A stretch of DNA of 64,000 bases from Hirudinaria manillensis. Lineage: Eukaryota > Annelida > Clitellata > Hirudinida > Hirudinidae. This document shows positions 1-64,000 of the stretch, in pieces. Every line of letters starts with the position of its first letter. Positions within the stretch are counted from its first letter, which is position 1. The notes under the pieces are model-generated. The model was not told the DNA's origin. It saw only the letters and a program-made list of their open reading frames with translations, and searched no databases. Position numbers and translations under genes: made by a program. The stretch is taken from positions 5,218,501 to 5,282,500 of the forward strand of contig CM067537.1 of assembly GCA_034509925.1 (NCBI GenBank). The letters run 5' to 3'.

Positions 1-4
1 CAAA

Positions 5-57
5 TCTCACTTCGGCTGCGAGAGGTTGGAACCGAATAAAACCGGTTCGATCCTGGG
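5..57 (+). repeat. tRNA-Pro(CGG)-derived fragment (SINE-like or tRNA pseudogene)
   Basis: Bases 5-26 match the anticodon arm of eukaryotic tRNA-Pro with the CGG anticodon (13-15), with about two differences, followed by the usual GAGAGGT. Bases 44-53 (GGTTCGATCC) are a good B-box / T-loop, and 42-57 can form most of a T arm. Between the two arms there are extra bases (about 27-41) that a functional tRNA would not have, and the D arm would lie beyond the left edge. This fits a tRNA-derived SINE or a degenerate tRNA copy better than a working gene. Only half is visible, so the class is an inference. Confidence 0.45.
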
Positions 58-261
58 TTTATTTGTGATGTGATAACATCGCATTTAACATTTTTATGCA
101 ATATATTTTTTTTTTCAATACTTTGCATTAAAGTGCAGGTTTGCAAATCTTTTGGAATAACATTATTATTAATATTAGCTTCGATTGTGTTGGGTTTGAA
201 TCAAAATTTTCTTATAAATTTTCTTGAGGGAAATAATGTAACGATGTAAGGTTAAACATAC

Positions 262-527
262 CTTGTTTTAGCCCAATTGTCTCTTTGTATGAGGAAGGAT
301 TCAAGTAGAAGAAACACCACCCCCCAAACAATTGAGCCAATTCCCCCGACGTATAATGCTATGGTACCTAAACGGTGTTCAGGTTATAAATAAACAATCC
401 AATTTCTTTTATTTTTCTTTGTAAAATGGTTAAAATGTTATGACTCCAAAAATAGATCCAAAGCATCAAAAACATCACTGCACTAACGTTTGATTTCCGC
501 TTGAATTTGATCTTCTGACAGATCCAT
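262..527 (-). CDS. Small membrane protein, 5' part (two exons, partial)
   Basis: Exon 1 is 488-527: ATG at 525-527, then 13 codons (MDLSEDQIQAEIK) plus one base, with donor GTTAGT. Exon 2 is 262-367: acceptor TTTAG, phase 1 entry restoring an Arg codon, and donor GTATGT leaving phase 2. The joined product starts with an acidic/amphipathic N-terminus followed by one strongly hydrophobic stretch (about residues 15-37, with GGIGSIVWGVVFLLLESF), a likely transmembrane helix, then a polar stretch ending WAKT. The intron is 120 bp. The rest of the gene must lie left of the window; I see no convincing further exon in 1-260. I do not recognise the family. Matching phases and consensus splice sites support it, but no homology is claimed. 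It is divergent from the PEN-2 gene. Confidence 0.55.
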
Positions 528-1113
528 TTTTCTTCCTTTAAAGCTTTCTGCCTTAAAAAGTCAGCCTCTAAATTCTTTACTTACCGTTCCTTTATGTGGA
601 ACAACTTTTGTGAAAATAAGTAGACACCGTAGAGTTCTTGCTGCTTCTATTTTCATGTATTCAACTTATAGTTGCAATCAATCTCTTTTATAGATGCCGG
701 TGTCATTGTTTAGCATTCGATTCATCCAATTCACTGTGACTTACTTTATCGTGCACTTATTCACTCACCCTATGAGATAGAAATGATTTTAATTGTGAAC
801 TTAGCTATTTAATTTTTGGATTTATTTTATATTATAATGCAGCATAATACTTAAATAAGATTTAAACACTCAATAGGATATTAGATATTTCACATTGACT
901 TGTTTTGGTATAGAGACGTTTTGTTGAGGAAGCTCCGGAGTGCCGCTTGGACTAATTTCTCTAAATTGCGTTAACAAGGTTGAATTTTGTAATATATTAG
1001 AGAAGATTAAATCACAATATTTAATTAATCATCTCAAAATTTTGCATGTTTAAAATTACCTTCACTGCAGACATTCCTTTAAATGTTATTTATTAGCCAG
1101 TTATTAAAGAGAA
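528..1113. promoter_or_regulatory. Shared upstream region between two divergent genes
   Basis: The 586 bases between the start codon of the minus-strand membrane protein (527) and the plus-strand PEN-2 start (1114) hold no gene that I can support. They must contain both 5' UTRs and probably both promoters. The sequence is AT-rich with no clear TATA box or other element that I can call. A minus-strand ATG near 655 opens a short frame that ends before the main start and may be an upstream ORF or chance. Confidence 0.35.
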
Positions 1114-2022
1114 ATGGATTTGAACAAAATGAAACCAGAAGAGAAAATGAACCTCTGTAAGAAATATTACTTCGGTGGGTTAAATTTATATCCTTCATTG
1201 GTAATGATTTTAACGAAATCTTTCTAATAAGTTCTTAGTACCATTTATTAGAGTTTCTAGTCTTTACAAGGTAAATGAGATTTTGATTAAACTTAATTAA
1301 TCTTAGAATTACAACCAGTTGTAATGGGTATTAATGAAAAGTGTCTCAATATCATAATGTAATGAAACCATCAATTGTAAATTGGCCAAAATATTAAATA
1401 CTTTCTCTATATATGATATTTGAATTTATTAACAAAGAAAAGAACCTTTAACCTATCATTGAATCCATAATTTTTTAAAAATATTTAGGTGGATTTGCAT
1501 TCCTGCCTTTTCTTTGGTTGGTGAATAGCATTTGGTTTTTCAAAGAAGCATTCTTGGTTCCACCTTCACCTGAGAAGAAGCAGATTAGATACTGTTTGTT
1601 GCATTTGATGATATCATTTAGAAGTTTGGCATTACGAAATTATTTAGAAATTAATCAAATCACATCAAAGTATGACATTTTATTTATTATATTTTAAATT
1701 ATTCATTTTGAGTTTATCAATATCTGGGGTCATTGAAAACTCAATTAATCATATTCATCCAACAGTAATATCCAAAAATAAAATAAATGTTTATATAAAA
1801 TAACATTTCTATGATGTCTCTGACATGTTAAATGTAATCATGCATATTGTAACCATGCAGTACCATATTTTTTTATCAAAAGATGTCATATGCTCGATGG
1901 TTGGTGCCTCAATTTGGATTGTTGGTGTGTCAATTTGGGCGACCTATTTCCAGTACAAGAGAGTGGAATGGGGAAGAAGTGGTGACCTGTTGACCTATGT
2001 ATTCCCAAGGGGAGAGGCCTGA
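1114..2022 (+). CDS. PSENEN: Presenilin enhancer 2 (PEN-2), gamma-secretase subunit, three exons
   Basis: PEN-2 is the small membrane subunit of gamma-secretase that triggers presenilin endoproteolysis and activity; the complex cleaves Notch, APP and other type I membrane stubs. Exons are 1114-1174, 1489-1593 and 1883-2022 (306 nt with stop TGA), giving 101 residues, the same length as the human protein. The N-terminus ([20 protein letters not shown]) matches the PEN-2 signature, as do [16 protein letters not shown] (hydrophobic segment 1), [15 protein letters not shown] (segment 2) and the C-terminal [13 protein letters not shown], equivalent to the WGALGDYLSF region of vertebrate PEN-2. Both introns are phase 1 (after TTC G and TAC T) with TTTAG and AAAAG acceptors, 314 and 289 bp. 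The start is the ATG at 1114, which fits the family length. A plus-strand AATAAA lies at 2452-2457. Confidence 0.97.
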
Positions 2023-2949
2023 TCTTGTGCCAATGTAGAGGACTAATTAATTAGAGGCTTATTATTATATTGCACCTTATTCAATGTTGTCTGAACGGAT
2101 TAGTTTTTCATTCATAATTATTTTTATTCTTTTTCTTGGTAAAATGACAATTTGATAACTATCTGGTATTTCTTCTCATAAAATGACCCTCTGATTGCTG
2201 TAATCATCTTTAAGAATATACTATTGGACTTATTTGGTTTACTAATTGATGTCATGTTGTTATATTTTCAAGCCCTCATAAGTCACAACTTTCAGATTTT
2301 TGCTTAGATTTTTTAAGGAAGAGAACATCATCAATAAGTCTTTAATGTTAGAAGTTACCATTTAATTTCAATATTGATTGTGATTTGTCTGTATTCAATA
2401 TTTTTAGATTCTGATCCTGAGAACATTGGTTTTCATTAGTTCAACCAAGTAAATAAATAAATGGAATTTGTTTCATGACATTTCTCTTAAATTTGTTTTA
2501 TTATCTTTGGAGAAAGAAATCGGGCCAGTTTCGATGTTAAGAAAGCATTTGAGGGTCGAATCTGTTTGTCCTGTTTAATACACTTTCTTAGGTCGACATG
2601 GTTGGTTGGTTTCATTTATTTTTTATTTTACTTTCTGCATTTAATATCAATATAATCAATATCAAATTATGTTGAATTTTTCATATTTTTTATTATATCA
2701 GATTTAGGGTTGTTTTTTATTTAATAATGATTAAAGCCTCAGACTGGAACCACACTTTATCAGATTTATTTTCTAGATTACAACATAATTACTAAAAAGA
2801 ATGGGAAAAATAATGTTACTATCTGTCTTGAAATGACAAATGTGTTCAAAAATCAGAATCTGGCAAACATTGCATATTACAAGCTTATAGATCAGTATTG
2901 TGCCATTACGTAGGGTAGGCCAAACCTTTAAGTACACCTTTAGTTACCG
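2023..2949. other. Convergent intergenic region with 3' ends of two genes
   Basis: This AT-rich stretch separates the PEN-2 stop from the stop of the minus-strand coiled-coil gene. It contains a plus-strand AATAAA at 2452-2457 (possible PEN-2 poly(A) signal) and a minus-strand AATAAA (tttatt at 2765-2770) 180 bp beyond the coiled-coil gene stop. I see no exon-like open frame with splice sites here. Confidence 0.5.
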
Positions 2950-5699
2950 TTATTTTGGTGGTACATCAATGATGAATGGAGTGGCCCTATCTTCCACTGG
3001 ATTTTTCTTTTTCTCTTCTAGTCTTTCTCTCATTTTTTGTTCCTGTCTGAGCTTGGCACTGTGCTGCCTACATTTATAATGCCACAAGATTCAGTTACAA
3101 TTAGATTAATATGTTATAGTACTGAGTATGAGTTACTAACATAGTACCAGCATTAAAATGATAAAAATTAAATAGAAATACGATTGGTGCAGCGGGTTTT
3201 GTTAGACAGTTTTTCCAAATTTAAATTACTAATAATTTGATTTGGAATACTAATGTAAATGTTCACAGAAGGTGCCCTTTATCTGAAAATACTAACAACT
3301 CTTCTCTTCTTGTGGCCTCCATCATTACTTCGGTGGCTTTAACTTCAGACTCCTGTTGCTTATTCGCCATTTTGTCCATCTTTTTACGCAACATGGCAGA
3401 CTGTCTTTCCTTGGCCGATTCCAGTTGGTTTTGCTCACTGCTCATCCTCTCCATAATTTCATCTCTTTCCTGTTAAATTACGAATACATCTTTTACAAAG
3501 TGCAAAGACTTGAGAGATTAGGTCGGATGCGTCTGTCATAATTATGTTTGTTCGATGTTTGGTACCCGTGTTTGATGAGATTTATCTTAAGAAATCGAAG
3601 TTGAACTTTAATGTTGGGACTTTTGTGTTAATTGATGCAGTTTTCTAAGGTTCTTTTGCGAGAAATCTCGAATTGAAAAAGAGGGGTGTTGAAAAGAAAG
3701 AAGCTGGCGTGTCATTTTAATATTGGAGAAAATATGTGGCACCGTCTGTGTTTGGCAAAAGTAACTCGAATTCATACTGATTAGTGAGTGAGTGACAGTA
3801 AATTGCATTACCAACATTTTTTTATGTTAACCTTTAACAAGATTCGGTAGTTACCTAAATGGGGAATTGGGGGCCTGGCAATATGTCGGTGATGTATAGA
3901 TAAGGTGCATAGATAAGAAGGATGCATACCAAGATTCTGGCCCGAAACATCTATCTATTCACTAAATATTTTACTTTAAGACCCACGACCTCGCGACCAG
4001 TTAGAATATCCGAAATGGTTGCGATTGAGAAAGTTTAGAATAGCCTGAATAAAATATAATTTGTTCCGGTGACGATGAATTTCTACATGTTAGGTAATAT
4101 TTTGAAATTTCTTATTTGATGTCGCGAAATCCTGGCTCCAAATATCCACTTGGAAACAAATTTGTGGTTTATTTGGAATTGTCCTCAAAAACCCAGGAAA
4201 AATCAATATCTTCCTCGCTCACGTTTGTCTTGTGGAGGTGTTTCCGGCGCGTCCATAGTTACGCATCGATTGGAAATTTTCTTTGAAGGCACACACAAAT
4301 TTGTATCGCGAATGGACGAAACATTACGAACTCTTCCAAATGAACGCAGACTACACTCACACATTATGTACACCTCTATATTCATCCAGTCGTATTTATT
4401 ATTTTATTATTCCGCTCCATCCAATTATTTCATGCAGCCAATCGATGCCTGATAATGCCGGAAGCTACTAATTCGTACGTTATATGAATAAACACACGTA
4501 CCTCCTTGAAATCATCGTCACAAAGAGTGTTGTTCTTTTTGTTGAGGTCTGAATTGCTGACTGGAACAACGTCAAAGAGATGCGTGGGTGTCGAAACACG
4601 CATGTTTGGATCTGAAAATGATTTGATTTTATCATTTTTCCTATTGTCGCAATTATAATCTTTTCGATTATCATATCTCGATGATCGAATTTTTGACATT
4701 GATTTTGATCTCAAGTTTCTTAATTGCTTTACCATTTGTCGCCGTCAGAGCTCCCTCAGGGTGCTGTCTGAGTGATCGTGTCGATCTGGCCGAAAGAACT
4801 CTCACCACTTCCTCTTCCAAGGCGATTCTTGAAGCTACTGGAGGGTCAGTAGTGACCGACTGTGGTCGATTAGCCGACTTTTGCCGATGACGGGCTGATA
4901 TAGCACCAACGCGTTGCTTCTCACTTTTCGCCGAAGCTGATCTTTCGCTCTCTGGTGAAGATTAACTTCAAAATTTTCACATCTTTAAATCGCGTCTAAT
5001 TGCATAAGGCGAAATTTGATTTCAATTACACTTTACAAGTCTATATAGCACTAAGACTATAAGTCGACCTGGAGTATAAGTAGATTTGACACTTGGAAAA
5101 TATGATTTATTTATTCATTAAGTTAAGCGATTATAGCTGCCTCCAGATTTTATCATTCAAGTGAAAAAACCTCGACTTGTATTCTAATACTAGTGTACAC
5201 GATAGCATTGGTTCGCCCATGATTTCTAGTCGCATATTGTTTCAATCAGTCTTAAGTAAACCATTCCAATTCCCAGAAACATAATTCTTGATGACTGGCA
5301 TTTCCAGAGATCTTTAAGCAAAACTCAATAATTTTTTACACCTAATTTTTGTGATGCTTGCGAAGAGGTGTCCTTTTCAATTTTCAATTCTTCTCGGGTT
5401 AACTTGAATGACCTTCTCGCTTCCTCGATAAAAGAGATCATTGTTTCTTCTTCCTGTTTGCAGAGACTTCCCAACATCCGAAACACTGTGCCCTAAATAT
5501 GATTGGCGACTTTGATTATTATTTAAACTTTAATGTCTTAATGACTGCTAATTGCGTTTATTTTCAAAGTTGCCTATTTGTCTTATGGTAAACGATAGGT
5601 TGTTGACAGATATAGCTTAAAAAATGTACAAGCCAATTACTGACTTACCTGCATTTTTGCAGGTAGTTTGGACAAGCGGTTTTCCATTTGCTCGTCCAT
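2950..5699 (-). CDS. Coiled-coil protein, six exons, 273 residues, family not recognised
   Basis: The exons, in gene order, are 5649-5699, 5342-5492, 4733-4951, 4502-4611, 3297-3469 and 2950-3067. Phases match at every junction (0, 1, 1, 0, 2) and the total is 822 nt with TAA at 2950-2952. Donors include GTAAGT, GTAAAG, GTACGTG and GTTAGT; acceptors include TTTTCAG and TTTAACAG. Residues 1-67 are helical and charged (MDEQMENRLSKLPAKMQ, then a Glu-rich segment). The middle (about 68-177) is Ser/Arg-rich and probably disordered. The C-terminal 90 residues (ERDEIMERMSSEQNQLESAK onward) are a long charged helix or coiled coil ending in IIDVPPK. An in-frame TAA lies 27 nt upstream of the ATG, so 5699 may be the true start, but an upstream exon joined by a weak AG cannot be excluded. 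The 1,032-bp intron 3470-4501 contains only chance frames. The role is unknown. Confidence 0.72.
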
Positions 5700-7329
5700 G
5701 AGAAGGTAAATTTCTTCTTGCCTTTATTCTTATAAAGTTCTCGTAAACGATGTTTTATTTATTAATGAAATATTAGAACTTTAAATTTCACGTTACTGTG
5801 TTTGCTCAGTAGTTCCACCCGCACAATATTCTTCGGTATTTTTTAAAGGTATTTTAATTGCATTAGAATCGTTTATTAATTGGATATAATTAACATAAAT
5901 TCCATGCCTTAATATCCTTTAATTATTAATTATCCGTAAAACTGACGAAACTTGACCAACCAACGTAATTGGCAATAAGTACGCATTTTATACCGCCGTT
6001 CAAAGAGGCCTAAAGCTTGTATTGTTGCAATGGTGTTAGCGCAACATATATAAATAAACTTTTTATATAGGAATTAATATAATTAATTACAACTCATTCG
6101 TCGAAAGATCGATTTAAAATTTTAAAATATATAAAATTATTATTCGGAATGCGACTGTAGGAAGGCGATTTGCTTAATTATCTTAATGATTTACCTAACA
6201 ATATAAAAGCATTCATTCATCAATTTCCTTTTCTGATGATAAATACAATCATGGAAGAACATTTATAAATTAATCCACTTGAAGAACTACGTGTTGGTAA
6301 AGAACTGAAATGCAAGATATTTTAGTTTATGTCGGTTGGGTATTACAACCAGTATTATTATATATTATAATCTTATATAATTGATATAGTCTTAATATAA
6401 TTAATATATATTATAATCTTCCTATCAGAGGCGCATACTCCTAAAATTTGAACTCCTATTCAGTTACATCAAACCGAAACGATTTTTCAATCTACTTATT
6501 GGTTGAACAAAAGTATAAAATAGAGATAATAGCTGCAATTCCAGCTGAAAATCGATCGAACTAAAACAAATCTTGCAATTAATTGTTCAGACTTAAATCA
6601 TTAAGTACCTTATTAACGATTACATACTAAGAATTTAAGATCCTGAATATATCACAATTGGAAAATTTGCGATCCAGTATAAGTTTCCATTCGAAACATT
6701 ATGATTAACAATACTAACAAACCGAAATCAAAAGATTAATTTGTTCGAAACACTTCAACGACAAAATAAAGACAAATCCAGAAATAGAAAATATTGACAT
6801 ACTACTACTGTCATAAATAAAGTAGAACGCAATGGAACACTCATAGCAAACAAAAGCTTTGTGCACGTAATAATGCTTATTGCAAGTGTTGAAGTGACTG
6901 CAAAATTCAAGGAAAACAAATCGAGAGTTTGAATCAAGTGACAATGGTGCGGTAAAGACAGAATCATGACATACTGGGTGAACGTATCGGTTATCAATTA
7001 ATAACTAAGATTAAAACGACAAGCTGACAACATCAAATACAAAAGAAGGGAGAGCAGATCAGTAAAAAAAAATGAAAGTTTAAGCCAAAATAAACCGAAA
7101 ATATGGGATCCACAGGAACGGAAAACTCAATGTTATCAAAGGACTGCAAGAACAACAATCAGCTAATAAGTGACTATTGGCTACAAAGAGTGATAACAAC
7201 ACTTAATGGCGAAGATATCGCAAATCAATTATATAACAAAACATTTCGGAGGAGGTTACGGGGAGTACAAAAATAGTAAAAGTTAACCGATAACTTCAAC
7301 TTTTAAGTGACGATAAATAATAATGACGA
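5700..7329. other. AT-rich intergenic DNA between the coiled-coil and mucin genes
   Basis: No gene can be supported here. The first canonical minus-strand AATAAA below the mucin stop that I could find is at 5872-5877 (tttatt), about 1.45 kb away, so the mucin 3' UTR may be long or further exons may be hidden here. A 57-codon plus-strand frame at 7103-7276 has no recognised homology. Hydrophobic minus-strand frames at 6714-6997 lack convincing splice sites. Confidence 0.4.
6350..6425. repeat. AT-only low-complexity tract with a 14-bp direct repeat
   Basis: The tract is nearly pure A/T. TATATTATAATCTT occurs at 6361-6374 and again at 6407-6420, separated by TA-rich filler. It looks like simple-sequence drift; no function is implied. 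Confidence 0.6.
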
Positions 7330-10300
7330 TTAAGGAAAATTTTGAGAAGAAATGGTGGATTCAGTGATTGTCGAATGGCTTGTTGATGTTCCTGTATCCG
7401 GTGATGTAGATGGAGCTGAGGTTATTGTGAAGGAAGTGGTCGACTGAGGAGAAACGGATGAACCGCTTGTTGTGGACGGAACGGACATCGTTGATTGGCT
7501 GGTGGATGTATCAGAATTGAAAGTTGTAGAAGGTCCTGATGTTACGCTAAATGAGGTTGTCGATTGAGGGGAAAAGGTAGATCCACTTGAGGTAACCGGA
7601 GATGACATGCTGGATTCAGTGATTGTCGAATGGCTTGTTGATGTTCCTGTATCCGGTGATGTAGATGGAGCTGAGGTTATTGTGAAGGAAGTGGTCGACT
7701 GAGGAGAAACGGATGAACCGCTTGTTGTGGACGGAACGGACATCGTTGATTGGCTGGTGGAAGTTTCAGAATTGAATGTTGTAGAAGGCCCTGATGTTAC
7801 GCTAAAGGAGGTTGTCGATTGAGGGGAAAAGGTCGATCCACTTGAGGTAACCGGAGATGACATGCTGGATTCAGTGATTGTCGAATGGCTAGTTGAAGTT
7901 GCTGTATCCGGTGATGTAGATGGAGCTGAGGTTATTGTGAAGGAAGTGGTCGACTGAGGAGAAACGGATGAACCGCTTGTTGTGTACGGATCGGACATCG
8001 TTGATTGGCTGGTGGAAGTTTCAGAATTGAATGTTGTAGAAGGTCCTGATGTTACGCTAAAGGAGGTTGTCGATTGAGGGGAAAAGGTCGATCCACTTGA
8101 GGTAACCGGAGATGACATGCTGGATTCAGTGATTGTCGAATGGCTTGTTGATGTTGCTGTATCCGGTGATGTAGATGGAGCTGAGGTTATTGTGAAGGAA
8201 GTGGTCGACTGAGGAGAAACGGATGAACCGCTTGTTGTGGACGGAACGGACATCGTTGATTGGCTGGTGGATGTATCAGAATTGAAAGTTGTAGAAGGTC
8301 CTGATGTTACGCTAAATGAGGTTGTCGATTGAGGGGAAAAGGTAGATCCACTTGAGGTAACCGGAGATGACATGCTGGATTCAGTGATTGTCGAATGGCT
8401 TGTTGATGTTCCTGTATCCGGTGATGTAGATGGAGCTGAGGTTATTGTGAAGGAAGTGGTCGACTGAGGAGAAACGGATGAACCGCTTGTTGTGGACGGA
8501 ACGGACATCGTTGATTGGCTGGTGGAAGTTTCAGAATTGAATGTTGTAGAAGGCCCTGATGTTACGCTAAAGGAGGTTGTCGATTGAGGGGAAAAGGTCG
8601 ATCCACTTGAGGTAACCGGAGATGACATGCTGGATTCAGTGATTGTCGAATGGCTAGTTGAAGTTGCTGTATCCGGTGATGTAGATGGAGCTGAGGTTAT
8701 TGTGAAGGAAGTGGTCGACTGAGGAGAAACGGATGAACCGCTTGTTGTGTACGGATCGGACATCGTTGATTGGCTGGTGGAAGTTTCAGAATTGAATGTT
8801 GTAGAAGGTCCTGATGTTACGCTAAAGGAGGTTGTCGATTGAGGGGAAAAGGTCGATCCACTTGAGGTAACCGGAGATGACATGCTGGATTCAGTGATTG
8901 TCGAATGGCTTGTTGAAGTTCCTGTATTCGGTGATGTAGATGGAGCTGAGGTTATTGTGAAGGAAGTGGTCGACTGAGGAGAAACGGATGAACCGCTTGT
9001 TGTGTACGGAACGGACATCGTTGATTGGCTGGTGGAAGTTTCAGAATTGAATGTTGTAGAAGGTCCTGATGTTACGCTAAAGGAGGTTGTCGATTGAGGG
9101 GAAAAGGTCGATCCACTTGAGGTAACCGGAGATGACATGCTGGATTCAGTGATTGTCGAATGGCTTGTTGATGTTGCTGTATCCGGTGATGTAGATGGAG
9201 CTGAGGTTATTGTGAAGGAAGTGGTCGACTGAGGAGAAACGGATGAACCGCTTGTTGTGGACGGAACGGACATCGTTGATTGGCTGGTGGAAGTTTCAGA
9301 ATTGAAAGTTGTAGAAGGTCCTGATGTTACGCTAAATGAGGTTGTCGAATGAGGGGAAAAGGTCGATCCACTTGAGGTAACCGGAGATGACATGCTGGAT
9401 TCAGTGATTGTCGAATGGCTAGTTGAAGTTGCTGTATCCGGTGATGTAGATGGAGCTGAGGTTATTGTGAAGGAAGTGGTCGACTGAGGAGAAACGGATG
9501 AACCGCTTGTTGTGTACGGATCGGACATCGTTGATTGGCTGGTGGAAGTTTCAGAATTGAATGTTGTAGAAGGTCCTGATGTTACGCTAAAGGAGGTTGT
9601 CGATTGAGGGGAAAAGGTCGATCCACTTGAGGTAACCGGAGATGACATGCTGGATTCAGTGATTGTCGAATGGCTTGTTGATGTTGCTGTATCCGGTGAT
9701 GTAGATGGAGCTGAGGTTATTGTGAAGGAAGTGGTCGACTGAGGAGAAACGGATGAACCGCTTGTTGTGGTCGGAACGGACATCGTTGATTGGCTGGTGG
9801 ATGTATCAGAATTGAAAGTTGTAGACTGTCCTGATGTTACGCTAAAGGAGGTTGTCGATTGAGGGGAAAAGGTCGATCCACTTGAGGTAACCGGAGATGA
9901 CATGCTGGATTCAGTGATTGTCGAATGGCTCGTTGAAGTTCCTGTATTCGGTGATGTAGATGGAGCTGAGGTTATTGTGAAGGAAGTGGTCGACTGAGGA
10001 GAAACGGATGAACCGCTTGTTGTGGACGGAACGGACATCGTTGATTGGCTGGTGGATGTATCAGAATTGAAAGTCGTAGACGGTCCTGATGTTACGCTAA
10101 ATGAGGTTGTCGATTGAGGGGAAAAGGTCGATCCACTTGAGGTAACCGGAGATGACATGCTGGATTCAGTGATTGTCGAATGGCTTGTTGATGTTCCTGT
10201 ATCCGGTGATGTAGATGGAGCTGAGGTTATTGTGAAGGAAGTGGTCGACTGAGGAGAAACGGATGAACCGCTTGTTTTGGACGGAACGGACATCGTTGAT

Positions 10301-13300
10301 TGGCTGGTGGAAGTTTCAGAATTGAATGTTGTAGAAGGTCCTGATGTTACGCTAAAGGAGGTTGTCGATTGTGGGGAAAAGGTCGATCCACTTGAGGTAA
10401 CCGGAGATGACATGCTGGATTCAGTGATTGTCGAATGGCTTGTTGATGTTCCTGTATTCGGTGATGTAGATGGAGCTGAGGTTATTGTGAAGGAAGTGGT
10501 CGACTGAGGAGAAACGGATGAACCGCTTGTTTTGGACGGAACGGACATCGTTGATTGGCTGGTGGAAGTTTCAGAATTGAATGTTGTAGAAGGTCCTGAT
10601 GTTACGCTAAAGGAGGTTGTCGATTGAGGGGAAAAGGTCGATCCACTTGAGGTAACCGGAGATGACATGCTGGATTCAGTGATTGTCGAATGGCTTGTTG
10701 ATGTTCCTGTATTCGGTGATGTAGATGGAGCTGAGGTTATTGTGAAGGAAGTGGTCGACTGAGGAGAAACGGATGAACCGCTTGTTGTGGACGGAACGGA
10801 CATCGTTGATTGGCTGGTGGATGTATCAGAATTGAAAGATGTAGACGGTCCTGATGTTACGCTAAAGGAGGTTGTCGATTGAGGGGAAAAGGTCGATCCA
10901 CTTGAGGTAACCGGAGATGACATGCTGGATTGAGTGGTTGTCGAATGGCTAGTTGAAGTTCCTGTATTCGGTGATGTAGATGGAGCTGAGGTTATTGTGA
11001 AGGAAGTGGTCGACTGAGGAGAAACGGATGAACCGCTTGTTGTGGACGGAACGGACATCGTTGATTGGCTGGTGGATGTATCAGAATTGAAAGTTGTAGA
11101 CGGTCCTGATGTTACGCTAAATGAGGTTGTCGATTGAGGGGAAAAGGTCGATCCACTTGAGGTAACCGGAGATGACATGCTGGATTCAGTGATTGTCGAA
11201 TGGCTTGTTGATGTTCCTGTATCCGGTGATGTAGATGGAGCTGAGGTTATTGTGAAGGAAGTGGTCGACTGAGGAGAAACGGATGAACCGCTTGTTGTGG
11301 ATGGAACGGACATCGTTGATTGGCTGGTGGATGTATCAGAATTGAATGTTGTAGAAGGTCCCGATGTTACGCTAAAGGAGGTTGTCGATTGAGGGGAAAA
11401 GGTCGATCCACTTGAGGTAACCGGAGATGACATGCTGGATTCAGTGATTGTCGAATGGCTTGTTGTTGTTGCTGTATCCGGTGATGTAGATGGAGCTGAG
11501 GTTATTGTGAAGGAAGTGGTCGACTGAGGAGAAACGGATGAACCGCTTGTTGTGGACGGAACGGACATCGTTGATTGGCTGGTGGAAGTTTCAGAATTGA
11601 AAGTTGTAGAAGGTCCTGATGTTACGCTAAATGAGGTTGTCGATTGAGGGGAAAAGGTCGATCCACTTGAGGTAACCGGAGATGACATGCTGGATTCAGT
11701 GATTGTCGAATGGCTTGTTGATGTTCCTGTATCCGGTGATGTAGATGGAGCTGAGGTTATTGTGAAGGAAGTGGTCGACTGAGGAGAAACGGATGAACCG
11801 CTTGTTGTGGACGAAACGGACATCGTTGATTGGCTGGTGGAAGTTTCAGAATTGAATGTTGTAGAAGGCCCTGATGTTACGCTAAAGGAGGTTGTCGATT
11901 GAGGGGAAAAGGTCGATCCACTTGTGGTAACCGGAGATGACATGCTGGATTCAGTGATTGTCGAATGGCTTGTTGATGTTCCTGTATCCGGTGATGTAGA
12001 TGGAGCTGAGGTTATTGTGAAGGAAGTGGTCGACTGAGGAGAAACGGATGAACCGCTTGTTGTGGACGGAACGGACATCGTTGATTGGCTGGTGGATGTA
12101 TCAGAATTGAAAGTTGTAGACGGTCCTGATGTTACGCTAAATGAGGTTGTCGATTGAGGGGAAAAGGTCGATCCACTTGTGGTAACCGGAGATGACATGC
12201 TGGATTCAGTGATTGTCGAATGGCTTGTTGATGTTCCTGTATCCGGTGATGTAGATGGAGCTGAGGTTATTGTGAAGGAAGTGGTCGACTGAGGAGAAAC
12301 GGATGAACCGCTTGTTGTGGACGGAACGGACATCGTTGATTGGCTGGTGGATGTATCAGAATTGAAAGTTGTAGACGGTCCTGATGTTACGCTAAAGGAG
12401 GTTGTCGATTGAGGGGAAAAGGTCGATCCACTTGAGGTAACCGGAGATGACATGCTGGATTCAGTGATTGTCGAATGGCTTGTTGATGTTGCTGTATCCG
12501 GTGATGTAAATGGAGCTGAGGTTATTGTGAAGGAAGTGGTCGACTGAGGAGAAACGGATGAACCGCTTGTTGTGGACGGAACGGACATCGTTGATTGGCT
12601 GGTGGAAGTTTCAGAATTGAAAGTTGTAGAAGGTCCTGATGTTACGCTAAATGAGGTTGTCGATTGAGGGGAAAAGGTCGATCCACTTGAGGTAACCGGA
12701 GATGACATGCTGGATTCAGTGATTGTCGAATGGCTTGTTGATGTTCCTGTATCCGGTGATGTAGATGGAGCTGAGGTTATTGTGAAGGAAGTGGTCGACT
12801 GAGGAGAAACGGATGAACCGCTTGTTGTGGACGGAACGGACATCGTTGATTGGCTGGTGGATGTATCAGAATTGAAAGTTGTAGACGGTCCTGATGTTAC
12901 GCTAAAGGAGGTTGTCGATTGAGGGGAAAAGGTCGATCCACTTGAGGTAACCGGAGATGACATGCTGGATTGAGTGGTTGTCGAATGGCTAGTTGAAGTT
13001 CCTGTATTCGGTGATGTAGATGGAGCTGAGGTTATTGTGAAGGAAGTGGTCGACTGAGGAGAAACGGATGAACCGCTTGTTGTGGACGGAACGGACATCG
13101 TTGATTGGCTGGTGGATGTATCAGAATTGAAAGTTGTAGACGGTCCTGATGGTACGCTAAAGGAGGTTGTCGATTGAGGGGAAAAGGTCGATCCACTTGA
13201 GGTAACCGGAGATGACATGCTGGATTCAGTGATTGTCGAATGGCTAGTTGAAGTTCCTGTATTCGGTGATGTAGATGGAGCTGAGGTTATTGTGAAGGAA

Positions 13301-16300
13301 GTGGTCGACTGAGGAGAAACGGATGAACCGCTTGTTGTGGACGGAACGGACATCGTTGATTGGCTGGTGGAAGTTTCAGAATTGAAAGTTGTAGAAGGTC
13401 CTGATGTTACGCTAAATGAGGTTGTCGATTGAGGGGAAAAGGTCGATCCACTTGAGGTAACCGGAGATGACATGCTGGATTCAGTGATTGTCGAATGGCT
13501 TGTTGATGTTCCTGTATCCGGTGATGTAGATCGAGCTGAGGTTATTGTGAAGGAAGTGGTCGACTGAGGAGAAACGGATGAACCGCTTGTTGTGGATGGA
13601 ACGGACATCGTTGATTGGCTGGTGGATGTATCAGAATTGAATGTTGTAGAAGGTCCTGATGTTACGCTAAAGGAGGTTGTCGATTGAGGGGAAAAGGTCG
13701 ATCCACTTGAGGTAACCGGAGATGACATGCTGGATTCAGTGATTGTCGAATGGCTTGTTGATGTTGCTGTATCCGGTGATGTAGATGGAGCTGAGGTTAT
13801 TGTGAAGGAAGTGGTCGACTGAGGAGAAACGGATGAACCGCTTGTTGTGGACGGAACGGACATCGTTGATTGGCTGGTGGAAGTTTCAGAATTGAAAGTT
13901 GTAGAAGGTCCTGATGTTACGCTAAATGAGGTTGTCGATTGAGGGGAAAAGGTCGATCCACTTGAGGTAACCGGAGATGACATGCTGGATTCAGTGATTG
14001 TCGAATGGCTTGTTGATGTTCCTGTATCCGGTGATGTAGATGGAGCTGAGGTTATTGTGAAGGAAGTGGTCGACTGAGGAGAAACGGATGAACCGCTTGT
14101 TGTGGACGGAACGGACATCGTTGATTGGCTGGTGGATGTATCAGAATTGAAAGTTGTAGACGGTCCTGATGTTACGCTAAAGGAGGTTGTCGATTGAGGG
14201 GAAAAGGTCGATCCACTTGAGGTAACCGGAGATGACATGCTGGATTCAGTGATTGTCGAATGGCTTGTTGATGTTCCTGTATCCGGTGATGTAGATGGAG
14301 CTGAGGTTATTGTGAAGGAAGTGGTCGACTGAGGAGAAACGGATGAACCGCTTGTTGTGGACGGAACGGACATCGTTGATTGGCTGGTGGATGTATCAGA
14401 ATTGAAAGTTGTAGACGGTCCTGATGTTACGCTAAATGAGGTTGTCGATTGAGGGGAAAAGGTCGATCCACTTGTGGTAACCGGAGATGACATGCTGGAT
14501 TCAGTGATTGTCGAATGGCTTGTTGATGTTCCTGTATCCGGTGATGTAGATGGAGCTGAGGTTATTGTGAAGGAAGTGGTCGACTGAGGAGAAACGGATG
14601 AACCGCTTGTTGTGGATGGAACGGACATCGTTGATTGGCTGGTGGATGTATCAGAATTGAATGTTGTAGAAGGTCCTGATGTTACGCTAAAGGAGGTTGT
14701 CGATTGAGGGGAAAAGGTCGATCCACTTGAGGTAACCGGAGATGACATGCTGGATTCAGTGATTGTCGAATGGCTTGTTGATGTTCCTGTATCCGGTGAT
14801 GTAGATGGAGCTGAGGTTATTGTGAAGGAAGTGGTCGACTGAGGAGAAACGGATGAACCGCTTGTTGTGGACGGAACGGACATCGTTGATTGGCTGGTGG
14901 ATGTATCAGAATTGAAAGTTGTAGACGGTCCTGATGTTACGCTAAATGAGGTTGTCGATTGAGGGGAAAAGGTCGATCCACTTGTGGTAACCGGAGATGA
15001 CATGCTGGATTCAGTGATTGTCGAATGGCTTGTTGATGTTCCTGTATCCGGTGATGTAGATGGAGCTGAGGTTATTGTGAAGGAAGTGGTCGACTGAGGA
15101 GAAACGGATGAACCGCTTGTTGTGGATGGAACGGACATCGTTGATTGGCTGGTGGATGTATCAGAATTGAATGTTGTAGAAGGTCCTGATGTTACGCTAA
15201 AGGAGGTTGTCGATTGAGGGGAAAAGGTCGATCCACTTGAGGTAACCGGAGATGACATGCTGGATTCAGTGATTGTCGAATGGCTTGTTGATGTTGCTGT
15301 ATCCGGTGATGTAGATGGAGCTGAGGTTATTGTGAAGGAAGTGGTCGACTGAGGAGAAACGGATGAACCGCTTGTTGTGGACGGAACGGACATCGTTGAT
15401 TGGCTGGTGGATGTATCAGAATTGAAAGTTGTAGACGGTCCTGATGTTACGCTAAAGGAGGTTGTCGATTGAGGGGAAAAGGTCGATCCACTTGAGGTAA
15501 CCGGAGATGACATGCTGGATTCAGTGATTGTCGTATGGCTTGTTGATGTTCCTGTATCCGGTGATGTAGATGGAGCTGAGGTTATTGTGAAGGAAGTGGT
15601 CGACTGAGGAGAAACGGATGAACCGCTTGTTGTGGATGGAACGGACATCGTTGATTGGCTGGTGGATGTATCAGAATTGAATGTTGTAGAAGGTCCTGAT
15701 GTTACGCTAAAGGAGGTTGTCGATTGAGGGGAAAAGGTCGATCCACTTGAGGTAACCGGAGATGACATGCTGGATTCAGTGATTGTCGAATGGCTTGTTG
15801 ATGTTGCTGTATCCGGTGATGTAGATGGAGCTGAGGTTATTGTGAAGGAAGTGGTCGATTGAGGAGAAACGGATGAACCGCTTGTTGTGGATGGAACGGA
15901 CATCGTTGATTGGCTGGTGGATGTATCAGAATTGAATGTTGTAGAAGGTCCTGATGTTACGCTAAAGGAGGTTGTCGATTGAGGGGAAAAGGTCGATCCA
16001 CTTGAGGTAACCGGAGATGACATGCTGGATTCAGTGATTGTCGAATGGCTTGTTGATGTTGCTGTATCCGGTGATGTAGATGGAGCTGAGGTTATTGTGA
16101 AGGAAGTGGTCGACTGAGGAGAAACGGATGAACCGCTTGTTGTGGACGGAACGGACATCGTTGATTGGCTGGTGGATGTATCAGAATTGAAAGTTGTAGA
16201 CGGTCCTGATGTTACGCTAAAGGAGGTTGTCGATTGAGGGGAAAAGGTCGATCCACTTGAGGTAACCGGAGATGACATGCTGGATTCAGTGATTGTCGTA

Positions 16301-19300
16301 TGGCTTGTTGATGTTCCTGTATCCGGTGATGTAGATGGAGCTGAGGTTATTGTGAAGGAAGTGGTCGACTGAGGAGAAACGGATGAACCGCTTGTTGTGG
16401 ATGGAACGGACATCGTTGATTGGCTGGTGGATGTATCAGAATTGAATGTTGTAGAAGGTCCTGATGTTACGCTAAAGGAGGTTGTCGATTGAGGGGAAAA
16501 GGTCGATCCACTTGAGGTAACCGGAGATGACATGCTGGATTCAGTGATTGTCGAATGGCTTGTTGATGTTGCTGTATCCGGTGATGTAGATGGAGCTGAG
16601 GTTATTGTGAAGGAAGTGGTCGATTGAGGAGAAACGGATGAACCGCTTGTTGTGGACGGAACGGACATCGTTGATTGGCTGGTGGAAGTTTCAGAATTGA
16701 AAGTTGTAGAAGGTCCTGATGTTACGCTAAATGAGGTTGTCGATTGAGGGGAAAAGGTCGATCCACTTGAGGTAACCGGAGATGACATGCTGGATTCAGT
16801 GATTGTCGAATGGCTTGTTGATGTTCCTGTATCCGGTGATGTAGATGGAGCTGAGGTTATTGTGAAGGAAGTGGTCGACTGAGGAGAAACGGATGAACCG
16901 CTTGTTGTGGACGGAACGGACATCGTTGATTGGCTGGTGGATGTATCAGAATTGAAAGTTGTAGACGGTCCTGATGTTACGCTAAAGGAGGTTGTCGATT
17001 GAGGGGAAAAGGTCGATCCACTTGAGGTAACCGGAGATGACATGTTGGATTCAGTGATTGTCGAATGGCTAGTTGAAGTTCCTGTATTCGGTGATGTAGA
17101 TGGAGCTGAGGTTATTGTGAAGGAAGTGGTCGACTGAGGAGAAACGGATGAACCGCTTGTTGTGGACGGAACGGACATCGTTGATTGGCTGGTGGAAGTT
17201 TCAGAATTGAAAGTTGTAGAAGGTCCTGATGTTACGCTAAATGAGGTTGTCGATTGAGGGGAAAAGGTCGATCCACTTGAGGTAACCGGAGATGACATGC
17301 TGGATTCAGTGATTGTCGAATGGCTTGTTGATGTTCCTGTATCCGGTGATGTAGATGGAGCTGAGGTTATTGTGAAGGAAGTGGTCGACTGAGGAGAAAC
17401 GGATGAACCGCTTGTTGTGGACGGAACGGACATCGTTGATTGGCTGGTGGATGTATCAGAATTGAATGATGTAGACGGTCCTGATGTTACGTTAAAGGAG
17501 GTTGTCGATTGAGGGGAAAAGGTCGATCCACTTGAGGTAACCGGAGATGACATGCTGGATTCAGTGATTGTCGAATGGCTTGTTGATGTTCCTGTATCCG
17601 GTGATGTAGATGGAGCTGAGGTTATTGTGAAGGAAGTGGTCGACTGAGGAGAAACGGATGAACCGCTTGTTGTGGACGGAACGGACATCGTTGATTGGCT
17701 GGTGGATGTATCAGAATTGAAAGTTGTAGACGGTCCTGATGTTACGCTAAAGGAGGTTGTCGATTGAGGGGAAAAGGTCGATCCACTTGAGGTAACCGGA
17801 GATGACATGCTGGATTGAGTGGTTGTCGAATGGCTAGTTGAAGTTCCTGTATTCGGTGATGTAGATGGAGCTGAGGTTATTGTGAAGGAAGTGGTCGACT
17901 GAGGAGAAACGGATGAACCGCTTGTTGTGGACGGAACGGACATCGTTGATTGGCTGGTGGATGTATCAGAATTGAAAGTTGTAGACGGTCCTGATGTTAC
18001 GCTAAAGGAGGTTGTCGATTGAGGGGAAAAGGTCGATCCACTTGAGGTAACCGGAGATGACATGCTGGATTGAGTGGTTGTCGAATGGCTAGTTGAAGTT
18101 CCTGTATTCGGTGATGTAGATGGAGTTGAGGTTATTGTGAAGGAAGTGGTCGACTGAGGAGAAACGGATGAACCGCTTGTTGTGGACGGAACGGACATCG
18201 TTGATTGGCTGGTGGAAGTTTCAGAATTGAAAGTTGTAGAAGGTCCTGATGTTACGCTAAATGAGGTTGTCGATTGAGGGGAAAAGGTCGATCCACTTGA
18301 GGTAACCGGAGATGACATGCTGGATTCAGTGATTGTCGAATGGCTTGTTGATGTTCCTGTATCCGGTGATGTAGATGGAGCTGAGGTTATTGTGAAGGAA
18401 GTGGTCGACTGAGGAGAAACGGATGAACCGCTTGTTGTGGACGGAACGGACATCGTTGATTGGCTGGTGGATGTATCAGAATTGAAAGTTGTAGACGGTC
18501 CTGATGTTACGCTAAAGGAGGTTGTCGATTGAGGGGAAAAGGTCGATCCACTTGAGGTAACCGGAGATGACATGCTGGATTCAGTGATTGTCGAATGGCT
18601 TGTTGATGTTCCTGTATCCGGTGATGTAGATGGAGCTGACGTTATTGTGAAGGAAGTGGTCGACTGAGGAGAAACGGATGAACCGCTTGTTGTGGACGGA
18701 ACGGACATCGTTGATTGGCTGGTGGATGTATCAGAATTGAAAGTTGTAGACGGTCCTGATGTTACGCTAAAGGAGGTTGTCGATTGAGGGGAAAAGGTCG
18801 ATCCACTTGAGGTAACCGGAGATGACATGCTGGATTGAGTGGTTGTCGAATGGCTAGTTGAAGTTCCTGTATTCGGTGATGTAGATGGAGCTGAGGTTAT
18901 TGTGAAGGAAGTGGTCGACTGAGGAGAAACGGATGAACCGCTTGTTGTGGACGGAACGGACATCGTTGATTGGCTGGTGGATGTATCAGAATTGAAAGTT
19001 GTAGACGGTCCTGATGTTACGCTAAAGGAGGTTGTCGATTGAGGGGAAAAGGTCGATCCACTTGAGGTAACCGGAGATGACATGCTGGATTGAGTGGTTG
19101 TCGAATGGCTAGTTGAAGTTCCTGTATTCGGTGATGTAGATGGAGTTGAGGTTATTGTGAAGGAAGTGGTCGACTGAGGAGAAACGGATGAACCGCTTGT
19201 TGTGGACGGAACGGACATCGTTGATTGGCTGGTGGAAGTTTCAGAATTGAAAGTTGTAGAAGGTCCTGATGTTACGCTAAATGAGGTTGTCGATTGAGGG

Positions 19301-22300
19301 GAAAAGGTCGATCCACTTGAGGTAACCGGAGATGACATGCTGGATTCAGTGATTGTCGAATGGCTTGTTGATGTTCCTGTATCCGGTGATGTAGATGGAG
19401 CTGAGGTTATTGTGAAGGAAGTGGTCGACTGAGGAGAAACGGATGAACCGCTTGTTGTGGACGGAACGGACATCGTTGATTGGCTGGTGGATGTATCAGA
19501 ATTGAAAGTTGTAGACGGTCCTGATGTTACGCTAAAGGAGGTTGTCGATTGAGGGGAAAAGGTCGATCCACTTGAGGTAACCGGAGATGACATGCTGGAT
19601 TCAGTGATTGTCGAATGGCTTGTTGATGTTCCTGTATCCGGTGATGTAGATGGAGCTGACGTTATTGTGAAGGAAGTGGTCGACTGAGGAGAAACGGATG
19701 AACCGCTTGTTGTGGACGGAACGGACATCGTTGATTGGCTGGTGGATGTATCAGAATTGAAAGTTGTAGACGGTCCTGATGTTACGCTAAAGGAGGTTGT
19801 CGATTGAGGGGAAAAGGTCGATCCACTTGAGGTAACCGGAGATGACATGCTGGATTCAGTGATTGTCGAATGGCTTGTTGAAGTTCCTGTATTCGGTGAT
19901 GTAGATGGAGCTGAGGTTATTGTTAAGGAAGTGGTCGACTGAGGAGAAACGGATGAACCGCTTGTTGTGGACGGAACGGACATCGTTGTTTGGCTGGTGG
20001 ATGTATCAGAATTGAATGATGTAGACGGTCCTGATGTTACGTTAAAGGAGGTTGTCGATTGAGGGGAAAAGGTCGATCCACTTGAGGTAACCGGAGATGA
20101 CATGCTGGATTCAGTGATTGTCGAATGGCTTGTTGATGTTCCTGTATCCGGTGATGTAGATGGAGCTGAGGTTATTGTGAAGGAAGTGGTCGACTGAGGA
20201 GAAACGGATGAACCGCTTGTTGTGGACGGAACGGACATCGTTGATTGGCTGGTGGATGTATCAGAATTGAAAGTTGTAGACGGTCCTGATGTTACGCTAA
20301 AGGAGGTTGTCGATTGAGGGGAAAAGGTCGATCCACTTGAGGTAACCGGAGATGACATGCTGGATTCAGTGATTGTCGAATGGCTTGTTGATGTTCCTGT
20401 ATCCGGTGATGTAGATGGAGCTGAGGTTATTGTGAAGGAAGTGGTCGACTGAGGAGAAACGGATGAACCGCTTGTTGTGGACGGAACGGACATCGTTGAT
20501 TGGCTGGTGGAAGTTTCAGAATTGAAAGTTGTAGAAGGTCCTGATGTTACGCTAAATGAGGTTGTCGATTGAGGGGAAAAGGTCGATCCACTTGAGGTAA
20601 CCGGAGATGACATGCTGGATTGAGTGGTTGTCGAATGGCTAGTTGAAGTTCCTGTATTCGGTGATGTAGATGGAGCTGAGGTTATTGTGAAGGAAGTGGT
20701 CGACTGAGGAGAAACGGATGAACCGCTTGTCTTGGACGGAACGGACATCGTTGGTTGGCTGGTGGAAGTTTCAGAATTGAAAGTTGTAGAAGGTCCTGAT
20801 GTTACGCTAAAGGAGGTTGTCGATTGAGGGGAAAAGGTCGATCCACTTGAGGTAACCGGAGATGACATGCTGGATTGAGTGGTTGTCGAATGGCTAGTTG
20901 AAGTTCCTGTATTCGGTGATGTAGATGGAGCTGAGGTTATTGTTAAGGAAGTGGTCGACTGAGGAGAAACGGATGAACCGCTTGTTGTGGACGGAACGGA
21001 CATCGTTGATTGGCTGGTGGAAGTTTCAGAATTGAAAGTTGTAGAAGGTCCTGATGTTACGCTAAATGAGGTTGTCGATTGAGGGGAAAAGGTCGATCCA
21101 CTTGAGGTAACCGGAGATGACATGCTGGATTGAGTGGTTGTCGAATGGCTAGTTGAAGTTCCTGTATTCGGTGATGTAGATGGAGCTGAGGTTATTGTGA
21201 AGGAAGTGGTCGACTGAGGAGAAACGGATGAACCGCTTGTTGTGGACGGAACGGACATCGTTGATTGGCTGGTGGAAGTTTCAGAATTGAAAGTTGTAGA
21301 AGGTCCTGATGTTACGCTAAATGAGGTTGTCGATTGAGGGGAAAAGGTCGATCCACTTGAGGTAACCGGAGATGACATGCTGGATTCAGTGATTGTCGAA
21401 TGGCTTGTTGATGTTCTTGTATCCGGTGATGTAGATGGAGCTGAGGTTATTGTGAAGGAAGTGGTCGACTGAGGAGAAACGGATGAACCGCTTGTTGTGG
21501 ACGGAACGGACATCGTTGATTGGCTGGTGGATGTATCAGAATTGAAAGTTGTAGACGGTCCTGATGTTACGCTAAAGGAGGTTGTCGATTGAGGGGAAAA
21601 GGTCGATCCACTTGAGGTAACCGGAGATGACATGCTGGATTGAGTGGTTGTCGAATGGCTAGTTGAAGTTCCTGTATTCGGTGATGTAGATGGAGCTGAG
21701 GTTATTGTGAAGGAAGTGGTCGACTGAGGAGAAACGGATGAACCGCTTGTTGTGGACGGAACGGACATCGTTGATTGGCTGGTGGAAGTTTCAGAATTGA
21801 AAGTTGTAGAAGGTCCTGATGTTACGCTAAATGAGGTTGTCGATTGAGGGGAAAAGGTCGATCCACTTGAGGTAACCGGAGATGACATGCTGGATTCAGT
21901 GATTGTCGAATGGCTTGTTGATGTTCTTGTATCCGGTGATGTAGATGGAGCTGAGGTTATTGTGAAGGAAGTGGTCGACTGAGGAGAAACGGATGAACCG
22001 CTTGTTGTGGACGGAACGGACATCGTTGATTGGCTGGTGGATGTATCAGAATTGAAAGTTGTAGACGGTCCTGATGTTACGCTAAAGGAGGTTGTCGATT
22101 GAGGGGAAAAGGTCGATCCACTTGAGGTAACCGGAGATGACATGCTGGATTGAGTGGTTGTCGAATGGCTAGTTGAAGTTCCTGTATTCGGTGATGTAGA
22201 TGGAGCTGAGGTTATTGTGAAGGAAGTGGTCGACTGAGGAGAAACGGATGAACCGCTTGTTGTGGACGGAACGGACATCGTTGATTGGCTGGTGGATGTA

Positions 22301-25300
22301 TCAGAATTGAAAGTTGTAGACGGTCCTGATGTTACGCTAAAGGAGGTTGTCGATTGAGGGGAAAAGGTCGATCCACTTGAGGTAACCGGAGATGACATGC
22401 TGGATTGAGTGGTTGTCGAATGGCTAGTTGAAGTTCCTGTATTCGGTGATGTAGATGGAGCTGAGGTTATTGTTAAGGAAGTGGTCGACTGAGGAGAAAC
22501 GGATGAACCGCTTGTTGTGGACGGAACGGACATCGTTGATTGGCTGGTGGATGTATCAGAATTGAAAGATGTAGACGGTCCTGATGTTACGTTAAAGGAG
22601 GTTGTCGATTTAGGGGAAAAGGTCGATCCACTTGAGGTAACCGGAGATGACATGCTGGATTGAGTAGTTGTCGAATGGCTAGTTGAAGTTCCTGTATTCG
22701 GTGATGTAGATGGAGCTGAGGTTATTGTGAAGGAAGTGGTCGACTGAGGAGAAACGGATGAACCGCTTGTTGTGGACGGAACGGACATCGTTGATTGGCT
22801 GGTGGAAGTTTCAGAATTGAAAGTTGTAGACGGTCCTGATGTTACGCTAAAGGAGGTTGTCGATTGAGGGGAAAAGGTCGATCCACTTGAGGTAACCGGA
22901 GATGACATGCTGGATTCAGTGATTGTCGAATGGCTAGTTGAAGTTCCTGTATTCGGTGATGTAGATGGAGCTGAGGTTATTGTTAAGGAAGTGGTCGACT
23001 GAGGAGAAACGGATGAACCGCTTGTTGTGGACGGAACGGACATCGTTGATTGGCTGGTGGATGTATCAGAATTGAAAGATGTAGACGGTCCTGATGTTAC
23101 GTTAAAGGAGGTTGTCGATTGAGGGGAAAAGGTCGATCCACTTGAGGTAACCGGAGATGACATGCTGGATTGAGTAGTTGTCGAATGGCTAGTTGAAGTT
23201 CCTGTATTCGGTGATGTAGATGGAGCTGAGGTTATTGTGAAGGAAGTGGTCGACTGAGGAGAAACGGATGAACCGCTTGTTGTGGACGGAACGGACATCG
23301 TTGATTGGCTGGTGGAAGTTTCAGAATTGAAAGTTGTAGACGGTCCTGATGTTACGCTAAAGGAGGTTGTCGATTGAGGGGAAAAGGTCGATCCACTTGA
23401 GGTAACCGGAGATGACATGCTGGATTCAGTGATTGTCGAATGGCTAGTTGAAGTTGCTGTATCCGGTGATGTAGATGGAGCTGAGGTTATTGTGAAGGAA
23501 GTGGTCGACTGAGGAGAAACGGATGAACCGCTTGTTGTGGACGGAACGGACATCGTTGATTGGCTGGTGGATGTATCAGAATTGAAAGATGTAGACGGTC
23601 CTGATGTTACGTTAAAGGAGGTTGTCGATTGAGGGGAAAAGGTCGATCCACTTGAGGTAACCGGAGATGACATGCTGGATTGAGTGGTTGTCGAATGGCT
23701 TGTTGATGTTCCTGTATCCGGTGATGTAGATGGAACTGAGGTTATTGTGAAGGAAGTGGTCGACTGAGGAGAAACGGATGAACCGCTTGTTGTGGATGGA
23801 ACGGACATCGTTGATTGGCTGGTGGATGTATCAGAATTGAAAGTTGTAGACGGTCCTGATGTTACGCTAAAGGAGGTTGTCGATTGAGGGGAAAAGGTCG
23901 ATCCACTTGAGGTAACCGGAGATGACATGCTGGATTGAGTGGTTGTCGATTGGCTAGTTGAAGTTCCTGTATTCGGTGATGTAGATGGAGCTGAGGTTAT
24001 TGTGAAGGAAGTGGTCGACTGAGGAGAAACAGATGAACCGCTTGTTGTGGACGGAACGGACATCGTTGATTGGCTGGTGGAAGTTTCAGAATTGAAAGTT
24101 GTAGAAGGTCCTGATGTTACGCTAAATGAGGTTGTCGATTGAGGGGAAAAGGTCGATCCACTTGAGGTAACCGGAGATGACATGCTGGATTGAGTGGTTG
24201 TCGAATGGCTAGTTGAAGTTCCTGTATTCGGTGATGTAGATGGAGCTGAGGTTATTGTGAAGGAAGTGGTCGACTGAGGAGAAACAGATGAACCGCTTGT
24301 TGTGGACGGAACGGACATCGTTGATTGGCTGGTGGAAGTTTCAGAATTGAAAGTTGTAGAAGGTCCTGATGTTACGCTAAATGAGGTTGTCGATTGAGGG
24401 GAAAAGGTCGATCCACTTGAGGTAACCGGAGATGACATGCTGGATTGAGTGGTTGTCGAATGGCTAGTTGAAGTTCCTGTATTCGGTGATGTAGATGGAG
24501 CTGAGGTTATTGTGAAGGAAGTGGTCGACTGAGGAGAAACGGATGAACCGCTTGTTGTGGACGGAACGGACATCGTTGATTGGCTGATGGATGTATCAGA
24601 ATTGAAAGTTGTAGAAGGTCCTGATGTTACGCTAAATGAGGTTGTTGATTGAGGGGAAAAGGTCGATCCACTTGAGGTAACCGGAGATGACATGCTGGAT
24701 TCAGTGATTGTCGAATGGCTTGTTGAAGTTCCTGTATTCGGTGATGTAGATGGAGCTGAGGTTATTGTGAAGGAAGTGGTCGACTGAGGAGAAACGGATG
24801 AACCGCTTGTTGTGGACGGAACGGACATCGTTGATTGGCTGGTGGATGTATCAGAATTGAAAGATGTAGACGGTCCTGATGTTACGTTAAAGGAGGTTGT
24901 CGATTGAGGGGAAAAGGTCGATCCACTTGAGGTAACCGGAGATGACATGCTGGATTGAGTGGTTGTCGAATGGCTTGTTGATGTTCCTGTATCCGGTGAT
25001 GTAGATGGAACTGAGGTTATTGTGAAGGAAGTGGTCGACTGAGGAGAAACGGATGAACCGCTTGTTGTGGATGGAACGGACATCGTTGATTGGCTGGTGG
25101 ATGTATCAGAATTGAAAGTTGTAGACGGTCCTGATGTTACGCTAAAGGAGGTTGTCGATTGAGGGGAAAAGGTCGATCCACTTGAGGTAACCGGAGATGA
25201 CATGCTGGATTGAGTGGTTGTCGATTGGCTAGTTGAAGTTCCTGTATTCGGTGATGTAGATGGAGCTGAGGTTATTGTGAAGGAAGTGGTCGACTGAGGA

Positions 25301-28300
25301 GAAACGGATGAACCGCTTGTTGTGGACGGAACGGACATCGTTGATTGGCTGGTGGAAGTTTCAGAATTGAAAGTTGTAGAAGGTCCTGATGTTACGCTAA
25401 ATGAGGTTGTCGATTGAGGGGAAAAGGTCGATCCACTTGAGGTAACCGGAGATGACATGCTGGATTGAGTGGTTGTCGAATGGCTAGTTGAAGTTCCTGT
25501 ATTCGGTGATGTAGATGGAGCTGAGGTTATTGTGAAGGAAGTGGTCGACTGAGGAGAAACGGATGAACCGCTTGTTGTGGACGGAACGGACATCGTTGAT
25601 TGGCTGGTGGAAGTTTCAGAATTGAAAGTTGTAGAAGGTCCTGATGTTACGCTAAATGAGGTTGTCGATTGAGGGGAAAAGGTCGATCCACTTGAGGTAA
25701 CCGGAGATGACATGCTGGATTGAGTGGTTGTCGAATGGCTAGTTGAAGTTCCTGTATTCGGTGATGTAGATGGAGCTGAGGTTATTGTGAAGGAAGTGGT
25801 CGACTGAGGAGAAACAGATGAACCGCTTGTTGTGGACGGAACGGACATCGTTGATTGGCTGGTGGAAGTTTCAGAATTGAAAGTTGTAGAAGGTCCTGAT
25901 GTTACGCTAAATGAGGTTGTCGATTGAGGGGAAAAGGTCGATCCACTTGAGGTAACCGGAGATGACATGCTGGATTGAGTGGTTGTCGAATGGCTAGTTG
26001 AAGTTCCTGTATTCGGTGATGTAGATGGAGCTGAGGTTATTGTGAAGGAAGTGGTCGACTGAGGAGAAACGGATGAACCGCTTGTTGTGGACGGAACGGA
26101 CATCGTTGATTGGCTGGTGGATGTATCAGAATTGAAAGTTGTAGAAGGTCCTGATGTTACGCTAAATGAGGTTGTTGATTGAGGGGAAAAGGTCGATCCA
26201 CTTGAGGTAACCGGAGATGACATGCTGGATTCAGTGATTGTCGAATGGCTTGTTGAAGTTCCTGTATTCGGTGATGTAGATGGAGCTGAGGTTATTGTGA
26301 AGGAAGTGGTCGACTGAGGAGAAACGGATGAACCGCTTGTTGTGGACGGAACGGACATCGTTGATTGGCTGGTGGATGTATCAGAATTGAAAGATGTAGA
26401 CGGTCCTGATGTTACGTTAAAGGAGGTTGTCGATTGAGGGGAAAAGGTCGATCCACTTGAGGTAACCGGAGATGACATGCTGGATTGAGTGGTTGTCGAA
26501 TGGCTTGTTGATGTTCCTGTATCCGGTGATGTAGATGGAACTGAGGTTATTGTGAAGGAAGTGGTCGACTGAGGAGAAACGGATGAACCGCTTGTTGTGG
26601 ATGGAACGGACATCGTTGATTGGCTGGTGGATGTATCAGAATTGAAAGTTGTAGACGGTCCTGATGTTACGCTAAAGGAGGTTGTCGATTGAGGGGAAAA
26701 GGTCGATCCACTTGAGGTAACCGGAGATGACATGCTGGATTGAGTGGTTGTCGATTGGCTAGTTGAAGTTCCTGTATTCGGTGATGTAGATGGAGCTGAG
26801 GTTATTGTGAAGGAAGTGGTCGACTGAGGAGAAACGGATGAACCGCTTGTTGTGGACGGAACGGACATCGTTGATTGGCTGGTGGAAGTTTCAGAATTGA
26901 AAGTTGTAGAAGGTCCTGATGTTACGCTAAATGAGGTTGTCGATTGAGGGGAAAAGGTCGATCCACTTGAGGTAACCGGAGATGACATGCTGGATTGAGT
27001 GGTTGTCGAATGGCTAGTTGAAGTTCCTGTATTCGGTGATGTAGATGGAGCTGAGGTTATTGTGAAGGAAGTGGTCGACTGAGGAGAAACGGATGAACCG
27101 CTTGTTGTGGACGGAACGGACATCGTTGATTGGCTGGTGGAAGTTTCAGAATTGAAAGTTGTAGAAGGTCCTGATGTTACGCTAAATGAGGTTGTCGATT
27201 GAGGGGAAAAGGTCGATCCACTTGAGGTAACCGGAGATGACATGCTGGATTGAGTGATTGTCGAATGGCTTGTTGATGTTGCTGTATCCGGTGATGTAGA
27301 TGGAGCTGAGGTTATTGTGAAGGAAGTGGTCGACTGAGGAGAAACGGATGAACCGCTTGTTGTGGACGGAACGGACATCGTTGATTGGCTGGTGGAAGTT
27401 TCAGAATTGAAAGTTGTAGAAGGTCCTGATGTTACGCTAAATGAGGTTGTCGATTGAGGGGAAAAGGTCGATCCACTTGAGGTAACCGGAGATGACATGC
27501 TGGATTCAGTGATTGTCGAATGGCTTGTTGAAGTTCCTGTATTCGGTGATGTAGATGGAGCTGAGGTTATTGTGAAGGAAGTGGTCGACTGAGGAGAAAC
27601 GGATGAACCGCTTGTTGTGGACGGAACGGACATCGTTGATTGGCTGGTGGAAGTTTCAGAATTGAAAGTTGTAGAAGGTCCTGATGTTACGCTAAATGAG
27701 GTTGTCGATTGAGGGGAAAAGGTCGATCCACTTGAGGTAACCGGAGATGACATGCTGGATTGAGTGGTTGTCGAATGGCTAGTTGAAGTTCCTGTATTCG
27801 GTGATGTAGATGGAGCTGAGGTTATTGTGAAGGAAGTGGTCGACTGAGGAGAAACGGATGAACCGCTTGTTGTGGACGGAACGGACATCGTTGATTGGCT
27901 GGTGGAAGTTTCAGAATTGAAAGTTGTAGAAGGTCCTGATGTTACGCTAAATGAGGTTGTCGATTGAGGGGAAAAGGTCGATCCACTTGAGGTAACCGGA
28001 GATGACATGCTGGATTCAGTGATTGTCGAATGGCTTGTTGAAGTTCCTGTATTCGGTGATGTAGATGGAGCTGAGGTTATTGTGAAGGAAGTGGTCGACT
28101 GAGGAGAAACGGATGAACCGCTTGTTGTGGACGGAACGGACATCGTTGATTGGCTGGTGGAAGTTTCAGAATTGAAAGTTGTAGAAGGTCCTGATGTTAC
28201 GCTAAATGAGGTTGTCGATTGAGGGGAAAAGGTCGATCCACTTGAGGTAACCGGAGATGACATGCTGGATTCAGTGATTGTCGAATGGCTTGTTGAAGTT

Positions 28301-31300
28301 CCTGTATTCGGTGATGTAGATGGAGCTGAGGTTATTGTGAAGGAAGTGGTCGACTGAGGAGAAACGGATGAACCGCTTGTTGTGGACGGAACGGACATCG
28401 TTGATTGGCTGGTGGATGTATCAGAATTGAATGTTGTAGAAGGTCCTGATGTTACTCTAAAGGAGGTTGTCGATTGAGGGGAAAAGGTCGATCCACTTGA
28501 GGTAACCGGAGATGACATGCTGGATTGAGTGGTTGTCGAATGGCTAGTTGAAGTTCCTGTATTCGGTGATGTAGATGGAGCTGAGGTTATTGTGAAGGAA
28601 GTGGTCGACTGAGGAGAAACGGATGAACCGCTTGTTGTGGACGGAACGGACATCGTTGATTGGCTGGTGGATGTATCAGAATTGAAAGTTGTAGAAGGTC
28701 CTGATGTTACGCTAAATGAGGTTGTTGATTGAGGGGAAAAGGTCGATCCACTTGAGGTAACCGGAGATGACATGCTGGATTCAGTGATTGTCGAATGGCT
28801 TGTTGAAGTTCCTGTATTCGGTGATGTAGATGGAGCTGAGGTTATTGTGAAGGAAGTGGTCGACTGAGGAGAAACGGATGAACCGCTTGTTGTGGACGGA
28901 ACGGACATCGTTGATTGGCTGGTGGATGTATCAGAATTGAAAGATGTAGACGGTCCTGATGTTACGTTAAAGGAGGTTGTCGATTGAGGGGAAAAGGTCG
29001 ATCCACTTGAGGTAACCGGAGATGACATGCTGGATTGAGTGGTTGTCGAATGGCTTGTTGATGTTCCTGTATCCGGTGATGTAGATGGAACTGAGGTTAT
29101 TGTGAAGGAAGTGGTCGACTGAGGAGAAACGGATGAACCGCTTGTTGTGGATGGAACGGACATCGTTGATTGGCTGGTGGATGTATCAGAATTGAAAGTT
29201 GTAGACGGTCCTGATGTTACGCTAAAGGAGGTTGTCGATTGAGGGGAAAAGGTCGATCCACTTGAGGTAACCGGAGATGACATGCTGGATTGAGTGGTTG
29301 TCGATTGGCTAGTTGAAGTTCCTGTATTCGGTGATGTAGATGGAGCTGAGGTTATTGTGAAGGAAGTGGTCGACTGAGGAGAAACGGATGAACCGCTTGT
29401 TGTGGACGGAACGGACATCGTTGATTGGCTGGTGGAAGTTTCAGAATTGAAAGTTGTAGAAGGTCCTGATGTTACGCTAAATGAGGTTGTCGATTGAGGG
29501 GAAAAGGTCGATCCACTTGAGGTAACCGGAGATGACATGCTGGATTGAGTGGTTGTCGAATGGCTAGTTGAAGTTCCTGTATTCGGTGATGTAGATGGAG
29601 CTGAGGTTATTGTGAAGGAAGTGGTCGACTGAGGAGAAACGGATGAACCGCTTGTTGTGGACGGAACGGACATCGTTGATTGGCTGGTGGAAGTTTCAGA
29701 ATTGAAAGTTGTAGAAGGTCCTGATGTTACGCTAAATGAGGTTGTCGATTGAGGGGAAAAGGTCGATCCACTTGAGGTAACCGGAGATGACATGCTGGAT
29801 TGAGTGATTGTCGAATGGCTTGTTGATGTTGCTGTATCCGGTGATGTAGATGGAGCTGAGGTTATTGTGAAGGAAGTGGTCGACTGAGGAGAAACGGATG
29901 AACCGCTTGTTGTGGACGGAACGGACATCGTTGATTGGCTGGTGGAAGTTTCAGAATTGAAAGTTGTAGAAGGTCCTGATGTTACGCTAAATGAGGTTGT
30001 CGATTGAGGGGAAAAGGTCGATCCACTTGAGGTAACCGGAGATGACATGCTGGATTCAGTGATTGTCGAATGGCTTGTTGAAGTTCCTGTATTCGGTGAT
30101 GTAGATGGAGCTGAGGTTATTGTGAAGGAAGTGGTCGACTGAGGAGAAACGGATGAACCGCTTGTTGTGGACGGAACGGACATCGTTGATTGGCTGGTGG
30201 ATGTATCAGAATTGAATGTTGTAGAAGGTCCTGATGTTACTCTAAAGGAGGTTGTCGATTGAGGGGAAAAGGTCGATCCACTTGAGGTAACCGGAGATGA
30301 CATGCTGGATTCAGTGATTGTCGAATGGCTTGTTGATGTTGCTGTATCCGGTGATGTAGATGGAGCTGAGGTTATTGTGAAGGAAGTGGTCGACTGAGGA
30401 GAAACGGATGAACCGCTTGTTGTGGACGGAACGTACATCGTTGATTGGCTGGTGGATGTATCAGAATTGAATGTTGTAGAAGGTCCTGATGTTACTCTAA
30501 AGGAGGTTGTCGATTGAGGGGAAAAGGTCGATCCACTTGAGGTAACCGGAGATGACATGCTGGATTGAGTAATTGTCGAATGGCTTGTTGATGTTGCTGT
30601 ATCCGGTGATGTAGATGGAGCTGAGGTTATTGTGAAGGAAGTGGTCGACTGAGGAGAAACGGATGAACCGCTTGTTGTGGACGGAACGGACATCGTTGAT
30701 TGGCTGGTGGATGTATCAGAATTGAATGTTGTAGAAGGTCCTGATGTTACTCTAAAGGAGGTTGTCGATTGAGGGGAAAAGGTCGATCCACTTGAGGTAA
30801 CCGGAGATGACATGCTGGATTCAGTGATTGTCGAATGGCTTGTTGAAGTTCCTGTATTCGGTGATGTAGATGGAGCTGAGGTTATTGTGTCGGAAGTGGT
30901 CGACTGAGGAGAAACGGATGAACCGCTTGTTGTGGACGGAACGGACATCGTTGATTGGCTGGTGGATGTATCAGAATTGAAAGTTGTAGACGGTCCTGAT
31001 GTTACGCTAAATGAGGTTGTCGATTGAGGGGAATGGGTCGATCCACTTGAGTTAACCGGAGATGACATGCTGGATTGAGTGATTGTCGAATGGCTTGTTG
31101 ATGTTGCTGTATCCGGTGATGTAGATGGAGCTGAGGTTATTGTGAAGGAAGTGGTCGACTGAGGAGAAACGGATGAACCGCTTGTTGTGGACGGAACGGA
31201 CATCGTTGATTGGCTGGTGGAAGTTTCAGAATTGAAAGTTGTAGAAGGTCCTGATGTTACGCTAAATGAGGTTGTCGATTGAGGAGAAAAGGTCGATCCA

Positions 31301-34300
31301 CTTGAGGTAACCGGAGATGACATGCTGGATTGAGTGATTGTCGAATGGCTTGTTGATGTTGCTGTATCCGGTGATGTAGATGGAGCTGAGGTTATTGTGA
31401 AGGAAGTGGTCGACTGAGGAGAAACGGATGAACCGCTTGTTGTGGACGGAACGGACATCGTTGATTGGCTGGTGGAAGTTTCAGAATTGAAAGTTGTAGA
31501 AGGTCCTGATGTTACGCTAAATGAGGTTGTCGATTGAGGGGAAAAGGTCGATCCACTTGAGGTAACCGGAGATGACATGCTGGATTCAGTGATTGTCGAA
31601 TGGCTTGTTGATGTTGCTGTATCCGGTGATGTAGATGGAGCTGAGGTTATTGTGAAGGAAGTGGTCGACTGAGGAGAAACGGATGAACCGCTTGTTGTGG
31701 ACGGAACGGACATCGTTGATTGGCTGGTGGATGTATCAGAATTGAATGTTGTAGAAGGTCCTGATGTTACTCTAAAGGAGGTTGTCGATTGAGGGGAAAA
31801 GGTCGATCCACTTGAGGTAACCGGAGATGACATGCTGGATTCAGTGATTGTCGAATGGCTTGTTGAAGTTCCTGTATTCGGTGATGTAGATGGAGCTGAG
31901 GTTATTGTGTCGGAAGTGGTCGACTGAGGAGAAACGGATGAACCGCTTGTTGTGGACGGAACGGACATCGTTGATTGGCTGGTGGATGTATCAGAATTGA
32001 AAGTTGTAGACGGTCCTGATGTTACGCTAAATGAGGTTGTCGATTGAGGGGAATGGGTCGATCCACTTGAGTTAACCGGAGATGACATGCTGGATTGAGT
32101 GATTGTCGAATGGCTTGTTGATGTTGCTGTATCCGGTGATGTAGATGGAGCTGAGGTTATTGTGAAGGAAGTGGTCGACTGAGGAGAAACGGATGAACCG
32201 CTTGTTGTGGACGGAACGGACATCGTTGATTGGCTGGTGGATGTATCAGAATTGAATGTTGTAGAAGGTCCTGATGTTACTCTAAAGGAGGTTGTCGATT
32301 GAGGGGAAAAGGTCGATCCACTTGAGGTAACCGGAGATGACATGCTGGATTCAGTGATTGTCGAATGGCTTGTTGATGTTGCTGTATCCGGTGATGTAGA
32401 TGGAGCTGAGGTTATTGTGAAGGAAGTGGTCGACTGAGGAGAAACGGATGAACCGCTTGTTGTGGACGGAACGGACATCGTTGATTGGCTGGTGGATGTA
32501 TCAGAATTGAATGTTGTAGAAGGTCCTGATGTTACTCTAAAGGAGGTTGTCGATTGAGGGGAAAAGGTCGATCCACTTGAGGTAACCGGAGATGACATGC
32601 TGGATTCAGTGATTGTCGAATGGCTTGTTGAAGTTCCTGTATTCGGTGATGTAGATGGAGCTGAGGTTATTGTGTAGGAAGTGGTCGACTGAGGAGAAAC
32701 GGATGAACCGCTTGTTGTGGACGGAACGGACATCGTTGATTGGCTGGTGGATGTATCAGAATTGAAAGTTGTAGACGGTCCTGATGTTACGCTAAAGGAG
32801 GTTGTCGATTGAGGGGAAAAGGTCGATCCACTTGAGGTAACCGGAGATGACATGCTGGATTCAGTGATTGTCGAATGGCTTGTTGATGTTGCTGTATCCG
32901 GTGATGTAGATGGAGCTGAGGTTATTGTGAAGGAAGTGGTCGACTGAGGAGAAACGGATGAACCGCTTGTTGTGGACGGAACGGACATCGTTGATTGGCT
33001 GGTGGAAGTTTCAGAATTGAAAGTTGTAGAAGGTCCTGATGTTACGCTAAATGAGGTTGTCGATTGAGGGGAAAAGGTCGATCCACTTGAGGTAACCGGA
33101 GATGACATGCTGGATTCAGTGATTGTCGAATGGCTTGTTGATGTTCCTGTATCCGGTGATGTAGATGGAGCTGAGGTTATTGTGAAGGAAGTGGTCGACT
33201 GAGGAGAAACGGATGAACCGCTTGTTGTGGACGGAACGGACATCGTTGATTGGCTGGTGGAAGTTTCAGAATTGAAAGTTGTAGAAGGTCCTGATGTTAC
33301 GCTAAATGAGGTTGTCGATTGAGGGGAAAAGGTCGATCCACTTGAGGTAACCGGAGATGACATGCTGGATTGAGTGGTTGGCGAATGGCTAGTTGAAGTT
33401 CCTGTATTCGGTGATGTAGATGGAGCTGAGGTTATTGTGAAGGAAGTGGTCGACTGAGGAGAAACGGATGAACCGCTTGTTGTGGACGGAACGGACATCG
33501 TTGATTGGCTGGTGGATGTATCAGAATTGAAAGTTGTAGACGGTCCTGATGTTACGCTAAAGGAGGTTGTCGATTGAGGGGAAAAGGTCGATCCACTTGA
33601 GGTAACCGGAGATGACATGCTGGATTCAGTGATTGTCGAATGGCTTGTTGAAGTTCCTGTATTCGGTGATGTAGATGGAGCTGAGGTTATTGTGTAGGAA
33701 GTGGTCGACTGAGGAGAAACGGATGAACCGCTTGTTGTGGACGGAACGGACATCGTTGATTGGCTGGTGGATGTATCAGAATTGAAAGTTGTAGACGGTC
33801 CTGATGTTACGCTAAAGGAGGTTGTCGATTGAGGGGAAAAGGTCGATCCACTTGAGGTAACCGGAGATGACATGCTGGATTCAGTGATTGTCGAATGGCT
33901 TGTTGATGTTGCTGTATCCGGTGATGTAGATGGAGCTGAGGTTATTGTGAAGGAAGTGGTCGACTGAGGAGAAACGGATGAACCGCTTGTTGTGGACGGA
34001 ACGGACATCGTTGATTGGCTGGTGGAAGTTTCAGAATTGAAAGTTGTAGAAGGTCCTGATGTTACGCTAAATGAGGTTGTCGATTGAGGGGAAAAGGTCG
34101 ATCCACTTGAGGTAACCGGAGATGACATGCTGGATTCAGTGATTGTCGAATGGCTTGTTGATGTTCCTGTATCCGGTGATGTAGATGGAGCTGAGGTTAT
34201 TGTGAAGGAAGTGGTCGACTGAGGAGAAACGGATGAACCGCTTGTTGTGGACGGAACGGACATCGTTGATTGGCTGGTGGAAGTTTCAGAATTGAAAGTT

Positions 34301-37300
34301 GTAGAAGGTCCTGATGTTACGCTAAATGAGGTTGTCGATTGAGGGGAAAAGGTCGATCCACTTGAGGTAACCGGAGATGACATGCTGGATTGAGTGGTTG
34401 GCGAATGGCTAGTTGAAGTTCCTGTATTCGGTGATGTAGATGGAGCTGAGGTTATTGTGAAGGAAGTGGTCGACTGAGGAGAAACGGATGAACCGCTTGT
34501 TGTGGACGGAACGGACATCGTTGATTGGCTGGTGGATGTATCAGAATTGAAAGTTGTAGACGGTCCTGATGTTACGCTAAAGGAGGTTGTCGATTGAGGG
34601 GAAAAGGTCGATCCACTTGAGGTAACCGGAGATGACATGCTGGATTGAGTGATTGTCGAATGGCTTGTTGATGTTCCTGTATCCGGTGATGTAGATGGAG
34701 CTGAGGTTATTGTGAAGGAAGTGGTCGACTGAGGAGAAACGGATGAACCGCTTGTTGTGGACGGAACGGACATCGTTGATTGGCTGGTGGAAGTTTCAGA
34801 ATTGAAAGTTGTAGAAGGTCCTGATGTTACGCTAAATGAGGTTGTCGATTGAGGGGAAAAGGTCGATCCACTTGAGGTAACCGGAGATGACATGCTGGAT
34901 TGAGTGGTTGTCGAATGGCTAGTTGAAGTTCCTGTATTCGGTGATGTAGATGGAGCTGAGGTTATTGTGAAGGAAGTGGTCGACTGAGGAGAAACGGATG
35001 AACCGCTTGTTGTGGACGGAACGGACATCGTTGATTGGCTGGTGGATGTATCAGAATTGAAAGTTGTAGACGGTCCTGATGTTACGCTAAATGAGGTTGT
35101 CGATTGAGGGGAATGGGTCGATCCACTTGAGTTAACCGGAGATGACATGCTGGATTGAGTGATTGTCGAATGGCTTGTTGATGTTGCTGTATCCGGTGAT
35201 GTAGATGGAGCTGAGGTTATTGTGAAGGAAGTGGTCGACTGAGGAGAAACGGATGAACCGCTTGTTGTGGATGGAACGGACATCGTTGATTGGCTGGTGG
35301 AAGTTTCAGAATTGAATGTTGTAGAAGGTCCTGATGTTACTCTAAAGGAGGTTGTCGATTGAGGGGAAAAGGTCGATCCACTTGAGGTAACCGGAGATGA
35401 CATGCTGGATTCAGTGATTGTCGAATGGCTTGTTGAAGTTCCTGTATTCGGTGATGTAGATGGAGCTGAGGTTATTGTGTAGGAAGTGGTCGACTGAGGA
35501 GAAACGGATGAACCGCTTGTTGTGGACGGAACGGACATCGTTGATTGGCTGGTGGATGTATCAGAATTGAAAGTTGTAGACGGTCCTGATGTTACGCTAA
35601 AGGAGGTTGTCGATTGAGGGGAAAAGGTCGATCCACTTGAGGTAACCGGAGATGACATGCTGGATTCAGTGATTGTCGAATGGCTTGTTGATGTTGCTGT
35701 ATCCGGTGATGTAGATGGAGCTGAGGTTATTGTGAAGGAAGTGGTCGACTGAGGAGAAACGGATGAACCGCTTGTTGTGGACGGAACGGACATCGTTGAT
35801 TGGCTGGTGGAAGTTTCAGAATTGAAAGTTGTAGAAGGTCCTGATGTTACGCTAAATGAGGTTGTCGATTGAGGGGAAAAGGTCGATCCACTTGAGGTAA
35901 CCGGAGATGACATGCTGGATTGAGTGGTTGGCGAATGGCTAGTTGAAGTTCCTGTATTCGGTGATGTAGATGGAGCTGAGGTTATTGTGAAGGAAGTGGT
36001 CGACTGAGGAGAAACGGATGAACCGCTTGTTGTGGACGGAACGGACATCGTTGATTGGCTGGTGGATGTATCAGAATTGAAAGTTGTAGACGGTCCTGAT
36101 GTTACGCTAAAGGAGGTTGTCGATTGAGGGGAAAAGGTCGATCCACTTGAGGTAACCGGAGATGACATGCTGGATTCAGTGATTGTCGAATGGCTTGTTG
36201 ATGTTCCTGTATCCGGTGATGTAGATGGAGCTGAGGTTATTGTGAAGGAAGTGGTCGACTGAGGAGAAACGGATGAACCGCTTGTTGTGGACGGAACGGA
36301 CATCGTTGATTGGCTGGTGGAAGTTTCAGAATTGAAAGTTGTAGAAGGTCCTGATGTTACGCTAAATGAGGTTGTCGATTGAGGGGAAAAGGTCGATCCA
36401 CTTGAGGTAACCGGAGATGACATGCTGGATTGAGTGGTTGTCGAATGGCTAGTTGAAGTTCCTGTATTCGGTGATGTAGATGGAGCTGAGGTTATTGTGA
36501 AGGAAGTGGTCGACTGAGGAGAAACGGATGAACCGCTTGTTGTGGACGGAACGGACATCGTTGATTGGCTGGTGGAAGTTTCAGAATTGAATGTTGTAGA
36601 AGGTCCTGATGTTACGCTAAAGGAGGTTGTCGATTGAGGGGAAAAGGTCGATCCACTTGAGGTAACCGGAGATGACATGCTGGATTCAGTGATTGTCGAA
36701 TGGCTTGTTGATGTTGCTGTATCCGGTGATGTAGATGGAGCTGAGGTTATTGTGAAGGAAGTGGTCGACTGAGGAGAAACGGATGAACCGCTTGTTGTGG
36801 ACGGAACGGACATCGTTGATTGGCTGGTGGATGTATCAGAATTGAAAGTTGTAGACGGTCCTGATGTTACGCTAAATGAGGTTGTCGATTGAGGGGAATG
36901 GGTCGATCCACTTGAGTTAACCGGAGATGACATGCTGGATTGAGTGATTGTCGAATGGCTTGTTGATGTTGCTGTATCCGGTGATGTAGATGGAGCTGAG
37001 GTTATTGTGAAGGAAGTGGTCGACTGAGGAGAAACGGATGAACCGCTTGTTGTGGACGGAACGGACATCGTTGATTGGCTGGTGGAAGTTTCAGAATTGA
37101 ATGTTGTAGAAGGTCCTGATGTTACGCTAAAGGAGGTTGTCGATTGAGGGGAAAAGGTCGATCCACTTGAGGTAACCGGAGATGACATGCTGGATTCAGT
37201 GATTGTCGAATGGCTTGTTGATGTTGCTGTATCCGGTGATGTAGATGGAGCTGAGGTTATTGTGAAGGAAGTGGTCGACTGAGGAGAAACGGATGAACCG

Positions 37301-40300
37301 CTTGTTGTGGACGGAACGGACATCGTTGATTGGCTGGTGGATGTATCAGAATTGAAAGTTGTAGACGGTCCTGATGTTACGCTAAATGAGGTTGTCGATT
37401 GAGGGGAATGGGTCGATCCACTTGAGTTAACCGGAGATGACATGCTGGATTGAGTGATTGTCGAATGGCTTGTTGATGTTGCTGTATCCGGTGATGTAGA
37501 TGGAGCTGAGGTTATTGTGAAGGAAGTGGTCGACTGAGGAGAAACGGATGAACCGCTTGTTGTGGATGGAACGGACATCGTTGATTGGCTGGTGGAAGTT
37601 TCAGAATTGAATGTTGTAGAAGGTCCTGATGTTACTCTAAAGGAGGTTGTCGATTGAGGGGAAAAGGTCGATCCACTTGAGGTAACCGGAGATGACATGC
37701 TGGATTCAGTGATTGTCGAATGGCTTGTTGAAGTTCCTGTATTCGGTGATGTAGATGGAGCTGAGGTTATTGTGTAGGAAGTGGTCGACTGAGGAGAAAC
37801 GGATGAACCGCTTGTTGTGGACGGAACGGACATCGTTGATTGGCTGGTGGATGTATCAGAATTGAAAGTTGTAGACGGTCCTGATGTTACGCTAAAGGAG
37901 GTTGTCGATTGAGGGGAAAAGGTCGATCCACTTGAGGTAACCGGAGATGACATGCTGGATTCAGTGATTGTCGAATGGCTTGTTGATGTTGCTGTATCCG
38001 GTGATGTAGATGGAGCTGAGGTTATTGTGAAGGAAGTGGTCGACTGAGGAGAAACGGATGAACCGCTTGTTGTGGACGGAACGGACATCGTTGATTGGCT
38101 GGTGGAAGTTTCAGAATTGAAAGTTGTAGAAGGTCCTGATGTTACGCTAAATGAGGTTGTCGATTGAGGGGAAAAGGTCGATCCACTTGAGGTAACCGGA
38201 GATGACATGCTGGATTGAGTGGTTGGCGAATGGCTAGTTGAAGTTCCTGTATTCGGTGATGTAGATGGAGCTGAGGTTATTGTGAAGGAAGTGGTCGACT
38301 GAGGAGAAACGGATGAACCGCTTGTTGTGGACGGAACGGACATCGTTGATTGGCTGGTGGATGTATCAGAATTGAAAGTTGTAGACGGTCCTGATGTTAC
38401 GCTAAAGGAGGTTGTCGATTGAGGGGAAAAGGTCGATCCACTTGAGGTAACCGGAGATGACATGCTGGATTCAGTGATTGTCGAATGGCTTGTTGATGTT
38501 CCTGTATCCGGTGATGTAGATGGAGCTGAGGTTATTGTGAAGGAAGTGGTCGACTGAGGAGAAACGGATGAACCGCTTGTTGTGGACGGAACGGACATCG
38601 TTGATTGGCTGGTGGAAGTTTCAGAATTGAAAGTTGTAGAAGGTCCTGATGTTACGCTAAATGAGGTTGTCGATTGAGGGGAAAAGGTCGATCCACTTGA
38701 GGTAACCGGAGATGACATGCTGGATTGAGTGGTTGTCGAATGGCTAGTTGAAGTTCCTGTATTCGGTGATGTAGATGGAGCTGAGGTTATTGTGAAGGAA
38801 GTGGTCGACTGAGGAGAAACGGATGAACCGCTTGTTGTGGACGGAACGGACATCGTTGATTGGCTGGTGGAAGTTTCAGAATTGAATGTTGTAGAAGGTC
38901 CTGATGTTACGCTAAAGGAGGTTGTCGATTGAGGGGAAAAAGGTCGATCCACTTGAGGTAACCGGAGATGACATGCTGGATTCAGTGATTGTCGAATGGC
39001 TTGTTGATGTTGCTGTATCCGGTGATGTAGATGGAGCTGAGGTTATTGTGAAGGAAGTGGTCGACTGAGGAGAAACGGATGAACCGCTTGTTGTGGACGG
39101 AACGGACATCGTTGATTGGCTGGTGGATGTATCAGAATTGAAAGTTGTAGACGGTCCTGATGTTACGCTAAATGAGGTTGTCGATTGAGGGGAATGGGTC
39201 GATCCACTTGAGTTAACCGGAGATGACATGCTGGATTGAGTGATTGTCGAATGGCTTGTTGATGTTGCTGTATCCGGTGATGTAGATGGAGCTGAGGTTA
39301 TTGTGAAGGAAGTGGTCGACTGAGGAGAAACGGATGAACCGCTTGTTGTGGACGGAACGGACATCGTTGATTGGCTGGTGGAAGTTTCAGAATTGAATGT
39401 TGTAGAAGGTCCTGATGTTACGCTAAAGGAGGTTGTCGATTGAGGGGAAAAGGTCGATCCACTTGAGGTAACCGGAGATGACATGCTGGATTCAGTGATT
39501 GTCGAATGGCTTGTTGATGTTGCTGTATCCGGTGATGTAGATGGAGCTGAGGTTATTGTGAAGGAAGTGGTCGACTGAGGAGAAACGGATGAACCGCTTG
39601 TTGTGGACGGAACGGACATCGTTGATTGGCTGGTGGATGTATCAGAATTGAAAGTTGTAGACGGTCCTGATGTTACGCTAAATGAGGTTGTCGATTGAGG
39701 GGAATGGGTCGATCCACTTGAGTTAACCGGAGATGACATGCTGGATTGAGTGATTGTCGAATGGCTTGTTGATGTTGCTGTATCCGGTGATGTAGATGGA
39801 GCTGAGGTTATTGTGAAGGAAGTGGTCGACTGAGGAGAAACGGATGAACCGCTTGTTGTGGACGGAACGGACATCGTTGATTGGCTGGTGGATGTATCAG
39901 AATTGAAAGTTGTAGACGGTCCTGATGTTACGCTAAATGAGGTTGTCGATTGAGGGGAATGGGTCGATCCACTTGAGTTAACCGGAGATGACATGCTGGA
40001 TTGAGTGATTGTCGAATGGCTTGTTGATGTTGCTGTATCCGGTGATGTAGATGGAGCTGAGGTTATTGTGAAGGAAGTGGTCGACTGAGGAGAAACGGAT
40101 GAACCGCTTGTTGTGGATGGAACGGACATCGTTGATTGGCTGGTGGAAGTTTCAGAATTGAATGTTGTAGAAGGTCCTGATGTTACTCTAAAGGAGGTTG
40201 TCGATTGAGGGGAAAAGGTCGATCCACTTGAGGTAACCGGAGATGACATGCTGGATTCAGTGATTGTCGAATGGCTTGTTGAAGTTCCTGTATTCGGTGA

Positions 40301-43300
40301 TGTAGATGGAGCTGAGGTTATTGTGAAGGAAGTGGTCGACTGAGGAGAAACGGATGAACCGCTTGTTGTGGACGGAACGGACATCGTTGATTGGCTGGTG
40401 GAAGTTTCAGAATTGAAAGTTGTAGAAGGTCCTGATGTTACGCTAAATGAGGTTGTCGATTGAGGGGAAAAGGTCGATCCACTTGAGGTAACCGGAGATG
40501 ACATACTGGATTCAGTGATTGTCGAATGGCTTGTTGAAGTTCCTGTATTCGGTGATGTAGATGGAGCTGAGGTTATTGTGAAGGAAGTGGTCGACTGAGG
40601 AGAAACGGATGAACCGCTTGTTGTGGACGGAACGGACATCGTTGATTGGCTGGTGGAAGTTTCAGAATTGAAAGTTGTAGAAGGTCCTGATGTTACGCTA
40701 AATGAGGTTGTCGATTGAGGGGAAAAGGTCGATCCACTTGAGGTAACCGGAGATGACATACTGGATTCAGTGATTGTCGAATGGCTTGTTGAAGTTCCTG
40801 TATTCGGTGATGTAGATGGAGCTGAGGTTATTGTGAAGGAAGTGGTCGACTGAGGAGAAACGGATGAACCGCTTGTTGTGGACGGAACGGACATCGTTGA
40901 TTGGCTGGTGGAAGTTTCAGAATTGAAAGTTGTAGAAGGTCCTGATGTTACGCTAAATGAGGTTGTCGATTGAGGGGAAAAGGTCGATCCACTTGAGGTA
41001 ACCGGAGATGACATACTGGATTCAGTGATTGTCGAATGGCTTGTTGAAGTTCCTGTATTCGGTGATGTAGATGGAGCTGAGGTTATTGTGAAGGAAGTGG
41101 TCGACTGAGGAGAAACGGATGAACCGCTTGTTGTGGACGGAACGGACATCGTTGATTGGCTGGTGGAAGTTTCAGAATTGAAAGTTGTAGAAGGTCCTGA
41201 TGTTACGCTAAATGAGGTTGTCGATTGAGGGGAAAAGGTCGATCCACTTGAGGTAACCGGAGATGACATGCTGGATTCAGTGATTGTCGAATGGCTTGTT
41301 GATGTTGCTGTATCCGGTGATGTAGATGGAGCTGAGGTTATTGTGAAGGAAGTGGTCGACTGAGGAGAAACGGATGAACCGCTTGTTGTGGACGGAACGG
41401 ACATCGTTGATTGGCTGGTGGATGTATCAGAATTGAAAGTTGTAGACGGTCCTGATGTTACGCTAAAGGAGGTTGTCGATTGAGGGGAAAAGGTCGATCC
41501 ACTTGAGGTAACCGGAGATGACATGCTGGATTCAGTGATTATCGAATGGCTTGTTGAAGTTCCTGTATTCGGTGATGTAGATGGAGCTGAGGTTATTGTG
41601 TAGGAAGTGGTCGACTGAGGAGAAACGGATGAACCGCTTGTTGTGGACGGAACGGACATCGTTGATTGGCTGGTGGATGTATCAGAATTGAAAGTTGTAG
41701 ACGGTCCTGATGTTACGCTAAATGAGGTTGTCGATTGAGGGGAATGGGTCGATCCACTTGAGGTAACCGGAGATGACATGCTGGATTCAGTGATTGTCGA
41801 ATGGCTTGTTGATGTTGCTGTATCCGGTGATGTAGATGGAGCTGAGGTTATTGTGAAGGAAGTGGTCGACTGAGGAGAAACGGATGAACCGCTTGTTGTG
41901 GACGGAACGGACATCGTTGATTGGCTGGTGGATGTATCAGAATTGAAAGTTGTAGACGGTCCTGATGTTACGCTAAATGAGGTTGTCGATTGAGGGGAAT
42001 GGGTCGATCCACTTGAGGTAACCGGAGATGACATGCTGGATTCAGTGATTGTCGAATGGCTAGTTGAAGTTCCTGTATTCGGTGATGTAGATGGAGCTGA
42101 GGTTATTGTGAAGGAAGTGGTCGACTGAGGAGAAACGGATGAACCGCTTGTTGTGGACGGAACGGACATCGTTGATTGGCTGGTGGAAGTTTCAGAATTG
42201 AAAGTTGTAGAAGGTCCTGATGTTACGCTAAATGAGGTTGTCGATTGAGGGGAAAAGGTCGATCCACTTGAGGTAACCGGAGATGACATACTGGATTCAG
42301 TGATTGTCGAATGGCTTGTTGAAGTTCCTGTATTCGGTGATGTAGATGGAGCTGAGGTTATTGTGAAGGAAGTGGTCGACTGAGGAGAAACGGATGAACC
42401 GCTTGTTGTGGACGGAACGGACATCGTTGATTGGCTGGTGGAAGTTTCAGAATTGAAAGTTGTAGAAGGTCCTGATGTTACGCTAAATGAGGTTGTCGAT
42501 TGAGGGGAAAAGGTCGATCCACTTGAGGTAACCGGAGATGACATACTGGATTCAGTGATTGTCGAATGGCTTGTTGAAGTTCCTGTATTCGGTGATGTAG
42601 ATGGAGCTGAGGTTATTGTGAAGGAAGTGGTCGACTGAGGAGAAACGGATGAACCGCTTGTTGTGGACGGAACGGACATCGTTGATTGGCTGGTGGAAGT
42701 TTCAGAATTGAAAGTTGTAGAAGGTCCTGATGTTACGCTAAATGAGGTTGTCGATTGAGGGGAAAAGGTCGATCCACTTGAGGTAACCGGAGATGACATG
42801 CTGGATTCAGTGATTGTCGAATGGCTTGTTGATGTTGCTGTATCCGGTGATGTAGATGGAGCTGAGGTTATTGTGAAGGAAGTGGTCGACTGAGGAGAAA
42901 CGGATGAACCGCTTGTTGTGGACGGAACGGACATCGTTGATTGGCTGGTGGATGTATCAGAATTGAAAGTTGTAGACGGTCCTGATGTTACGCTAAAGGA
43001 GGTTGTCGATTGAGGGGAAAAGGTCGATCCACTTGAGGTAACCGGAGATGACATGCTGGATTCAGTGATTATCGAATGGCTTGTTGAAGTTCCTGTATTC
43101 GGTGATGTAGATGGAGCTGAGGTTATTGTGTAGGAAGTGGTCGACTGAGGAGAAACGGATGAACCGCTTGTTGTGGACGGAACGGACATCGTTGATTGGC
43201 TGGTGGATGTATCAGAATTGAAAGTTGTAGACGGTCCTGATGTTACGCTAAATGAGGTTGTCGATTGAGGGGAATGGGTCGATCCACTTGAGGTAACCGG

Positions 43301-44623
43301 AGATGACATGCTGGATTCAGTGATTGTCGAATGGCTTGTTGATGTTGCTGTATCCGGTGATGTAGATGGAGCTGAGGTTATTGTGAAGGAAGTGGTCGAC
43401 TGAGGAGAAAACGGATGAACCGCTTGTTGTGGACGGAACGGACATCGTTGATTGGCTGGTGGATGTATCAGAATTGAAAGTTGTAGACGGTCCTGATGTT
43501 ACGCTAAATGAGGTTGTCGATTGAGGGGAATGGGTCGATCCACTTGAGGTAACCGGAGATGACATGCTGGATTCAGTGATTGTCGAATGGCTTGTTGATG
43601 TTGCTGTATCCGGTGATGTAGATGGAGCTGAGGTTATTGTGAAGGAAGTGGTCGACTGAGGAGAAACGGATGAACCGCTTGTTGTGGACGGAACGGACAT
43701 CGTTGATTGGCTGGTGGATGTATCAGAATTGAAAGTTGTAGACGGTCCTGATGTTACGCTAAATGAGGTTGTCGATTGAGGGGAATGGGTCGATCCACTT
43801 GAGTTAACCGGAGATGACATGCTGGATTGAGTGATTGTCGAATGGCTTGTTGATGTTGCTGTATCCGGTGATGTAGATGGAGCTGAGGTTATTGTGAAGG
43901 AAGTGGTCGACTGAGGAGAAACGGATGAACCGCTTGTTGTGGACGGAACGGACATCGTTGATTGGCTGGTGGATGTATCAGAATTGAAAGTTGTAGACGG
44001 TCCTGATGTTACGCTAAATGAGGTTGTCGATTGAGGGGAATGGGTCGATCCACTTGAGTTAACCGGAGATGACATGCTGGATTGAGTGATTGTCGAATGG
44101 CTTGTTGATGTTGCTGTATCCGGTGATGTAGATGGAGCTGAGGTTATTGTGAAGGAAGTGGTCGACTGAGTTGAAACGGATGAACCGCTTGTTGTGGACG
44201 GAACGGACATCGTTGATTGGCTGGTGGATGTATCAGAATTGAAAGTTGTAGACGGTCCTGATGTTACGCTAAATGAGGTTGTCGATTGAGGGGAATAGGT
44301 CGATCCACTTGAGGTAACCGGAGATGACATGCTGGATTCAGTGATTGTCGAATGGCTTGTTGATGTTGCTGTATCCGGTGATGTAGATGGAGCTGAGGTT
44401 ATTGTGATGGAAGTGGTCGACTGAGTAGAAACGGATGAACCGCTTGTTGTGGATGGAACAGATAACGTTGAGTGGCTGATGGATGTTGTAGAAGTGATTA
44501 AGTCTCCTGTCGTAATATTTAATGTTGCTGTGGAATCTATATCAGAATTAGTTGCAAGTGCATTCGACGTTGAATTCGCTCCTTCAATCGATAGCGCTGT
44601 CGGATTTGATGTTGTTTTAATGC
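7330..44623 (-). CDS. Single family-A exon of about 37.3 kb
   Basis: The exon starts at 44623 after an ACTTTCCCAG acceptor, entered in phase 1 (Gly codon completed from the linker exon). It opens with about 45 unique residues (start IKTTSNPTALSIEGANSTSN, then two further sequons), passes into degenerate family-A units, and ends at TAA 7330-7332. It is open throughout except for extra A residues in the runs at 43408-43411 and 38937-38941. If those are consensus errors it is one continuous exon of about 12,430 codons. No internal splice signal is needed to keep it open. The last unit diverges after ITES into TISSQNFP, so the stop belongs to unique sequence at the array edge and not to a mutated repeat. 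Confidence 0.8.
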
Positions 44624-47600
44624 CTGGGAAAGTTTGAAATTAGTTGAGTTGTAATTTTTGAAGGATGCAAACACGAATTATTTAAAGATTCATATACATA
44701 CCTGATGCCAACGTCGTTCCGTTGATATTTGTTGTGGATAAGTTCATTGCAGCTGTCCAATTCGTGCCATTGAATGGGTTCGATGAAGAATTGACCGTTT
44801 TAAGATGTGTGGAACCTGAATACAAAATAATTTAAAATCATTAATTTTTGCGATTGATTGGTTTAAGGATAGTTCAGTGGCATATTATTTATGGTTTCAT
44901 ATTCCCTACATATGAACTGTTGACGATATGATTTTTAGAGTTTCATTGCAACATCGTTCCCATTCTAGAAGATGAAGTCTACGCCGTATATTCGTCGAAT
45001 AAAGTGGTCAACATATTAATTGTTAGTGGTGTAGTTGTCCAAGTCGTACCGTTGAATGGAGTCGATGAGAAATTGGCCATCGTGAGATTTGATGTTTCTA
45101 TGGATCCTGAAACAGTAATTGTTATGTTTGAATTCGCTGTTGTCGGTGATCCGTTGGATGATGTTTCAGTGTTGAGAAATGTTGAAATCTCCGACGATGT
45201 TCCGTTGAAAGTATGCGTCGTGAGATTTGATGTTGCTATCGATACTGAAACAGTAATCGTTATGAATGAATTCGCAGTTGTTGATGATCCGCTAGAGGAT
45301 GTTTAACTGTTGGGAAATATTGAGTTTGCCGACGATGTTCCGTTCAAAGTATGCGTTGACGCATCGGTTGAATTTGACGTCGTACCTGTTGTGGAAGATG
45401 AAGAGATCGTCGATGTTCTGTTGAAGGAAGTGGTCGACACGTTGATTGCAACTGGGGTAGTTGTAGATGATGATGTCATTGTCGAAGATCCGTTGAAAGA
45501 AGTTGTCGACTCGTTAACTGCAAGCGGTGAAGTTGTCCAAGTCGTACCGTTGAATGGAGTCGATGAGAAATTGGCCGTCGTGAGATTTGATGTTGCTATG
45601 GATACTGAAACATTAATCGATGTATTTGCATTCGCCGTTGTCGGTGATCCGTTGGATGATGTTTCAGTGTTGGGATATGTTGAAATCTCCGACGATGTTC
45701 CGTTGAAAGTATGCGTTGACGCATCGGTTGAATTTGACGTCGTACCTGTTGTGGAAGATGAAGATATCGTCGAAGTTCTGTTGAAGGAAGTGGTCGACAC
45801 GTTGATTGCAACTGGGGTAGTTGTAGATGATGATGTCATTGTCGAAGATCCGTTGAAAGAATTTGTCGACACGTTAACTTCAAGCAGTGTAGTTGTCCAG
45901 GTCGTACCGTTGAATGGAGTCGATGAGAAATTGGCCGTCGTGAGATTTGATGTTGCTATGGATCCTGAAATAATAATCGTTATGTATGAATTCGGCGTTG
46001 TCGGTGATCCGTGGGATGATGTTTCAGTGTTGGGATATGTTGAAATCTCCGACGATGTACCGTTCAATGTATGCATTGACCCATCGGTTGAATTTGACGT
46101 CATACCTGTTGTGGAAGATGAAGAGATCGTCGAAGTTCTGTTGAAGGAAGTGATCGACACGTTGATTGCAACTGGGGTAGTTGTAGATGATGATGTCATT
46201 GTCGAAGATCCGTTGAAAGAATTTGTCGACACGTTAACTTCAAGCAGTGTAGTTGTCCAGGTCGTACCGTTGAATGGAGTCGATGAGAAATTGGCCGTCG
46301 TGAGATTTGATGTTGCTATGGATCCTGAAATAATAATCGTTATGTATGAATTCGGCGTTGTCTGTGATCCGTGGGATGATGTTTCAGTGTTGGGATATGT
46401 TGAAATCTCCGACGATGTACCGTTCAATGTATGCATTGACCCATCGGTTGAATTTGACGTCATACCTGTTGTGGAAGATGAAGAGATCGTCGGAGTTCTG
46501 TTGAAGGAAGTGGTCGACACGTTGATTGCAGCTGGGGTAGTTGTAGACGATGATGTCATTGTCGAAGATCCGTTGAAAGATGTTGTCGACTCGTTAACTG
46601 CAAGCGGTGAAGTTGTCCAAGTCGTACCGTTGAATGGAGTTGATGAGAAATTGGCTATCATGAGATTTGATGTTGCTATGGATACTGAAAGATTAATCGA
46701 TGTATTTGCATTCGCTGTTGTCGGTGATCCGTTGGATGATGTTTCAGTGTTGAGAAATGTTGAAATCTCCGACGATGTTCCGTTGAAAGTATGCGTTGAC
46801 GCATCGGTTGAATTTGACGTCGTACCTGTTGTGGAAAATGGAGAGATCGTCGATGTTCTGTTGAAGGAAGTGGTCGACACGTTGATTGCAACTGGGGTAG
46901 TTGTAGATGATGATGTCATTGTCGAAGATCCGTTGAAAGAAGTTGTCGACTCGTTAACTGCAAGCGGTGTAGTTGTCCAAGTCGTACCGTTGAATGGAGT
47001 CGATGAGAAATTGGCCTTCGTGAGATTTGATGTTGCTATGGATCCTGAAATAATAATCGTTATGTATGAATTCGCCGTTGTTGACGATCCGCTAGAGGAT
47101 GTTTCACTGTTGGGAAATATTGAGTTTGCCGACGATGTTCCGTTCAAAGTATGCGTTGACGCATCGGTTGAATTTGACGTCGTACCTGTTGTGGAAGATG
47201 AAGATATTGTCGAAGTTCTGTTGAAGGAAGTGGTCGACACGTTAACTGCAAGCGGTGTAGTTGTCCAAGTCGTACCGTTGAATGGAGTCGATGAGAAATT
47301 GGCCTTCGTGAGATTTGATGTTGCTATGGATCCTGAAATAATAATCGTTATGTATGAATTCGCCGTTGTTGACGATCCGCTAGAGGATGTTTCACTGTTG
47401 GGAAATATTGAGTTTGCCGACGATGTTCCGTTCAAAGTATGCGTTGACGCATCGGTTGAATTTGACGTCGTACCTGTTGTGGAAGATGAAGATATTGTCG
47501 AAGTTCTGTTGAAGGAAGTGGTCGACACGTTAACTGCAAGCGGTGAAGTTGTCCAAGTCGTACCGTTGAATGGAGTTGATGAGAAATTGGCTATCATGAG

Positions 47601-50600
47601 ATTTGATGTTGCTATGGATACTGAAAGATTAATCGATGTATTTGCATTCGCTGTTGTCGGTGATCCGTTGGATGATGTTTCAGTGTTGAGAAATGTTGAA
47701 ATCTCCGACGATGTTCCGTTGAAAGTATGCGTTGACGCATCGGTTGAATTTGACGTCGTACCTGTTGTGGAAAATGGAGAGATCGTCGATGTTCTGTTGA
47801 AGGAAGTGGTCGACACGTTGATTGCAACTGGGGTAGTTGTAGATGATGATGTCATTGTCGAAGATCCGTTGAAAGAAGTTGTCGACTCGTTAACTGCAAG
47901 CGGTGTAGTTGTCCAAGTCGTACCGTTGAATGGAGTCGATGAGAAATTGGCCTTCGTGAGATTTGATGTTGCTATGGATCCTGAAATAATAATCGTTATG
48001 TATGAATTCGGCGTTGTCTGTGATCCGTGGGATGATGTTTCAGTGTTGGGATATGTTGAAATCTCCGACGATGTACCGTTCAATGTATGCATTGACCCAT
48101 CGGTTGAATTTGACGTCATACCTGTTGTGGAAGATGAAGAGATCGTCGGAGTTCTGTTGAAGGAAGTGGTCGACACGTTGATTGCAGCTGGGGTAGTTGT
48201 AGACGATGATGTCATTGTCGAAGATCCGTTGAAAGATGTTGTCGACTCGTTAACTGCAAGCGGTGAAGTTGTCCAAGTCGTACCGTTGAATGGAGTTGAT
48301 GAGAAATTGGCTATCATGAGATTTGATGTTGCTATGGATACTGAAAGATTAATCGATGTATTTGCATTCGCTGTTGTCGGTGATTCGTTGGATGATGTTT
48401 CAGTGTTGAGAAATGTTGAAATCTCCGACGATGTTCCGTTGAAAGTATGCGTTGACGCATCGGTTGAATTTGACGTCGTACCTGTTGTGGAAAATGGAGA
48501 GATCGTCGATGTTCTGTTGAAGGAAGTGGTCGACACGTTGATTGCAACTGGGGTAGTTGTAGATGATGATGTCATTGTCGAAGATCCGTTGAAAGAAGTT
48601 GTCGACTTGTTAACTGCAAGCGGTGTAGTTGTCCAAGTCGTACCGTTGAATGGAGTCGATGAGAAATTGGCCTTCGTGAGATTTGATGTTGCTATGGATC
48701 CTGAAATAATAATCGTTATGTATGAATTCGCCGTTGTTGACGATCCGCTAGAGGATGTTTCACTGTTGGGAAATATTGAGTTTGCCGACGATGTTCCGTT
48801 CAAAGTATGCGTTGACGCATCGGTTGAATTTGACGTCGTACCTGTTGTGGAAAATGGAGAGATCGTCGATGTTCTGTTGAAGGAAGTGGTCGACACGTTG
48901 ATTGCAACTGGGGTAGTTGTAGATGATGATGTCATTGTCGAAGATCCGTTGAAAGAAGTTGTCGACTCGTTAACTGCAAGCGGTGTAGTTGTCCAAGTCG
49001 TACCGTTGAATGGAGTCGATGAGAAATTGGCCTTCGTGAGATTTGATGTTGCTATGGATCCTGAAATAATAATCGTTATGTATGAATTCGCCGTTGTTGA
49101 CGATCCGCTAGAGGATGTTTCACTGTTGGGAAATATTGAGTTTGCCGACGATGTTCCGTTCAAAGTATGCGTTGACGCATCGGTTGAATTTGACGTCGTA
49201 CCTGTTGTGGAAAATGGAGAGATCGTCGATGTTCTGTTGAAGGAAGTGGTCGACACGTTGATTGCAACTGGGGTAGTTGTAGACGATGATGTCATTGTCG
49301 AAGATCCGTTGAAAGATGTTGTCGACTCGTTAACTGCAAGCGGTGTAGTTGTCCAAGTCGTACCGTTGAATGGAGTTGATGAGAAATTGGCTATCATGAG
49401 ATTTGATGTTGCTATGGATACTGAAAGATTAATCGATGTATTTGCATTCGCTGTTGTCGGTGATCCGTTGGATGATGTTTCAGTGTTGAGAAATGTTGAA
49501 ATCTCCGACGATGTTCCGTTGAAAGTATGCGTTGACGCATCGGTTGAATTTGACGTCGTACCTGTTGTGGAAAATGGAGAGATCGTCGATGTTCTGTTGA
49601 AGGAAGTGGTCGACACGTTGATTGCAACTGGGGTAGTTGTAGATGATGATGTCATTGTCGAAGATCCGTTGAAAGAATTTGTCGACACGTTAACTTCAAG
49701 CAGTGAAGTTGTCCAGGTTGTACCGTTGAATGGAGTCGATGAGAAATTGGCCGTCGTGAGATTTGATGTTGCTATGGATCCTGAAATAATAATCGTTATG
49801 TATGAATTCGGCGATGTTGACGATCCGCTAGAGGATGTTTCACTGTTGGGAAATATTGAGTTTGCCGACGATGTTCCGTTCAAAGTATGCGTTGACGCAT
49901 CGGTTGAATTTGACGTCGTACCTGTTGTGGAAAATGGAGAGATCGTCGATGTTCTGTTGAAGGAAGTGGTCGACACGTTGATTGCAACTGGGGTAGTTGT
50001 AGATGATGATGTCAATGTCGAAGATCCGTTGAAAGATGTTGTCGACTCGTTAACTGCAAGCGGTGAAGTTGTCCAAGTCGTACCGTTGAATGGAGTTGAT
50101 GAGAAATTGGCTATCATGAGATTTGATGTTGCTATGGATACTGAAAGATTAATCGATGTATTTGCATTCGCTGTTGTCGGTGATCCGTTGGATGATGTTT
50201 CAGTGTTGAGAAATGTTGAAATCTCCGACGATGTTCCGTTGAAAGTATGCGTTGACGCATCGGTTGAATTTGACGTCGTACCTGTTGTGGAAAATGGAGA
50301 TATTGTCGAAGTTCTGTTGAAGGAAGTGGTCGACACGTTGATTGCAACTGGGGTAGTTGTAGACGATGATGTCATTGTCGAAGATCCGTTGAAAGATGTT
50401 GTCGACTCGTTAACTGCAAGCGGTGAAGTTGTCCAAGTCGTACCGTTGAATGGAGTTGATGAGAAATTGGCTATCATGAGATTTGATGTTGCTATGGATC
50501 CTGAAATAATAATCGTTATGTATGATTTCGCCGTTGTTGACGATCCGCTAGAGGATGTTTCACTGTTGGGAAATATTGAGTTTGCCGACGATGTTCCGTT

Positions 50601-53600
50601 CAAAGTATGCGTTGACGCATCGGTTGAATTTGACGTCGTACCTGTTGTGGAAAATGGAGAGATCGTCGATGTTCTGTTGAAGGAAGTGGTCGACACGTTG
50701 ATTGCAACTGGGGTAGTTGTAGATGATGATGTCATTGTCGAAGATCCGTTGAAAGATGTTGTCGACTCGTTAACTGCAAGCGGTGAAGTTGTCCAAGTCG
50801 TACCGTTGAATGGAGTTGATGAGAAATTGGCTATCATGAGATTTGATGTTGCTATGGATACTGAAAGATTAATCGATGTATTTGCATTCGCTGTTGTCGG
50901 TGATCCGTTGGATGATGTTTCAGTGTTGAGAAATGTTGAAATCTCCGACGATGTTCCGTTGAAAGTATGCGTTGACGCATCGGTTGAATTTGACGTCGTA
51001 CCTGTTGTGGAAAATGGAGAGATCGTCGATGTTCTGTTGAAGGAAGTGGTCGACACGTTGATTGCAACTGGGGTAGTTGTAGATGATGATGTCATTGTCG
51101 AAGATCCGTTGAAAGAAGTTGTCGACTCGTTAACTGCAAGCGGTGTAGTTGTCCAAGTCGTACCGTTGAATGGAGTCGATGAGAAATTGGCCTTCGTGAG
51201 ATTTGATGTTGCTATGGATCCTGAAATAATAATCGTTATGTATGAATTCGCCGTTGTTGACGATCCGCTAGAGGATGTTTCACTGTTGGGAAATATTGAG
51301 TTTGCCGACGATGTTCCGTTCAAAGTATGCGTTGACGCATCGGTTGAATTTGACGTCTTACCTGTTGTGGAAAATGGAGAGATCGTCGATGTTCTGTTGA
51401 AGGAAGTGGTCGACACGTTGATTGCAACTGGGGTAGTTGTAGATGATGATGTCATTGTCGAAGATCCGTTGAAAGAAGTGGTCGACTCGTTAACTGCAAG
51501 CGGTGTAGTTGTCCAAGTCGTACCGTTGAATGGAGTCGATGAGAAATTGGCCTTCGTGAGATTTGATGTTGCTATGGATCCTGAAATAATAATCGTTATG
51601 TATGAATTCGCCGTTGTTGATGATCCGCTAGAGGATGTTTCACTGTTGGGAAATATTGAGTTTGCCGACGATGTTCCGTTCAAAGTATGCGTTGACGCAT
51701 CGGTTGAATTTGACGTCGTACCTGTTGTGGAAGATGAAGATATTGTCGAAGTTCTGTTGAAGGAAGTGGTCGACACGTTGATTGCAACTGGGGTAGTTGT
51801 AGACGATGATGTCATTGTCGAAGATCCGTTGAAAGATGTTGTCGACTCGTTAACTGCAAGCGGTGAAGTTGTCCAAGTCGTACCGTTGAATGGTGTCGAT
51901 GAGAAATTGGCCGTCGTGAGATTAGATGTTGCTATGGATCCTGAAATAATAATCGTTATGTATGAATTCGTCGTTGTCGGTGATCCGTGGGATGATGTTT
52001 CAGTGTTGGGATATGTTGAAATCTCCGACGATGTTCCGTTCAAAGTATGCGTTGACGCATCGGTTGAATTTGACGTCGTACCTGTTGTGGAAGATGAAGA
52101 TATTGTCGAAGTTCTGTTGAAGGAAGTGGTCGACACGTTGATTGCAACTGGGGTAGTTGTAGATGATGATGTCATTGTCGAAGATCCGTTGAAAAAAGTT
52201 CTCGACTCGTTAACTGCAAGCGGTGTAGTTGTCCAAGTCGTACCGTTGAATGGAGTCGATGAGAAATTGGCTATCATGAGATTTGATGTTGCTATGGATA
52301 CTGAAAGATTAATCGATGTATTTGCATTCGCTGTTGTCGGTGATCCGTTGGATGATGTTTCAGTGTTGAGAAATGTTGAAATCTCCGACGATGTTCCGTT
52401 GAAAGTATGCGTTGACGCATCGGTTGAATTTGACGTCGTACCTGTTGTGGAAAATGGAGAGATCGTCGATGTTCTGTTGAAGGAAGTGGTCGACACGTTG
52501 ATTGCAACTGGGGTAGTTGTAGATGATGATGTCATTGTCGAAGATCCGTTGAAAGAAGTTGTCGACTCGTTAACTGCAAGCGGTGTAGTTGTCCAAGTCG
52601 TACCGTTGAATGGAGTCGATGAGAAATTGGCCTTCGTGAGATTTGATGTTGCTATGGATCCTGAAATAATAATCGTTATGTATGAATTCGCCGTTGTTGA
52701 CGATCCGCTAGAGGATGTTTCACTGTTGGGAAATATTGAGTTTGCCGACGATGTTCCGTTCAAAGTATGCGTTGACGCATCGGTTGAATTTGACGTCTTA
52801 CCTGTTGTGGAAAATGGAGAGATCGTCGATGTTCTGTTGAAGGAAGTGGTCGACACGTTGATTGCAACTGGGGTAGTTGTAGATGATGATGTCATTGTCG
52901 AAGATCCGTTGAAAGAAGTGGTCGACTCGTTTAGTTCATTCGGGTGAGTTGTCGAAGTCGTACCGTTGAATGGAGTCGATGAGAAATTGGCCTTCGTGAG
53001 ATTTGATGTTGCTATGGATCCTGAAATAATAATCGTTATGTATGAATTCGCCGTTGTTGATGATCCGCTAGAGGATGTTTCACTGTTGGGAAATATTGAG
53101 TTTGCCGACGATGTTCCGTTCAAAGTATGCGTTGACGCATCGGTTGAATTTGACGTCGTACCTGTTGTGGAAGATGAAGATATTGTCGAAGTTCTGTTTG
53201 AAGGAAGTGGTCGACACGTTGATTGCAACTGGGGTAGTTGTAGACGATGATGTCATTGTCGAAGATCCGTTGAAAGATGTTGTCGACTCGTTAACTGCAA
53301 GCGGTGAAGTTGTCCAAGTCGTACCGTTGAATGGTGTCGATGAGAAATTGGCCGTCGTGAGATTAGATGTTGCTATGGATCCTGAAATAATAATCGTTAT
53401 GTATGAATTCGTCGTTGTCGGTGATCCGTGGGATGATGTTTCAGTGTTGGGATATGTTGAAATCTCCGACGATGTTCCGTTCAAAGTATGCGTTGACGCA
53501 TCGGTTGAATTTGACGTCGTACCTGTTGTGGAAGATGAAGATATTGTCGAAGTTCTGTTGAAGGAAGTGGTCGACACGTTGATTGCAACTGGGGTAGTTG

Positions 53601-56600
53601 TAGATGATGATGTCATTGTCGAAGATCCGTTGAAAGAAGTTGTCGACTCGTTAACTGAAAGCGGTGTAGTTGTCCAAGTCGTACCGTTGAATGGAGTCGA
53701 TGAGAAATTGGCCTTCGTGAGATTTGATGTTGCTATGGATCCTGAAATAATAATCGTTATGTATGAATTCGCCGTTGTTGACGATCCGCTAGAGGATGTT
53801 TCACTGTTGGGAAATATTGAGTTTGCCGACGATGTTCCGTTCAAAGTATGCGTTGACGCATCGGTTGAATTTGACGTCGTACCTGTTGTAGAAGATGGTG
53901 AGATCGTGGATGTTCTGTTGAAGGAAGTGGTCGACACGTTGATTGCAACTGGGGTAGTTGTAGATGATGATGTCATTGTCGAAGATCCGTTGAAAGAAGT
54001 TGTCGACTCGTTAACTGCAAGCGGTGTAGTTGTCCAAGTCGTACCGTTGAATGGAGTCCGATGAGAAATTGGCCTTCGTGAGATTTGATGTTGCTATGGA
54101 TCCTGAAATAATAATCGTTATGTATGAATTCGCCGTTGTTGACGATCCGCTAGAGGATGTTTCACTGTTGGGAAATATTGAGTTTGCCGACGATGTTCCG
54201 TTCAAAGTATGCGTTGACGCATCGGTTGAATTTGACGTCGTACCTGTTGTAGAAGATGGAGAGATCGTGGATGTTCTGTTGAAGGAAGTGGTCGACACGT
54301 TGATTGCAACTGGGGTAGTTGTAGATGATGATGTCATTGTCGAAGATCCGTTGAAAGAAGTTGTCGACTCGTTAACTGCAAGCGGTGTAGTTGTCCAAGT
54401 CGTACCGTTGAATGGAGTCGATGAGAAATTGGCCTTCGTGAGATTTGATGTTGCTATGGATCCTGAAATAATAATCGTTATGTATGAATTCGCCGTTGTT
54501 GACGATCCGCTAGAGGATGTTTCACTGTTGGGAAATATTGAGTTTGCCGACGATGTTCCGTTCAAAGTATGCGTTGACGCATCGGTTGAATTTGACGTCT
54601 TACCTGTTGTGGAAAATGGAGAGATCGTCGATGTTCTGTTGAAGGAAGTGGTCGACACGTTGATTGCAACTGGGGTAGTTGTAGATGATGATGTCATTGT
54701 CGAAGATCCGTTGAAAGAAGTGGTCGACTCGTTAACTGCAAGCGGTGTAGTTGTCCAAGTCGTACCGTTGAATGGAGTCGATGAGAAATTGGCCTTCGTG
54801 AGATTTGATGTTGCTATGGATCCTGAAATAATAATCGTTATGTATGAATTCGCCGTTGTTGATGATCCGCTAGAGGATGTTTCACTGTTGGGAAATATTG
54901 AGTTTGCCGACGATGTTCCGTTCAAAGTATGCGTTGACGCATCGGTTGAATTTGACGTCGTACCTGTTGTGGAAGATGAAGATATTGTCGAAGTTCTGTT
55001 GAAGGAAGTGGTCGACACGTTGATTGCAACTGGGGTAGTTGTAGACGATGATGTCATTGTCGAAGATCCGTTGAAAGATGTTGTCGACTCGTTAACTGCA
55101 AGCGGTGAAGTTGTCCAAGTCGTACCGTTGAATGGAGTTGATGAGAAATTGGCTATCATGAGATTTGATGTTGCTATGGATCCTGAAATAATAATCGTTA
55201 TGTATGAATTCGGCGTTGTCTGTGATCCGTGGGATGATGTTTCAGTGTTGGGATATGTTGAAATCTCCGACGATGTACCGTTCAATGTATGCATTGACCC
55301 ATCGGTTGAATTTGACGTCATACCTGTTGTGGAAGATGAAGAGATCGTCGGAGTTCTGTTGAAGGAAGTGGTCGACACGTTGATTGCAGCTGGGGTAGTT
55401 GTAGACGATGATGTCATTGTCGAAGATCCGTTGAAAGATGTTGTCGACTCGTTAACTGCAAGCGGTGTAGTTGTCCAAGTCGTACCGTTGAATGGAGTCG
55501 ATGAGAAATTGGCCGTCGTGAGATTAGATGTTGCTATGGATCCTGAAATAATAATCGTTATGTATGAATTCGCCGTTGTTGACGATCCGCTAGAGGATGT
55601 TTCACTGTTGGGAAATATTGAGTTTGCCGACGATGTTCCGTTCAAAGTATGCGTTGACGCATCGGTTGAATTTGACGTCGTACCTGTTGTAGAAGATGGA
55701 GAGATCGTGGATGTTCTGTTGAAGGAAGTGGTCGACACGTTGATTGCAACTGGGGTAGTTGTAGATGATGATGTCATTGTCGAAGATCCGTTGAATGAAG
55801 TTGTCGACACGTTAACTGCAAGCGGTGTAGTTGTCCAAGTCGTACCGTTGAATGGAGTCGATGAGAAATTGGCCGTCGTGAGATTAGATGTTGCTATGGA
55901 TCCTGAAATAATAATCGTTATGTATGAATTCGTCGTTGTCGGTGATCCGTGGGATGATGTTTCAGTGTTGGGATATGTTGAAATCTCCGACGATGTTCCG
56001 TTCAAAGTATGCGTTGACGCATCGGTTGAATTTGACGTCGTACCTGTTGTAGAAGATGGAGAGATCGTGGATGTTCTGTTGAAGGAAGTGGTCGACACGT
56101 TGATTGCAACTGGGGTAGTTGTAGATGATGATGTCATTGTCGAAGATCCGTTGAAAGAAGTTGTCGACTCGTTAACTGCAAGCGGTGTAGTTGTCCAAGT
56201 CGTACCGTTGAATGGAGTCGATGAGAAATTGGCCTTCGTGAGATTTGATGTTGCTATGGATCCTGAAATAATAATCGTTATGTATGAATTCGCCGTTGTT
56301 GACGATCCGCTAGAGGATGTTTCACTGTTGGGAAATATTGAGTTTGCCGACGATGTTCCGTTCAAAGTATGCGTTGACGCATCGGTTGAATTTGACGTCT
56401 TACCTGTTGTGGAAAATGGAGAGATCGTCGATGTTCTGTTGAAGGAAGTGGTCGACACGTTGATTGCAACTGGGGTAGTTGTAGATGATGATGTCATTGT
56501 CGAAGATCCGTTGAAAGAAGTGGTCGACTCGTTAACTGCAAGCGGTGTAGTTGTCCAAGTCGTACCGTTGAATGGAGTCGATGAGAAATTGGCCTTCGTG

Positions 56601-59600
56601 AGATTTGATGTTGCTATGGATCCTGAAATAATAATCGTTATGTATGAATTCGCCGTTGTTGATGATCCGCTAGAGGATGTTTCACTGTTGGGAAATATTG
56701 AGTTTGCCGACGATGTTCCGTTCAAAGTATGCGTTGACGCATCGGTTGAATTTGACGTCGTACCTGTTGTGGAAGATGAAGATATTGTCGAAGTTCTGTT
56801 GAAGGAAGTGGTCGACACGTTGATTGCAACTGGGGTAGTTGTAGACGATGATGTCATTGTCGAAGATCCGTTGAAAGATGTTGTCGACTCGTTAACTGCA
56901 AGCGGTGAAGTTGTCCAAGTCGTACCGTTGAATGGTGTCGATGAGAAATTGGCCGTCGTGAGATTAGATGTTGCTATGGATCCTGAAATAATAATCGTTA
57001 TGTATGAATTCGTCGTTGTCGGTGATCCGTGGGATGATGTTTCAGTGTTGGGATATGTTGAAATCTCCGACGATGTTCCGTTCAAAGTATGCGTTGACGC
57101 ATCGGTTGAATTTGACGTCGTACCTGTTGTGGAAGATGAAGATATTGTCGAAGTTCTGTTGAAGGAAGTGGTCGACACGTTGATTGCAACTGGGGTAGTT
57201 GTAGATGATGATGTCATTGTCGAAGATCCGTTGAAAGAAGTTGTCGACTCGTTAACTGAAAGCGGTGTAGTTGTCCAAGTCGTACCGTTGAATGGAGTCG
57301 ATGAGAAATTGGCCTTCGTGAGATTTGATGTTGCTATGGATCCTGAAATAATAATCGTTATGTATGAATTCGCCGTTGTTGACGATCCGCTAGAGGATGT
57401 TTCACTGTTGGGAAATATTGAGTTTGCCGACGATGTTCCGTTCAAAGTATGCGTTGACGCATCGGTTGAATTTGACGTCGTACCTGTTGTAGAAGATGGA
57501 GAGATCGTGGATGTTCTGTTGAAGGAAGTGGTCGACACGTTGATTGCAACTGGGGTAGTTGTAGATGATGATGTCATTGTCGAAGATCCGTTGAAAGAAG
57601 TTGTCGACTCGTTAACTGCAAGCGGTGTAGTTGTCCAAGTCGTACCGTTGAATGGAGTCGATGAGAAATTGGCCTTCGTGAGATTTGATGTTGCTATGGA
57701 TCCTGAAATAATAATCGTTATGTATGAATTCGCCGTTGTTGACGATCCGCTAGAGGATGTTTCACTGTTGGGAAATATTGAGTTTGCCGACGATGTTCCG
57801 TTCAAAGTATGCGTTGACGCATCGGTTGAATTTGACGTCGTACCTGTTGTGGAAGATGAAGATATTGTCGAAGTTCTGTTGAAGGAAGTGGTCGACACGT
57901 TGATTGCAACTGGGGTAGTTGTAGACGATGATGTCATTGTCGAAGATCCGTTGAAAGATGTTGTCGACTCGTTAACTGCAAGCGGTGAAGTTGTCCAAGT
58001 CGTACCGTTGAATGGAGTTGATGAGAAATTGGCTATCATGAGATTTGATGTTGCTATGGATCCTGAAATAATAATCGTTATGTATGAATTCGGCGTTGTC
58101 TGTGATCCGTGGGATGATGTTTCAGTGTTGGGATATGTTGAAATCTCCGACGATGTACCGTTCAATGTATGCATTGACCCATCGGTTGAATTTGACGTCA
58201 TACCTGTTGTGGAAGATGAAGAGATCGTCGGAGTTCTGTTGAAGGAAGTGGTCGACACGTTGATTGCAGCTGGGGTAGTTGTAGACGATGATGTCATTGT
58301 CGAAGATCCGTTGAAAGATGTTGTCGACTCGTTAACTGCAAGCGGTGTAGTTGTCCAAGTCGTACCGTTGAATGGAGTCGATGAGAAATTGGCCGTCGTG
58401 AGATTAGATGTTGCTATGGATCCTGAAATAATAATCGTTATGTATGAATTCGCCGTTGTTGACGATCCGCTAGAGGATGTTTCACTGTTGGGAAATATTG
58501 AGTTTGCCGACGATGTTCCGTTCAAAGTATGCGTTGACGCATCGGTTGAATTTGACGTCGTACCTGTTGTAGAAGATGGAGAGATCGTGGATGTTCTGTT
58601 GAAGGAAGTGGTCGACACGTTGATTGCAACTGGGGTAGTTGTAGATGATGATGTCATTGTCGAAGATCCGTTGAATGAAGTTGTCGACACGTTAACTGCA
58701 AGCGGTGTAGTTGTCCAAGTCGTACCGTTGAATGGAGTCGATGAGAAATTGGCCGTCGTGAGATTAGATGTTGCTATGGATCCTGAAATAATAATCGTTA
58801 TGTATGAATTCGTCGTTGTCGGTGATCCGTGGGATGATGTTTCAGTGTTGGGATATGTTGAAATCTCCGACGATGTTCCGTTCAAAGTATGCGTTGACGC
58901 ATCGGTTGAATTTGACGTCGTACCTGTTGTAGAAGATGGAGAGATCGTGGATGTTCTGTTGAAGGAAGTGGTCGACACGTTGATTGCAACTGGGGTAGTT
59001 GTAGATGATGATGTCATTGTCGACTCTACGTTTTATGTTTGCGACGACTCGTTAACTGCAAGCGGTGTAGTTGTCCAAGTCGTACCGTTGAATGGAGTCG
59101 ATGAGAAATTGGCCTTCGTGAGATTTGATGTTGCTATGGATCCTGAAATAATAATCGTTATGTATGAATTCGCCGTTGTTGACGATCCGCTAGAGGATGT
59201 TTCACTGTTGGGAAATATTGAGTTTGCCGACGATGTTCCGTTCAAAGTATGCGTTGACGCATCGGTTGAATTTGACGTCTTACCTGTTGTGGAAAATGGA
59301 GAGATCGTCGATGTTCTGTTGAAGGAAGTGGTCGACACGTTGATTGCAACTGGGGTAGTTGTAGATGATGATGTCATTGTCGAAGATCCGTTGAAAGAAG
59401 TGGTCGACTCGTTAACTGCAAGCGGTGTAGTTGTCCAAGTCGTACCGTTGAATGGAGTCGATGAGAAATTGGCCTTCGTGAGATTTGATGTTGCTATGGA
59501 TCCTGAAATAATAATCGTTATGTATGAATTCGCCGTTGTTGATGATCCGCTAGAGGATGTTTCACTGTTGGGAAATATTGAGTTTGCCGACGATGTTCCG

Positions 59601-62600
59601 TTCAAAGTATGCGTTGACGCATCGGTTGAATTTGACGTCGTACCTGTTGTGGAAGATGAAGATATTGTCGAAGTTCTGTTGAAGGAAGTGGTCGACACGT
59701 TGATTGCAACTGGGGTAGTTGTAGACGATGATGTCATTGTCGAAGATCCGTTGAAAGATGTTGTCGACTCGTTAACTGCAAGCGGTGAAGTTGTCCAAGT
59801 CGTACCGTTGAATGGTGTCGATGAGAAATTGGCCGTCGTGAGATTAGATGTTGCTATGGATCCTGAAATAATAATCGTTATGTATGAATTCGTCGTTGTC
59901 GGTGATCCGTGGGATGATGTTTCAGTGTTGGGATATGTTGAAATCTCCGACGATGTTCCGTTCAAAGTATGCGTTGACGCATCGGTTGAATTTGACGTCG
60001 TACCTGTTGTGGAAGATGAAGATATTGTCGAAGTTCTGTTGAAGGAAGTGGTCGACACGTTGATTGCAACTGGGGTAGTTGTAGATGATGATGTCATTGT
60101 CGAAGATCCGTTGAATGAAGTTGTCGACACGTTAACTGCAAGCGGTGTAGTTGTCCAAGTCGTACCGTTGAATGGAGTCGATGAGAAATTGGCCGTCGTG
60201 AGATTAGATGTTGCTATGGATCCTGAAATAATAATCGTTATGTATGAATTCGTCGTTGTCGGTGATCCGTGGGATGATGTTTCAGTGTTGGGATATGTTG
60301 AAATCTCCGACGATGTTCCGTTCAAAGTATGCGTTGACGCATCGGTTGAATTTGACGTCGTACCTGTTGTAGAAGATGGAGAGATCGTGGATGTTCTGTT
60401 GAAGGAAGTGGTCGACACGTTGATTGCAACTGGGGTAGTTGTAGATGATGATGTCATTGTCGAAGATCCGTTGAATGAAGTTGTTGACACGTTAACTGCA
60501 AGCGGTGTAGTTGTCCAAGTCGTACCGTTGAATGGAGTCGATGAGAAATTGGCCGTCGTGAGATTAGATGTTGCTATGGATCCTGAAATAATAATCGTTA
60601 TGTATGAATTCGTCGTTGTCGGTGATCCGTGGGATGATGTTTCAGTGTTGGGATATGTTGAAATCTCCGACGATGTTCCGTTCAAAGTATGCGTTGACGC
60701 ATCGGTTGAATTTGACGTCGTACCTGTTGTGGAAGATGAAGATATTGTCGAAGTTCTGTTGAAGGAAGTGGTCGACACGTTGATTGCAACTGGGGTAGTT
60801 GTAGACGATGATGTCATTGTCGAAGATCCGTTGAAAGAAGTTGTCGACTCGTTAACTGCAAGCGGTGTAGTTGTCCAAGTCGTACCGTTGAATGGAGTCG
60901 ATGAGAAATTGGCCTTCGTGAGATTTGATGTTGCTATGGATCCTGAAATAATAATCGTTATGTATGAATTCGCCGTTGTTGACGATCCGCTAGAGGATGT
61001 TTCAGTGTTGGGATATGTTGAAATCTCCGACGATGTTCCGTTCAAAGTATGCGTTGACGCATCGGTTGAATTTGACGTCGTACCTGTTGTAGAAGATGGA
61101 GAGATCGTGGATGTTCTGTTGAAGGAAGTGGTCGACACGTTGATTGCAACTGGGGTAGTTGTAGATGATGATGTCATTGTCGAAGATCCGTTGAATGAAG
61201 TTGTCGACACGTTAACTGCAAGCGGTGTAGTTGTCCAAGTCGTACCGTTGAATGGAGTCGATGAGAAATTGGCCGTCGTGAGATTAGATGTTGCTATGGA
61301 TCCTGAAATAATAATCGTTATGTATGAATTCGTCGTTGTCGGTGATCCGTGGGATGATGTTTCAGTGTTGGGATATGTTGAAATCTCCGACGATGTTCCG
61401 TTCAAAGTATGCGTTGACGCATCGGTTGAATTTGACGTCGTACCTGTTGTGGAAGATGAAGATATTGTCGAAGTTCTGTTGAAGGAAGTGGTCGACACGT
61501 TGATTGCAACTGGGGTAGTTGTAGATGATGATGTCATTGTCGAAGATCCGTTGAAAGAAGTTGTCGACTCGTTAACTGCAAGCGGTGAAGTTGTCCAAGT
61601 CGTACCGTTGAATGGTGTCGATGAGAAATTGGCCGTCGTGAGATTAGATGTTGCTATGGATCCTGAAATAATAATCGTTATGTATGAATTCGTCGTTGTC
61701 GGTGATCCGTGGGATGATGTTTCAGTGTTGGGATATGTTGAAATCTCCGACGATGTTCTGTTCAAAGTATGCGTTGACGCATCGGTTGAATTTGACGTCG
61801 TACCTGTTGTGGAAGATGAAGATATTGTCGAAGTTCTGTTGAAGGAAGTGGTCGACACGTTGATTGCAACTGGGGTAGTTGTAGACGATGATGTCATTGT
61901 CGAAGATCCGTTGAAAGAAGTTGTCGACTCGTTAACTGCAAGCGGTGTAGTTGTCCAAGTCGTACCGTTGAATGGAGTCGATGAGAAATTGGCCTTCGTG
62001 AGATTTGATGTTGCTATGGATCCTGAAATAATAATCGTTATGTATGAATTCGCCGTTGTTGACGATCCGCTAGAGGATGTTTCAGTGTTGGGATATGTTG
62101 AAATCTCCGACGATGTTCCGTTCAAAGTATGCGTTGACGCATCGGTTGAATTTGACGTCGTACCTGTTGTAGAAGATGGAGAGATCGTGGATGTTCTGTT
62201 GAAGGAAGTGGTCGACACGTTGATTGCAACTGGGGTAGTTGTAGATGATGATGTCATTGTCGAAGATCCGTTGAATGAAGTTGTCGACACGTTAACTGCA
62301 AGCGGTGTAGTTGTCCAAGTCGTACCGTTGAATGGAGTCGATGAGAAATTGGCCGTCGTGAGATTAGATGTTGCTATGGATCCTGAAATAATAATCGTTA
62401 TGTATGAATTCGTCGTTGTCGGTGATCCGTGGGATGATGTTTCAGTGTTGGGATATGTTGAAATCTCCGACGATGTTCTGTTCAAAGTATGCGTTGACGC
62501 ATCGGTTGAATTTGACGTCGTACCTGTTGTGGAAGATGAAGATATTGTCGAAGTTCTGTTGAAGGAAGTGGTCGACACGTTGATTGCAACTGGGGTAGTT

Positions 62601-64000
62601 GTAGATGATGATGTCATTGTCGAAGATCCGTTGAAAGAAGTTGTCGACTCGTTAACTGCAAGCGGTGAAGTTGTCCAAGTCGTACCGTTGAATGGTGTCG
62701 ATGAGAAATTGGCCGTCGTGAGATTAGATGTTGCTATGGATCCTGAAATAATAATCGTTATGTATGAATTCGTCGTTGTCGGTGATCCGTGGGATGATGT
62801 TTCAGTGTTGGGATATGTTGAAATCTCCGACGATGTTCTGTTCAAAGTATGCGTTGACGCATCGGTTGAATTTGACGTCGTACCTGTTGTGGAAGATGTG
62901 TTGAAGGAAGTGGTCGACACGTTGATTGCAACTGGGGTAGTTGTAGACGATGATGTCATTGTCGAAGATCCGTTGAAAGAAGTTGTCGACTCGTTAACTG
63001 CAAGCGGTGTAGTTGTCCAAGTCGTACCGTTGAATGGAGTCGATGAGAAATTGGCCTTCGTGAGATTTGATGTTGCTATGGATCCTGAAATAATAATCGT
63101 TATGTATGAATTCGCCGTTGTTGACGATCCGCTAGAGGATGTTTCAGTGTTGGGATATGTTGAAATCTCCGACGATGTTCCGTTCAAAGTATGCGTTGAC
63201 GCATCGGTTGAATTTGACGTCGTACCTGTTGTAGAAGATGGAGAGATCGTGGATGTTCTGTTGAAGGAAGTGTTCGACACGTTGATTGCAACTGCGGTAG
63301 TTGTAGACGATGAAGTCGTACCGTTGAATGGTGTCGATGAGAAATTGGCCGTCGTGAGATTAGATGTTGCTATGGATCCTGAAATAATAATCGTTATGTA
63401 TGAATTCGTCGTTGTCGGTGATCCGTGGGATGATGTTTCAGTGTTGGGATATGTTGAAATCTCCGACGATGTTCCGTTCAAAGTATGCGTTGACGCATCG
63501 GTTGAATTTGACGTCGTACCTGTTGTGGAAGATGAAGATATTGTCGAAGTTCTGTTGAAGGAAGTGGTCGACACGTTGATTGCAACTGGGGTAGTTGTAG
63601 ACGATGATGTCATTGTCGAAGATCCGTTGAAAGATGTTATCGACTCGTTAACTGCAAGCGGTGAAGTTGTCCAAGTCGTACCGTTGAATGGAGTTGATGA
63701 GAAATTGGCTATCATGAGATTTGATGTTGCTATGGATACTGAAAGATTAATCGATGTATTTGCATTCGCTGTTGTCGGTGATCCGTTGGATGATGTTTCA
63801 GTGTTGAGAAATGTTGAAATCTCCGACGATGTTCCGTTCAAAGTATGCGTTGACGCATCGGTTGAATTTGACGTCGTACCTGTTGTGGAAGATGAAGATA
63901 TTGTCGAAGTTCTGTTGAAGGAAGTGGTCGACACGTTGATTGCAACTGGGGTAGTTGTAGACGATGATGTCATTGTCGAAGATCCGTTGAAAGATGTTAT
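7330..64000 (-). CDS. Giant mucin-like glycoprotein gene (5' end beyond right edge)
   Basis: A minus-strand gene whose product is almost all Ser/Thr-rich tandem repeats. In protein order it has family-B repeats (exon about 45050 or 45308 to beyond 64000), a 38-codon linker exon (44702-44815) and one family-A exon (7330-44623). Introns next to the linker are phase 1: donor GTATGTATATG at 44701 with acceptor TTTCCCAG at 44624, and acceptor TTGTATTCAG just above 44815. About 18,700 residues are encoded in the window. The product is presumably a secreted or surface, very heavily glycosylated extended polymer: family B is rich in N-X-S/T sequons, and family A has Pro/Ser/Thr mucin composition with no Cys. 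No signal peptide is visible (N-terminus missing), and the visible C-terminus (ITESTISSQNFP) has no membrane helix or GPI signal. Four single-base insertions and two in-frame stops interrupt the frame; see the separate entries. Whether the gene is intact depends on these. Confidence 0.8.
7600..9770 (-). repeat. Three-unit (765-bp) higher-order duplication in family A
   Basis: The rare variant TGTGTACGGATCGG (giving a Tyr and an Asp change in the VPSTT segment) recurs at 7981, 8746 and 9511, spaced exactly 765 bp = 3 x 255. Neighbouring variants recur with it, so blocks of three units were duplicated. Confidence 0.8.
17800..19830 (-). repeat. Four-unit (1,020-bp) higher-order duplication in family A
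   Basis: The private variant TGGAGTTGAG occurs at 18121 and 19141, and TGGAGCTGAC at 18631 and 19651. Both pairs are 1,020 bp apart (4 x 255), so a four-unit block was copied in tandem recently. Confidence 0.8.
23700..29300 (-). repeat. Multi-unit duplications marked by the TGGAACTGAG variant
   Basis: The variant TGGAACTGAG lies at 23731, 25006, 26536 and 29086. The spacings are 1,275, 1,530 and 2,550 bp, i.e. 5, 6 and 10 units. Flanking variants (CGATTGGCTAG, GTTGTTGATTGAGG) travel with it. Confidence 0.75.
30540..34640 (-). repeat. Repeated 1,020-bp duplications in family A
   Basis: Three private variants each occur as a pair 1,020 bp apart: GTTATTGTGTCGG (line starts 30841 and 31861), TGTGTAGGAA (32671 and 33691) and GGTTGGCG (33361 and 34381 blocks). 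The TGTGTAGG variant appears again at 35476 and 37771 (7 and 9 units further on). Confidence 0.75.
38937..38941 (-). other. Single-base insertion in an A run (frameshift in the mucin gene)
   Basis: All neighbouring units read GAGGGGAAAAGG here; this copy has five A instead of four. The repeat phase shifts by one base from this point and the reading frame breaks, yet repeats on both sides are perfectly open in their own frames. A homopolymer consensus error is the simplest reading; a true somatic or germline frameshift is the alternative. Confidence 0.9.
43408..43411 (-). other. Single-base insertion in an A run (frameshift in the mucin gene)
   Basis: Every other unit has GAGGAGAAACGG; here there are four A instead of three. 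It breaks the frame between the N-terminal four family-A units and the rest. As at 38937-38941, it is in a homopolymer and the sequence on either side remains open. Confidence 0.9.
44624..44701 (-). other. 78-bp intron of the mucin gene
   Basis: Minus-strand donor GTATGTATATG directly follows GGCATCAG at 44702, and the acceptor ACTTTCCCAG ends at 44624. Both flanking exons are in phase 1. This is the clearest splice junction in the gene and joins the diverged family-B linker to the family-A exon. Confidence 0.82.
44702..44815 (-). CDS. 38-codon linker exon of the mucin gene (diverged family-B piece)
   Basis: A symmetric phase 1-1 exon of 114 nt with acceptor TTTTGTATTCAG and donor GTATGT. 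It encodes STHLKTVNSSSNPFNGTNWT followed by AAMNLSTTNINGTTLAS. The SSNPFNGTNWT and STTNINGTT parts align with SSTPFNGTTWT and STTSFNGSS of family B, with five N-glycosylation sequons in 38 residues. It is therefore a degenerate family-B unit preserved as its own exon and links the two repeat domains. Confidence 0.75.
44816..45049 (-). other. Intron between family-B exon and linker exon (5' boundary uncertain)
   Basis: The acceptor next to 44815 is clear. The donor must be phase 1. In the last family-B piece only two GT dinucleotides fit: G|GTACGA (exon end 45050), which would keep the in-frame TAA at 45303-45305 inside the exon, and A|GTTAAA (exon end 45308), which would splice that stop out. 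Neither is a strong donor. From 45050 to 44982 the sequence is still recognisable but decayed family B and ends in TAG. Confidence 0.5.
45160..45305 (-). other. Shortened (138-bp) family-B unit and in-frame stop codon
   Basis: In the most 3' family-B copies one unit has lost 222 bp in frame (IATSNLT fused to THTFNGTSS). Just upstream in coding order, GAA of the NSET motif has become TAA (45303-45305). The frame stays open on the far side down to 44982, so it is a single nonsense change or a consensus error, unless the exon ends at 45308 and this part is intronic. Confidence 0.75.
47161..47736 (-). repeat. Two consecutive 288-bp short family-B units
   Basis: GCATCGGTTG landmarks lie at 47161, 47449 and 47737. 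Each unit lacks exactly 72 bp (24 residues, ESTTSFNGSSTMTSSSTTTP and four more), the length of the internal repeat, so the deletion arose by recombination between the two internal copies and was then duplicated. Confidence 0.85.
52932..52954 (-). other. Length-neutral substitution patch in family B
   Basis: Nine substitutions fall within 23 bp relative to the matching copy at 51492-51514, with no length change. The encoded WTTTPLAVNES becomes STTHPNELNES, so the minus frame stays open. On the plus strand it creates the TGA that ends the antisense shadow frame. Confidence 0.85.
53197..53199 (-). other. Extra T: frameshift in family B
   Basis: This copy reads GTTCTGTTTGAAGG where all others have GTTCTGTTGAAGG. 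It shifts the minus frame by one base, with open frames on both sides. It lies in the same recent duplicate as the patch at 52932-52954. Confidence 0.9.
54058..54059 (-). other. Extra C: frameshift in family B
   Basis: GAGTCCGATGAG replaces the usual GAGTCGATGAG. Together with the extra T about 860 bp away it isolates an 860-bp stretch in a third frame. The two insertions add up to +2 and do not restore the frame. Confidence 0.9.
54863..60114 (-). repeat. 2,880-bp (eight-unit) duplication in family B
   Basis: Bases 54863-57234 match 57743-60114 at an offset of exactly 2,880 bp = 8 x 360. In a line-by-line reading I found no difference except the 13-substitution patch at 59024-59044. The copies share rare variants: TGTCTGTGATCCGTGG near 55218 and 58098, and GACGTCTTACC near 56395 and 59275. 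Confidence 0.8.
59024..59044 (-). other. Length-neutral substitution patch creating a stop codon in family B
   Basis: Thirteen of 21 bases differ from the otherwise identical copy 2,880 bp away (56144-56164), with no change in length. On the coding strand ESTTSFNGSS becomes ESSQT followed by TAA (59033-59035). Frames on both sides remain open and in register. Confidence 0.9.

Follow-up and report, generated by a model that had tools for sequence, protein, structure and literature searches.

A predicted giant mucin gene in the leech Hirudinaria manillensis with a candidate 37-kb terminal coding exon

The genome of the leech Hirudinaria manillensis (GCA_034509925.1) contains a minus-strand tandem repeat of about 37 kb that reads as Ser/Thr-rich protein, which raises the question whether such an array can be a single coding exon and to what kind of gene it would belong. 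The window analysed here is a stretch of 64,000 nt (C12:5218501-5282500 of a 148.4-Mb, 23-contig assembly); positions are given in window numbering, which is continued past 64,000 where features run beyond the window. On the mitochondrial contig of this assembly COX1 reads well in genetic code 5, and the genes and tRNAs recognised there, named by eye, are ordered COX1-N-COX2-D-G-Y-COX3-Q-ND6-CYTB and, further on after a run of N, L-S-A-L-ND1-I-K-ND3-ND2, an arrangement typical of annelids; the COX1 protein looks leech-like. The genome gives at least 63 antistasin-domain hits, compared with none in 14 control genomes (those named are prokaryotes), which is consistent with a leech or other annelid but is no proof. 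PF00379 and PF01060 gave no hit, a weak argument against an arthropod or nematode host since the 14 controls gave none either. A first-pass annotation had described one exon of about 145 repeats, open from an acceptor to a TAA apart from two homopolymer single-base insertions and encoding a mucin of more than 12,000 residues, and had placed it, if confirmed, among the longest coding exons of any animal. We propose that this array (array A) is probably the final coding exon of a single giant mucin gene predicted on the minus strand.

The repeat count agrees with TRF, which finds 145.7 copies of a 255-bp unit with 97% matches and 0% indels; the consensus unit translates as TTSGSSVSPQSTTSFTITSAPSTSPDTGTSTSHSTITESSMSSPVTSSGSTFSPQSTTSFSVTSGPSTTFNSDTSTSQSTMSVPS. 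The main reading frame of array A is Ser/Thr-rich and runs on the minus strand from the acceptor at 44623 to the TAA at 7330. Three minus-strand open frames cover the array (7330-39042, 10,570 aa; 38912-43498, 1528 aa; 43317-44639, 440 aa), and they overlap because the frame changes twice. Among 140 anchor matches the spacings are 133 x 255, 2 x 256, 2 x 510 and 2 x 765, the anchor being mutated in the four cases of 510 and 765, and this pattern places one +1 insertion in the unit that starts at 43430 and another in the unit that starts at 39094. Over the array the five other frames carry 304 to 1177 stops and the main frame 49, none of which lies inside its 10,566-codon open stretch; the 49 fall outside it, where the insertions have shifted the reading. 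Frame, stop and register counts thus bear out the open frame and its two insertions as first described. The features of the array are as follows:

7344-44486, minus strand: array A, 145.7 units of 255 bp (85 aa), by TRF
43408-43411, minus strand: first single-base insertion, T run T3 to T4, breaking the frame in the assembly (from the register, place counted by eye)
38937-38941, minus strand: second single-base insertion, T run T4 to T5, breaking the frame in the assembly (from the register, place counted by eye)

The A unit was searched across its own genome and all 147 of 147 scored matches fell at C12:5225839-5262950, with no scored match elsewhere. The 10,556 residues behind the second insertion are 62% Ser+Thr with 874 Pro, 19 Lys and Arg, a single Cys and about 0.11 N-x-S/T sequons per unit; for a 340-aa piece no sequence relative was found in the PDB. 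Of 143 full-length units 69 are distinct, and identical pairs are most frequent at lag 6 (14/136) and lag 4 (13/137), which suggests expansion by block duplication. These units contain 63 distinct substitutions (22 synonymous, 41 nonsynonymous), and none of the 27 possible stop codons has been made. Synonymous changes are realised at 22/211 and nonsynonymous changes at 41/527, a weak and not significant signal of purifying selection (P = 0.25). Nonconsensus cells number 165, 143 and 460 at codon positions 1, 2 and 3. The likeness of the units means that the openness of the array is partly inherited, and together with the weak synonymous excess it lends some credit to a quite unlikely alternative, in which the locus is a pseudogene or an expanded, once-coding minisatellite whose frame stayed open through recent unit duplication without selection. 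The share of third codon positions (460 of 768 nonconsensus cells) argues against such a history, to which we return with the frame breaks.

The next point is whether array A is spliced. It is entered through an acceptor, ...ctttcccag/G at 44624/44623, with a score of 4.3, and a donor, CAG/GTATGT at 44701, scores 6.1 at a distance of 78 nt upstream; all splice-site scores were obtained with a generic metazoan matrix. The best donor-like site within the A unit scores -0.9, compared with 4.3 for the donor of the upstream array described below (array B) and 4.5, 4.7, 5.3 and 6.1 for four edge donors, and the best acceptor-like site of the unit scores 3.3, compared with 3.7 to 7.3 for edge acceptors. 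No stop variant or deletion was found among the 145 A units. Because the units offer no good donor, stop variant or deletion, a single coding exon of 37,294 nt appears to be the best reading of array A, and both the exon of about 37 kb and a Ser/Thr-rich product of more than 12,000 residues are supported in silico. It is very improbable that weak or non-canonical sites splice the array internally and give a mature mRNA with far fewer repeats: each unit does hold one acceptor-like site (TCCGTTTCTCCTCAG/T), whose score is near the 3.7-4.3 of some edge acceptors, and one of the two insertions lies within its pyrimidine run, but the donors of the A units are all at or below -0.9 and the 145 units, unlike the intron part of array B, are free of stop variants and deletions.

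The predicted exon ends a few residues past array A, with the stop directly behind the array and no C-terminal anchor following; poly(A)-like signals are found at 5923, 5877 and 5858. A coiled-coil gene, judged by eye, seems to begin on this strand at about 5700. In the 64,000-nt window neither an Rfam family at gathering score nor a tRNA was found.

Upstream of array A lies array B, with 360-bp units on the same strand at about 45.2-95.6 kb, mostly beyond the window. The typical B unit consists of a 219-nt exon ending in ACAACAG and a 141-nt GT-AG intron (GTACGACG...TTATTTCAG); both lengths are multiples of three and both junctions are in phase 1. A donor-pattern site is present in 140/140 units, GT being part of the searched pattern, and the GT and AG columns are invariant in 126 full-length units, in which neither was required. 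The first-pass annotation had seen the 3' half only of the predicted gene, the 5' half (array B and edge exons) having been missed, and its 37-kb coding exon becomes the last exon of a larger predicted 146-exon gene that leaves the window. The model runs on the minus strand from 97028 to 7330 with 68,444 coding nt, made up of 22,813 codons and five inserted single bases, for a predicted protein of about 22,800 residues. Its parts are:

97028-96839, minus strand: exon 1, from the ATG, 190 nt, ending in phase 1
96248-96060, minus strand: exon 2, 189 nt
95919-95773, minus strand: exon 3, 147 nt
95620-95474, minus strand: exon 4, 147 nt
Between exon 4 and exon 145, minus strand: 140 tandem B exons, 132 of them 219 nt long
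45386-64000, minus strand: the in-window part of array B, where 52 of the 140 predicted B exons start
44816-45385, minus strand: predicted 570-nt intron, AT-rich sequence with degenerate B-unit remnants starting at 45106 and 45244
44702-44815, minus strand: exon 145, 114 nt, phase 1 at both ends, resembling a B exon start by eye
44624-44701, minus strand: last predicted intron, 78 nt, CAG/GTATGT ... ctttcccag/G
7330-44623, minus strand: predicted last coding exon (no. 146), 37,294 nt, entered by the acceptor at 44624 and closed by TAA at 7330-7332

The edge exons were picked by hand, and it is the diverged edge units that show the structure best. All 145 of the 145 introns are GT-AG and 134 are 141 nt long, but they are not independent observations, since the B introns are copies of one another and only about six edge introns are independent. 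Of the internal exons (144 in all), three measure 220 nt and the remaining 141 have lengths divisible by three. The junction of the two arrays bears on an unlikely alternative, namely that a separate gene, starting near 44.6-45.1 kb, encodes array A, and that array B is decayed or separate. Such a division would suit the AT-rich, partly degenerate sequence at 44.8-45.3 kb with its stop-bearing unit remnants, as well as the stops that an unspliced reading of array B meets in 27/139 introns. Against it, exon 145 bridges the gap with the best acceptor of the set (7.3), a donor of 6.1 and phase 1 at both ends, array A begins behind an acceptor of that same phase, and array B spliced as predicted leaves 136/140 exons without breaks. 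One gene spanning both arrays thus remains the preferred reading. At its 5' end, exon 1 translates as MSDIQDWKTGIQEIAGVRHKRIIVRTLWYRRKRTHARFLAFLCFCCGIGFSGSIVMVLSVERA, in which a hydrophobic stretch (AFLCFCCGIGFSGSIVMVL) stands behind a basic stretch; the hydropathy maximum is a mean of 2.2 over 19 residues, counted from a putative start codon, and an upstream exon before this ATG is possible. The basic cluster and the few charges behind the hydrophobic stretch would fit a type II anchor. Other genome matches of exons 1 and 2 were found only at E 1.7 and 6.6.

Exon and intron parts of array B vary differently. The 126 full-length units have 81 invariant columns of 141 in the intron and 151 of 219 in the exon; length changes of 72, 66 and 18 nt, all in frame, occurred in the exon part, and the out-of-frame changes, of 2 and 5 nt, both in the intron part. 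In-frame stops are present in 27 of 139 introns examined and in three of 140 exons, of which two follow a +1 insertion and the third falls where the sequence is locally scrambled (unit 59142). The reading of the 360-bp array as one long exon was rejected on the 27 intron-part stops and on out-of-frame deletions in 5 units, because every one of these stops and deletions lies between the GT and the AG. The long open frames on the plus strand of array B (e.g., 45307-52947) were also rejected as genes; their product has 6-8% Ser/Thr and is acidic by eye, and we regard them as antisense readings of the mucin frame.

Selection counts were made with a false unit at the array edge (45106) left out. 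Distinct variants realised over possible in the B introns are 19/113 synonymous, 48/282 nonsynonymous and 4/25 stop (16-17% each), rates that look as if there were no coding constraint; in the B exons they are 27/182, 51/448 and 1/18. Neither the contrast of nonsynonymous and synonymous variants (P = 1.0 in introns, 0.23 in exons) nor that of stop variants between intron and exon (P = 0.38) is significant alone. Three of the four stop-making intron variants are realised as stops. Intron stops have been copied on at two places, into 15/126 and 8/126 full-length units, and the intron deletions are found in 3 and 2 units. Five of six distinct stop or out-of-frame-deletion events (three stop alleles and two deletions) thus lie in introns, which make up 23% of codons, and one in coding sequence; the binomial gives P = 0.003, or P = 0.035 with six single-base insertions added, for a grouping of events that was chosen after the data had been seen.

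As assembled, the coding model has six breaks, i.e., the two insertions in array A and three +1 insertions and one stop in B exons, so that four of the 145 small exons hold a break. Single-base duplications number two in array A, three in B exons and one in a B intron; because they are spread regardless of coding, assembly error is a fair guess for the insertions. If real, the six breaks would disable the allele. The copy numbers, too, depend on how two near-identical arrays, 37 and 50 kb long, were assembled. The six breaks, and a synonymous excess in the B exons (P = 0.23) as weak as that in array A, count in favour of the pseudogene history. Each coding break, though, is confined to a single unit while disabling changes in B introns have been copied on, and the concentration of disabling events in introns, with the post hoc grouping just stated, also speaks against that history.

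The B intron itself is mucin-coding sequence by composition. Read in the exon frame, the 141-nt consensus gives GTTSNSTDASTHTLNGTSSEISTFPNTETSSSGSSTTANSYITIIIS, with 53% Ser+Thr, a value that 0/2000 dinucleotide shuffles reach (mean 21%). It also holds two sequons, where the shuffles average 0.6; in the remaining frames Ser+Thr falls to 7% and 2%, and both have stops. Openness alone means little, since 533/2000 shuffles are also open in the exon frame. A coding stretch may have turned into an intron that later multiplied together with its unit; alternatively, some transcripts may still retain the sequence. The intron at the corresponding place at the outer edges of array B is ordinary and AT-rich, so that the change could have gone from exon to intron or the other way. 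We advance tentatively, with rather less than even confidence, that one gene holds two independently grown mucin arrays of opposite architecture, that a mucin-coding stretch became an intron once and was multiplied about 140-fold, and that the stalk could be made shorter or longer by splicing out or retaining such introns. As part of the same tentative reading, most of the 141-nt introns, still open and mucin-like, might be exitron-like; the intron stops would then make splicing compulsory in about a fifth of B units.

The product of the predicted gene can be outlined as follows. Transcription would give a pre-mRNA of about 90 kb, from which about 145 introns would be removed, and translation would yield a chain of about 22,800 residues in which Ser and Thr make up more than half. 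Long Ser/Thr-rich tandem repeats, as in mucins, are found in both parts (62% Ser+Thr in array A and 53% of 10,238 residues in the small exons, which also carry 957 N-x-S/T sequons), and dense O-glycosylation of the repeats is predicted from this composition. O-glycans on array A, and O- plus N-glycans on array B, might produce a stiff, very long extended rod, for which the N-terminal hydrophobic stretch could serve as the tether of a type II membrane mucin or as a signal; a surface coat, or a component of mucus, cocoon or adhesive, would be a likely role. Both arrays probably grew and were homogenised by unequal exchange of units. A gain or loss of units leaves the frame intact, since the length of an A unit is divisible by three and each B unit pairs a symmetric phase-1 exon with its intron. 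No Pfam family was found in exon 1, 680 aa of array A and 400 aa of array B. Gel-forming mucins (MUC2/5/6/19 type) have VWD/C8/TIL or cystine-knot domains and Cys-rich ends; no such domain was found in the scanned pieces, and array A has Cys at 1/10,556. Nor does the gene resemble a MUC16-type membrane mucin in its features, with no SEA domain in the scanned pieces and the stop directly behind array A.

If transcribed as modelled, the 37,294-nt exon would probably be among the longest coding exons predicted in any animal. None of the literature titles among the matches listed concerned this gene, and none of them a gene with a giant intronless array beside an exon-intron array. If the gene is transcribed as modelled, a genome of about 148 Mb would encode a MUC16-sized protein, and intronless and intron-punctuated repeat arrays would adjoin in one transcript. 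Questions that it would make testable are the ordered removal of about 140 near-identical introns, the passage across a 37-kb exon, and whether introns of repeat genes are born from coding repeats and spread by unit duplication.

Balbiani ring proteins are salivary secretory proteins with cysteine-containing repeats, the repeat block of their genes is a single exon, and a gene of the Balbiani ring or silk type would be recognised by a homologous unit with conserved Cys and end regions. In Chironomus tentans, BR1, BR2.1, BR2.2 and BR6 are about 40 kb long with four introns and a tandem-repeat central coding region (PMC4192438, PMC8583845), which is missing from the draft assembly of that report (PMC4192438). 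Another member of the family, BR3, carries diverged repeats and 38 introns (PMC4192438), so that intron-poor and intron-punctuated forms coexist within one family. The Balbiani ring genes are the nearest precedent for the 37-kb exon in size and in their tandem-repeat coding centre; the two forms occur there in separate genes and here within one gene, and, compared by description, a nearly Cys-free Ser/Thr unit stands here against Cys-containing repeats there. In AgSp1, an aggregate glue spidroin of spiders, 42,270 bp of coding sequence are divided between two exons of similar size (PMC6553539), about 21 kb each when halved, compared with 37,294 nt here. The tandem repeats of AgSp1 are O-glycosylated and were likened to mucins by its authors (PMC6553539), but as described there they contain 17.8% Ser+Thr, compared with 62% in array A, and lie between conserved spidroin ends. 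To call the leech exon a record would be too strong, the Balbiani ring genes being in the same size class.

Human MUC16 has 22,097 residues (PMC2650410), with a very large extracellular part and a tandem-repeat domain whose repeats are each encoded by five exons (PMC3431878). MUC16 is like the leech gene in protein size and in having a large part beside an exon-split repeat array, but the order of the blocks is reversed, and its repeats hold SEA domains and are followed by a transmembrane domain and a cytosolic tail. Given the sizes of the Balbiani ring genes, AgSp1 and MUC16, size alone is not new in the leech gene, which belongs, as a very large example, to a known kind of gene and not to a new one.

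The antisense strand of array B, the run of 360-bp units in the predicted minus-strand mucin gene, carries long open frames of up to 3735 aa, and further frames of the kind listed here are found up to ~95.7 kb (window numbering):

45307-52947, plus strand: open frame over array B

Ser and Thr make up 6-8% of these plus-strand frames, which look like a shadow of the mucin frame. In the B unit starting at 59142, one exon contains a stop and numerous mismatches, all inside a short patch that resembles either a local misassembly or a minor gene-conversion-like event, here called a small conversion:

about 59020-59047: scrambled patch of ~30 bases

Two features were detected by Pfam in L011, the flanking piece downstream of the mucin gene:

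L011:2012-4432, plus strand: rhodopsin-type GPCR exon
L011:5979-7319, minus strand: protein-kinase open frame

On the minus strand of the window, at about 3300-5700, short exons with a coiled-coil-like reading were seen by eye, and these are perhaps the next same-strand gene downstream.

In the host's own assembly (G000), a COX1 match lies inside contig C9 (G000:C9:3026446-3027786) with a score equal to that of the match on the mitochondrial contig C23; it is either mitochondrial DNA that was recently copied into the nucleus or a join made during assembly.

A retroelement is located ~9 kb upstream of the predicted mucin gene start, in the flanking piece L005:

L005:2275-4665 (window numbering 106275-108665), minus strand: retroelement

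A Pfam scan of this frame detected reverse transcriptase (RT), RNase H, and integrase domains; a second open frame adjoins it, reaching 111381 (window numbering). We label the element Ty3-type.
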